Source of the DNA: a bacterium
GTDB taxonomy: Bacteria > UBA9089 > JASEGY01
Direction of reading: 5' to 3'
Assembly (NCBI GenBank): GCA_040753085.1
Contig: JBFMHI010000016.1
Coordinates: forward strand, 1-35,565
Length of the DNA: 35,565 nucleotides
Both the position numbers and the translations under genes were made by a program. The notes beneath the pieces were generated by a model, which searched no databases, was not told the DNA's origin, and was given only the letters and a program-made list of their open reading frames with translations. Positions within the stretch are counted from its first letter, which is position 1. Each line of letters begins with the position of its first letter. This document shows positions 1-35,565 of this stretch, piece by piece.

Positions 1-1
1 G

Positions 2-254
2 GTAACCGTTCAGCACATAATGCTGGATGCTCGATCCTCGATGCTCGATCCTCGATGCTCGATCCTCGATGCTCGATCCTCGATGCTCGATGCTCGATCC
101 TCGATGCTCGATGCTCGATGCTCGATGCTCGATGCTCGATGCTCGATGCTCGATCCTCGATGCTCGATGCTCGATGCTCGATGCTGGTAAAGGATCCAGT
201 ATCCAGGATCGAGCATCGAGCATCGAGTTTGTGCCTTAGTGGCTGAACGCTTAC
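2..254. mobile_element. TIR-bounded heptamer element, long copy (element A)
   Basis: The left end GTAACCGTTCAGCAC (2-16) and the right end GTGGCTGAACGCTTAC (239-254) are imperfect inverted repeats. The interior is a heptamer array, then a spacer with GGATCCAGTATCCAGGATC, then inverted heptamers. The reverse complement of 5836-5955 is the same element almost base for base outside the array. No transposase is encoded, so if mobile it would be a MITE-like passenger. Its left flank lies outside the window, so a target duplication cannot be checked. Confidence 0.75.
26..186. repeat. GATGCTC/GATCCTC heptamer tandem array
   Basis: Twenty-two uninterrupted 7-bp units, GATGCTC with interspersed GATCCTC, run from 26 to 179, followed by one degenerate unit. 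The only variation is one G/C position, which suggests recent slippage. The unit has no stop codon in any of six frames, so it produces spurious ORFs on both strands. Confidence 0.95.
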
Positions 255-324
255 AATAAGAGTAACTGCTCAGCCACAAAGACACGAAGGCACTAAGACA
301 CGAAGGCACTAAGATTCCAGAAGC

Positions 325-508
325 CAATAGCTAATAGCCAAATAGCCAATAGCCAATAGCTAATAGCCAATAGCCAATAGCTAATAGCCAATAGCCAATA
401 GCCAATAGCCAATAGCTAATAGCCAATAGCCAATAGCCAATAGCTAATAGCCAATAGCCAATAGCCAATAGCTAATAGCCAATAGCTAATAGCCAATAGC
501 TAATAGCC
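325..508. repeat. CAATAGC/TAATAGC heptamer tandem array
   Basis: About 26 heptamers alternate between CAATAGC and TAATAGC, with one 8-bp unit (CAAATAGC) near the start. On the + strand it has stops in every frame; the complement is open. The same heptamer recurs at 11959-11998 and 12688-12785. Confidence 0.92.
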
Positions 509-515
509 AGTAGTC

Positions 516-655
516 TCTTTGGTCCTTTTAGTCCTTTTAGTCCTTTTAGTCCTTTTTAGTCCTTTTAGTCCTTTTGGTCCTTTTAGTCCTTTTAGTCCTT
601 TTAGTCCTTTTAGTCCTTTTGGTCATTTTAGTCCTTTTAGTCCTTTTGGTCCTTT
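516..655. repeat. AGTCCTTTT/GGTCCTTTT nonamer tandem array
   Basis: About fifteen 9-bp units of AGTCCTTTT with GGTCCTTTT variants follow the CAATAGC array and lead into GGGTTAAAGAGCCAATAG. The same order (CAATAGC array, GTCCTTTTG array, TTAAAGAGC) is seen at 11959-12051 and 12688-12864, so the two arrays travel as one composite unit. Confidence 0.92.
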
Positions 656-783
656 TGGGTTAAAGAGCCAATAGCCAATAACCAATAGGGCATTCCCCCC
701 TATTGCCTTTGTGTCTTAGTGGCTGACTAGTTACAAACAAGATAAATCCGGAATCCGAAATCCGCAATCAGGAGGTGGGTTCA

Positions 784-2019
784 ATGTTTAAAACCTTGGT
801 GAGGACTTTTATTTTCCCCTTGACGTTACTGTTTGGCTTATCCGGGGTAGCCTCGGCTGGTCCGATCAGCACAGATCCAGCCGACTGGCAAGGACTGGAG
901 CCTGAAATAATCGATGAATTAGACGATTATAATACAGGCAACACCATAGCCGCCACGGAGGATGAGTTGACGATGATCTTTTGCGATCCGGCTCATCATA
1001 ACATCGGATGCCAGGGGGGGTTTGATCTATGGATTGCTACCCGAAACTCGAAAGATGAGGAATGGGGTGTGCCGCAAAATATGAATGGGTTTCAGGTGTC
1101 AGGGTTAGCCAGGAAGAATCAATTTAATACGGCGGCTAACAACTGGCCTCCGGCTATTAACGGGGATGGAACTATCCTTGTCTGGGAGGACAAGCGAAAG
1201 CCGAGTAATCCTGACGCCAATTATGCTAACAAGATTTGGATATCCCTCAAACTTACAGATGTCAGCCAACTTACTAATCCTGATGATCCCTTTTATAAGG
1301 CTTATCATGATGACTGGGGCAGCAGCTTTGGCTCCTGGAGTGTGGGTAAATGGGGGCCGGCGGTGAATATAGACTACTACAATCAAAAATTGGGCGGTGG
1401 AAATTTAAACTCTTCAGGGAGTTCCACCGATGGCGATCCGGAGATATCCAAGGATGGACTGGAGCTTTACATCTCTACCGAGCGAGAGGGTGATAGAGAC
1501 ATCTGGATTGCCACCAGGAACTCACTTAGCGAGCCCTTTACTAACTTGAAGAATTTAGATGACTATAATGTAGACCGGGGCGGCTCACCCCTCAATTATG
1601 GCGGGGAGGATGAAAATCCGGCTATCTCGGCGGATGGCCTGACTATGTTCTTTCTCTCTAAAAGAGATGGTGGTTGGGACGTCTTTATAACCACCAGGAA
1701 GAGCTTAGATGCCCCTTGGGGTGAGCCGGTGAATGTCTGCGAGGATCTACTTCTTCAACCTGAGGGTCTGAGTGGGAATCAATGGGGTATTGATTTTGCT
1801 GGTGATAGTTTATATCTCACTCATCAGGGGAAGATACACATCATCGAGAATATTCCTTCAGGTTCTCCTATAACCATCATCTCTGTGGTCGACCAGGGCG
1901 GGATAAGGAGGTTGGTGAAAGCTTACTACAAGCCGAGCACAGCTACTATTATTTACTGGGAAGAATATAAGGGGAATCTGGAACAACACATTCCGCCGAA
2001 ATTCTGGCATCTCTTTTGA
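784..2019 (+). CDS. Secreted PD40/WD40-like beta-propeller protein
   Basis: A 411-residue protein. I place the start at ATG 784 because AGGAGG (770-775) is 8 bp upstream; a GTG at 775 would overlap that ribosome site. Residues 1-25 are a signal peptide ending ASA-GPIS. The body has several TolB/PD40-like blades of the form D-x-P-x-I-S-x-D-G-L-x-L-Y/F-x-S-x-R...WDI/VFI-T-R-x-S: examples start near DGDPEISKDGLELYIST and ENPAISADGLTMFFLS, with weaker blades earlier (INGDGTILVWEDKR) and later (DFAGDSLYLTHQGK). PD40 propellers act outside the cytoplasm as protein-binding scaffolds; the ligand is unknown. It is followed at 47 bp by a prepilin gene, so the four genes 784-3610 may be one operon, with the propeller a pilus- or secretion-associated surface protein. 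That link is inference. Confidence 0.85.
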   Translation: MFKTLVRTFIFPLTLLFGLSGVASAGPISTDPADWQGLEPEIIDELDDYNTGNTIAATEDELTMIFCDPAHHNIGCQGGFDLWIATRNSKDEEWGVPQNMNGFQVSGLARKNQFNTAANNWPPAINGDGTILVWEDKRKPSNPDANYANKIWISLKLTDVSQLTNPDDPFYKAYHDDWGSSFGSWSVGKWGPAVNIDYYNQKLGGGNLNSSGSSTDGDPEISKDGLELYISTEREGDRDIWIATRNSLSEPFTNLKNLDDYNVDRGGSPLNYGGEDENPAISADGLTMFFLSKRDGGWDVFITTRKSLDAPWGEPVNVCEDLLLQPEGLSGNQWGIDFAGDSLYLTHQGKIHIIENIPSGSPITIISVVDQGGIRRLVKAYYKPSTATIIYWEEYKGNLEQHIPPKFWHLF

Positions 2020-2066
2020 AGGCGCTGAGGCGGATTAATTCGACTGAGAGTTACGAGGTATTTAAG

Positions 2067-2510
2067 ATGGCACCATTTCCTAAGTATGAAAGAGGGGTAG
2101 GGTTGCTCGAAACGGTGATTGCGGCGGTGATCCTATTATTTGTGGCTCTGGCTGCCGCCACCATCTTTTATCAGGGGGCAGTTTCCACGGTTAACACTAA
2201 ACAGGTCCTCGAAGCTAACCACATGGCGCAAAAGAAGATAGAGGAACTTAAGGCCCTCGGTCGGGGTAACATCGACACTATTATGACGGTGGCGGGGATA
2301 ACTGGTCCGGGAGTGCCATACGCTGATCCGGAGTCCACTACTATAGGTAACGATCTACCCGCCACGATGACTACTACCATAGAATATATTGATGATCCGG
2401 CTGATGGCGATCCAGGGGATACCGATTATGCGAGGATAGAGGTAAAAGTAGATTGGCTGGAAAATAATCAATCACGAGAGAGAGCCCTACAGACCGATAT
2501 ATTCCAATAA
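2067..2510 (+). CDS. Type IV prepilin-like protein, PilV-like minor pilin
   Basis: A 147-residue protein starting at ATG 2067, with GAGGT 8 bp upstream; the frame is open to TTG 2016 but that start has no ribosome site. The short basic leader MAPFPKYERG is followed by VGLLETVIAAVILLFVALAA, the class III prepilin signal: cleavage after Gly, Glu at +5, then a hydrophobic helix. LLE-x-V-I-A is typical of PilV/GspI-type minor pilins. A prepilin peptidase would cleave and N-methylate it, and the helix would pack into a pilus or pseudopilus. The C-terminal half (ARIEVKVDWLENNQSRERALQTDIF) ends in a beta-strand pattern common in PilV. No ATPase, platform protein or peptidase is encoded here, so the assembly machine must lie elsewhere. 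Confidence 0.85.
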   Translation: MAPFPKYERGVGLLETVIAAVILLFVALAAATIFYQGAVSTVNTKQVLEANHMAQKKIEELKALGRGNIDTIMTVAGITGPGVPYADPESTTIGNDLPATMTTTIEYIDDPADGDPGDTDYARIEVKVDWLENNQSRERALQTDIFQ

Positions 2511-2618
2511 AATTGCAGATTGGCGATGGCGGAAGGCGGATGTGGCAGAAGTTTTGGGATAGGCTTTTAGAATTCTCCATTCACCATCGACCATCTGTAA
2601 TCCAGAGGGGGATGAAGA
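2511..2618. repeat. Degenerate inverted heptamer repeat between prepilin genes
   Basis: The spacer holds degenerate heptamers GCGGAAG GCGGATG on the left and CCATTCA CCATCGA CCATCTG on the right, forming a weak inverted repeat. The right arm ends just before the ribosome site of the next gene (GAGGGGG, near 2605-2611). Confidence 0.5.
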
Positions 2619-2909
2619 ATGTTTAAATCCGAAAGAGGAATAGCCCTGGTAGTGGCCCTGATAATTATGGTGGCGATAATGGGCTTAGCGAGCGCTTATT
2701 TGCTCCTGACCATTTCTGAGTCCAGGAGAGCCAAGGTGGATGAATATTACCTCAGACGTCTCCACACGGCTGATGGGGGGATACAACAAGGCATCTGGCG
2801 GTATGAAGATGTCGCTGCCTTTAAGGAGGCTGTAAAAAACGACGGTGATACCTGGTTTGTCATCACCTTGCCTGACGGTGGCGTGGACACGGTTGTGGTG
2901 ACGAAGTAA
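2619..2909 (+). CDS. Short PilX-like prepilin (PilX N-terminal type)
   Basis: A 96-residue protein with a purine-rich ribosome site (GAGGGGG) about 8 bp before ATG 2619. The leader MFKSERG precedes IALVVALIIMVAIMGLASAY, which matches the PilX N-terminal pattern: Gly cleavage site, Ala-Leu-x-x-Ala-Leu and no Glu at +5, as in PilX and GspK. The region RRLHTADGGIQQGIWR matches the conserved A-D/E-x-G-I-x-x-x-x that follows the helix. It is much shorter than usual for PilX (around 150-200 residues), so it may be reduced, or its 3' end may have been lost to the repeat that begins 13 bp after the stop. It probably acts with the PilV- and PilW-like proteins as a minor pilin complex. Confidence 0.75.
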   Translation: MFKSERGIALVVALIIMVAIMGLASAYLLLTISESRRAKVDEYYLRRLHTADGGIQQGIWRYEDVAAFKEAVKNDGDTWFVITLPDGGVDTVVVTK

Positions 2910-2921
2910 GACCTATTCAAT

Positions 2922-2978
2922 GCGGATTTCGGATTGCGGATTGCGGATTTAGAATCTGAAATCCGAAATCCGAAATCG
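2922..2978. repeat. Palindromic GCGGATT / GAAATCC element
   Basis: Heptamers GCGGATT run into the core GGATTTAGAATCTGAAATCC, then inverted heptamers CGAAATC. The core occurs again at 8481, 9527 and 10581, three times in coding sequence. The array ends directly at a GGGAGGGGG purine tract. Confidence 0.85.
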
Positions 2979-3028
2979 GGAGGGGGAAGATCAGATTTCA
3001 GGTAGATTAAGGGGAGCTGGTTTTTCGG

Positions 3029-3610
3029 ATGGGCTATAATACGATTAAAAGTGATAAAGGGTTTACCGTAATAGAGGTAATTATTAGCACCGCCATCCTG
3101 CTGGTGATGGTCTTAAGTATATACACCTTCTTTGTTTCAGGACTGTTCTCCTCGTTAAAAGGAGAAAATAAGTCACGCGCGGTCCAGATCGTCAGATTCG
3201 CTATGGACGGAGAATTGACCAATCCCAGAAATCCCGGCCTGATTGACGAACTGAGGCGGGCGGGCAAGATTACTTTGGCCGATGAAGATTCCATTAATTT
3301 TGACATAACTGACACCAGTGGAGTGACTATTAATACTATCGATTATTCCTATCTGGAGCCTGTCTCACTGGCTACTACCGCGAGCATCCAGAGAGCAGAT
3401 ACCCAAGGAAGCGCTGTTATTGCTGATCACATCCTGCATCCTGATGGCTTGCAATTCACCTATTTTGACGGCAATGGTGATACGCTGGCCTTCCCTATTG
3501 GAGACCCATCTGTTATTCGTCAGATACAGGTGGAGATAAAGACTGACATTAATGGCGACGGCCAGCCTGATGCCGTTTTGACCACCAAAGTGGCCCCTCG
3601 AAACCTGTAA
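3029..3610 (+). CDS. Type IV prepilin-like protein, PilW/PulJ-like
   Basis: A 193-residue protein from ATG 3029, with AGGGGAG about 12 bp upstream. The leader MGYNTIKSDKG is followed by FTVIEVIISTAILLVMVLSI: cleavage after Gly, Phe at +1, Glu at +5, then a hydrophobic helix. This is the strongest prepilin signal of the three. Length and position after PilV- and PilX-like genes fit PilW/PulJ-type minor pilins, which help initiate fibre assembly. Near the C-terminus DINGDGQPD is a DxNxDG calcium-type loop, also seen in the giant protein downstream. A promoter starts 131 bp after the stop, so the prepilin group probably ends here. Confidence 0.85.
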   Translation: MGYNTIKSDKGFTVIEVIISTAILLVMVLSIYTFFVSGLFSSLKGENKSRAVQIVRFAMDGELTNPRNPGLIDELRRAGKITLADEDSINFDITDTSGVTINTIDYSYLEPVSLATTASIQRADTQGSAVIADHILHPDGLQFTYFDGNGDTLAFPIGDPSVIRQIQVEIKTDINGDGQPDAVLTTKVAPRNL

Positions 3611-3740
3611 CTGTTTACTAAACCTCTTCTCTCCTCAACACCTCGGCAAATTCCGGCTCTTTCTGGGCATGCTTCTTTAAAACTAAAACCTTCCAGACCC
3701 AAGTCTCTCACAATTTCACCTGGATGTCATTAGAAATTAA

Positions 3741-3769
3741 TTGACAAATCTTTTCACTTCATGTAGAAT
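3741..3769 (+). promoter_or_regulatory. Sigma-70-type promoter for cmk operon
   Basis: A perfect -35 TTGACA (3741-3746) is separated by 17 bp from TAGAAT (3764-3769). Transcription would start near 3776, giving a leader of about 125 nt before the chosen cmk start. The same -35/spacer/-10 combination is found at 11369-11397. Confidence 0.75.
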
Positions 3770-3827
3770 AAATAGGAGATCTACACCGAGGGCTGTTACT
3801 AAGATACCAAGGCTCTTTAGCCGTGAT

Positions 3828-3858
3828 CCGTGTCCGAAAGAGGGAAGAACGGACACGG
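3828..3858 (+). other. Leader hairpin upstream of cmk
   Basis: CCGTGTCCG (3828-3836) pairs perfectly with CGGACACGG (3850-3858) around a 13-nt purine loop. There is no U-tract, so it is not an intrinsic terminator. Similar ACGGACACGG-type words occur near 3868 and 35389, so it may be another dispersed palindrome rather than a regulator. Confidence 0.55.
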
Positions 3859-3900
3859 AGAAAAAAGCGGGCACGGATAACGGTCAGGGAGGATGGTGGA

Positions 3901-4623
3901 GTGTCTGATGAGCAAAGACAGACGGACCCGAGACTCGACGACCCGCAAGCAGATGCCCCGAACTCGAAACTAATTATTGCCATTGACGGCCCGGCCGGGT
4001 CAGGCAAGAGCACGGCCGCCAGGATATTGGCCCAGAAGCTGGGCTATAAATATGTAGATACCGGCGCCATGTATCGCGCTGTTACCCTGAAAGGCCTCAG
4101 GTTAGGCGTAGACCTTTCAGGTGAAGAGATAGTGGCGATTCTTTCGGAAACGAAGATAGATTTCAAGGATAGCCGGCTCTACCTTGATGGCGAAGATGTT
4201 TCTCAGGAGATAAGAACCGGCCCAGTGACGGCAAATGTTTCGAAGGTAGCTGCCAACGCCGGCGTTCGAGCTTGCCTGGTAGCGCTTCAAAGAGAAATGG
4301 GCGATAGTGGCGGCATCGTTATGGAGGGACGAGATATTGGGACGGTGGTCTTTCCTGAGGCTGACTTGAAATTTTACCTTGACGCCTCTCTGGCGGAGCG
4401 GGCCAGACGTCGAAGTCAGGAACTAACAGAAGAACACGACCCGGAAAGGCTAAAAGAAGAGATAAAATTGAGGGATGAGAAGGACAAAGGACGCCAGAGC
4501 GGCCCCTTGAAGTTAGCCGAAGGCGCTCTTCTGATAGACACCACTGAACTGGGGATTGAGGAGGTAGTTGAAAAGTTGAGAGTTAAGAGTGAAGAGTTGA
4601 TGGTTAAAAGAGGAAAAAGGTGA
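3901..4623 (+). CDS. cmk: Cytidylate kinase (CMP/dCMP kinase)
   Basis: About 240 residues. I choose GTG 3901, with GGGAGG about 8 bp upstream; the longer frame from 3823 would run through the leader hairpin and gives a basic, non-conserved extension. It phosphorylates CMP and dCMP with ATP in pyrimidine nucleotide salvage and supply. Visible motifs: P-loop GPAGSGKST (about residues 30-38), VDTGAMYRA (52-60), EGRDIGTVVFP, and the LID-type LRDEKDKGRQSGPLK...ALLIDTT. The N-terminal 20 or so residues are outside the usual Cmk fold and include a repeat-encoded DPQADAPNSK also found in the CBS gene downstream. The C-terminal VEKLRVKSEELMVKRGKR is encoded by degenerate AGTTGAG heptamers (4566-4608). 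cmk followed by plsC is a common bacterial arrangement. Confidence 0.95.
   Translation: MSDEQRQTDPRLDDPQADAPNSKLIIAIDGPAGSGKSTAARILAQKLGYKYVDTGAMYRAVTLKGLRLGVDLSGEEIVAILSETKIDFKDSRLYLDGEDVSQEIRTGPVTANVSKVAANAGVRACLVALQREMGDSGGIVMEGRDIGTVVFPEADLKFYLDASLAERARRRSQELTEEHDPERLKEEIKLRDEKDKGRQSGPLKLAEGALLIDTTELGIEEVVEKLRVKSEELMVKRGKR
3933..3970. repeat. Repeat ACCCGCAAGC...CCCCGAACTCGAA, copy in cmk
   Basis: This stretch (ACTCGACGACCCGCAAGC followed by AGATGCCCCGAACTCGAA) is nearly the same as 5331-5376. It encodes DPQADAPNSK just before the Cmk catalytic domain. In the other copy ACCCGC-AA-GCGGGT is a perfect hairpin; here the right arm is mutated. Confidence 0.8.
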
Positions 4624-4624
4624 T

Positions 4625-4697
4625 TGGCTATCGGTGATCGGTGATCGGTAGTCAAAAGGAAGTGAAGCAACTGATTACCGATTACCGATTATCTGAT
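4625..4697. repeat. Inverted heptamer arrays between cmk and plsC
   Basis: Left arm: heptamers ATCGGTG ATCGGTG ATCGGTA. Right arm: GATTACC GATTACC GATTATC. They are imperfect complements about 20 nt apart and would form a hairpin in the cmk-plsC transcript. The right arm ends at the plsC start codon, which has no obvious Shine-Dalgarno sequence. Confidence 0.75.
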
Positions 4698-4698
4698 T

Positions 4699-5304
4699 AT
4701 GTCTTACCGAATCATACAGTTTATTCTCGGGCTGGTATTTAGATTGATCCTTCGCCTCAAGGTAGTCGGGGAGGAAAATATCCCCCCCAGCGGACCGGTT
4801 TTGATTGCTTCCAATCATATTAGCTATCTTGATCCTCCTTTACTGGGGGTGGCGGTCAGGGGCCGTCAATTAAATTTTATGGCCAAGGCCGAGCTTTTCA
4901 AATTTGCGCCTTTTGCCTGGGTTCTCAGAAGTCTCCATGCCTTTCCAGTGAAACGTAAATCTGCTGATCGGAAGGCCATAATGAGGGCGGTTAATATTCT
5001 GAAAGAGGGCCAGGCCTTTCTTCTTTTTCCTGAGGGGACTCGCAGTCATAATGGCCAATTAGGTCGAGGGCAACCAGGGGCAGGCATAATTATTAGCCAG
5101 GCTCAAAAGTCGTGTGCCCTATCCATAATTCCGGCCCGAATTAGAGGGTCAGAGCTTGCCTTGCCTCGCGGGGCATTCTTTATCCGTCCTAAACCAGTGG
5201 AGGTTAAATTCGGGCCGCCTGTGCTTCTGGAGAAAGTACCTGAGGGTAAAGAGGGCTATCAGCAAGTAGTCGATACTGTTATGGAAGAAATCGGGAGACT
5301 GTGA
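4699..5304 (+). CDS. plsC: 1-acyl-sn-glycerol-3-phosphate acyltransferase
   Basis: A 201-residue protein that transfers an acyl chain to lysophosphatidic acid, making phosphatidic acid for membrane phospholipids, at the cytoplasmic face of the inner membrane. The diagnostic HX4D motif is NHISYLD (His40, Asp45), followed by LNFMAKAELF and the phosphate-binding FPEGTRS (110-116); IIPARIRGSE is the later conserved block. An amphipathic or transmembrane N-terminal segment (IIQFILGLVFRLILRL) is present. Length is normal for the family. It lies 75 bp after cmk and 24 bp before the CBS gene, so the three are probably cotranscribed from 3741. The start lies flush with a repeat arm, so the ribosome site is unclear. 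Confidence 0.95.
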   Translation: MSYRIIQFILGLVFRLILRLKVVGEENIPPSGPVLIASNHISYLDPPLLGVAVRGRQLNFMAKAELFKFAPFAWVLRSLHAFPVKRKSADRKAIMRAVNILKEGQAFLLFPEGTRSHNGQLGRGQPGAGIIISQAQKSCALSIIPARIRGSELALPRGAFFIRPKPVEVKFGPPVLLEKVPEGKEGYQQVVDTVMEEIGRL

Positions 5305-5328
5305 AACTTCCCAAGGAGCGAGATATAA

Positions 5329-5829
5329 ATGAACTCGAAACCCAACGACCCGCAAGCGGGTGCCCCGAACTCGAAATTTGTTTGTGCTGAAGACATTATG
5401 ACTCGGCAAGTGGTTACGGCCCGGCCTGACATGTCGGTCAAGGAAGTGGCTTCACTTCTGGTTAAATATAAGATCAGCGGATTGCCAGTAGTAGATTCTT
5501 CAGACCGCCTGATCGGGATTGTTACTGAAGCCGACCTGGTGCACCAGGAGACAAATCTTCACCTCCCTTCTGTCCTTACCATCTTAGATTCCTTTCTTGT
5601 CTTGGAAAGCCCGAAGCACTTTGAAGAGAAATTGCGGAAGATGGTAGCCGATAAGGTGGGGGATATAATGAGCAGGCAGGTAATTGCCGTCTCTCCCCAG
5701 GCTGCCGTAGCTGAGGTAGCTACTATTATGTCCCAAAAGCGGATTCATCTTCTACCGGTTGTTTCCAATCAGAAGTTAGTTGGGATTATCAGCAAGGCTG
5801 ACCTGGTTCGGTTTATTGCGGGAGAATAA
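5329..5829 (+). CDS. Two-CBS-domain protein
   Basis: A 166-residue protein starting at ATG 5329, with AGGAG about 12 bp upstream. Two CBS domains fill it: the first around residues 23-75 (AEDIMTRQVVTARPDMSVKE...ISGLPVVDSSDRLIGIVTEADL) and the second around 110-163 (VGDIMSRQVIAVSPQAAVAE...HLLPVVSNQKLVGIISKADL). CBS pairs bind adenosyl ligands such as AMP or ATP and usually regulate a partner; stand-alone proteins of this type have no single known role. Residues 2-16 (NSKPNDPQAGAPNSK) come from a dispersed repeat, and the start codon directly abuts it, so the native start may have been replaced. It is probably the last gene of the cmk transcript. Confidence 0.9.
   Translation: MNSKPNDPQAGAPNSKFVCAEDIMTRQVVTARPDMSVKEVASLLVKYKISGLPVVDSSDRLIGIVTEADLVHQETNLHLPSVLTILDSFLVLESPKHFEEKLRKMVADKVGDIMSRQVIAVSPQAAVAEVATIMSQKRIHLLPVVSNQKLVGIISKADLVRFIAGE
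5331..5376. repeat. Repeat ACCCGCAAGCGGGT...CCCCGAACTCGAA, copy in CBS gene
   Basis: It begins and ends with AACTCGAA and contains the perfect hairpin ACCCGC-AA-GCGGGT. It encodes NSKPNDPQAGAPNSK at the extreme N-terminus of the CBS protein. The second copy is at 3933-3970 in cmk, read in the same frame. Confidence 0.85.
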
Positions 5830-5835
5830 TCCAAG

Positions 5836-5955
5836 GTAAGCGTTCAGCCACTAAGGCACAAACTCGATGCTCGATGCTCGATCCTGGATACTGGATCCTT
5901 TACCAGCATCGAAGATCGAGCATCGAGCATCCAGCATCATGTGCTGAACGGTTAC
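5836..5955. mobile_element. TIR-bounded heptamer element, short inverted copy (element C)
   Basis: Its ends are GTAAGCGTTCAGCCAC and GTGCTGAACGGTTAC. The reverse complement matches element A (2-254) with one difference seen outside the heptamer array. Here the array has only three heptamers plus the degenerate end unit, against 22 plus end unit in A. The length difference (253 versus 120 bp) is exactly 19 x 7. No target duplication is apparent. Confidence 0.8.
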
Positions 5956-5968
5956 GAAGCAGCATTAC

Positions 5969-6018
5969 AGGCTGAAGGCTGAAGACTGAAGGCTGAAGTT
6001 CAATAGCCTTCAGCCTAT
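5969..6018. repeat. GCTGAAG heptamers with inverted partner
   Basis: AGGCTGAAGGCTGAAGACTG (heptamers GCTGAAG) on the left pairs with AGCCTTCAGCCT on the right. Related sequence is at 8244-8288. It lies in the def leader, and no clear promoter is visible. Confidence 0.75.
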
Positions 6019-6033
6019 CCACCTGTTTTAATT

Positions 6034-6540
6034 ATGCCTATTCTTCCTATTAATATTTACGGTGACGCTATTCTTAAGAGAAAAGCCAAAGCGGTGACTC
6101 AAATAGACCAAAGGCTTTATGATTTGGCCGCTAATATGGCCTTCACTATGGAGTCTTATCATGGGATCGGTCTGGCTGCGCCCCAGGTTGGAGTCGGTCG
6201 AAGGATTATTGTCCTGGGGATAAATCAGGAGCAGTCAAAGGAACTCATTACCCTGGTCAATCCGGAAATAATTGAAGCTGAGGGGGAGGCGGTGCAGGAA
6301 GAGGGGTGCCTTAGCCTTCCGAAAATGAAGGGTGAAGTGAAGCGGGCACATCGTTTGATCCTTAAAGGTTGGGACTTGCAGAATAAAGAAGTGAAAATGG
6401 TGGCTACGGACCTCTTTGCCCGGGTTATCCAACACGAGATTGATCATTTAAACGGCACCCTCTTTATTGATAGGATGGATAAAGAGCAGAGAAATTTCCT
6501 TCTGACACAGTTTAAAGAAGCCCGTCGCCGGAAGAAATAA
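6034..6540 (+). CDS. def: Peptide deformylase
   Basis: A 168-residue metalloenzyme that removes the N-formyl group from new proteins in the cytoplasm. All three family motifs are intact: GIGLAAPQVG (motif 1), EEGCLSLP (motif 2, with the metal-binding Cys) and QHEIDHLNG (motif 3, HExxH with two metal-binding His and the catalytic Glu). The N-terminal PILPINIYGDAILKRKAKAV and the length are normal. ATG 6034 has no evident Shine-Dalgarno; it lies shortly after a repeat (5969-6018). It is not next to fmt, its frequent neighbour, but is followed after 26 bp by a polysaccharide deacetylase gene. Confidence 0.96.
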   Translation: MPILPINIYGDAILKRKAKAVTQIDQRLYDLAANMAFTMESYHGIGLAAPQVGVGRRIIVLGINQEQSKELITLVNPEIIEAEGEAVQEEGCLSLPKMKGEVKRAHRLILKGWDLQNKEVKMVATDLFARVIQHEIDHLNGTLFIDRMDKEQRNFLLTQFKEARRRKK

Positions 6541-6566
6541 GGGGAATAAATCAGCCATCCCAAATC

Positions 6567-7412
6567 ATGCTTAACGCCCTGACCATTGACGTGGAAGATT
6601 ACTTTCAGGTTTCGGCCTTCGAATCGATTGTTAGCCGCCAAGATTGGTCGCTCTACGAGTGCCGGGTGGAACCGAATACCCGGCTAATCCTCAACATCCT
6701 GCGAGAGGCGGGAGTCAAGGCCACCTTTTTCATTTTAGGCTGGGTGGCCGAGCATTTTCGCTCTCTGGTGGCTGAGATAGCCTTTGAGGGCCATGAAATT
6801 GCCAGCCATGGGTATGCCCATCAACTTATTTACAATCAATCAAAGGATGAATTCAGAGAAGATATTGAAAAATCAATCGACCTCTTAGAGGGCATTACTG
6901 GAGAACCTGTTTTAGGTTATCGGGCGCCTTCTTATTCGATTACCCGCAACTCCTGGTGGGCCTTAGATGTCCTGATCGAAGCCGGGCTGAAATATGATTC
7001 CAGCATCTTTCCTATCCATCACGACCGATATGGCATTCCTGATTTCCCCCGGTTTCCTCATCAAATAAGAGATGACTTCTATGAATTCCCCATATCTACT
7101 TTAAAGATAGGGGGAATGAATTTCCCTATGGCCGGAGGAGGCTATTTTCGGCTTTTACCCTATCCGATCACCAGATGGGCCATAAACAGGATTAATGATC
7201 GAGAGAGGCAGCCGGTTATTTTTTACCTTCATCCCTGGGAATTTGATCCTGACCAGCCAAAGCAGCCCATAGGCGGATTAAGCCGATTCAGGCATTATGT
7301 TAATCTGGATAAGACCGAGGCTAAATTCAGAAGGCTCCTGGAAGACTTCCAATTCGCGCCGGTAAAAGAGATATTGGGGATTGGGGATTGCGGATTGCGG
7401 ATTGGAGGATGA
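6567..7412 (+). CDS. XrtA/PEP-CTERM-type polysaccharide deacetylase (DUF3473)
   Basis: A 281-residue NodB-fold protein. The N-terminus LTIDVEDYFQVSAF is characteristic of the exosortase-associated deacetylase family; GHEIASHGYAH carries the metal-binding H-x3-H, and GYRAPSYS is motif 3. The C-terminal part (GGGYFRLLPYPITRWAINRIN, VIFYLHPWEFDPDQP, SRFRHYVNL) matches the DUF3473 extension. Such enzymes probably remove acetyl groups from an exopolysaccharide made by a locus linked to PEP-CTERM/exosortase sorting. No exosortase gene is present here. The last residues (about 270-281, GIGDCGLRIGG) are encoded by GCGGATT heptamers, so the native C-terminus was probably extended by the repeat. It follows def by 26 bp and may share its transcript. 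Confidence 0.9.
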   Translation: MLNALTIDVEDYFQVSAFESIVSRQDWSLYECRVEPNTRLILNILREAGVKATFFILGWVAEHFRSLVAEIAFEGHEIASHGYAHQLIYNQSKDEFREDIEKSIDLLEGITGEPVLGYRAPSYSITRNSWWALDVLIEAGLKYDSSIFPIHHDRYGIPDFPRFPHQIRDDFYEFPISTLKIGGMNFPMAGGGYFRLLPYPITRWAINRINDRERQPVIFYLHPWEFDPDQPKQPIGGLSRFRHYVNLDKTEAKFRRLLEDFQFAPVKEILGIGDCGLRIGG

Positions 7413-7522
7413 GGTATTGTTCATCGTTTGGGTCATTCCTAAGTTTCGAGTTAGAGATTTCGCCCTTTTCTAAACCCGAAACTTGAAACTGAGACCAGGG
7501 CCGAAACGATGAACCATACCTC
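7411..7522. mobile_element. Element with GAGGTAT-GTTCATCGTTT terminal inverted repeats (F1)
   Basis: The ends are 19-bp inverted repeats with one mismatch: GAGGTATTGTTCATCGTTT on the left, and on the right the complement of GAGGTATGGTTCATCGTTT. Inside is GTTAGAGATTTCGCCCTTTT followed by CGAAAC heptamer-like words. A second copy of the interior and of GTTCATCGT is at 11471-11574. The left end overlaps the stop codon of the DUF3473 gene. No transposase is present. Confidence 0.65.
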
Positions 7523-7829
7523 TCTGGGAAGATTTTCGGATAAAAATATCAGCAGTAATACGATGCTGAACATACATCATCCGGTGACGGACAACCACAA
7601 GGGGTCCCTACGGACATTCAAGGTATATGTGGTAGGGACAGGATTTATCCCTGTCCGCCTCTGGAACGATTACCCGGCCAAGGCGGTAACCTGGAAAAAG
7701 TTCCCTCTCCCCTTGGGGGAGAGGGTTAGGGTGAGGGGGTAAAGCGTAAGCATAAGTAACTGTAATTATACTAAAATCAACGCTCAATTTTATCCGAGAG
7801 CGTTCTCTGGTTAAGAGGAGGTGATTGGA
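7523..7829. repeat. Gene-free stretch with two strong hairpins
   Basis: About 300 bp without a credible gene. GGACAGG (7636-7642) pairs with CCTGTCC (7650-7656). CCCTCTCCCC (7703-7712) pairs perfectly with GGGGAGAGGG (7716-7725) around TTG. I recall both palindromes as dispersed repeats in many environmental genomes. Neither is followed by a U-tract. The ribosome site of the next gene begins near 7813. Confidence 0.6.
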
Positions 7830-8216
7830 GTGGGAAGAATTGTATCGCACGTCACGGTGGAGAATCCGTTGAATCCAGAAAGCCGAGTTGAATGCGACGC
7901 CCTTGTCGATACGGGGGCTTCCCATATGATTTTGCCCCAGGCGTGGCGTGCACGTCTGGGTGAGCTTCGCGAGCTTGGAACCGTTGAGATGGAGACAGCC
8001 GATCAGTCCTTACTGAGAGGGACAGCCTGCGGGCCGGTGCAAATCCAGATTGAAGGCTTCCGGCCTATTTTCACTGAGGTCGTGTTTGTCGACATGAAAC
8101 CGGAGGACGGGAAGTACGAGCCTCTCCTCGGTTATATCGTGCTCGAACAATCTCAAGCCGCCGTGGATATGCTCGGCCACCGTCTTATCTATGTAAAGCA
8201 TCTTGATCTGAAGTAG
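7830..8216 (+). CDS. Retropepsin-like clan AA aspartic protease
   Basis: About 128 residues. I choose GTG 7830 because AGGAGG (7816-7821) is 8 bp upstream; GTG 7821 overlaps the ribosome site. The active-site motif is DALVDTGASHMILP (D-T-G-A-S), followed by a flap-like region and LLGYIVLEQSQAAVDMLGHRLI, matching small single-domain retropepsin-like proteins of the AF_0612 type. These are half the size of pepsin and should dimerise to form the active site. Substrates are unknown. It stands alone between repeats, and its base composition (more GC, no repeat inserts) differs a little from its neighbours, which would fit recent acquisition; that last point is inference. Confidence 0.85.
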   Translation: MGRIVSHVTVENPLNPESRVECDALVDTGASHMILPQAWRARLGELRELGTVEMETADQSLLRGTACGPVQIQIEGFRPIFTEVVFVDMKPEDGKYEPLLGYIVLEQSQAAVDMLGHRLIYVKHLDLK

Positions 8217-8224
8217 CTTCCCTT

Positions 8225-8295
8225 GTAACTACTACTCAGATGGATAGGCTGAAGGTTGAAGGCTATTGAACTTCAGCCTTCAGCCTATCAGTTAC
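8225..8295. repeat. Inverted GCTGAAG element bounded by GTAAC/GTTAC (element D)
   Basis: Left arm 8244-8261 and right arm 8271-8288 form an 18-bp stem with a single G-T pair and a 9-nt loop. The outer ends CCTTGTAAC and GTTACCAAGG are a short inverted repeat, echoing the GTAAC ends of elements A, B, C and E. It could stop transcription after the protease gene, but there is no U-tract. Confidence 0.7.
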
Positions 8296-8324
8296 CAAGG
8301 CGTGGAGGTCGTGATTATTGGCCA

Positions 8325-9536
8325 ATGAAGATTCTTACCCTAACCACCCTTTTCCCCAACCCGAAACAACCGCATTTGGGCCTTTTTGTCCGCGAACGGG
8401 TAAAGGCCATGAGCCATTTATGTGAGCTTAAGGTAGTGGCTCCGATCAGATGGCCCAGTCGATGGCGGATGGCGGATGGCGGATTTAGAATCCGAAATCC
8501 GAAATCTGAAATCCAAAATCCAAAATTAGAGGTTTTCCATCCCTCGGTCTTTCTGTGGCCAGGGATAGGTCGTTCCCTGCACTGGGTGGCTTATTTCCTT
8601 TCCGTAGTTAGAACCATCTCAAGACTTCGGCAGACCTTTTCTTTTGATCTTCTGGATGTGCACTATGCCTATCCGGACGGGGCGGCCGGGGTACTGTTGG
8701 GTAAATATTTGAAGGTGCCGGTAAGTATCACGGTTCGGGGAACGGACATCAACCTCTTTAGCCGGGAGAGACTTCGGGGAAGGGTGATTCAATGGGCTTT
8801 AGTTGAAGCCGATCTGGTTATTGCCGTTTCCGTTGATTTAGGGAGAAAAGTAGTTGATCTGGGGGTTAGCCCTGAAAAGGTGAAGATTATTCCTAATGGG
8901 GTCGATTCAGAGAAATTTTATCCGGTAAACCCTGCGGAGGCGAGGAGGCAGTTGGGATTGTCCTCTGAGTCTTTGGTCATTCTTTCTGTGGCTAATTTGA
9001 TAAAGACAAAGGGGATTCATCATATTATCGAGGCGGTGAAGGAAGTTAGGGAGAAAGGGAAAGAGGTGAATTTAATTATTGTAGGTGAAGGCCAGGCCAG
9101 GCCGGGTTTGGAAAGGCAAATCAGAGACCTGGGCTTGATTGATTCGGTTAAACTTATTGGAGCTTGCGAACAGACTCAATTATATCTCTGGTATAATGCC
9201 GCTAACCTTTTCTGTTTGGCCTCTTATCGGGAGGGTTGTCCTAATGTCTTGCTGGAGGCATTAGCCTGCGGCTGTCCGGTGGCGGCTGTTGAGGTGGGTG
9301 GTGTGCCTGAGATTATTACTTCTGAAGACTATGGCCTTCTGGTAAAGAGTCCTCCTGATCGGGGCAGCCTGTCAGAGGCTATCTGGAAGGCCTTGAATAA
9401 AGACTGGGATAGAGAAAAGCTAATTAGCTATGCCCGGGAAAGGACCTGGGATAAGGTAGCCGAGCAGGTTATGATAGAATTCAATCAGATTGCGGATTGC
9501 GAATCGCGAATCGCGAATTGCGAATTACGGATTTAG
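8325..9536 (+). CDS. GT4-family glycosyltransferase with repeat-encoded insertion
   Basis: About 403 residues from ATG 8325 (MKILTLTTLFPNPKQPHLG); the longer frame from 8256 is translated repeat. It probably transfers a sugar from a nucleotide donor during exopolysaccharide or cell-surface glycan synthesis at the cytoplasmic membrane. The GT-B fold is clear: the N-terminal QPHLGLFVRERVKAM, DVHYAYPDGAAGVLL, VRGTDINLF, then the donor domain PNGVDSEKFYP, LSVANLIKTKG, IVGEGQ, and the EX7E motif REGCPNVLLEALACGCPVAAVEVGGVPEII. Residues about 46-68 (MADGGFRIRNPKSEIQNPK) are encoded by a palindromic repeat (8461-8528) where homologues have a short variable loop. The C-terminal tail from about residue 387 is again repeat-encoded, and the stop TAG (9534-9536) is part of the repeat core. 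Confidence 0.92.
   Translation: MKILTLTTLFPNPKQPHLGLFVRERVKAMSHLCELKVVAPIRWPSRWRMADGGFRIRNPKSEIQNPKLEVFHPSVFLWPGIGRSLHWVAYFLSVVRTISRLRQTFSFDLLDVHYAYPDGAAGVLLGKYLKVPVSITVRGTDINLFSRERLRGRVIQWALVEADLVIAVSVDLGRKVVDLGVSPEKVKIIPNGVDSEKFYPVNPAEARRQLGLSSESLVILSVANLIKTKGIHHIIEAVKEVREKGKEVNLIIVGEGQARPGLERQIRDLGLIDSVKLIGACEQTQLYLWYNAANLFCLASYREGCPNVLLEALACGCPVAAVEVGGVPEIITSEDYGLLVKSPPDRGSLSEAIWKALNKDWDREKLISYARERTWDKVAEQVMIEFNQIADCESRIANCELRI
8461..8528. repeat. Palindromic heptamer element inserted in the GT4 gene
   Basis: ATGGCGG heptamers run into the core GGATTTAGAATCCGAAATCC and then GAAATC/AAAATCC heptamers. The element is in frame with the glycosyltransferase and contains no stop in that frame. 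The same core is at 2945, 9527 and 10581. Confidence 0.88.
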
Positions 9537-9711
9537 AATTCGAAATCCAAAATCCGAAATCTGCAATCGGTATGTTCGCAATCCGCAATCCGCGATTCGC
9601 AATCCGCGATCCGCAATTCGCAATCCGCAATCCGCAATTCGCAATCCGCGATTCGCAATCCGCGATCCGCAATCCGCGATCCGCGATTCGCGATTCGCAA
9701 TCCGCAATCCA
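9484..9711. repeat. Long inverted GCGGATT / AATCCGC heptamer array
   Basis: About 30 imperfect heptamers. The first 45 bp are GCGGATT/GCGAATC; after the core GGATTTAGAATTCGAAATCC the strand sense flips to AATCCGC/GATTCGC for over 140 bp. The array spans the end of the glycosyltransferase gene and reaches the start codon of the next gene (9712). Heptamers are open in all six frames, so ORFs appear here on both strands. Confidence 0.93.
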
Positions 9712-10818
9712 ATGTATGTTTTAATCACCGTTGACACCGAATCCAGTAAACGTCGAGGCAAGCCCTTGCCTTATGAACAGATGGTCTATGGCCGGGTAGG
9801 GGAAGAGTGCTTCGGTATTCCAAAGATTATTTCTATCTGTAATCAATATGGGCTGGGGGCTACCTTTTTTGTCAGTGTCTTTGAGGCCCAGCATTATGGG
9901 GCAGACCTTATCAAAAAGACCTGCTTAGATATAGCTGAGGCAGGCCATGATGTTCAGCTCCATACCCATCCTAACTGGATATATTCGGATTGGCTTATGT
10001 GGCAATATCCCTTGGAGAGGCAGATAGAGCTGATCAAAAGGGGCAAGGAGATGCTTTGCCAATTTTTGGGGGAACCGCCCATTGCCCATCGGGCCGGAGC
10101 ATTTGGAGCGGATTTTAATACCTTGAAGGCCCTGGCCGCCAACGCCATCCCGATCGATTCCTCTTTTTTCTTTGGGTATCCTTATTGCCGGCTTACCTCG
10201 CCACCGCTCTCCAAAAACGGCATATCAGTAATCAGCGGAATGCAGATGGCGGCATCCGCCATCCGCCATTCGCCATCGGCTAATGGAGTGGTGGAGATAC
10301 CGCCCACAATTTTTACTGAAATAAAATTAGGTTCCTTTAAGCGCTACCGGAACCTTGATCCCTACACGACTTCTTTGCCTGAGATGATTCGAGTGGTTAA
10401 GCAGGCCAAGGAGAGAGGCTTGAAGACCGTGGTGGTCTTGCTGCACAGTTTTACCTTTTTAAGGATGGACAGGGATCGAACCAGATTTGAACCGGACTGG
10501 AAGGACATTAAGAAATTCGACCAGTTTTGTGCCTGGCTCAAAGGCGAGCCGGGGATAGAGGTGGTCACCATGAAACAGATTGCGGATTTAGAATCCGAAA
10601 TCCGCAATCCGAAATCCGCAATCAGTATGTCCGCAATCCGCCATCCAAAATCCGAAATCGAAGATGACCTGGTGCCTCATCCGGGTATGCCCTATACCCT
10701 TATGCGGTCTTTTACTCACTTCCGAAAGAGCCGGAAAAACAAACTGGTGGCCATATTTAGTCTGAGCACCGGTCTATTTCTCCTGATGTTTCTCGGGTGG
10801 CTTATTGGATTTCGGTAA
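9712..10818 (+). CDS. Polysaccharide deacetylase-like protein with C-terminal membrane helix
   Basis: About 368 residues from ATG 9712 (MYVLITVDTESSKRRGK). The frame is open through the upstream array to 9490, but that part is pure repeat; no Shine-Dalgarno is seen at either start. NodB-like motifs: TVDTE (motif 1), DVQLHTHPNW (H-x-H metal site), HRAGAFGAD (motif 3) and VVVLLHSFTFL (motif 5), so it probably acts on an acetylated or otherwise modified glycan. Residues about 178-190 (AASAIRHSPSA) and 289-318 (DLESEIRNPKSAISMSAIRHPKSE) are encoded by heptamer repeats. A C-terminal hydrophobic helix (LVAIFSLSTGLFLLMFLGWLIGF) should anchor it. The TAA stop lies inside element E; without that insertion the frame would continue to 10987. 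Confidence 0.82.
   Translation: MYVLITVDTESSKRRGKPLPYEQMVYGRVGEECFGIPKIISICNQYGLGATFFVSVFEAQHYGADLIKKTCLDIAEAGHDVQLHTHPNWIYSDWLMWQYPLERQIELIKRGKEMLCQFLGEPPIAHRAGAFGADFNTLKALAANAIPIDSSFFFGYPYCRLTSPPLSKNGISVISGMQMAASAIRHSPSANGVVEIPPTIFTEIKLGSFKRYRNLDPYTTSLPEMIRVVKQAKERGLKTVVVLLHSFTFLRMDRDRTRFEPDWKDIKKFDQFCAWLKGEPGIEVVTMKQIADLESEIRNPKSAISMSAIRHPKSEIEDDLVPHPGMPYTLMRSFTHFRKSRKNKLVAIFSLSTGLFLLMFLGWLIGFR
10244..10280. repeat. GATGGCGG/CCGCCATC repeat inside deacetylase gene
   Basis: GATGGCGG is followed by the inverted heptamers CCGCCAT, CCGCCAT, TCGCCAT. The reading frame passes through without a stop, giving AASAIRHSPSA. It is flanked by ordinary deacetylase sequence on both sides. Confidence 0.75.
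10576..10664. repeat. Palindromic heptamer element near the 3' end of deacetylase gene
   Basis: GCGGATTTAGAATCCGAAAT is followed by CCGCAAT/CCGAAAT heptamers. The same core as at 8481 is here read in a different frame (ADLESEIRNP rather than GFRIRNP). It lies between the NodB-like domain and the membrane helix. Confidence 0.88.
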
Positions 10819-10906
10819 TCGTTCACCACAGAGATACAGAGACATAGAGAATGATTTTAGATTTTTCTCAGTGTCTCTGTGTCTCCGTGGTGAGGTGAAC
10901 GGTTAC
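10815..10906. mobile_element. 92-bp MITE-like element with 8-bp target duplication (element E)
   Basis: Ends GTAATCGTTCACCACAGAGA and (right, reverse-complemented) GTAACCGTTCACCTCACCAC are inverted repeats, continuing as AYACAGAGACA on both arms with a 5-bp offset. GGATTTCG occurs flush on both sides (10807-10814 and 10907-10914), as expected for an 8-bp target duplication. The left end GTAA supplies the TAA stop of the deacetylase gene. No transposase is encoded; the GTAAC-GTTCA ends match elements A and C, so a shared mobilising enzyme is plausible. Confidence 0.8.
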
Positions 10907-10914
10907 GGATTTCG

Positions 10915-11043
10915 CCCCCACTTGGTGGGCACCCCAGATTTCGGATGGCAAATTTGGGAATGGATTTGGGGCATGGTTCAAAGATGACCCTTTGCTTGTC
11001 TTACTTCGGTTTAGACAGGATAGGTTCCGGGTTTTTCGTCGGT
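10915..11043. other. Gene-free stretch, possible former 3' end of the deacetylase gene
   Basis: If element E and one target copy are removed, the deacetylase frame continues through RPHLVGTPDFGWQIWEWI to a stop at 10985-10987. Whether this was ever the native C-terminus is unknown. CCCAC-TTG-GTGGG near 10919 is a small hairpin. Confidence 0.4.
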
Positions 11044-11098
11044 CGTCTTGCGTCTCTCTTCCCTCGTCCCTCGCCTCTCGCCTCTCATTTCTCATCTC
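11044..11098. repeat. Degenerate TCGCCTC-type heptamer array
   Basis: The sequence divides into eight consecutive 7-mers: CGTCTTG, CGTCTCT, CTTCCCT, CGTCCCT, CGCCTCT, CGCCTCT, CATTTCT, CATCTCT. The units are diverged but the 7-bp register is kept throughout. Confidence 0.75.
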
Positions 11099-11157
11099 TT
11101 AATTCGTTGATTGACAGTAAGTTATCTTCTATTCTATTAAATCATAACAAAAAATAG

Positions 11158-11186
11158 TTGACAAAAAATCGATTTTGGTGTATGAT
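11158..11186 (+). promoter_or_regulatory. Sigma-70-type promoter
   Basis: TTGACA (11158-11163), 17-bp spacer, TATGAT (11181-11186), in an AT-rich stretch. No ORF follows closely; the next gene starts at 12063, so it either drives an untranslated RNA or a long leader. Confidence 0.6.
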
Positions 11187-11368
11187 AAGCCAACGTTTGA
11201 ATAGAGCACGGATCACAATTAATTAGTGTACGTGTTTTTTTTCTTTTTAAGGGGTGTTTTATACTATATATTGTATATAAGGGGTAGACCCTAATACTAT
11301 ATATGCCCTTTAGAGATATTTATAGTATAGTATAGATAGAATTTTTAAGACCGAATTTAAAAAAGTTG
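11187..11368. other. AT-rich gene-free stretch
   Basis: It contains an 8-T tract after GTGTACGTG near 11240 and two similar segments with AAGGGGT and TACTATATAT (about 11251-11310). I see no gene. It may carry protein-binding or bent DNA upstream of the second promoter. Confidence 0.35.
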
Positions 11369-11397
11369 TTGACAAAGATAGGCTCTTAGTGTAGAAT
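11369..11397 (+). promoter_or_regulatory. Sigma-70-type promoter
   Basis: TTGACA (11369-11374), 17-bp spacer, TAGAAT (11392-11397), the same hexamers and spacing as at 3741-3769. Transcription would start near 11404 and reach the coiled-coil gene at 12063 after about 660 nt of untranslated, repeat-rich RNA. Confidence 0.7.
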
Positions 11398-11470
11398 ATG
11401 GATTCAAAATAAAAGAGGGGTGCAGTCTCTTTATTTGCATAGTATCACAAGGCTTGAAACCATTGGCCTG

Positions 11471-11574
11471 GTTCATCGTGAGGGGGCAGGCATAAGTTTT
11501 GGGTTAGAGATTTCGTCCTTTTCCAGACCCGAAAATCGAAACCCGAAACTGAACCAATGGCCGAAACGATGAAC
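11471..11574. mobile_element. Element with GTTCATCGT ends, second copy (F2)
   Basis: It starts GTTCATCGTG and ends CGAAACGATGAAC. The interior GGGTTAGAGATTTCGTCCTT then CCAGACCCGAAA closely matches F1 (7411-7522), with an additional CGAAACC heptamer. The outer 7 bp of the F1 ends (GAGGTAT) are missing here. Confidence 0.65.
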
Positions 11575-11639
11575 AAAGCTTATTTAATCCTACCAATGAA
11601 ACACAGTTTTAGATCCAGCAAACATTGTCCCAGCCAGTT

Positions 11640-11810
11640 TATTTTATCCGGGAATTTTCAAGGTTACCTGAAGGGGAAGGGGTAGATTTTATCGGGGAAT
11701 TATTTTATCCGGGAATTTTCAAGGTTACCCGAAGGGGAAGGGGTAAATTTTAGCCGGGAATTATTTTATCCGGGAATTTCCAAGGTTACCTGAAGGGGTA
11801 ACGGTTAAAT
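11640..11810. repeat. 61-bp direct repeat, three copies
   Basis: Copies begin TATTTTATCCGGGAATTT at 11640, 11701 and 11762, an exact 61-bp period. Each continues with CAAGGTTACCTGAAGGGG or a close variant; the third copy stops after GAAGGGGTAACGG. It lies in the presumed leader of the coiled-coil gene. Confidence 0.9.
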
Positions 11811-11853
11811 ACTCTCTGCTTTTCTGGGGGAGACGGGATGGGTTTTAACTAAG

Positions 11854-11927
11854 GGCGGTTAAGCTTGTCCGGCTACTTTGAGGGGCCGGGCAGGCTTAGT
11901 CGCTGGGTTGCCTTCTCTGGTGAGAAG
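11854..11927 (+). other. Two-hairpin structured RNA candidate
   Basis: GCGGTTAAGCTTGTCCGGC (11855-11873) pairs over all 19 positions with GCCGGGCAGGCTTAGTCGC (11885-11903) if G-U pairs are allowed; the loop is 11 nt. A second hairpin follows: CTTCTC (11912-11917), loop UGGU, GAGAAG (11922-11927). Five or six G-U pairs mean the + strand RNA folds far better than the DNA or the complementary RNA. It does not match a riboswitch class I know. Its place upstream of 12063 suggests a leader element. Confidence 0.55.
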
Positions 11928-11958
11928 CTGGTTAGAAAAACGAATAGACCGGGAGGGG

Positions 11959-12051
11959 CAATAGCCGATAGGTAATAGCCAGTAGCCAATAGTCCCTTTG
12001 GTCCTTTTGGTCCCTTTGGGTTAAAGAGCCAATGGGCTATTGGCTCTTGGA
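11959..12051. repeat. Composite repeat: CAATAGC + GTCCTTTTG + AAGAGCCAAT hairpin
   Basis: Heptamers CAATAGC/CGATAGG, then nonamers GTCCCTTTG/GTCCTTTTG, then GGGTTAAAGAGCC. AAGAGCCAAT (12024-12033) pairs perfectly with ATTGGCTCTT (12039-12048) around GGGCT. This hairpin lies just before the purine-rich ribosome site of the gene at 12063, so it could affect its translation. Confidence 0.85.
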
Positions 12052-12062
12052 AGGGGATTAAG

Positions 12063-12608
12063 ATGAGATCGGCTTTAGCGGCTTTATTTCTTTCGATAGC
12101 TTTAATCGCGGGTATTTGTGGCAGCCCGGCTTATGCGGCTGGTGAAAAGGACGAGATGACCCTTGGGCAGCGGATGAGTAGATTAGAGGAGCGAATGCTT
12201 AGATTAGAGGTTATGTTGGAAGAGAAGTTTAAGGCCATCGATCAAAGGTTTGAGGCAGTCAATCAAAGATTTGAGGCAGTCGATCAAAGGTTTGAGGCGG
12301 TCAATCAGAGGATTGACGATTTGAAGGCCAGCGTTGAGGAGAGGTTTAATTATGTCTATATAATGTTAGGCGGTATTTTAGCTCTATTAGGCGGCGTTTT
12401 TGCTCTTATGGGGATTATGCTTAGCAAGGTGGTTTCGGTGTTGAGCGAAGAAAGGCCGATAGGTCACCGGCATTATGAGCAGATACAGAGGAGAGAGGAT
12501 GAGATAGAGGCTGAAATCAGGTCAATAAAGCGGAGAGAAGAAGAGATATTCGGCCGGTTAGAGAATCGGGTAGGCCGAATAGAAGAACAACTCCCGGTGG
12601 CAGCCTGA
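12063..12608 (+). CDS. Exported coiled-coil protein with a membrane helix
   Basis: A 181-residue protein starting at ATG 12063 with AAGGGGA about 8 bp upstream. Residues 1-25 look like a signal peptide (ALAALFLSIALIAGICGSPAYA). Residues 33-95 are a coiled coil, including four heptads of DQRFEAV/NQRFEAV (60-87) that are also a 21-bp DNA repeat. A strong membrane helix (YVYIMLGGILALLGGVFALMGIML, 97-120) is followed by a second charged helical stretch (140-178). I do not recognise a named family. It is the last small gene before the giant surface protein, 324 bp away; a similar coiled-coil/membrane protein lies just after the giant gene, so both might assist its export or anchoring. That is inference from position. 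Confidence 0.8.
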   Translation: MRSALAALFLSIALIAGICGSPAYAAGEKDEMTLGQRMSRLEERMLRLEVMLEEKFKAIDQRFEAVNQRFEAVDQRFEAVNQRIDDLKASVEERFNYVYIMLGGILALLGGVFALMGIMLSKVVSVLSEERPIGHRHYEQIQRREDEIEAEIRSIKRREEEIFGRLENRVGRIEEQLPVAA

Positions 12609-12687
12609 GAGCAGGCCCAGGCAGCCTGGCGCGTGGGATTTGTCCACCGAGGAGTGACCCAGACATCTGGCTGGTGATTTAGAAGTG

Positions 12688-12864
12688 CAATAGGCGATAG
12701 GCAATAGTCAATAGCCAGTAGGTAATAGCCAATAGGCAATAACTAATAGGCAATAGCCGATAGGTAATAGCCAGTAGCCAATAGTCCTTTTGGTCCTTTT
12801 GGTCCCTTTGGTCCTTTTGGTCCCTTTGGTCCTTTTGGTCCCTTTGAGTTAAAGAGCTCTTGGC
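12688..12864. repeat. Composite repeat: CAATAGC + GTCCTTTTG + TTAAAGAGC, third copy
   Basis: About fourteen CAATAGC-type heptamers with many substitutions, then about seven nonamers GTCCTTTTG/GTCCCTTTG, then GAGTTAAAGAGCTCTTGGC. It has the same order as the other two copies and fills most of the space between 12063-12608 and the giant gene. TAGCGCG TAGCGCA near 12880 is one more tandem 7-mer. Confidence 0.88.
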
Positions 12865-12932
12865 TAATAATGAGACTTAGCGCGTAGCGCATGAAAATAA
12901 ATCTTAAATCTAAGTAAGGAGGAAGAAACCCA

Positions 12933-15900
12933 ATGGGTAATCAACAAAATCAAGAAGGTAAAGAAGTAGCAGTAGTAGAGAAAAGGAGGAATGGTTTAAT
13001 GAAAGGAAAGAATAGTATTGCAATTTGGAGTATCGCCCTGATCCTGGGGGCAGCCCTGGCCCTGACGATCGGTGGAATCTACGGGGTTGGTGTGCTTAAG
13101 GCAGGGGAAAATGTGCTCTTGTTTCATGATCCTGATGCCTCTGATACAGGTACCTGGACGGTCGACAGTCTCTGGCATGTGACGGATAAAGGTGTTTTTC
13201 CGGCCAGTCGGGCCTACAGTGGGTCGGAGAGTTTTTACTATGGCTTAGATGCAACTCATACCTATGATGCTGGGGGAGATGATACAGGGATATTAATCAG
13301 TCCCTTAATAGATGTCCCTGATACCGGGACCCCAGCGGTGATTCTCTCCTTCTGGCATTGGATCCACACCGAGCTGAATGCGCCTGATGAAGACTATGGG
13401 GTGGTGGAGATCAGTGATGATGGAAGCAATTGGATCATGTTGTCCGAGTATCGGAATAATGAGCCTAATTGGACCCTTAAGGAATTTAATATTACCGAGT
13501 TCGTGAAAACGGCTGGCGACTCAAATGGTAATTCGATCCCGGATATTCAGGTTAGATTCGTTTTCTACTGCAATGCCAGTGACAATACCTATGAAGGCTG
13601 GTATATAGATGATATCAAGGTAGCGGCGGTGGAAGTCGAGAACGTGATCGCCTGTCACGGCTCGACGGACAATCTTGTTTTGGATATGACCATCACGCCG
13701 TCGGCCACAGGTGATAGTGCTATTTATCCGACTTCAGGTTATAAGGGTGATCCTACGAGTAAGTTTACCTATTTCAAGAATATTTCCACTGCCAGCAGTA
13801 TTTCTTGCGCCACACCGACGGTTACGGGCAATACGGTTAATGTGGCCTGGGTTGATACTGGGATTGGCAGTGGTTTCAGCGGCGCTTCCGGCAATGCCTC
13901 GCATATCTTTATCGACGCGGATAACGATTCAGCCGCCACGATAACCCCTGATGCGATCCTGGGCGGTCCAAGCAGCGGCATTGCGGCCGGTACAGCCCTT
14001 ATTCCTTTCCATAAATGGGAGCTGCACACCGATGAAGTGACCAACGATACTATGTCCTACAGCTCTGGTGAGGATATCGTTATCGACTATGATGATGACC
14101 GGATGATTACGCACTCTGGCACCTCTGGTATCCCGGGCGGAGCAGACGCCCTCCTTTATAATGGGTCCGATACCCAGCCTTCCCAGATAGAAGGGCACTT
14201 ATTAAGGGTGTTCGAGAAGGATGTTATTAAGCAGGCTTCTACGGATGCCGGTATTGCCACAACCGAGCCTGATGGTGATGATACCTATGCTTCTGGCGTG
14301 AACTTGGGTTCTTATGTTACCGCCGGGCAAACCATCATCTTGCCTGGTGCAAATGGAACAATAGAATCGGATACCAACGATATTAATGGCGTAGCTGGTG
14401 CTGATGATTACAACGATACGGCCCTGTTTGATTTAGTCGTTACCTGGGGCACAGCCACTGGCGGACAGAATCCGGGCCAGGGCGATGCCCTGAAGACGGT
14501 CTGGAGTAACGGTCCAGATACGCAATATTATATTGATGCCAATCATGGTGGCTGGTATAATGGCGCCCTTTCGGATACTACCTCTACTACCCTTTCTTAT
14601 ACGGCCAACCCGCATGCCAATGTAACAGATACCGGCGAGGTAATCATTACCAGCCAGAATGATACGCTCGATACCGGGCTGTTAGATGGAACCGGGCCGG
14701 ATACGGTGGCCATTGCTGGGTATGTCGATTTTGCGGCGATAGCTAATGTTTGGATCGTTGATACGATTGATTCTACACCTGGCAATGCCTCTGCTGTTTA
14801 TGATGATGGGGAGGCGCTTTTTAGTAGCAGCGATAATCAAATAGATTCGACTGATGCTATTATCCGGAGCGGATGGGCCTCGGTGACTGCTTTTAATACT
14901 GCCTCCGATAGTATCTATTATTACGATACAGGGAGCCTCGGTGTCTTTGATCTGGGCGATACGATTTGGGCTGATGTAAATGGCAACGGTCTTTATGATA
15001 GTGGAACAGACGTAGTGCTGAATGGAAGCAGTAGCGGACTTAATGATGGTGACACCGGTCTGGCCTTTAACGGCTCTGATTCGGTAGCCTATATAGATAC
15101 TAATCATGATGGTCAATATGACTCAACCCCAGGTAGTTGTGAACCGCTTATTTATCTTGGCGGCGACACAGGTATAATACCGGATTGGGCGTGGGAATGG
15201 TATACCATCCTTGCTCCGACCGGGACCGCGGATGTAAATGCAGGGGAGACTTATGCAGATACAGGTACTGGTTGGGCGGAGAATGGCGAGTGGCAGACCC
15301 TAAATCTAAATTGGGCTACGGCAAATGAAATGGTAGATAATCAGATTTTGGTGGGTGTTGATGTGGATGGGGGGAATGATTATGACACTCCTGAGGCTAT
15401 TATTCAACTGGGGACGGGTCAGTATGATTCGGCAAATAATGGACAGACTTCTTACCTTACGAGTGGGGATACGGTTATCACTGCTGGTCTGGCTAGTATG
15501 ATTGGGATGTCCACCACCGGCCTTTCTTACACCGATTACGATAGCGACGATCTGATCGACACCCCAGAGCAGGTGGTCTGGGATAGGATCAATAGTACAG
15601 ATACGATTAATGGTATTAGTTTGGTTCCCCCATTGCCTAACATGACTGGTAATGATTATGGCCTTGGATTTTTCGATAACATGATCGTTGAAGGTCCGGG
15701 GAGTACCGGTGATGGAATGCCGACTACCATGCTGGCTGAGTGTGGGGATTCTTATGTAGCTAAAAGTATTGCTAAGGGTCCCACGAGTACTACGGCGCCT
15801 ACGGATCTTCTTCCGGATGATAATCCTGATCTATCCACCCGGGATGTTATTGCGATTAACACGGTAGCTACTTGTACAACCTCGCGTAGTTACGGTAACA

Positions 15901-18900
15901 TCTGGATGATGGCCAATGATGACCGGGGTGATAAATCACCCACCAACAACCTGACCTATGATGATGTTCAGGAGACCCTTAATACCGGTTACTGGATAGA
16001 TGTGAATAATGATTCTAAATTTGATGTCGGCGACATCCTCTATCTGGAGACCACGGGTAATACCCTCTTTGATTCCGGCTCGATAGTGGCTGGTGGCGGG
16101 ACAGACTATCTTTTCTATGCGCCGCCAGATGCTAACTGGTCAAGCATACTTGATTCTAATAACCAGGCCTCTCCCAAAAACGCCTATCAGGTGAAGGACG
16201 TAAATGGGAGCCAGATGTATAGTTCAGGCAACACCCTTTACAACGCCAACTGGGTCTGGTATGATGCCAATGACAATAATGAGTTTGATACCGGGGACGC
16301 CATTTACCAGAACTCTATTCCTCTGGCTACCGTGAATGATTCTACTTATTATACTGGTTCAGGAGTAGTTACGGTCACGGTGAGAAACGATCAGATTTAT
16401 ACCTTTACGGGAGCCAATGCGCCGGCTGGAACTTTTCTGGTGGAATTCCTGACTACAGCTACAGGTGAGACATACACTGATGCTAATGGAAACGGATTTT
16501 ATGATTCAGGTGATACATTGGCTGAGGTAAATGGGAACGGTCAGTATGATCCGCCGGAATGGCACACCAATCCTGATTGCGGATTTAACGCCGGCAATGA
16601 GGATATGTATCGGTTTAACTACACTAGTGAGACTAATTGTGAGTCTATTGTAACCGAAGATTGGCCGGCGGCGACCGGTATTCATACCTATTCTCCTTGT
16701 GGTGAGATGTGGTTTGCGGGTTCGAGTTCGCCTACTTCCCTGGCTGGGGTGCAGTTGAATTTCTTTAATGCCAATGATGGCTGGGTGGATAGTGTCACCA
16801 GTGACGGTAAGTATACGGCCACGGAAGAGGTCTGGACTGATGTCAATAATAATGGTGTGATCGACCTGCCCGGCTCTGATGCCTTGCTCAAGTTGACTGT
16901 TTCCAATTCCGGCACGGCCACTACCGAGGATATAACCGGCTTTAAGCTCTATTACGAGGATCCCTTAGATGTCAGCCCGATCGGCCTGCAGGTGGCAGGT
17001 GCGAATAAGGATCCGTCGATAACTATCACGGTTACCAGCACTGATTCCAACACCTGGGTGCTGGATCCGACCACAAACTTTACCCTGTCAGCAGCCACTC
17101 GATTCTATGTCACGGCCAATATTGCCGCTAATCCCACTTCTCATCTTTACGGGAATACCATCCTGATGTCGGTGGATTCTGATACGGTTTCCCTGCAGTC
17201 CGGGGCGGTCCTGTCCTCACAGTTGCAGTATAATGATCTCTACTATGTCACTATCGACTGCACTGAGCCGGGCAAGTCTGAGGTGGTCAGGATGGAGCTG
17301 ATAAAGACGGGAGACTGTCCAGGTACTCCTTACGGTTCCACTTATCAGTGGGCCCAGATACGCAGCCTGGAGATCGATGATGATGGTGACGGCCTGATGG
17401 ATGAAGACGGCCTGACAGGCTATAAGAACCACCAAACGGGCGTTGATGACGATGGCGACGGCCTGATAGATGAAGACTCGATGACCCCAGAGATAGGCTA
17501 TGGTTACAATGTCTATGAAGTCAGGGATGATCTGAGAATGACCTTGGCCACGCCTTCGGATCAGGACGTGCGGATGTTGCGGGCCAAGTTCAAAAACGAG
17601 GATGGATATGACACCACGCCGGGTCGAAACAGCTTTGCTGACCTTGATCTTGATCCGGCCGGTGATGAAAATAGTGATGGCTCACCTGGGGTGGCCGGCC
17701 TGGATGATGATGGTGACGGCGCGGCCGACCTTAACGATGCGCAAGTAAACGCGGCCATAAATAACTGGTGGACGGATCAGGTGGACAACGACGCTAACGG
17801 TTACGTGGATGGTCGGGAGCAGGTCTACCTTAACGGGACTCAGGTCCTGATCGATGTTGATGGCGACGGCATCTTTGGCGAGATGGCCTTAGCCAACGGT
17901 ATTATCAACGATGACAAAGGTTATATGGCGGCCAACGACGATGACGAAGACGGCATGGTGGATGAGGATGACTTCTTCCTCTTCTTTACCGGCGGCGAGC
18001 CTTTTATCGATGCTGATGGAAATAATTTCTTTGATGCGCTGGAGTCTTATGTAGATCAAAATCATAATGGCCAGTGGGATCGGGAGCCGATTACCCTGCC
18101 CTGGATTCACAAGACCACCGGCGTGATTGTCTCTGCTTCCGTAGGCTCTGCTGATCAAACAAATTACAAACCCATTCCGGTACTGCCGGGTTCTTGCTCA
18201 GACCTGCGGGCCAACTTTAACTGGGTGATTAATACTAAAATATGGCAAGCGGTCCAGAATCTAATCGAGCTCTCGGCCCAGAAGGCGTCTACCAATTCCA
18301 CCTGTCTCTTAAACGGCGGGGTGGAGTACTCTATTAAGGCCCTGGCTTATGATAACTGCTGGGCTCATTCATCAATAGATGAAGACGCCGTGCCTGTCCG
18401 GGTGATTATTGACAACACCGCGCCGGTGATCGAGTCGGTGAGCTTGATATCTGACCCTGACCAGGCGGGCTACTACTTCTTCCAGGCTGAGATAGCCGAG
18501 GATGTCACCGGCAAGGCGCTCGATGTAGACAGAGTAGTCTTTAAGGTGGGGAGTGATTCTACGACTGCGTGTGCTCAAGCTATCTTCGCCACGGTGTATT
18601 CTTCGCCTTTCCGGACTTCAACCAGTTATGAGATTGGCCTTGACAATTCTCAGACCCCATGTCAAACCGGCAAGGCTTATGTTTGTGCCCAGGCCTATGA
18701 CCGGCTTGGTTATGGAGAGCTTAATCCGAGCGGGAAGTTGACTGGTGAGTGCAAGGGCTATAATGAGCACAACGATACAGCGACAACCTGTCTAGTGGCG
18801 GGTAATGTCTCCAATGAGGTGGTCTATGAGGCTGAAGCCGCGGATAAGACGGCGCCGAGGGTGACTATCACCCGAATCGGGAACAATCAGAACCTGGAGA

Positions 18901-21900
18901 ATGTGACGGCCAGGGTGCCTCAGGATATAGCCATCCAGATTGAGGTGGCCCCGTGGGCGGCCTTAGACCGGGATAATGATCCTCGTATTTGGGGCGATGG
19001 GTCGGCCGGATCGGCTGATCCCAAATATTATCGGCCGATGCCGCCTGAGTTTAAATATGTGGATCGTGACTTGGATGGGATGTTTGATTTCAGCACTGAC
19101 CATATCTACTATGATACCGGTATAGTCAATATAGTGGATGCGGCCGATTCATACTTTGAATATAACATTACTACCACCAGCTCCCCGGTAGATACGGGCG
19201 CTAATCTCACCTCCTTTAACTACGATAACACCTATCTGACCGGTGTAAAATGGGTTGATGGCGGTGACACTGGTTTGAATGATGGCAGCGCTGATTCGAT
19301 CTTCTTAGTCACCAATGACATCGATTATGTTATGTTCCAGTATAAGAGACCGTGGGAAGGTGAAAGTGACTGGAAGACCTTAGGCTCTATCACCGGTGAA
19401 CAGCTTGATGTCAACAGTGATGGGGTGGTTGATCTGGTAGACTTCACCTATCCGCTGGTAGTCAACTGGGATACCCGGCAGCTTTACGGCGACTACAAAC
19501 TAAGGGTCCTGTCTTACGACTGCGAAGGAAACGTGCTGAAGACCCCGGCCGGCGTCATCTGGGCGCCGGAGGTGGAGGCCACGGTGGATAACACCTGTGT
19601 GGCCCCCTACTTCCTGGGATTTGTAGATGGAAGTTTAGGCGATTTAGGCTCAGACAGCTTTAGTGAGATTACCCTGGTCAATGACAGTTCGGATACGGTC
19701 CACGGCAAGGTTAAATTTGTGGCCAACACCTACTCCAACGAGGTCGATCGGGTAGAATTCTACTATTCGAGCTGCATACCTCAGGAGAAGGCGGATGTGC
19801 TCTTTATCATTGACAATTCCGAATCAATGGGTGACAAGGACAGCCCGGGTACCGATCTCTACGAGGCCATTCAAAATGCCCAGAAGCTCGATCTGAAGGA
19901 GGGTGGCGGCATTAGGGTGGGCGTCCTGGCTTACCAGGAATTGGTGGCGGCCATAGATGGTGGCGGTCCGGCGATGACGGATAATCAGGCTACCTTTGTC
20001 AGTTGGCTCGAAAAGGTAGCGGATGCAACCGGCGTGGGGAGCAGCTGCGAAAAGGCCTTCACGGCCATCCAAGACGGATTGAGCCTGTATAACAGCCTTT
20101 TTGATCCGGCTTCCAAGAAATTTGTAGTCCTGGTCACTGACGAGGATTCTTATGATGATCCCGAGAAACAGAAGGCGATTGACGCCTTAAAGGCCCAGGG
20201 GGCCACCCTGTTTGTGGTCTTCAATAATCCTCCTTATACCACCAGTGATCCGGCTTGCGATACGGGTTCGACGGTCAGTAATCCGGCTCAAGACTTTGAT
20301 GGGACGACGGTGGGGTCCATCACTGCCGAGATGAATGGCAACTTATATAATAATGGCCCCTCTAAGAGTTATAACCTTAAAAACTATCCTAATGTGGCGG
20401 CTGCCTGGAACGCTGTCCTGGGCGAGATTAGCGCCTCGATCAAGATGATCGGCGCCGGTTGGAATTATATCGGCACGGATGCCACGCCAGAGGTGATTGA
20501 CAGCCCGGGTGGAGAGCCGATGCAGATTTGGCGTTCCATAGACTGGGATTCTACTCAGTTCCCGAACTCTATTGGCGCTGATTCGGCTGGTTACAAGGTG
20601 ATTGTTCAGGCCGTGGATGATGACGGCAATATGTGCCATATTGAATCGGTTTGCTTTGGCGTGCACAATGCCTGTCCGGCCGTGAAGCTGGCTAATGTGC
20701 CGGCCCTTTCTTACATCGCTGCCAGGAGCGCGGCCAGTCATCCGGATATCGAATATCACTGGATGGAGGGCGAACCTTTCAAGGATGATGATAAGGACGG
20801 CGTTTGGGATATGGGCGAGTCTTATGCGGATATAAACGGCAACGACACCTACGATGCCGTCTCGGCTTACCTTAAGGTTACCCTAAGAGCCCAGTTGGAT
20901 GCAGGCACTGCCTTGAGTGATGTTTCGCTGGTGCAGTATCAGTATTCGGTTAATGGAGGCGATACGTGGGCTGCCATATCTCATCCCTGGTTAGGTGATA
21001 GTGTGGCCACCTCGGTGCTTAATCCCGACTGGTCGATGGTCTGGTATCCGGAGCTGAATTTTAAGAACCTGAGAAGAGATATGGGCATCCTGCTTCGGGC
21101 TAAGGTTTACGGTACGGACGAAAAATGTGTAGAGAACTATAGCCACGTAGAGATGGGCGACAACATCGAGCCAATCGCTACTATTGTGGAGATCAAGGAT
21201 TCCAACAGCCAGCAATATGTGAATGATGGCAGCCGGGTGAATCTCTGCAGCGGGGCGCAGATGGGTCTTGACATCCTGGCTATTGCCTATGATCAGGATG
21301 CGGCGCCTGATTCCATGTCCGATCCAAACACCGGCACGGATGAGCCGGCGGATAATACCACTATTCAGGATATGGCCTTCTACGTCAAGAAGCCTGGTTC
21401 CACCAGTTGGGAGGCCTTGAATGTTGGCATTACGCCGGCTGTGACTGATTCTGATGGTGATACTAATGACTGGCGTATCAGTTGGACGATGGCGGATATT
21501 GAGAGCTGCACTGAAGGGCGATGGCTCTTTGCGGCCGTGGCCACTGACTGGGCCGGTAATAAGACCCTGATTACCTCGGAGGCTGATACTACGCCTACTA
21601 ATGATCCTTACGGTGATGTGGGGCTTGATTTAGTGAGCGCCACTGATCCGACTTTCCCGACGCCGGGCTATCAGCTTTACGGTGACACTGAGCCTTACTT
21701 AGATGACGCGGCTAACAGTCAGCCTCCTTACACCAATCCTAATGGCCGCTGGGAGGGTAATGGCCGGACCGATTCGGTTTACAAGAACATTATCATTGAC
21801 TGCCTGCCGCCTGAGGCTGCTATCGCCAGTTATGATGCCATCCGATGCTTCCAGGATACCTTTGACTTAGACATCGCGGCTACCTCGGCCTTTGGCGCCT

Positions 21901-24900
21901 ATAATGTTAATTCGACTGGCAGTCCTTACAAGGTGGTTCAGGTCTGGATGAGAGAGAAGGATTCCGGAGATTCCTGGACCCTGATAGCCACGACGGAAGA
22001 AGAGGTCGTTATTGATACCGGCGATATGGTGGTCAGCACGCGGGTGAAGGTTGGCTCGGATGATGTCCAGGTAGTTAATGTGGGTGAATATGTTGATTCT
22101 GGAACCGTGATTATTACACCTGGCCCTAACGGGGTCATAGACTCGGTCCTGGGTGATGCGGATGGCGATGGAGCGGCTGATACGATTGCCTTTAGCGGAG
22201 ATGCCACGGCTAAGATTAGAGGGACCTGGAGCTCTCTCACGCCTACTGATGAGGCGATAGACACCTATGCGGTCAGGGTGACTTATCCGGTGCCGGGCAA
22301 TGGGGACGATGAAGACGGCAACTCAGCCGATGCTGACGAGGATGGCTATCCTAATGGTCAGGAGATAACGGCGGGGAGCGATCCAAATGATTCTACTTCT
22401 TATCCGGCGGGTGATCCTGAGCCGGCTTCCAACTACATTGATGAGGACGGCCTCGGTGGTCTTGATCCCGGTCCTGGGGTAGAGAAGACCTACGAGTTTA
22501 TGGTTACGGCCATTGACCGGCAGGATGAGTTTAGTAATCCTGGTAATGATGATTACACCCAGGCCTGCTACCAGCATATAATCGAGGTTGAGGTTGACAC
22601 TATCAGACCGGAGGCCAGAATCTCGCAGATCGATGTCAAGACCACGGGTGATGATGACAGTGTGGCCCTGGCTGATGAGATTGACACGGCTCAGACCGTG
22701 ACGGTCACCACAGGTGAAGATCATCTCATCGTGGCCGTGGTTGATCCTGATCCGAGCGGCGGCTTCAGCGGCTCGGAGACCTCGGTAGGTGATGTCTCTA
22801 AGGTAGCCTTCTATGCGGATGATCCGGCGACACCTGACGTGGAAAATTACACCATCCTGATTGGTTGGGGTGACAATACCGACCATGCGGCTGATGGCTT
22901 CCCCAATAAGTATTCGGTTAGATTGACGGATACCCAACTGGCCGCCCTGGGTGGGCCAGGCTGTTACAAGGTGATAGCCATTGCCTATGACGATAATTGT
23001 GACAATAATAAAGAGGACAAGAAGGCGGAGGCCGCACCTTATTATGATGCGTGGGGCACAGAGGATACGGAGAAGCTAACCCTCTGTATCGAAGGCCCAT
23101 GTAATCTGGAGCTCAGTCTGGGTGGTTTAGGTAATAATGGGTGTGAATCCAATGATATAGGGGACACTACCCTGGATAACCGGGTCTACCTCAGTGGCAT
23201 TGATGAGGCTGAGTGTAAGAAGACCAAGGTCTCCGGCGATGAGCTTGACCTCTATGTGACGACTGCATCGCAGGTAGATACTACCTCCATTGAGATCAGC
23301 TTTGACGGCGGCTCTACCTGGGAGGCCATGAATTACAATAACTTTAATGACTTTACCTTTACCTTATATGAGGATGACTTCCCCTATTACTCCACGGCTG
23401 ATCCGAACCAGCCCGGGGCTCAGGCCAAGTTTGAGGATGTCGTGGTGAATGTATGGCCAACGACAGCTCATTATTATTCGGTGCCGATGAATGTGGCGGT
23501 TGATCCTGAGGGGGCTTATATCTGGCAGTCACCGGCGGGTGTGCTGGGCAATATGATTGTGGATGGTGGTGACTCCATCTGTCAGACAGCTAAACTGGTG
23601 GGTTCTGATGACATCCAGCTTGAGGAGGTAGGCTATCGGACGACCATAGGTGGGATTGAGTGGATGGCGCTTATTCTGCCTGGTCCGGATGGTATCCTCC
23701 AGTCAGTCCCGGGTGATACCGATGGCGATGGTGACATCGATAAGGTAACTACTGACGATAAGTATCAGATCAATGCGGGGTCGATCTCCACCGGCGCTAT
23801 CTCCACCCCGGTTATCGTCAATAAGATCGGGGGAACTTGCCGAACTAAGATGCGTGCAGGGTCAGATGACCTTCAGGTGGTGGAGGTGGGCGCTGTTCTT
23901 ACGGCTGCCACGGTCAATACCACTAATGGTGACTCCATAGTGGTGATTATGCCGGGTAAGGATGGTATTCTCCAGTCTATTTCTGGTGATGCCAATGGTG
24001 ATGGTTATCTTTCCGCGGCTGAGGCCACGGCAAATCTCAATGGCGATGCCAGGCCAGCCGATAGAACAGCACCGATTACTATCAGCTATGCTTTTACCAT
24101 AGATGCGGTAGGTAACGATACCTATGACCAGCAGATCGGTGAGATGGTTTTGCCTGGCGCTCAGGTCTGGTCCATTAACAAGGACATCTCCGGACTGGCT
24201 GATGGCGTCTACCAGGTAATGGTCAAGGCGGCCAACACCTCCGGATCCTGTGAGGATCAGATATCCAAGAAGATCATTATTGACCGCACCGCGCCGCAGC
24301 TTGGGGATATTGAGGTTTCGCTGGGGACCGGGTGTGGTAATGTGGTTGGAGCCGGTCAGGCCGTGCCTCTCTGGGCCACGGTTTCTGACCCCAGTGGTAA
24401 CACGGACATTAACATCATTGGGGTGGCCTCGGTCCTCTTCCAGTGGTCTAAAGACGGCAATACCCAGGATGGAACCAGCATGTGGTATGACATTGACAGC
24501 GATGATATCCCTGCCAATGGTTGGTCTATTAACTGGACTGCGCCGGGCAATCTGCCGGAAGGGACGACTTTACATGTCAGGGCGATTGCCTATGATGATG
24601 CCAAGAACGGCGCCCTGCTGAATGACGGTATCACGGTGACCGTAGATACGGTAGCCCCGACGGTCCATCTGGTTTCACCCGTTGATGCCACCCAATTTAC
24701 CAAGGGCGATGTGCTCACCCTGGTGGCTTCTACTACTGATACGGCTGATCTGGCCAATGTCACCTTCCAGTATTCGGTTGGAGACACCGATCTGGCGGGA
24801 GAAGTCTGGACCAACATTCCGGCTTACACTTATTCCGAAGCGGACATTGACGGTTCTGACGGCTGGCAGGTCTTGTGGGATACGGCGGAGACCAACCTGC

Positions 24901-27900
24901 CTGAGACAGCCGATTATTATGTCCAGATCAGGGCGGTTGCTAGGGATTGTGCTGGAAATGAAAGGCCCTCGCCGGTGGTTATCCTGCTTCACGATTACGA
25001 TGGTATGCCTTCGGCCTGGTTGACGAGGATTTCCGCATGTGAAGACAGGAACGTCCTGGATCCTTACCTGGCTGTTACTGGAATCGCGAGCTTGAGCGGG
25101 ATAACTGATGCGACAGCGGTGATGGTAACTCTGGAGATAATGGGGTCTGATACCGCTGATACCTGGACAGAATTGGGAATAGCTGGAGTTACAGATAAGG
25201 CCTTTGCCTATATCTGGGATGCGACCACCTGGGCTGAAGGTGTTTACTACCTGAGGGTCAAGGCCACGGATGATGATGGCAATACCAGCGAGCCTACCGA
25301 TAAGGTCAAGATCGTGGTTGATCATACCACACCGGTGGTTAAGACCTTTGAGGTTAATACCTTATCGCCAAATGCGGGTGACTCCATCGTCTTCACCGTG
25401 GATGCTGATGCGACTATGTCTGATATCGATGGCGAGACGGTTGAGGCCCAGAGTGTTACCCTCCAGCACTGGGATGCTATTGCTGCTGTGTGGAGGAATA
25501 ATCTTTTTCAACCTCCAATATTTACTTACAGTGCTCAGACTGGTCTGTGGACATACACGGCTGCCAGCCCAACTGCTTTGAGGACCGCCCTGGATATAAC
25601 CACTGATAAGTGTGAGTATTACGTCAGAGCATTGGTTGATGATTGGGCTTGCAATACTAACAACTTAGACTCCATTGGCATAGATTCCCAGGGTAATGAG
25701 TACAGCGGCGATGACCTGCCGACTGCGGTCAAGAAGATACAACTTGATACCCTTGAACCGACTGTGGAAGCTGTTTATGCCGGCAACCGCTACTATGAAT
25801 ACGGCGCTAATGTGGCCTGCGGTGGAGACGAGGTGGATGTCTATGTCAAGCTGAGAAAGGATGACTGCAGCGGCATAGATGAATCCTCCATCAACTTCTT
25901 CTATCGAGAGTTTGGTACAGCTAACGAATGGAAAGAGATAAAGTATGGCGCCGCCATTGCCCTGGAAGATGTCCTGACTGAGGGCACTACCGGTTACGAA
26001 TACCTCTATGCCACCAAGTGGATTACCCCACCTAACCAGCGGATGGCTGATATGAACTACGAGGTAGGCGCCTACGTGGCTGATGAGGCCGCTAATGACA
26101 CCTATTCCTGGAAGATAAATAGGACGGCCAATGTTACGGTAGAGACCGATTGCACGGCTCCGACCGGCACAAGTGTTACGGCCAGTGATACCGATAACAG
26201 TCATCTCTGCGGCGACAACTCGATGGACGGTATTATTGAGCTGAAGGCTTACACCGCCGGTCATGCGGATGACTATCGTCCGATCTATGACACCAGCGTG
26301 GATGACAATATCAATTCAGCCACGGTTGAGTTTTACTACCAGGATGGCGGCACCTGGACACAAATATATGGCCTGGACGTAATGACCACCCTGAAGGTCT
26401 CGACTGATGTGGGTGATAAGGTTATGGCGGTGGTAAGCACCACAGGCTTTGCGGTAGATGACCTAATTAAGATCAAGTCTGCGGGTGTGGAAGAGGTTCG
26501 GACCATTAAAGAGATTAACCCTGCCACCAATGAGATTACGGTTGATCAGGGCTTGAGCGCTGAGTATGAGGTTGGCTGCGCCACGGTGCACGAACTGGCT
26601 AAAGCTGCTTATACTCCAGGACTTACCACGGCTCTCGCCGCCGGTGCAGACTCGGATGCGGGCACCAGGGTTATCGCCCTGGCTGATGTTACCGGCTTGG
26701 CGGCCAAGGATAAGCTCCTGCTTACGGGTGGAAGTAAGGCTGAGATCGTCACGGTGGTATCGGTAGAGGGAAATACGGTGACCATTGATCCAGCTCTGAC
26801 CAATGATTATAGTAATTGGCCGGATACCGTCTCTGTTATCAAGTCCGGTTACTGGGGTATCAATCTGGATACCAGGAACCTGCCTGATGGCACCTACACT
26901 ATTGCGGCCAGGGCCATTGATTGGGCCGGCCATGAGGAAGACATGGCCACTCTGACGACCACTACCCTGGTGGTTGATAATCCGAGAGCCGATGTGAGGG
27001 TTACTACTGAGCGTAGTGTGGAGCGGGGTGAAGAACTCCTGATCGAGGCTACGCCGGATGATGACAGTGATGTGGCCGCGGTGGGCTTCTGGTATACGGC
27101 CGATGATCCGACTTGCGAGACGGCGGCCTGGACAATGATGACGGCTGTTACTACCTCAGCCAATATGGATACTAATATGACCGAAGGTAAATACGCCTTC
27201 AGATGGGATACCAGGGGTATATCGCTGTCAGACTTTATGGATGAGGCTTGCAACTGCTACGTTGACTCAATGTGCTTTACCGTGGTCGGTATTGCCTGGG
27301 ATGATGATTGCGGTCGAGCGGGTGATGACTGGCCTTATGGCCTGACTGATTCGGACACCTTCTCGGCAGCCATCGCTGAAGGTCGATATATCACCGTATG
27401 TGTGACCGATACTACGGCCCCGAAGATTACCCTGACTGCGATTGATTATACCAGTGAGTGTGGGGTGACCGGTGCGCTTAACCTGCCGGAAGAGGCCGAA
27501 GATATGATCATTGGCGGGTTGGCGACGGTTACGGCTCAGAGTGAAGGGGCCGCCGATGACCTTAATACCGGTCCGGCCCACGTCAGGTTTATGTATCGGC
27601 TCTATGGCACGACTACCTGGACGACCCTGGATATGGATCCGATTCATACTAATGGAAATGATACCGATCCTACCAGTTGGGTGCTTAGTAATTGGGATAC
27701 CTTGGCGCCGAAGCTGAACGGTGTGTATGAAGTAGGCATTGAGGCCACGGATGTCTTTGGCAACACCACCGAAGAGGTTTATCCCTTCAAGCTGCGGATC
27801 GATAATGAGCCGCCCACTAATGTAAAGCTGACCCTCTCCGGGCCGAATACACCGGAGATTAGCTCGGACGGAACTACGACCGGCACCTTAGAGCGGGGCG

Positions 27901-30900
27901 ACCGGGTGGTGCTTAAGGCCGAGGTTGATGGGGCGGAGATGAATGATGTGACTCAGGCCACCTTTGCCTGGAAGTCGCATACAGATGTTACCGATAACTG
28001 GAAGCAGATTACCGATACCTCCTCCAGTATCAATCCTGATACCAATTATCCTTACGCCATTACCTGGAGAACCGGTCTGCAAAATGGCAACGATAGTCCC
28101 CTGGTAGTCGGTGGGACCTATGACATTATGGTGACCGTGGCCGATCGGGTAGGTTGCACCGCCACCGCCACAGTGACGGTAACGGTTGAGGATAATGTGG
28201 CTCAGGCGATAATCAGCCGGATTATTACCGACTGTGATACCTACGGTGACTGCGAAAATATGGATAGCGTCAGGATTAATGGTTTGGTCAGGTTTGAGGC
28301 TCAGGTAGATGATGATGTGACCAGGCTAATCTGGAAGTATCGCCAGGTAGGCGCTGATAGCTGGATTACGGCTTCAGATGACGGTAGGACCGTAGTTGGT
28401 GATAATGGATTTATGCTGGCCTCCTGGGATGTGACCACGCTGGATGAGGGCGAATATGAGATGATCGTAGTGGGCACCTCTGATCTTGGCCTCACGGATG
28501 TCAATGAAGTGAGTATCAAGTTCATCGTGGATCAGCAGGCCGACTTTGGTCTGCTCTTTAGTAGCCTGGGAGACAAGGGCAAGGTGGGCTTTGCGGATAA
28601 TACCCAGTCGATGGCCGATGAAGGACGCCTTGATCTGATCGCCCAGATCAATGTGCCGGATGCTGACATCCATAAGAATGCCGGCACTGGTTGGTATGAT
28701 GGTCTGACCTTTGGATTCAAGCTCTGCGCTGACATTGATACCGGGACAGCCAGTTGGAACTGGTTTGATACGCCGGCTGTTTATGATGATCTGACCGGCT
28801 ACTTCTCCTTAGGTATCAATGCCGTTGAATTTGTGGCCGCAGGTGGCAATGCCAACAATTGTTGCTATGACTTTGCCATCAAGCTGCGAGATCAGGCCTG
28901 CAATGAGGACTACGTGGTCATCGCTAAAGGCGTGACCGTGGACAATCTGGATCCGAGGGCCTGCATCACGGCTATTAATGAGGATACCACCTTAGAGGAG
29001 GTGGTCGATGTCTCCAATAAGGCGAGGACGACCATTAGGATGACGGCCTTTGATGCCTGCACGGCCGTGACCAAGGTGCAGTTCCAGATTTCTGATACAT
29101 CGGCTTATATCTGGCGAGACATTGATGTCATCCTGGTGACGGATGGAATGGATCCGAACAATATAACCATTACCTGGAATACCACGGGTATGCCAGGGGG
29201 TGACTACTGGTTGAGGGTAGTCGCCACTGATCAGGTTGGAAATATCGGGGCGGATGGTGATTGCATCAGACAGGTGAGGATTACCGACACCCTGCCGCCG
29301 GTAGCGGTTATCGCTGGTTATGATGACTATCAGGTCAGGATTTCCCAAGGATTCTCCGGCGGTCAGCAGGAGATTAACAACATCTATGTGGATGCCATCT
29401 ACGCCGTGACCTATTGTCCGGATGTCCAAGAGGTCCAGTTCCAGGCCTCGAGTGATAATGGCCAGACCTGGACTAATATCGGCTTTGCCACTAATCCGGT
29501 GGCTGTGGGTGATACCCCGGCGGGTAGAGATAAGTATGCGGTCTGGAAGGTGACCTGGATACCTGAAGCCGGGAATTATCTCCTGAGGGCCTTACCCAAG
29601 GATGACCATGGGAACAGAGATGAATCCATTGCCCCGGTGACCGAGATTGCAGTTACAGCCGCGGGTCAGGTTACGGTAATGGATGTGACCGACGTTAACC
29701 TGGGTGAGATCTTTGTAGCCGCTCACCTGATTGATAGGAAGACCTTAGAGATTACGGCTGAGATTTCAGGTGATAAGGCCCCGCTCAGAACCGTTCTGGT
29801 AGTGGTTGAGGATGCCCAGGATAATGTCTATGAGGAGATCATCGAGGTCTTCCCGAGAACCGATGTGCCTAACACCTACGTGGGTGTGACCACCACCGAC
29901 CTGGCCACCATTGCCCACGGGGGCACGATTACGGTCTACACGGCCGGCACGGACAACTTTGGCCAGATAGGCGGCGCCTCGGAGTATGCCTTAAAGACGA
30001 TGAAGGTCTATCTGGTGACCCGTAGTCTGGGCACTAACGGGCCGGTGACCATAGATGACCTGACGGTAGCCATTCCTGGCAACTATGGCGGGGTTAATGC
30101 CGCTAACAGGACAGGTCTGTTGATCCTGCCGACTATTAGGCCGGTCACTTCCGCTGGTCAGGCCAGACATATCAAGCCGGTAGGGCAGGCCTACCAGGTG
30201 GTGCTGCTTAGTGAGCCTGATTCTCCTCCGGTCTTTATCCGCGGCTATGAGCCGAGGGTGACTATTAAGTATCCGAATGACCTTGAGCTGGCGGCTCTGG
30301 GTATTAATGAGGATAACCTCTCTGTCCGCTACTGGAACGAAGGCGTGGTTCCGGAACTCGGCCGAGCCGGCTGGGATAATGACAAGATTGTCAGAGTAAA
30401 ACAGGATAAGGTGAATAATACCCTTAGCTTTGACCTCTCGGATACTACCCTGACTGAGATCTACTCGGTAGTTGAGACGGAGAAGTCCTATATCAGGAAA
30501 ATTGCCTTTGATGGGCCTCAGGTTACCTATATCGGCGATCCGCTGGGGACGATCTATGTCAGGAACGACTTTGACATCATTACTGTCTGGGCTGTAGAAG
30601 GCGATGGCGTGGATCTTAAGGATATTGAGAATGTGGAGATGACCATTGATAATATCCCGGTGGCTAATGCGACCTTCAACAACGGTGTGTTGGAGAACAA
30701 CATCAGGCTGGGTCAACTTAATCTGACCAATCTTAGGATAGAGGCGGATGTCTTGGCTGATTCGGCGGGTATCTTCCCACTGACTGAGGGTGAGCATATC
30801 CTGAAGGTCTACCTCCGCTCTAAGAGTGACAAGACCGAGCTGACCTACGACCAGCCCTTTGTGGTGGATATGACTGGACCATTTGCCGTGCTGGATGGTG

Positions 30901-33900
30901 ATCACTACTACAAGCCCTGCACGGATAAGGGCGTGATTTCAGCCATCTTTGCAGATTGGGGGAGTGGTTTCAACCTGGATGATGACACTGATGGGTTGGA
31001 TGACATCAGATTGGATATCTGGAAGTATATCAAAGACCTGGAGGTAGAGATAGATGTAGCTACTGGAGATGTAACTGCTACCGGCGGCGGAATTGCTAAC
31101 ACGGTTAATCTACCTTACCTGAAGGGTGTAGCCAACGATGGTGAGGATCAGGGTAATATCATCAACTTCCAGCGCAAGGTCTTGCTCAAGACCGTTTATG
31201 GTCGAGAGGGTGGTCTGAGGTTCCAGTACTCTGATGACTTCATCAATGATGGTCTGGATAACGAGACCTGGCATGATCTGCAGACTACCTGGGATCATAA
31301 GAATCATAAGGCTTGGCGGATAAGCTATAAGTATAACGATGGCAACCTCAAGGAAGGTGAGACCTTGCAGGCCATCTTCTACGTCGGTGGACATGAGGAT
31401 TGGGATGATCTGGATGATCTGCATAACGAGCATTACGGTTTCTTCCTCTATCAGCCGTGGGGTCTGCCGACAGCCTCATCAACAGGAGGGTCAGGAGGAT
31501 CTGGTGGATCCGGAGGATCTGGTGGATCCGGAGGATCTGGTGGATCCGGTGGAGCCGGAGGTGATGCAAGCGATAGTATGGCCGGTGGAGCTGGTGCCTC
31601 TGGTGCAGCCGGTGCAGCCGGCGCAGCCGGTGCAGCCGGCGCAGCCGGTGCAGCCGGTGGAGACCCTGACAGGAGAGACCTGATTATCGATGAGTGGGGA
31701 GATGAAGGAATTAACGATATTCCATTTGATCCGTTCCAGGCGTATTATATTGGTGATGATTTTGAAGATGCGTTGGGGAATGGTTCTGGAGAGACTTGGC
31801 TAGTCCGCAACTACATCATCGAGACCAGCGGACCGGCAGTGGCCTTTGATGTCAATGACGGTAGCGTGACCTCCAAGCAGCCGGCCTTTAATGTGAGGGT
31901 AGCGGATGCCGCTTCGGGCGTGACTTCGATCTCGGTTTACCTTGATGGGTATGACATTACCCTTGATCCGGGTGTCAAGCTAACCCCGGCCGGTGTTAGC
32001 TATCAGCCGACTATGCCGCTGGCTACGGGTAAGCATACCCTGATGATCGTGGCTATGGATAAGGTCGGTAATAAGACCACTAAGTCTATTACCTTTAATG
32101 TAGATGCCTCTATACCGATTATCACTATTGCCTCACCGGCTAATGGGGCGATTACTAATAACCTGCCTACCATTGAGGTTACCTATACTGAGGCTGAGGC
32201 GGCTGGCGCCGGGATCGAGGCCAAAGATGTAAGGGTGACTCTGGACGGAACAGATATTGTGGTTCAGGCTGGTGGGGCCGGGGTTAATACGGTGACCTAT
32301 ATGCCGGCTGAGCCTTTAGCCGAAGGTAGCCATACGGTGAAGGCTACGGTGACGGATAAGGTGGGTAATGTGGCCGTGGTCAGCTCCATCTTTACGGTTG
32401 ATGCTACGCCGCCTGATATGGCCGGTCTGCCGGCTAATGGCACGGTATTCGGTAAGTATGTGGCTCTGGATCTGGCTATAGCCGACGAGGTAGCCGATGT
32501 GGGCTGCGACGGCGTGGCGCTGTGGATGAATTCCAAGCTAATAACTGATGCCTGCCAGTGCGTACCGTACCAGTCTGTTAACCTTAGGTGGTCAGGCTAT
32601 CCTGAAGCGGGTGAGCATCTCATCCGGGTGGTAGCTACTGACCAGGTGGGCAATGTGGCCATGAAGGAGACCACCATCGTGGTTGATGTGGCTGGTCCGG
32701 TAATTACTATCCTGCCGCCTGTTACTGGCGCGGCCGGCCTGACTAAGGATACGGTTAGGATCGAGGCCACTATGACGGATGAGCCGGCCGGTGTGAAGGC
32801 TGATACGGTTAAAGTAACCTTAGATGGAACGGTGGTGGCCTACACCGTAACGGATAACCGGGTGGCCATTGACCTGGTCGGCCTGGCCGATGGACGGCAC
32901 ACCTTAGTGGTTGAGGCCGACGATAGAGTGGGTAATGCCGGCCGCAGTGAATGGATGTTCGAGGTGGATACGCAAGGCGCTGAGATATCAATTGCTACCG
33001 AGGCCGTTAATGGTTATGCGATTAATCCGGCGACTATTACCGGGGCAGTAAGCATTGACGGCGCTGATCTGGCTGCCCTGACCGTAACCGTGGACGGCGT
33101 TAATGTCACGCCGCAGGTCTTTAAGCAGTCCATTGACCGGGCCGTTAATGAGGCTATGGTCAACTGCTATGAGTACGAGTATGTGCCGTGCGGCGACCTG
33201 GTGGATTATTACCAGTCTGTAGAGGACGAGGCTTATTCCCAATCCGTAGACGAGGTGAATTTGGACGTCCAGATAGGTTCAGTCACGATAAGTTCGGCGC
33301 CGGTTGAAGCGCCTATTAGTGACTGCCTGACCGCGCCTTGCTGGGAAGAGACAATGAGAAGGGTGCTTGGCCTGTCAAGTATGACGGATGAAATCCTGGC
33401 CGCTTCTCTGGATATCATCAGGCTGGCCGGCATTTACTACACTACCCCGCCGCTGCCGGCCGGAGATCACACGGTAATAGCAACGGCGGTCGATGATTTA
33501 GGTAATAAGACCACTACGAGCCTGAACTTCAACATAGACGGCGCAGCCCCGAGCGTGGAGATCACCGCCCCGGCAGCCGGCTCCTTCACCCTGGCTCAGC
33601 CGATCTTTACCGCGACCTTTAGTGACGAAGGTATAGGTGTGGCTCGGGTAATGGTTAGCCTGGATGGCGAGGATGTTACAGCTCAGGCTAATATAGACAT
33701 GGCCGCAGGCAGCCTTACCTTTATGCCTGGCAAGCCGCTGAAGGATAGGACGCATACCCTGAGTGTGACGGTAACTGATGTGGTTTGGAATAGCACTACG
33801 GCCGAGGTTACTATTCAGGTAGATAGTACGGCGCCGCGTCTCACTATTCTTTCACCTGCTGTTTCATCTGAAAATGGGGCAATGGATGCTCCTTACGTGA

Positions 33901-34445
33901 CGGCTGGTGATTTGCTGATTGAGGCCGAATTTAATGATGCCGGCAGTGGGGTTGATACCGGTTGTGTGGAGGTAACTATTGACGGCGATTCAGTAGCGGC
34001 CACGGTTACCTCGACCGGCCTGATCTATCGACCGGCCATAGGCAGCCTGGAACCCGGGCCGCACGATCTGATAGTTAAGGTCTGCGATAAATTGGGTAAC
34101 CAGGCAGAAGAGATGGCCTCCTTTATCGTGGGTGCGGCTGAGCTGGAGGTCAGTGAGGCCTACAACTTCCCGAACCCGTTTGAGGGAGAGACTACTATCC
34201 GCCTGAAGCTGACCAAGCAGGCTAATGTGACCATCAAGATTTACGATATGGTCGGTGATCTGGTGGCGACGGTGGCCGATGCCGAAGAGCATAAGCCTGG
34301 CAATGGCGGGGTGGTTTACTTCAACTGGGGCGGCACCAGTGATGAGGGCGATCAGATGGCTAATGGTGTCTACTATGCCAGAATAGTGGTAGAGGACGGC
34401 TCCAAGACCGTGGTTAAGGTAATCAAAGTGGCCTTGCTCAGATAG
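12933..34445 (+). CDS. Giant (7,170-residue) vWA/Ig-domain surface protein
   Basis: One uninterrupted 21.5-kb frame, probably a secreted calcium-dependent adhesin or surface-layer/matrix protein of roughly 750 kDa. Two starts each have a strong ribosome site: ATG 12933 (AGGAGG 10 bp upstream) and ATG 12999 (AAAGGAGG). An export signal lies at residues 23-57. In order: MAM/jelly-roll-like domain (60-232); Asp-rich DxNxDG calcium loops (about 675-1715); about 25-30 Ig-like modules joined by VDxTAP-type linkers (from 1825 on); a vWA domain with MIDAS DNSES (2286-2510); GSDDxQ/PGPxG modules (3035-3700); a paired beta module (4485-4637); a Gly-Ser/Gly-Ala-Ala linker (6185-6243); more Ig modules; and a sorting-type tail with YNFPNPF (7077-7083). 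It is acidic and rich in Asp and Thr. The ligand is unknown. Confidence 0.93.
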   Translation: MGNQQNQEGKEVAVVEKRRNGLMKGKNSIAIWSIALILGAALALTIGGIYGVGVLKAGENVLLFHDPDASDTGTWTVDSLWHVTDKGVFPASRAYSGSESFYYGLDATHTYDAGGDDTGILISPLIDVPDTGTPAVILSFWHWIHTELNAPDEDYGVVEISDDGSNWIMLSEYRNNEPNWTLKEFNITEFVKTAGDSNGNSIPDIQVRFVFYCNASDNTYEGWYIDDIKVAAVEVENVIACHGSTDNLVLDMTITPSATGDSAIYPTSGYKGDPTSKFTYFKNISTASSISCATPTVTGNTVNVAWVDTGIGSGFSGASGNASHIFIDADNDSAATITPDAILGGPSSGIAAGTALIPFHKWELHTDEVTNDTMSYSSGEDIVIDYDDDRMITHSGTSGIPGGADALLYNGSDTQPSQIEGHLLRVFEKDVIKQASTDAGIATTEPDGDDTYASGVNLGSYVTAGQTIILPGANGTIESDTNDINGVAGADDYNDTALFDLVVTWGTATGGQNPGQGDALKTVWSNGPDTQYYIDANHGGWYNGALSDTTSTTLSYTANPHANVTDTGEVIITSQNDTLDTGLLDGTGPDTVAIAGYVDFAAIANVWIVDTIDSTPGNASAVYDDGEALFSSSDNQIDSTDAIIRSGWASVTAFNTASDSIYYYDTGSLGVFDLGDTIWADVNGNGLYDSGTDVVLNGSSSGLNDGDTGLAFNGSDSVAYIDTNHDGQYDSTPGSCEPLIYLGGDTGIIPDWAWEWYTILAPTGTADVNAGETYADTGTGWAENGEWQTLNLNWATANEMVDNQILVGVDVDGGNDYDTPEAIIQLGTGQYDSANNGQTSYLTSGDTVITAGLASMIGMSTTGLSYTDYDSDDLIDTPEQVVWDRINSTDTINGISLVPPLPNMTGNDYGLGFFDNMIVEGPGSTGDGMPTTMLAECGDSYVAKSIAKGPTSTTAPTDLLPDDNPDLSTRDVIAINTVATCTTSRSYGNIWMMANDDRGDKSPTNNLTYDDVQETLNTGYWIDVNNDSKFDVGDILYLETTGNTLFDSGSIVAGGGTDYLFYAPPDANWSSILDSNNQASPKNAYQVKDVNGSQMYSSGNTLYNANWVWYDANDNNEFDTGDAIYQNSIPLATVNDSTYYTGSGVVTVTVRNDQIYTFTGANAPAGTFLVEFLTTATGETYTDANGNGFYDSGDTLAEVNGNGQYDPPEWHTNPDCGFNAGNEDMYRFNYTSETNCESIVTEDWPAATGIHTYSPCGEMWFAGSSSPTSLAGVQLNFFNANDGWVDSVTSDGKYTATEEVWTDVNNNGVIDLPGSDALLKLTVSNSGTATTEDITGFKLYYEDPLDVSPIGLQVAGANKDPSITITVTSTDSNTWVLDPTTNFTLSAATRFYVTANIAANPTSHLYGNTILMSVDSDTVSLQSGAVLSSQLQYNDLYYVTIDCTEPGKSEVVRMELIKTGDCPGTPYGSTYQWAQIRSLEIDDDGDGLMDEDGLTGYKNHQTGVDDDGDGLIDEDSMTPEIGYGYNVYEVRDDLRMTLATPSDQDVRMLRAKFKNEDGYDTTPGRNSFADLDLDPAGDENSDGSPGVAGLDDDGDGAADLNDAQVNAAINNWWTDQVDNDANGYVDGREQVYLNGTQVLIDVDGDGIFGEMALANGIINDDKGYMAANDDDEDGMVDEDDFFLFFTGGEPFIDADGNNFFDALESYVDQNHNGQWDREPITLPWIHKTTGVIVSASVGSADQTNYKPIPVLPGSCSDLRANFNWVINTKIWQAVQNLIELSAQKASTNSTCLLNGGVEYSIKALAYDNCWAHSSIDEDAVPVRVIIDNTAPVIESVSLISDPDQAGYYFFQAEIAEDVTGKALDVDRVVFKVGSDSTTACAQAIFATVYSSPFRTSTSYEIGLDNSQTPCQTGKAYVCAQAYDRLGYGELNPSGKLTGECKGYNEHNDTATTCLVAGNVSNEVVYEAEAADKTAPRVTITRIGNNQNLENVTARVPQDIAIQIEVAPWAALDRDNDPRIWGDGSAGSADPKYYRPMPPEFKYVDRDLDGMFDFSTDHIYYDTGIVNIVDAADSYFEYNITTTSSPVDTGANLTSFNYDNTYLTGVKWVDGGDTGLNDGSADSIFLVTNDIDYVMFQYKRPWEGESDWKTLGSITGEQLDVNSDGVVDLVDFTYPLVVNWDTRQLYGDYKLRVLSYDCEGNVLKTPAGVIWAPEVEATVDNTCVAPYFLGFVDGSLGDLGSDSFSEITLVNDSSDTVHGKVKFVANTYSNEVDRVEFYYSSCIPQEKADVLFIIDNSESMGDKDSPGTDLYEAIQNAQKLDLKEGGGIRVGVLAYQELVAAIDGGGPAMTDNQATFVSWLEKVADATGVGSSCEKAFTAIQDGLSLYNSLFDPASKKFVVLVTDEDSYDDPEKQKAIDALKAQGATLFVVFNNPPYTTSDPACDTGSTVSNPAQDFDGTTVGSITAEMNGNLYNNGPSKSYNLKNYPNVAAAWNAVLGEISASIKMIGAGWNYIGTDATPEVIDSPGGEPMQIWRSIDWDSTQFPNSIGADSAGYKVIVQAVDDDGNMCHIESVCFGVHNACPAVKLANVPALSYIAARSAASHPDIEYHWMEGEPFKDDDKDGVWDMGESYADINGNDTYDAVSAYLKVTLRAQLDAGTALSDVSLVQYQYSVNGGDTWAAISHPWLGDSVATSVLNPDWSMVWYPELNFKNLRRDMGILLRAKVYGTDEKCVENYSHVEMGDNIEPIATIVEIKDSNSQQYVNDGSRVNLCSGAQMGLDILAIAYDQDAAPDSMSDPNTGTDEPADNTTIQDMAFYVKKPGSTSWEALNVGITPAVTDSDGDTNDWRISWTMADIESCTEGRWLFAAVATDWAGNKTLITSEADTTPTNDPYGDVGLDLVSATDPTFPTPGYQLYGDTEPYLDDAANSQPPYTNPNGRWEGNGRTDSVYKNIIIDCLPPEAAIASYDAIRCFQDTFDLDIAATSAFGAYNVNSTGSPYKVVQVWMREKDSGDSWTLIATTEEEVVIDTGDMVVSTRVKVGSDDVQVVNVGEYVDSGTVIITPGPNGVIDSVLGDADGDGAADTIAFSGDATAKIRGTWSSLTPTDEAIDTYAVRVTYPVPGNGDDEDGNSADADEDGYPNGQEITAGSDPNDSTSYPAGDPEPASNYIDEDGLGGLDPGPGVEKTYEFMVTAIDRQDEFSNPGNDDYTQACYQHIIEVEVDTIRPEARISQIDVKTTGDDDSVALADEIDTAQTVTVTTGEDHLIVAVVDPDPSGGFSGSETSVGDVSKVAFYADDPATPDVENYTILIGWGDNTDHAADGFPNKYSVRLTDTQLAALGGPGCYKVIAIAYDDNCDNNKEDKKAEAAPYYDAWGTEDTEKLTLCIEGPCNLELSLGGLGNNGCESNDIGDTTLDNRVYLSGIDEAECKKTKVSGDELDLYVTTASQVDTTSIEISFDGGSTWEAMNYNNFNDFTFTLYEDDFPYYSTADPNQPGAQAKFEDVVVNVWPTTAHYYSVPMNVAVDPEGAYIWQSPAGVLGNMIVDGGDSICQTAKLVGSDDIQLEEVGYRTTIGGIEWMALILPGPDGILQSVPGDTDGDGDIDKVTTDDKYQINAGSISTGAISTPVIVNKIGGTCRTKMRAGSDDLQVVEVGAVLTAATVNTTNGDSIVVIMPGKDGILQSISGDANGDGYLSAAEATANLNGDARPADRTAPITISYAFTIDAVGNDTYDQQIGEMVLPGAQVWSINKDISGLADGVYQVMVKAANTSGSCEDQISKKIIIDRTAPQLGDIEVSLGTGCGNVVGAGQAVPLWATVSDPSGNTDINIIGVASVLFQWSKDGNTQDGTSMWYDIDSDDIPANGWSINWTAPGNLPEGTTLHVRAIAYDDAKNGALLNDGITVTVDTVAPTVHLVSPVDATQFTKGDVLTLVASTTDTADLANVTFQYSVGDTDLAGEVWTNIPAYTYSEADIDGSDGWQVLWDTAETNLPETADYYVQIRAVARDCAGNERPSPVVILLHDYDGMPSAWLTRISACEDRNVLDPYLAVTGIASLSGITDATAVMVTLEIMGSDTADTWTELGIAGVTDKAFAYIWDATTWAEGVYYLRVKATDDDGNTSEPTDKVKIVVDHTTPVVKTFEVNTLSPNAGDSIVFTVDADATMSDIDGETVEAQSVTLQHWDAIAAVWRNNLFQPPIFTYSAQTGLWTYTAASPTALRTALDITTDKCEYYVRALVDDWACNTNNLDSIGIDSQGNEYSGDDLPTAVKKIQLDTLEPTVEAVYAGNRYYEYGANVACGGDEVDVYVKLRKDDCSGIDESSINFFYREFGTANEWKEIKYGAAIALEDVLTEGTTGYEYLYATKWITPPNQRMADMNYEVGAYVADEAANDTYSWKINRTANVTVETDCTAPTGTSVTASDTDNSHLCGDNSMDGIIELKAYTAGHADDYRPIYDTSVDDNINSATVEFYYQDGGTWTQIYGLDVMTTLKVSTDVGDKVMAVVSTTGFAVDDLIKIKSAGVEEVRTIKEINPATNEITVDQGLSAEYEVGCATVHELAKAAYTPGLTTALAAGADSDAGTRVIALADVTGLAAKDKLLLTGGSKAEIVTVVSVEGNTVTIDPALTNDYSNWPDTVSVIKSGYWGINLDTRNLPDGTYTIAARAIDWAGHEEDMATLTTTTLVVDNPRADVRVTTERSVERGEELLIEATPDDDSDVAAVGFWYTADDPTCETAAWTMMTAVTTSANMDTNMTEGKYAFRWDTRGISLSDFMDEACNCYVDSMCFTVVGIAWDDDCGRAGDDWPYGLTDSDTFSAAIAEGRYITVCVTDTTAPKITLTAIDYTSECGVTGALNLPEEAEDMIIGGLATVTAQSEGAADDLNTGPAHVRFMYRLYGTTTWTTLDMDPIHTNGNDTDPTSWVLSNWDTLAPKLNGVYEVGIEATDVFGNTTEEVYPFKLRIDNEPPTNVKLTLSGPNTPEISSDGTTTGTLERGDRVVLKAEVDGAEMNDVTQATFAWKSHTDVTDNWKQITDTSSSINPDTNYPYAITWRTGLQNGNDSPLVVGGTYDIMVTVADRVGCTATATVTVTVEDNVAQAIISRIITDCDTYGDCENMDSVRINGLVRFEAQVDDDVTRLIWKYRQVGADSWITASDDGRTVVGDNGFMLASWDVTTLDEGEYEMIVVGTSDLGLTDVNEVSIKFIVDQQADFGLLFSSLGDKGKVGFADNTQSMADEGRLDLIAQINVPDADIHKNAGTGWYDGLTFGFKLCADIDTGTASWNWFDTPAVYDDLTGYFSLGINAVEFVAAGGNANNCCYDFAIKLRDQACNEDYVVIAKGVTVDNLDPRACITAINEDTTLEEVVDVSNKARTTIRMTAFDACTAVTKVQFQISDTSAYIWRDIDVILVTDGMDPNNITITWNTTGMPGGDYWLRVVATDQVGNIGADGDCIRQVRITDTLPPVAVIAGYDDYQVRISQGFSGGQQEINNIYVDAIYAVTYCPDVQEVQFQASSDNGQTWTNIGFATNPVAVGDTPAGRDKYAVWKVTWIPEAGNYLLRALPKDDHGNRDESIAPVTEIAVTAAGQVTVMDVTDVNLGEIFVAAHLIDRKTLEITAEISGDKAPLRTVLVVVEDAQDNVYEEIIEVFPRTDVPNTYVGVTTTDLATIAHGGTITVYTAGTDNFGQIGGASEYALKTMKVYLVTRSLGTNGPVTIDDLTVAIPGNYGGVNAANRTGLLILPTIRPVTSAGQARHIKPVGQAYQVVLLSEPDSPPVFIRGYEPRVTIKYPNDLELAALGINEDNLSVRYWNEGVVPELGRAGWDNDKIVRVKQDKVNNTLSFDLSDTTLTEIYSVVETEKSYIRKIAFDGPQVTYIGDPLGTIYVRNDFDIITVWAVEGDGVDLKDIENVEMTIDNIPVANATFNNGVLENNIRLGQLNLTNLRIEADVLADSAGIFPLTEGEHILKVYLRSKSDKTELTYDQPFVVDMTGPFAVLDGDHYYKPCTDKGVISAIFADWGSGFNLDDDTDGLDDIRLDIWKYIKDLEVEIDVATGDVTATGGGIANTVNLPYLKGVANDGEDQGNIINFQRKVLLKTVYGREGGLRFQYSDDFINDGLDNETWHDLQTTWDHKNHKAWRISYKYNDGNLKEGETLQAIFYVGGHEDWDDLDDLHNEHYGFFLYQPWGLPTASSTGGSGGSGGSGGSGGSGGSGGSGGAGGDASDSMAGGAGASGAAGAAGAAGAAGAAGAAGGDPDRRDLIIDEWGDEGINDIPFDPFQAYYIGDDFEDALGNGSGETWLVRNYIIETSGPAVAFDVNDGSVTSKQPAFNVRVADAASGVTSISVYLDGYDITLDPGVKLTPAGVSYQPTMPLATGKHTLMIVAMDKVGNKTTKSITFNVDASIPIITIASPANGAITNNLPTIEVTYTEAEAAGAGIEAKDVRVTLDGTDIVVQAGGAGVNTVTYMPAEPLAEGSHTVKATVTDKVGNVAVVSSIFTVDATPPDMAGLPANGTVFGKYVALDLAIADEVADVGCDGVALWMNSKLITDACQCVPYQSVNLRWSGYPEAGEHLIRVVATDQVGNVAMKETTIVVDVAGPVITILPPVTGAAGLTKDTVRIEATMTDEPAGVKADTVKVTLDGTVVAYTVTDNRVAIDLVGLADGRHTLVVEADDRVGNAGRSEWMFEVDTQGAEISIATEAVNGYAINPATITGAVSIDGADLAALTVTVDGVNVTPQVFKQSIDRAVNEAMVNCYEYEYVPCGDLVDYYQSVEDEAYSQSVDEVNLDVQIGSVTISSAPVEAPISDCLTAPCWEETMRRVLGLSSMTDEILAASLDIIRLAGIYYTTPPLPAGDHTVIATAVDDLGNKTTTSLNFNIDGAAPSVEITAPAAGSFTLAQPIFTATFSDEGIGVARVMVSLDGEDVTAQANIDMAAGSLTFMPGKPLKDRTHTLSVTVTDVVWNSTTAEVTIQVDSTAPRLTILSPAVSSENGAMDAPYVTAGDLLIEAEFNDAGSGVDTGCVEVTIDGDSVAATVTSTGLIYRPAIGSLEPGPHDLIVKVCDKLGNQAEEMASFIVGAAELEVSEAYNFPNPFEGETTIRLKLTKQANVTIKIYDMVGDLVATVADAEEHKPGNGGVVYFNWGGTSDEGDQMANGVYYARIVVEDGSKTVVKVIKVALLR
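13110..13629 (+). other. MAM/jelly-roll-like domain of the giant protein
   Basis: Residues 60-232. The pattern of an SFYYG strand, ILISPLIDVPD, VILSFWHWIHTE, YGVVEISDDGSNW, then VRFVFYCNASDNTYEGWYID-DI is typical of MAM-like and immune-inhibitor-A-type jelly rolls, which bind ligands or glycans. Confidence 0.65.
14961..18078 (+). other. Calcium-loop-rich region of the giant protein
   Basis: At least twelve DxDxDG/DxNxNG loops, such as DVNGNGLYDSG, DTNHDGQYD, DVNNDSKFDVGD, DANGNGFYDSGD, DDDGDGLMDEDG, DDDGDGLIDED, DDDEDGMVDEDD and DADGNNFFDALE, resemble thrombospondin type 3 or dockerin calcium-binding loops. They should stiffen the protein on binding calcium outside the cell. Confidence 0.8.
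19788..20455 (+). other. von Willebrand factor A domain of the giant protein
   Basis: Begins KADVLFIIDNSESMGD; DNSES (2294-2298) is a DxSxS MIDAS metal site. FVVLVTDEDSY near 2403 supplies the later Asp, and ATLFVVFNN is the next central strand. vWA domains with an intact MIDAS bind protein ligands through a divalent metal. Confidence 0.88.
22044..24030 (+). other. GSDDxQ / PGPxG repeated module
   Basis: Three modules share GSDD-x-Q-x3-VG, then I-x-PG-x-x-G-x3-S-x3-GD-x-x-GDG: GSDDVQVVNVG...ITPGPNGVIDS (22044-22170), GSDDIQLEEVG...ILPGPDGILQS (about 23600-23730) and GSDDLQVVEVG...IMPGKDGILQS (about 23860-24005). A weaker copy (ILPGANGTIES) is near 14338. Function unknown. Confidence 0.7.
26386..26841 (+). 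other. Tandem pair of beta modules in the giant protein
   Basis: Two consecutive units of about 65-75 residues have matching landmarks: VMAVVSTTGFAVDDLIKI then VRTIKEINPATNEITVDQGL, and VIALADVTGLAAKDKLLL then IVTVVSVEGNTVTIDPAL. The pattern is like short beta domains in phage tail spikes and surface proteins. Confidence 0.6.
31484..31661 (+). other. Gly-Ser then Gly-Ala-Ala low-complexity linker
   Basis: An 18-bp DNA repeat (GGAGGATCTGGTGGATCC) encodes GGSGGS, then a 9-bp repeat (GGTGCAGCC/GGCGCAGCC) encodes GAA. Together they form a flexible linker between a WGLPTASST region and the last group of Ig modules. The tract is a likely site of length variation. Confidence 0.9.
34145..34442 (+). 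other. C-terminal sorting-type domain of the giant protein
   Basis: SEAYNFPNPFEGETTIRLKL, then VTIKIYDMVGDLVATV, then FNWGGTSDEGDQMANGVYYA and KVIKVALLR. This is the Ig-like C-terminal domain seen on secreted proteins of FCB-group and related candidate phyla (T9SS type A / FlgD-Ig-like). It suggests outer-membrane export and surface attachment, but no T9SS gene is in this window. Confidence 0.8.
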
Positions 34446-34450
34446 ACGAT

Positions 34451-34590
34451 TAGACGATTTCGGATTTTGGATTGCGGATTGCGGATTAAAAGAGCCCGCC
34501 GTCCGCAATCCAGTCCGAATAGACGATTTCGGATTTTGGATTGCGGATTGCGGATTAAAAAAGCCGTAGTCCGCAACAATCCAGTCCGAA
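34451..34590. repeat. Tandem 69/71-bp hairpin-forming repeat after giant gene
   Basis: Two direct copies, 34451-34519 and 34520-34590, both start TAGACGATTTCGGATTTTGG and end CAATCCAGTCCGAA. In each, TTGGATTGCGGA pairs with TCCGCAATCCA and TTCGGA with TCCGAA. GCGGATT heptamers fill the loop side. They may attenuate transcription past the giant gene; there is no clear U-tract. Confidence 0.85.
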
Positions 34591-34645
34591 GAATCAGGAG
34601 GCCGATCAAGGCCGATTCTCAGGATTTTAAAAGAGGAGATTCACG

Positions 34646-35116
34646 GTGGCAGTAGTAACCCTGGAGCGATTGAGAGCTAAATTAGGCGAGGAAGGGGTTG
34701 ATGATCTCCTTAAGCTGATAGAGAATGTGGTGGAAGAACGGGGAGTAGTCAGGGGTGAGTTTGAGGCTATTTCTTCGCAGGTAGAGGAGGTTGATAAGAG
34801 AATAGAGGGAAAGATCGAGAGCTTTCGGGGAGAGGAAAGGGAAGAAAGAAAAGACCTGCGGGTAGAGGTGAAAGAGGAGATAAGAAGCCTGCGGGTAGAG
34901 GTGAAGGAGGAGATAAGAAGCCTTCAAGTGCGGATAGATAATCTTCAAGCTAACCTTCAAGCTCAGATAGATAATCTTCAGGATAACCTTCAAACACGGA
35001 TAGATAATCTTCAGGTTGTGATAAATTCTCAGTTAAAATGGACGGTAGGCACGATCGCTCTATTTGGGACGCTGATAACTGTCTTAATGAGTGTATTTAA
35101 GTTGGTGGGGAAATGA
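34646..35116 (+). CDS. Coiled-coil protein with C-terminal membrane anchor (DUF1640-like)
   Basis: A 156-residue protein with a GTG start at 34646 and AAGAGGAGA just upstream. The N-terminus VVTLERLRAKLGEEGVDDLL resembles DUF1640/CCDC90-type proteins. Residues 35-128 are a long coiled coil; from 71 on it consists of five 11-residue units (LRVEVKEEIRS twice, then LQVRIDNLQAN, LQAQIDNLQDN, LQTRIDNLQVV), which are also a 33-bp DNA repeat. A C-terminal membrane helix (WTVGTIALFGTLITVLMSVF, 132-151) ends the protein. It probably sits in the inner membrane with the coil in the cytoplasm. It lies 200 bp after the giant gene across two hairpin repeats, and is similar in plan to the protein at 12063, though that one has an N-terminal signal peptide. 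Confidence 0.82.
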   Translation: MAVVTLERLRAKLGEEGVDDLLKLIENVVEERGVVRGEFEAISSQVEEVDKRIEGKIESFRGEEREERKDLRVEVKEEIRSLRVEVKEEIRSLQVRIDNLQANLQAQIDNLQDNLQTRIDNLQVVINSQLKWTVGTIALFGTLITVLMSVFKLVGK

Positions 35117-35148
35117 AAGGGAAATAAGGGGTCGATCAAGGCCGATGT

Positions 35149-35258
35149 GGTGGTTACTGGTGAGTGGTGAAAGCTAGTCTAGCCGTTCTGGCGGTGAACA
35201 TGACCACAGACCAGAGGGGTAGGCTACACTATCACTAGTTACCAGTGATCAATCACGA
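35149..35258. repeat. Inverted heptamer repeat (GGTTACT/GGTGAGT)
   Basis: Left: GGTTACT GGTGAGT GGTGAAA. Right: TATCACT AGTTACC AGTGATC AATCACG. Between them TAGCC and GGCTA are a further inverted pair. GTCGATCAAGGCCGATGTGG at 35131 echoes GGCCGATCAAGGCCGATT at 34601. Confidence 0.6.
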
Positions 35259-35500
35259 ATATTAAAAGTAAATTATTCAGCCACTGATTAACACAGATTA
35301 GCACGGATAAATAGCAGATAACAGAGGACAGAAGACAGAGGTCAGAGTAGGGGCAACCCCTTGTGGTTGCTCAACTGTGGTTGCCTTACGGACACGAATC
35401 ATGAACACGGTTCACGACGGATTTAATGATTCATATATTAACTATACTTTTGCACTTTTTTGTAACTACTTGAAATACAAATACTTTGTAATAACCTCTC
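35259..35500. repeat. Gene-free 3' stretch with assorted dispersed repeats
   Basis: It holds GATTAACACA/GATTAGCACG 10-mers (about 35286-35308), GACAGAG-type 7-mers (about 35324-35348) and GCAACC-CCTTGT-GGTTGC hairpin sequence near 35352. I see no gene here. Confidence 0.55.
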
Positions 35501-35565
35501 GTCATTCCCGCGAAAGCGGGAATCCAGTAATATCAAGGCTTCTGGATTCCTGCTTGCGCAGGAAT
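35501..35565. repeat. dRS3-like palindromic repeat pair at window edge
   Basis: ATTCCCGC-GAAA-GCGGGAAT (35504-35523) and ATTCCTGC-TTGC-GCAGGAAT (35546-35565) are two perfect 8-bp hairpins, themselves joined by the inverted pair GGAATCCAG/CTGGATTCC. The ATTCCC-N8-GGGAAT form is the Neisseria dRS3 pattern, also common in other genomes. It may continue past the window. Confidence 0.85.

Follow-up and report, generated by a model that had tools for sequence, protein, structure and literature searches.

Results

The window, by which is meant the whole analysed stretch of 35,565 nucleotides, contains a glycosyltransferase gene followed by a polysaccharide deacetylase gene, with arrays of 7-bp units inside and around both. 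The features are listed below, with the strand where one applies.

2923-2977: intergenic inverted heptamer array that holds the core 2945-2964
7373-7412, + strand: heptamer array forming the C-terminal tail ILGIGDCGLRIGG of an XrtA-type deacetylase
8325-9536, + strand: gene for a family-4 (GT-B) glycosyltransferase, which bears the first array
8461-8527, + strand: inverted heptamer array, (GATGGCG)3 / core 8481-8500 / (AATCCGA)n, translated in frame as GGFRIRNPKSEIQNPK
9488-9710, + strand: long heptamer array with the core 9529-9548
9712-10818, + strand: polysaccharide deacetylase gene (PF01522) with two further insertions
10241-10288, + strand: 48-nt in-frame insertion of CGCCATC heptamers, peptide approximately SGMQMAASAIRHSPSA, edges uncertain by a few bases
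10579-10659, + strand: heptamer array with the core 10584-10603, translated as ADLESEIRNPKSAISMSAIRHPKSEI
10815-10906: 92-bp MITE with the ends GTAATCGTTCA...TGAACGGTTAC and an 8-bp duplication, GGATTTCG

The core and its reading frames

The core GGATTTAGAATYYGAAATCC is found exactly, on the + strand, at 2945-2964, 8481-8500, 9529-9548 and 10584-10603, and dinucleotide shuffles with up to three mismatches allowed gave a mean of 0.01 matches. The original prediction had placed three copies in coding DNA; the position 8481 is correct, 9527 and 10581 should read 9529 and 10584, and the intergenic copy at 2945 had been overlooked. The translation of the coding copies in three different frames holds: the codon offset is 0 for the copy at 8481 in the glycosyltransferase (GFRIRNPKSE), 1 for the copy at 9529 at the end of the same protein (ELRI followed by a stop, which is the core's own TAG) and 2 for the copy at 10584 in the deacetylase (ADLESEIRNP). 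One extra near-exact core is present in the whole genome, at C1:27921, where it lies at the N-terminus of leucyl-tRNA synthetase and is read as MNLESEIPGTHEVGAKSEIRNPKSEM; the reversed control gave no match.

The core is not a discrete palindromic element but the turning point between a 7-bp array and its reverse complement, with the architecture (GATTNCG)n, GATT-TAG-AATC, (CGNAATC)n, that is, a tandem array that changes strand. Tandem 7-bp units flank every core and switch strand at it, a feature that the first reading of the sequence had passed over.

The glycosyltransferase and deacetylase genes

The array at 9488-9710 extends the glycosyltransferase C-terminally by about 17 residues, supplies its TAG stop and fills the spacer before the deacetylase gene. 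The gene order is the same in G001 (MAG Yes70-08), the sole congener among the genomes searched, where the glycosyltransferase is 78% and the deacetylase 80% identical to the proteins here. Inverted heptamer arrays are also found in the congener at residues ~46-68 of the glycosyltransferase, with other arms and another length, and at residues 289-318 of the deacetylase, with other arms, length and unit. The congener's array at the end of the XrtA-type deacetylase has no stop, and the reading frame continues into the glycosyltransferase; the two proteins are joined via the array in one open frame of 784 codons (L052:4486-6840).

Residues ~46-68 of the glycosyltransferase had been expected to be extra, but they add no length. 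At this site the distant homologues G016 and G004 carry their own native loop, unrelated but of similar size, and the array has therefore taken over a variable loop. The match to the TuaC family model (1-367 on 1-362) is in keeping with this. The structure model of the glycosyltransferase, built from two sequences, has a pLDDT of 39 and is unusable. No relatives of this protein were found in viral contigs.

In the deacetylase, an extra segment was confirmed, since the 48-nt insert at 10241-10288 is cleanly missing from four homologues (that of the congener G001 and the distant ones G017, G011 and G059). The deacetylase model, from six sequences (pTM 0.67), has a confident catalytic core, and a Foldseek search with it gave CE4/polysaccharide deacetylases as top matches. 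Confidence falls below 50 at 154-212 and 296-341, and both inserts lie within or overlap these stretches, though the thin six-sequence alignment may partly cause the low confidence.

Compared with the congener, the flanks of the arrays have dN 0.121 and dS 0.592 in the glycosyltransferase (dN/dS ~0.20) and dN 0.094 and dS 0.708 in the deacetylase (dN/dS ~0.13). Purifying selection had been predicted for the flanks only. It is seen there, and in the aligned array codons dN is 0.24 and 0.61, 2-6 times above the flanks, values that come from few codons and an uncertain alignment.

A genome-wide population of heptamer arrays

Period-7 arrays number 304 in a sample of 1.19 Mb from the source genome (G000) and 355 in 1.11 Mb from the congener, and the control periods 5, 6, 10, 11 and 13 gave 0-3 each in the former sample. 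The unit sequences are numerous, the commonest being AGCATCG in G000 and AATCCGC in G001. By rough gene calls of our own, ~24-31% of the spacers between tandem genes contain an array. The tandem repetition at a unit length of 7 is that of a heptanucleotide simple sequence repeat. Direct-only arrays made by slippage do not describe the population, because arrays at most 25 nt apart are inverted rather than direct in a ratio of 60:6 in G000 and 36:10 in G001. Strong hairpins are predicted, with energies of -25.6 kcal/mol for 68 nt and -105.2 kcal/mol for 224 nt.

Period 9 ranks second among short periods in the sampled genome, and 9-bp arrays of the TAGTCCTTT type lie beside AATAGCC heptamers at 539-650 and 12773-12840 of the window.

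The perfect 21-mer (AATCCGC)3 occurs in 17 of 384 genomes, from many unrelated families (reversed control 0); the phenomenon is therefore not private to the genus. Arrays of (AATCCGC)3 were also seen in 46 stretches of IMG/VR contigs (L224-L269), some of which have several arrays on both strands. Long open frames cover many of these arrays, but such frames also arise by chance in GC-rich DNA, and a coding role was not accepted for them. Selection for stop-free units was likewise considered and set aside: 75% of arrays are open on both strands, and chance would give about half by a rough estimate. Published mention of the peptides or repeat strings was not found in the literature searched.

Arrays inside conserved proteins

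The two samples together hold 543 array clusters. For 26 of them, the sequence on either side matches a single homologous protein from the other genome of the pair. The frame is kept in 19 of these against an expectation of one third (p = 4e-5). One of the seven cases of lost frame is an antisense artefact, and several look like real interruptions. Arrays of the RATYYGM family, with membership assigned by hand from the listed sequences, make up 13 of the 19 frame-keeping cases compared with 153 of the 543 clusters (p = 2e-4).

The congener has arrays in the genes for LeuRS, MurB, Mfd and NagZ (a GH3 beta-N-acetylhexosaminidase), all with confirmed families. Comparisons with solved structures show that 35 residues replace 3 of Thermus LeuRS (query 260/296, Thermus 236/240), that MurB has 48 residues where S. 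aureus MurB has 12, and that the GH3 enzyme has ~30 added residues directly after TDDLEMGAI. Insertions tolerated by proteins, as first proposed, are thus supported, in that extra or replaced DNA keeps the frame in otherwise conserved proteins.

The glycosyltransferase loops in G016 and G004 would suit the view that the segments are native loops turned repetitive by slippage, with no insertion. This is very unlikely: the same units recur between genes at hundreds of places and also within genes that are not related, homologues lack the LeuRS and MurB segments and the 48-nt segment of the deacetylase, and slippage alone does not produce inverted arms. The predicted hairpins might also suggest that the arrays are excised from the transcript or bypassed during translation, like the hop/byp elements of yeast mitochondria, leaving proteins without them. 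The frame would then be irrelevant, yet it is mostly kept, and the family whose main units are stop-free is the one over-represented in genes. Such skipping is hardly credible, and the frame conservation argues that the arrays stay in the mRNA and are translated.

Two further kinds of sequence were noted. An 18-bp repeat, GGCCGAGCCGGCCTGGCG, is inserted in several proteins of the congener in the frames GRAGLA, AEPAWR and PARPAR (L052 ~6235-6310 and ~6615-6700; L174, L170 and L217). Positions 12933-34445 of the window form a single open frame of 7170 codons. It encodes a giant protein of surface type, repetitive in sequence, to which the congener has a partial homologue in L139.

MITEs and candidate array-making enzymes

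The MITE at 10815-10906 has entered the deacetylase gene at its final codons, and the MITE's first bases supply the TAA stop. It is a neighbour, separate from the heptamer arrays described here. It belongs to a large family with the ends GTAACCGTTCA...TGAACGGTTAC and 8-bp target duplications, of which 83 inward pairs were found in the 1.19 Mb. Other examples are L059:1900-2125, L080:3739-3916 and, in the window, 2-254 and 5836-5955; the interiors are heptamer arrays or unrelated sequence.

In both genomes three heptamer families sit between inverted ends with 8-bp duplications, namely AGSATCG with GTAACCGTTCA, AACYTAC with GTATCCTCTTCAAA and AAATTRG with GTAATTGCTCAATA. The in-gene arrays could, on this view, be the interiors of MITEs that a transposase had mobilised and whose ends have since degenerated. 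Clusters of RATYYGM arrays, however, have no common ends (the best end-like word is found in 4 of 47 in G000 and 10 of 106 in G001), and their edges give no clear signal of target duplication, with 6 shared 8-mers against 3.0 expected in G000 and 9 against 5.5 in G001. The main MITE ends, moreover, begin with GTAA and would often add a stop inside genes. A MITE origin is decidedly unlikely.

G000, which is 97% complete, contains no match to the reverse transcriptase family RVT_1 (PF00078; DGR, retron-like) or to the Y1 transposase family of the RAYT type (PF01797; REP/BIME), and both were rejected as makers of the arrays. No gene or enzyme that makes them was found.

Comparison with Rickettsia-type palindromic elements

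The original prediction had likened the insertions to Rickettsia palindromic elements (RPEs). If the core were of this type, it would be a discrete transposing palindrome inserted whole at each site. Presence in frame inside genes is a hallmark of RPEs (PMC10969869) and is found here, as is one palindrome in different frames, which is partly trivial for a stop-free heptamer. The segments also resemble each other more than a bare unit demands: 2925-2977 and 8461-8513 are 89% alike, and 9524-9604 and 10579-10659, which from their sequence look like copies of one another, are 84% identical over 81 nt. On the other hand, there are only ~5 core copies genome-wide, four of them within this 8-kb stretch. 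An RPE is a discrete element of conserved sequence and extent, but in the arms here unit, number and length all change from site to site, and even between the congeners at the same site, and the shared 8-mers at the edges are in no clear excess. The RPE interpretation of the core is thus unlikely.

A second, dispersed palindrome, CGGGTACCCACGAAGTGGGTGC, found amid RATYYGM units, fits an RPE much better than the core does. It has 35 copies in the G000 sample (reversed control 0), for example at L054:7126, L065:11475 and L084:11708-12101. Among the 34 copies with full flanks 29 lie inside gene calls, and 21 of these 29 are read in the SAIPGTHEVGA frame, the rest in other frames or on the opposite strand. 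The bias is significant for one frame of six (p = 5e-11), a value that ignores shared ancestry of the copies. A search for the 21-base palindrome pattern with up to two mismatches gave 78 strand-hits across all of G000 and 35 across G001, counts in which a near-palindrome may score on both strands. The pattern is found in 7 of 285 other genomes, three of which, from other families, have 20, 6 and 4 matches, and the reversed control gave one match in total. The distant genomes G048, G055 and G103 are among those with the palindrome (CGGGTACCC). The palindrome GGGTACCC... was not found in viral contigs, nor its element in plasmids.

Discussion

The in-gene repeats probably belong to a large population of inverted heptanucleotide arrays (degenerate unit RATYYGM) spread through the genome, and are probably translated and tolerated within proteins, a reading to which we give a probability of about 0.7. 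It builds on the fixed 7-bp unit and its inversion, the preserved frames, the occurrence in housekeeping enzymes and the congener sites that are shared but have different arms.

Because 7 leaves a remainder of one when divided by three, an array of a stop-free heptamer reads as a single heptapeptide whichever frame is used (NPQSAIR forward and ADCGLRI in reverse for the unit concerned). The tolerance in proteins is attributed to these two properties, and the three frames of the core are largely explained in the same way. Arrays can therefore enter genes, gene ends and gene borders, and copying, inversion and expansion should be lethal less often than for other DNA. To persist in a gene an array would need a length that keeps the frame, a stop-free unit and a site at a loop, domain junction or terminus. 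The arrays might arise by local copying or by template switching (foldback inversion) at hairpins, which is conjecture, and may then turn over through slippage and unequal exchange. A wider and more speculative idea, which we consider rather improbable, is that inverted 7-bp arrays are produced, from a common vocabulary of units, by an unrecognised process that crosses phyla. As the units are open in all frames, this process would supply essential proteins with new linkers and tails in frame, and with gene fusions.

Palindromes that encode parts of proteins have been described in Rickettsia, Wolbachia and Methanocaldococcus (PMC10969869, PMC2996958). Like these, the arrays are found in frame in unrelated and often housekeeping genes, the known palindromes being situated in unstructured parts of the proteins. 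They are set apart from RPEs by description, being 7-bp tandem arrays with variable arms and no fixed element of ~150 bp. The host also differs from Rickettsia and Wolbachia in being an uncultured bacterium known from MAGs, with no sign of endosymbiosis. PARCELs are similar in that palindromic DNA encodes protein segments and is spread across taxa, but they are 25-residue tandem repeats linked to membrane proteins (PMC2996958).

Heptanucleotide repeats have been described as TAACTGA in Beggiatoaceae, GGGAATC in Xanthomonas and STRR in cyanobacteria, and an earlier survey is reported to have found heptanucleotides to be the commonest class of these repeats in most of its genomes (PMC4679880, PMC4692102). 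The arrays here share with them the seven-base unit and the genome-wide presence at many loci. The TAACTGA sets of BOGUAY include one inverted set, 10 of 170 are interior to ORFs and the forward unit has stops. The TAACTGA sets are mostly direct and mostly outside genes, whereas here neighbouring arrays are mostly inverted, many units are in use and arrays are found in frame within essential genes. Typical MITEs enclose some of this genome's heptamer arrays, but those reported here show neither common inverted ends nor a clear signal of target duplication. What distinguishes the present arrays from these precedents is a combination of features: they are inverted and variable, and they lie in frame within housekeeping genes of a bacterium that has not been cultured.

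Until now, descriptions of repeat DNA inserted into working proteins have come mostly from Rickettsia, Wolbachia and one archaeon. The present arrays form another, abundant class of repeat, which enters enzymes such as leucyl-tRNA synthetase and MurB. Stretches such as NPQSAIR or SIEHRAS in predicted proteins are probably repeat DNA rather than domains. With the 21-mer present across many genomes, the origin of the heptamer arrays is a question open to comparative genomics and proteomics.

Follow-up and report, generated by a model that had tools for sequence, protein, structure and literature searches.

An IS66-ended miniature element, probably an emptied GxxExxY cassette, provides a polysaccharide deacetylase gene with its stop codon

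Described mobile elements and the element in the window

Several described kinds of mobile DNA resemble the element analysed here. Mobile insertion cassettes carry a passenger gene between insertion sequence ends, and have no transposase. In REPIN/RAYT systems, a HUH (Y1) transposase gene is flanked by REP palindromes. Insertion sequences of the IS66 family usually have inverted repeats of 20–30 bp. According to PMC11946415, these repeats start with GTAAGCG, and the target duplications are of 8 bp. MITEPsy1 is around 100 bp long with terminal inverted repeats, duplicates its target and alters reading frames, all of which it shares with the element in the window; it is however IS5-like, with a 4-nt duplication (PMC3189936).

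The window is a stretch of 35,565 nucleotides, in which a polysaccharide deacetylase gene has an element of 92 bp at its 3' end (Table 1). The element is short and present in many copies, has inverted ends and a target duplication, and contains no transposase, which is the organisation of a MITE. Taken alone, it is an ordinary mini-transposon. The reading that we prefer, to which we give a probability of roughly 0.83, is that it is a transposase-less MITE with IS66-type ends, representing an emptied GxxExxY cassette, which entered the deacetylase gene at its 3' end and replaced its stop codon.

The likeness to IS66 insertion sequences and their miniature derivatives lies in the GTAA ends, the 8-bp duplication, and the terminal 11–20 bases, which are identical to those of IS66 elements from the same phylum. 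The element differs from IS66 derivatives in lacking a transposase and in that the likeness to IS66 is confined to its tips, the body being apparently derived from a GxxExxY cassette and not from the interior of a deleted IS66 element. The likeness to mobile insertion cassettes is clearest in two other genomes (G013 and G018), where IS66-type ends that have exact 8-bp duplications enclose full-length GxxExxY genes. Here, however, the passenger gene is an orphan of PD-(D/E)XK-like type with inverted arms of its own, and the window copy appears to have lost it. REPINs and RAYTs, the subject of PMC3116915, are similar in having a small gene with short inverted repeats on either side, together with inverted pairs that lack the gene and are dispersed in many copies. 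Unlike RAYTs, GxxExxY proteins match PDDEXK_3/TIGR04256 and not a HUH transposase, the gene carried by the relatives of the window element being TIGR04256/PF13366. Unlike REPs, which are single palindromes, the arms consist of 7-nt units in arrays, and they are dispersed by means of IS66-type ends.

Table 1 Features of the element, its insertion site and the further elements of the family in the window
Feature	Position	Strand	Remark
Polysaccharide deacetylase gene, 368 aa, C-terminal hydrophobic helix, stop from element	9712..10818	+	Pfam PF01522
Non-autonomous element (MITE), IS66-type ends, near-perfect hairpin, 92 bp	10815..10906	+	
Left target-duplication copy, 8 bp, GGATTTCG	10807..10814	.	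8 bp is the duplication length of the family
Right target-duplication copy, 8 bp, GGATTTCG	10907..10914	.	
Left terminal inverted repeat GTAATCGTTCA	10815..10825	+	GTAANCGTTCA 651 times genome-wide; an IS66 element of the phylum has the same ends
Right terminal inverted repeat TGAACGGTTAC	10896..10906	-	
Deacetylase stop codon TAA, element bases 2-4	10816..10818	+	
Left arm, degraded unit array CCACAGAGATACAGAGACATAGAGA	10826..10850	+	Arm type as around GxxExxY genes; unit CACAGAG at 10827
Putative remnant of lost gene: start ATGATTTTA fused to stop region TTTAGA	10851..10861	+	TTTAGA junction 10856-10861; compare gene-bearing relatives, nested deletion series
Right arm, inverted units CACGGAG, CACAGAG, CACTGAG	10867..10892	-	Units at 10889, 10881, 10873
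Dispersed intergenic repeat, the insertion target; its in-frame translation is the supposed tail	10907..10946	+	7 further copies in sample, plus L018
Further element, identical ends, heptamer body	2..254	+	Left flank lost at contig start
Further element, identical ends, heptamer body	5836..5955	+	Exact 8-bp duplication absent

The element family and its IS66-type ends

The window's genome (G000), which is a 3.05 Mb draft in 250 contigs, contains 12 near full-length copies of the 92-bp element, plus further partial ones. The end motif GTAANCGTTCA is found 338 times on the forward and 313 times on the reverse strand, as compared to one occurrence on each strand (2 in total) for the reversed motif, used as a control. 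Outside this genome, the motif is most abundant in G013 (810) and G018 (797); its abundance is moderate elsewhere, and near zero in several genomes. An exact-pattern search for the end plus the arm in contigs of named genomes gave no matches.

Elements were defined as adjacent left and right ends 40–1500 bp apart. They were sampled from 20 stretches (364,301 bases) and the window, making 399,866 bases. The sample contains 45 elements, of which 44 have both flanks readable, the one excluded being the element at the very start of the window. Their ends are constant, while their bodies are widely different. The initial annotation had proposed a survey of other copies for 8-bp duplications, and these are indeed present: there are exact 8-bp flanking repeats at 17 of the 44 elements, and at 7 of the 26 close relatives of the window element, the window copy being counted in both. 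The probability of 17/44 arising by chance is below 0.001 by our own estimate. When flanking repeats of 6–14 bp were scanned, exact repeats were of 8 bp in 17 cases and of 9 bp in one. The other 27 of the 44 elements have no exact 8-bp duplication, and this is also true of most of the 92-bp class; a 92-bp copy in L005 (1501-1592) is flanked by an exact repeat of 11 bp (AAAATCTCCTC) and not 8 bp. Nested insertions with 8-bp duplications are also found, one of them within a copy of the window element (L013).

The ends, together with the length of the duplication, point to the IS66 family. The window element has ends starting GTAATCG and GTAACCG, and GTAACCG, GTAAGCG and GTAATCG are all found among the ends of the family. 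The duplications have the length characteristic of IS66, with the 9-bp case and the 11-bp case of L005 as exceptions. Within the phylum, G006 (contig C299) has a 1505-bp IS66 element with a 476-aa transposase frame, located between GTAACCGTTCAC and GTGAACGGTTAC. This is an autonomous IS66 element with the same ends, of a kind that was not found in the window's genome or in that of its same-genus relative. Only around 11–12 terminal bases are held in common with it, fewer than the 20–30 bp typical of the family, and the 8-bp sequences on its two flanks differ (GATTTTGA and GGAAAATT). In G013, a broken IS66 element begins with GTAACCGTTCAGGTATAGCT, and these 20 terminal bases are the same as those of the 225-bp class of the window's genome.

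IS66 transposases (PF03050) are present in 12 of the 19 genomes of the phylum. A search with PF03050 gave no matches in G000 or in G001, the only other genome of the genus that was searched; for G000 this is no proof of absence, because the assembly is a draft in 250 contigs. We infer that an IS66 transposase, now missing from the window's genome or unassembled, moved the element in trans.

The origin of the body can be traced through longer copies in the same genome, in which a gene is retained between the left and right halves. The peptide from one of these matches TIGR04256 (GxxExxY) with 57.9 bits, the cut-off being 35. There are 21 matches to PF13366 in this genome, all of them partial, and no intact GxxExxY gene between GTAANCGTTCA-type ends was found in it. 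The 26 close relatives, among which the window element is included, make up a nested deletion series from 79 to 693 bp. The gene-bearing copies read ATGATTTTAGAAAAAGC at the gene start and CTTGTCCTTTAGATTTTTC at the gene end, and these are joined in the 92-bp form as ATGATTTTAGATTTTTC, which places the deletion junction on the shared TTTAGA. As judged by sequence comparison, the body of the window element is thus an emptied GxxExxY cassette, linked by the deletion series to copies that hold parts of a TIGR04256 gene. It has one C[AG]CN[AG]AG unit on the + strand and three on the - strand, as would fit the cassette proposed, and near copies have fuller arms.

Cassettes that are still occupied were found in G013 and G018. 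A set of 42 GxxExxY loci was drawn from these genomes (2 + 40, selected from a longer list), and 19 of them lie between IS66-type ends, 7 of these having exact 8-bp duplications. Among the latter, L144, L169 and L172 have full-length genes. A 292-bp deletion form recurs in these two genomes.

On the basis of these observations, we hypothesise that the cassette consisted of two inverted short-unit arms, which once enclosed a small PD-(D/E)XK-like gene. An internal deletion at the shared TTTAGA would have removed the gene; as the ends are all that the transposase requires, copying of the empty cassette would have gone on. At the present site, the order of events that we infer is that the empty cassette entered the 3' end of the gene for the deacetylase, with duplication of 8 bp of the target.

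Inverted arms around GxxExxY genes

The GxxExxY family is present in 39 of 146 sampled genomes. Arms were sought at GxxExxY loci by aligning the upstream flank with the reverse complement of the downstream flank of the same locus, and a z score above 4 against shuffles was taken as significant. Set 1 consisted of the best locus from each of 30 genomes. The mean score against the locus's own flank was 27.7, compared to 13.5 against the flanks of other loci, a value reached by none of 10,000 permutations; likewise, none of 10,000 did so for the 20 loci outside the phylum. The threshold was passed by 25 of the 30 loci and by none of 18 control ORFs.

Set 2 consisted of 80 named loci from Cyanobacteria, Verrucomicrobia, Bacteroidota, Chloroflexota, Planctomycetota, Proteobacteria, Acidobacteria, methanogens and others, of which two were dropped because of short flanks, leaving 78. 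Here, 54/78 loci had z > 4, as compared with 7/275 control ORFs, and again no permutation out of 10,000 reached the observed score. At least two C[AG]CN[AG]AG units were found on each side, inverted, in 51/78 loci and in 0/291 control ORFs, with a spacing of mostly 8–10 nt. Some genomes may be present in both the named and the unnamed sets, and the counts of the two are thus not additive.

The unit motif was defined after inspection of sets 1 and 2, and the sole held-out test is set 3, which comprises 29 loci from the phylum of G065. In this set, z > 4 was obtained for 28 loci, and units were present on both sides in 25; none of the local controls, which were few (5), passed. One permutation in 10,000 reached the observed score, because many of the arms in this phylum resemble each other.

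Loci that fall below the threshold number 24 of 78 in set 2, 5 of 30 in set 1 and 1 of 29 in set 3; examples from set 2 that seem to be armless are L204, L209, L233, L243 and L255. Some of the high scores in set 2, as at L194 and L216, reflect long and loose alignments without the appearance of unit arrays. The arm sequences differ from locus to locus and follow one grammar, with units every 8–10 nt. In the window's genome, a unit is found in at least one arm of 34 of the 45 sampled elements, compared to 127 of 2250 random placements, and in both arms of 17 of the 45. It would thus appear from the sequences that, across many phyla, GxxExxY genes are packaged between inverted short-unit arms in most of the loci tested. 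In the literature searched, as far as its text was accessible, no account of arm cassettes was found under GxxExxY, TIGR04256/PF13366 or the arm strings, which is not proof of novelty.

It is worth adding that in L117 (G048) the arms of the GxxExxY gene seem to hold inserted palindromes between the units, on both sides.

In the GxxExxY proteins, D62, E72 and K74 are invariant in 28 sequences, as would fit a PD-(D/E)XK site; E22 and Y25, which belong to the family motif, are invariant too. A search of the PDB with a GxxExxY protein gave no match. A tentative proposal, which we would put at rather less than even odds, is that the GxxExxY gene and its arms form an undescribed and very widespread two-part system, in which a PD-(D/E)XK-like nuclease would recognise or process its own arms, and gene-less arm pairs would be its dispersed satellites. 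Such a system would parallel RAYTs and REPs, with an enzyme unrelated to theirs. In the phylum of the window's genome, IS66-type ends would have captured the cassettes, which would then have multiplied to hundreds of copies; some of these form the 3' ends of genes. The arms may alternatively serve as operators or terminators, or act at the RNA level. With the genes packaged between arms, a gene family and a class of intergenic repeats, both unexplained, would become one testable system, and the question is raised of whether the GxxExxY protein binds or cuts its own arms.

If the protein is a nuclease, it might itself move the cassettes by way of the arms, the IS66-type ends being incidental. 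The residues D62, E72 and K74 fit this suggestion, as does the presence of arms around GxxExxY genes in phyla where adjoining GTAANCGTTCA ends are rare. However, elements of the phylum that have unrelated bodies share only their ends, the duplications are flush with the IS66-type ends, and a genuine IS66 element carries the same ends, which makes movement by the nuclease rather unlikely.

It is distinctly unlikely that the arms are bidirectional terminators or the stem of an RNA-level excision, and that the genomic pattern results from a function in RNA and not from mobility. In favour, the arms are inverted around a gene, and as RNA the 92-nt element forms a strong hairpin (−50.8 kcal/mol, z −10.4); but a strong hairpin is what any inverted pair would be expected to give. 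Moreover, empty copies with target duplications have moved as DNA, and a search against Rfam families found no match in the window.

The insertion site and the deacetylase gene

We return to the preferred reading, of an emptied cassette with IS66-type ends, and to its insertion site. Exact copies of GGATTTCG lie flush against both ends of the element, as the initial annotation had described. This string is part of a heptamer-type repeat and is over-represented, with 45 occurrences in the sample compared to 12 expected, and the duplication by itself is thus weak evidence of insertion. Since the flanking repeat family also contains GGATTTCG, the two copies might reflect the context of a GGATTTC heptamer array and not a target duplication. 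This is very improbable in view of the flush 8-bp duplications of unrelated sequence at other sampled elements and close relatives described above, and such family-wide duplications rule out chance or heptamer origin as the main explanation.

The deacetylase matches PF01522 with 27.8 bits (cut-off 23.1), and its C-terminal helix was recognised by eye. The ORF listed from position 9490 opens inside a heptamer array, while the ATG at 9712 is the start shared with the ortholog in G001, and this is where the start appears to be best placed. The stop codon of the gene, TAA, is supplied by bases 2-4 of the element. When the element and one copy of GGATTTCG were removed in a script, the frame remained open to 10987, ending in ...GWLIGFRPHLVGTPDFGWQIWEWIWGMVQR*, in agreement with the initial annotation.

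The earlier interpretation was correct as regards an insertion with an 8-bp duplication and the supply of the stop codon, but its further conclusion, that the gene was truncated, is not upheld. Truncation, with removal of a genuine C-terminal tail (RPHLVGTPDFGW), is favoured by the open frame of the empty site, but is very improbable because the ortholog in G001, which has no element (80% identity, residues 74-441), ends one residue earlier, with ...VGWLIGH* as compared to ...LGWLIGFR* here, because the DNA of the supposed tail is a dispersed repeat, whose further copies (Table 1) have at most 6 substitutions in 28 bases, and because the 3' flanks of the two species align poorly straight after the stop. 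The deacetylase was thus probably not truncated by the insertion. An ortholog without the element and with such an end is the refuting case that the initial annotation had itself specified. The membrane helix is absent from two distant homologs (G017 and G011).

Because the ends begin with GTAA, a frame that enters an end in one of its three phases immediately meets a TAA. The element therefore takes the place of the stop codon, and the protein does not have to become shorter. Among ORFs with 80 codons or more, the stop codon falls on element bases 2-4 at 3 of the 45 sampled elements, these being the window element and elements in L083 and L095. In L083, a minus-strand frame of 2443 codons stops on the TAA of the element at 12482-12667, and the reconstructed empty site gives an identical C-terminus (...KMIVLK*); we take its final residues to resemble a secretion-sorting tail. 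In L095 the frame has 137 codons. In L094, an element contributes approximately 12 codons at the end of a frame of 1179 codons, which presumably resembles Mfd. Elements thus form the 3' ends of genes in this genome without necessarily shortening the proteins. The genus provides a case in which hundreds of such elements adjoin genes, and some of them supply stop codons.

Other repeats are also present around the deacetylase gene. Heptamer-type repeats of the intergenic kind (ATCCGAAATCCGCAATCC and similar ones) are found in frame at 9490-9711, before the gene, and at around 10240-10290 and 10585-10660 inside it, and the ortholog in G001 has other repeats in the corresponding linker ahead of the membrane helix. 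Coding sequence in this region seems to have been invaded by repeats. In L032 of G001, a glycosyltransferase-like frame is found upstream of the deacetylase ortholog; it is an otherwise normal-looking enzyme with in-frame GRAGLADRAGLAD and PPDRLCPPPDRLC repeats. The repeat that served as insertion target, together with copies in L078, L082, L084, L085, L094 and L018, represents a dispersed palindromic repeat around GCACCCACTTCGTGGGTACCC, within GGATTTCGG arrays.

Further along the window, a 61-bp unit is repeated three times in tandem at 11639-11821, with 93% and 72% identity to the first. Positions 12933-34445 are occupied by a single open frame of 7170 codons, which contains internal repeats, such as GGATCTGGTGGATCC at approximately 31490-31560.

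Follow-up and report, generated by a model that had tools for sequence, protein, structure and literature searches.

The question raised by this locus is whether an open reading frame of 7,170 codons is a genuine single gene and, if so, what kind of protein it encodes and how a polypeptide of this size might leave the cell. The frame takes up 60% of the window, i.e., the whole stretch of 35,565 nucleotides that was analyzed, which is an entire contig (C16) of a draft genome of 3.05 Mb in 250 contigs.

Integrity and conservation of the giant gene

The features that bear on the unity of the gene are the following:

12933..34445, + strand: giant gene, 7,170 codons in a single frame (open frame, sister ortholog, dN/dS about 0.25)
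12916..12922, + strand: ribosome-binding site AAGGAGG, 10 nt ahead of the ATG (direct sequence reading)
31483..31659, + strand: Gly/Ser/Ala-rich low-complexity linker without a counterpart in the sister species (tandem repeats, alignment)

At the base composition of the sequence itself, the chance of a frame this long is about 10^-150, and the longest run in the remaining five frames is 315 codons at most. The encoded protein has a computed pI of 4.05 and a computed mass of about 767 kDa. As to whether relatives possess the gene, and at what length, an ortholog is present in the same gene neighborhood in a sister species of the same genus (MAG Yes70-08, record JASEGY010000003.1, contig G001:C387), where the frame is open for 6,338 codons, up to the contig end. 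The two proteins are 64% identical over residues 1-6179 of the window protein, and the biggest indel ahead of the Gly/Ser/Ala linker is 23 aa. The C-terminus of the sister protein (433 codons, 60% identical) is encoded at the very start of a second contig, G001:C842, where the frame is already open; about 390 aa between the two contigs are unassembled.

A frame of this length from a metagenome could, in principle, consist of two genes wrongly joined by assembly across the Gly/Ser/Ala repeat. The linker, being low-complexity sequence, is where such a fusion would first be suspected, and the sister contig stops about 100 codons beyond the point that matches it. However, the sister does not contain the linker repeat, and yet the same frame runs from before the linker point into the part equivalent to residues 6257-6339. 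Because the sister sequence reads on in frame without the repeat, the giant frame is not an assembly join, and this explanation, to which we assign next to no probability, is rejected; the copy number of the linker repeat in the window is uncertain and may be wrong. The sequence-only reading described an uninterrupted frame of 7,170 residues and named homologs split into several genes, or an assembly error, as observations that would speak against it. The open frame and the colinear sister ortholog bear this description out: the sister homolog is in one frame and passes through the linker point. Judged by these sequence comparisons, the giant frame is a real, single gene. Thus, the independently assembled genome of a second species shows that a metagenomic frame of more than 21 kb is a conserved gene rather than a join.

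The gene is under purifying selection, as had been supposed from the length of the frame alone. Comparison of the window and sister genes by the Nei-Gojobori method yields a dN of 0.23 and a dS of 0.93 over about 6,200 aligned codons, and dN/dS is well under 1 in each 400-codon interval, although the N-terminal intervals, with a dS of 1.2-1.5, are near saturation, so that the ratio is rough there. The rate of evolution varies along the protein. Identity to the sister is 57% in residues 60-1790 and 53% in residues 1790-2800 (4.2 and 3.6 indels per 100 aa, respectively), compared with 73% in residues 2800-4200 (2.1 indels per 100 aa) and 83% in residues 4200-6000 (0.5 indels per 100 aa); the contrast across residue 2800 was equalled in 0 of 10,000 block permutations. 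The neighboring genes range from 42% (a pilin-like gene) to 86% identity to their sister counterparts, and since most of them fall between 68% and 86%, the conserved stretch of the giant protein evolves like its ordinary neighbors, whereas the N-terminal part evolves faster. The fast N-terminal part and the conserved residues 4200-6000 are thus the places to look for binding and for structure, respectively.

Domain architecture

The following domains and modules were delineated upstream of the C-terminal tail:

12933..13112, + strand: signal-peptide-like region, residues 1-60 (long basic N-region, hydrophobic stretch, LKA/GE; 92% identical in the sister)
13116..13637, + strand: MAM / choice-of-anchor J type domain, residues 62-235 (profile matches in the sister and in a phylum relative)
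14973..18068, + strand: calcium-loop stretch, residues 681-1712, with 11 EF/TSP3-type D-x-D-x-D-G loops (pattern count)
18303..29696, + strand: about 20 Ig-like modules of the W-x-x-IG.../A-x-D-x-x-GN type, residues 1791-5588 (self-trained profile, Pfam)
19785..20402, + strand: vWA domain, residues 2285-2490, apparently inserted in an Ig-module loop (PF00092, split Ig profile)
22038..22202, + strand: 'GSDDxQ...PGxxGxxxS...GDxxGDG' module, copy 1 of three (sequence reading)
23595..23747, + strand: the same module, copy 2 of three (sequence reading)
23850..24017, + strand: the same module, copy 3 of three (sequence reading)
30006..30476, + strand: unannotated conserved domain, residues 5692-5848 (89% identical in the sister; relatives in three giant frames elsewhere)
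31809..34136, + strand: seven Ig-like modules of the Big_13/Big_7 type, residues 6293-7068, interrupted at about 6690-6830 (Pfam, self-trained profile)

Residues 1-60, read by eye, look like a Sec signal peptide. The adjacent region was previously described as a MAM-like domain, and correctly so: the sister copy matches PF00629 with an E-value of 7.5e-7 (29.6 bits, with the cut-off at 26.4). In the window copy, a Pfam MAM match is absent and the only hit is to NF038128 (0.0019, under the cut-off); a relative from the phylum matches PF20773 with an E-value of 2.2e-9. Relatives of this region occur within several tail-bearing proteins of the phylum, and a PDB sequence search with the MAM profile produced no match. 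Residues 240-1200 matched no Pfam family. The strict calcium-loop pattern is found 19 times in the whole protein, with 11 matches clustered in residues 681-1708, in agreement with the dozen loops noted before. The three 'GSDDxQ...PGxxGxxxS...GDxxGDG' modules also bear a calcium-type loop.

The two series of Ig-like modules comprise about 27 units by a self-trained profile, consistent with the earlier count of 25-30; since both the seed and the iterations of the profile came from this same protein, the number is approximate, and Pfam concurs where its models reach (Big_3_3 over the cut-off, Big_7 and Big_13 under it). Searches of Pfam and NCBIfam (E <= 0.01 for most segments) detected no enzymatic or degradative domains in the giant protein. 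Cysteine makes up about 1.1% of this giant secreted protein and is unevenly distributed, with none in residues 6001-6500 and 11 in residues 5001-5500.

The window vWA domain, noted already in the sequence-only reading, is detected by PF00092 with an E-value of 3.1e-8 (34.5 bits, cut-off 23.8), and the DxSxS motif is present. The description of the metal site (MIDAS) as intact is, in contrast, overstated: DNSES and the Asp of TDED are present, but the Thr position, judged by eye, appears to be Ser, and in the sister copy, which is 37% identical and is detected by no Pfam model, DxSxS has become ExSxS (ESSNS). Given this loss in the sister, a functional role that relies on an intact MIDAS is unsupported. 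The vWA domain appears to be inserted inside an Ig-like module, although the evidence for this is modest. The putative halves of the host module are residues 2255-2284 and 2493-2580; a profile built solely from the modules in residues 3779-5570 matches the vWA flanks in two parts, with the break near profile position 58, and its best-domain score, 14.0 bits with the vWA domain in place, is 17.2 bits once that domain is deleted from the test sequence. Searches of PDB sequences with the vWA segment gave no match, and an AlphaFold2 model of the region from a two-sequence alignment (mean pLDDT 35.6) was unusable, so that the nested arrangement is not confirmed by a model. In the integrin beta chain, the I-like (vWA) domain sits inside the Ig-like hybrid domain. 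A vWA domain within an Ig-like module would thus be common to both proteins; the likeness is one of arrangement alone, with no homology of the whole proteins claimed, and a difference is that the metal site of the window protein is not kept in the sister.

The unannotated domain in residues 5692-5848 belongs to the stretch that is under the strongest constraint apart from the putative signal peptide. The window copy has no Pfam match, and relatives with about 30% identity are encoded in three open frames of 2,179-3,452 aa (L108, L109 and L110) from genomes outside the phylum, all of which possess Ig modules and two of which have a FlgD_ig tail over the cut-off. Motif reading tentatively suggests that this domain is perhaps GAIN/ZU5-like. 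No curated GAIN, GPS or ZU5 model was matched, the best score among the relatives being GPS at 0.082 in one member. L108 retains an HFS motif at the place of GPS cleavage, and the window copy does not contain it. A PDB search yielded a match of only 40 residues to CASC1/DNAI7 chains, which is kept as a lead, and an AlphaFold2 model of residues 5565-6174 from a two-sequence alignment had a mean pLDDT of 29.7 and was unusable.

The C-terminal tail and the putative type IX export machinery

The protein ends with a domain that is matched by three curated models:

34146..34445, + strand: C-terminal FlgD_ig / type IX type A-like sorting domain (PF13860, PF18962, TIGR04183)

The scores are 38.4 bits (1.2e-9; cut-off 27) for FlgD_ig, PF13860, 28.5 bits (cut-off 27) for PF18962 and 37.5 bits (cut-off 23) for TIGR04183, i.e., all above the respective cut-offs, which upholds the previous identification of an FCB-like sorting tail as a type IX-type C-terminal domain (CTD). 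When the last 970 aa were compared with NCBIfam, type A was matched but no model of type B. Each of the 19 phylum genomes contains FlgD_ig tails, with 43 matches in the genome of the window alone.

Homologs of the SprA/Sov translocon are likewise encoded in 19 of the 19 phylum genomes. The copy in the window's own genome (L090:1353-8813; 2,486 aa) was found with an in-phylum query at 1.4e-103 and matches TIGR04189 with an E-value of 1.4e-51 and 175 bits, under the curated cut-off of 200, which one phylum relative clears. Residues 168-239 of the same protein match the PorG model (2.3e-11, under the cut-off). The PorV family (PF19572) has matches in 18 of 19 genomes, three of them in the window's own genome, with the best (6.9e-7) over the cut-off. 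Some genes of the PorV family immediately follow a tail-bearing gene, in several cases a giant one (G000:C22, G000:C17 and G000:C18 in the window's own genome, and G013:C29, G013:C6 and G006:C3; these are examples chosen from the match lists rather than a counted survey). Within the window, which extends 1.1 kb past the giant gene, no PorV gene adjoins it, and the nearest one in the sister is located about 7.6 kb downstream.

In the published model, substrates with a CTD are bound to loops of PorV while inside SprA and exit together with this shuttle (PMC10994853), and cleavage and attachment are performed by PorU (PMC10202324). The PorU sortase (Peptidase_C25) is found in 9 of the 19 phylum genomes and has no match in the draft genomes of the window or the sister, in which a divergent PorU could escape detection. 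A search for the GldM component of the PorLM/GldLM motor complex with a single model (PF12081) gave nothing over the cut-off in the 19 genomes, including those with PorU, and is uninformative; the evidence extends to a type IX-like route rather than to a complete type IX system. In short, the window protein resembles the known type A CTD substrates (TIGR04183 / PF18962) in that its tail exceeds the cut-offs and its genome encodes SprA and PorV homologs, and differs from them in that neither PorU nor GldM was found and that, as far as the searches tell, the host does not belong to the Bacteroidota.

Proposed function and alternative explanations

Taken together, the domain composition and the export components are best compatible with a surface adhesin or fibre composed of many Ig modules and exported by a type IX-like route, to which we assign a probability of about 0.68. 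Under this scenario, the protein of about 767 kDa would be exported by Sec and would then cross the outer membrane via the type IX-like translocon (the SprA/Sov homolog), guided by the C-terminal domain and a PorV-type shuttle. After export, it would form an extended fibre of many Ig modules on the cell surface or close to it, in which the conserved part, above all residues 4200-6000, might serve as a structural stalk that bears one special domain, and the N-terminal part, with the MAM domain, calcium loops and vWA domain, would be distal and might bind a ligand, a surface or a neighboring cell. Because PorU was not detected, the protein could either stay attached through its uncleaved tail or be released. 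The domain make-up would be compatible with adhesion or with matrix building.

The second of these roles is the core of an alternative that we consider unlikely, namely, that the protein is a released or sheath-forming matrix or an S-layer-like scaffold, in which calcium-stiffened Ig modules form a coat and the vWA domain is a relic. The acidity of the protein, its many calcium loops and Ig modules, the failure to detect a PorU for attachment and the degeneration of vWA in the sister all fit such a scaffold. However, MAM and vWA are usually binding modules, and the fast evolution of the N-terminal part suits an exposed binding region more than a lattice, although neither argument is decisive. 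Much less probable is a role in predation or symbiosis, with the protein attaching to the cells of a prey or host. Giant ORFs of Omnitrophota have been discussed along these lines, as adhesins of cells with a predatory or symbiotic life style (PMC10066038). The window holds no pointer to prey or host, and the Pfam and NCBIfam searches found no degradative domain in the giant protein, leaving predation, one of the roles put forward in the sequence-only reading, unsupported. Returning to the surface adhesin or fibre, a more speculative extension, which we consider doubtful, is that the phylum harbors a branch of type IX secretion with dozens of tail-bearing, often giant cargoes that are exported without a recognizable PorU, several PorV-type shuttles encoded beside cargo genes and a tail that possibly remains uncleaved on the surface; at the adhesive end, a vWA domain nested in an Ig module would be drifting away from metal binding between sister species.

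Relation to known giant surface proteins

Size alone does not make this protein exceptional, given that giant proteins with a sorting tail of this type, from 4,000 to more than 8,000 aa long, are common in the phylum. The same genome contains other tail-bearing frames of 4,501, 4,079, 4,063 and 4,035 aa, the third of which is truncated by the end of its contig, and elsewhere in the phylum such frames reach 8,356 aa in the sister and at least 8,268 aa in another genome (G013); these counts are drawn from tail matches and their open frames, not from all genes. More generally, surface proteins are one of the two main classes of giant bacterial genes (PMC11573180), and giant ORFs are common in some candidate phyla (PMC10066038). 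Like the giant ORFs of Omnitrophota and environmental bacteria (PMC10066038, PMC11573180), the window protein is huge, lineage-specific, multidomain and of the surface type, and comes from an uncultured host. The giant ORFs of Velamenicoccia, in contrast, are reportedly poorly conserved and contain few annotated domains, whereas a colinear ortholog, many recognizable modules and a sorting tail were identified for the window protein.

SprB, a gliding adhesin of several hundred kDa that Flavobacterium johnsoniae secretes through its type IX system (PMC10202324), would be a close analogy under the proposed reading, as a giant repetitive surface adhesin that leaves the cell via SprA by means of a C-terminal domain; its tail, however, is of type B and its shuttle is SprF (PMC12618676, PMC10202324), whereas the window protein has a type A / FlgD_ig-like tail. 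Tandem Ig-like modules are shared with the bacterial multi-Ig surface proteins (Big_3_3, Big_7, Big_13), from which the window protein differs by the apparently nested vWA domain and the unannotated domain near the C-terminal third. Most likely, then, it is a further case of the familiar giant surface proteins, unusual in its probable nested vWA and its unannotated conserved domain. The link between the giants of this phylum and type IX-like export offers a testable account of how proteins of such sizes exit the cell.

Genomic context

Upstream of the giant gene, the genes for cytidylate kinase, an acyltransferase, a CBS protein, deformylase, a polysaccharide deacetylase, a glycosyltransferase, a second deacetylase and a coiled-coil protein are collinear in the sister. 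The immediate flanks are as follows:

12063..12608, + strand: upstream coiled-coil protein with an N-terminal hydrophobic stretch and an inner membrane-type segment (kept in place in the sister)
34646..35116, + strand: downstream coiled-coil protein with a hydrophobic segment at the C-terminus (weakly related protein encoded downstream of the giant gene in the sister)

Thus, the giant gene is flanked on both sides by genes for coiled-coil proteins with hydrophobic segments; in the sister, the upstream one is present, along with coiled-coil genes downstream. Heptamer tandem repeats (AATCCGA, AGCCAAT, ATGCTCG, etc.) occur between and inside genes at positions 20-185, 322-513, 9489-9710, 10592-10659, 12687-12784 and 34456-34556. 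The first 74 codons of the ORF at 9490-10818 are repeat-coded and the match to the sister begins downstream of them, at MYVLITVDTES, so that the true start of this gene is probably later than the ORF indicates.
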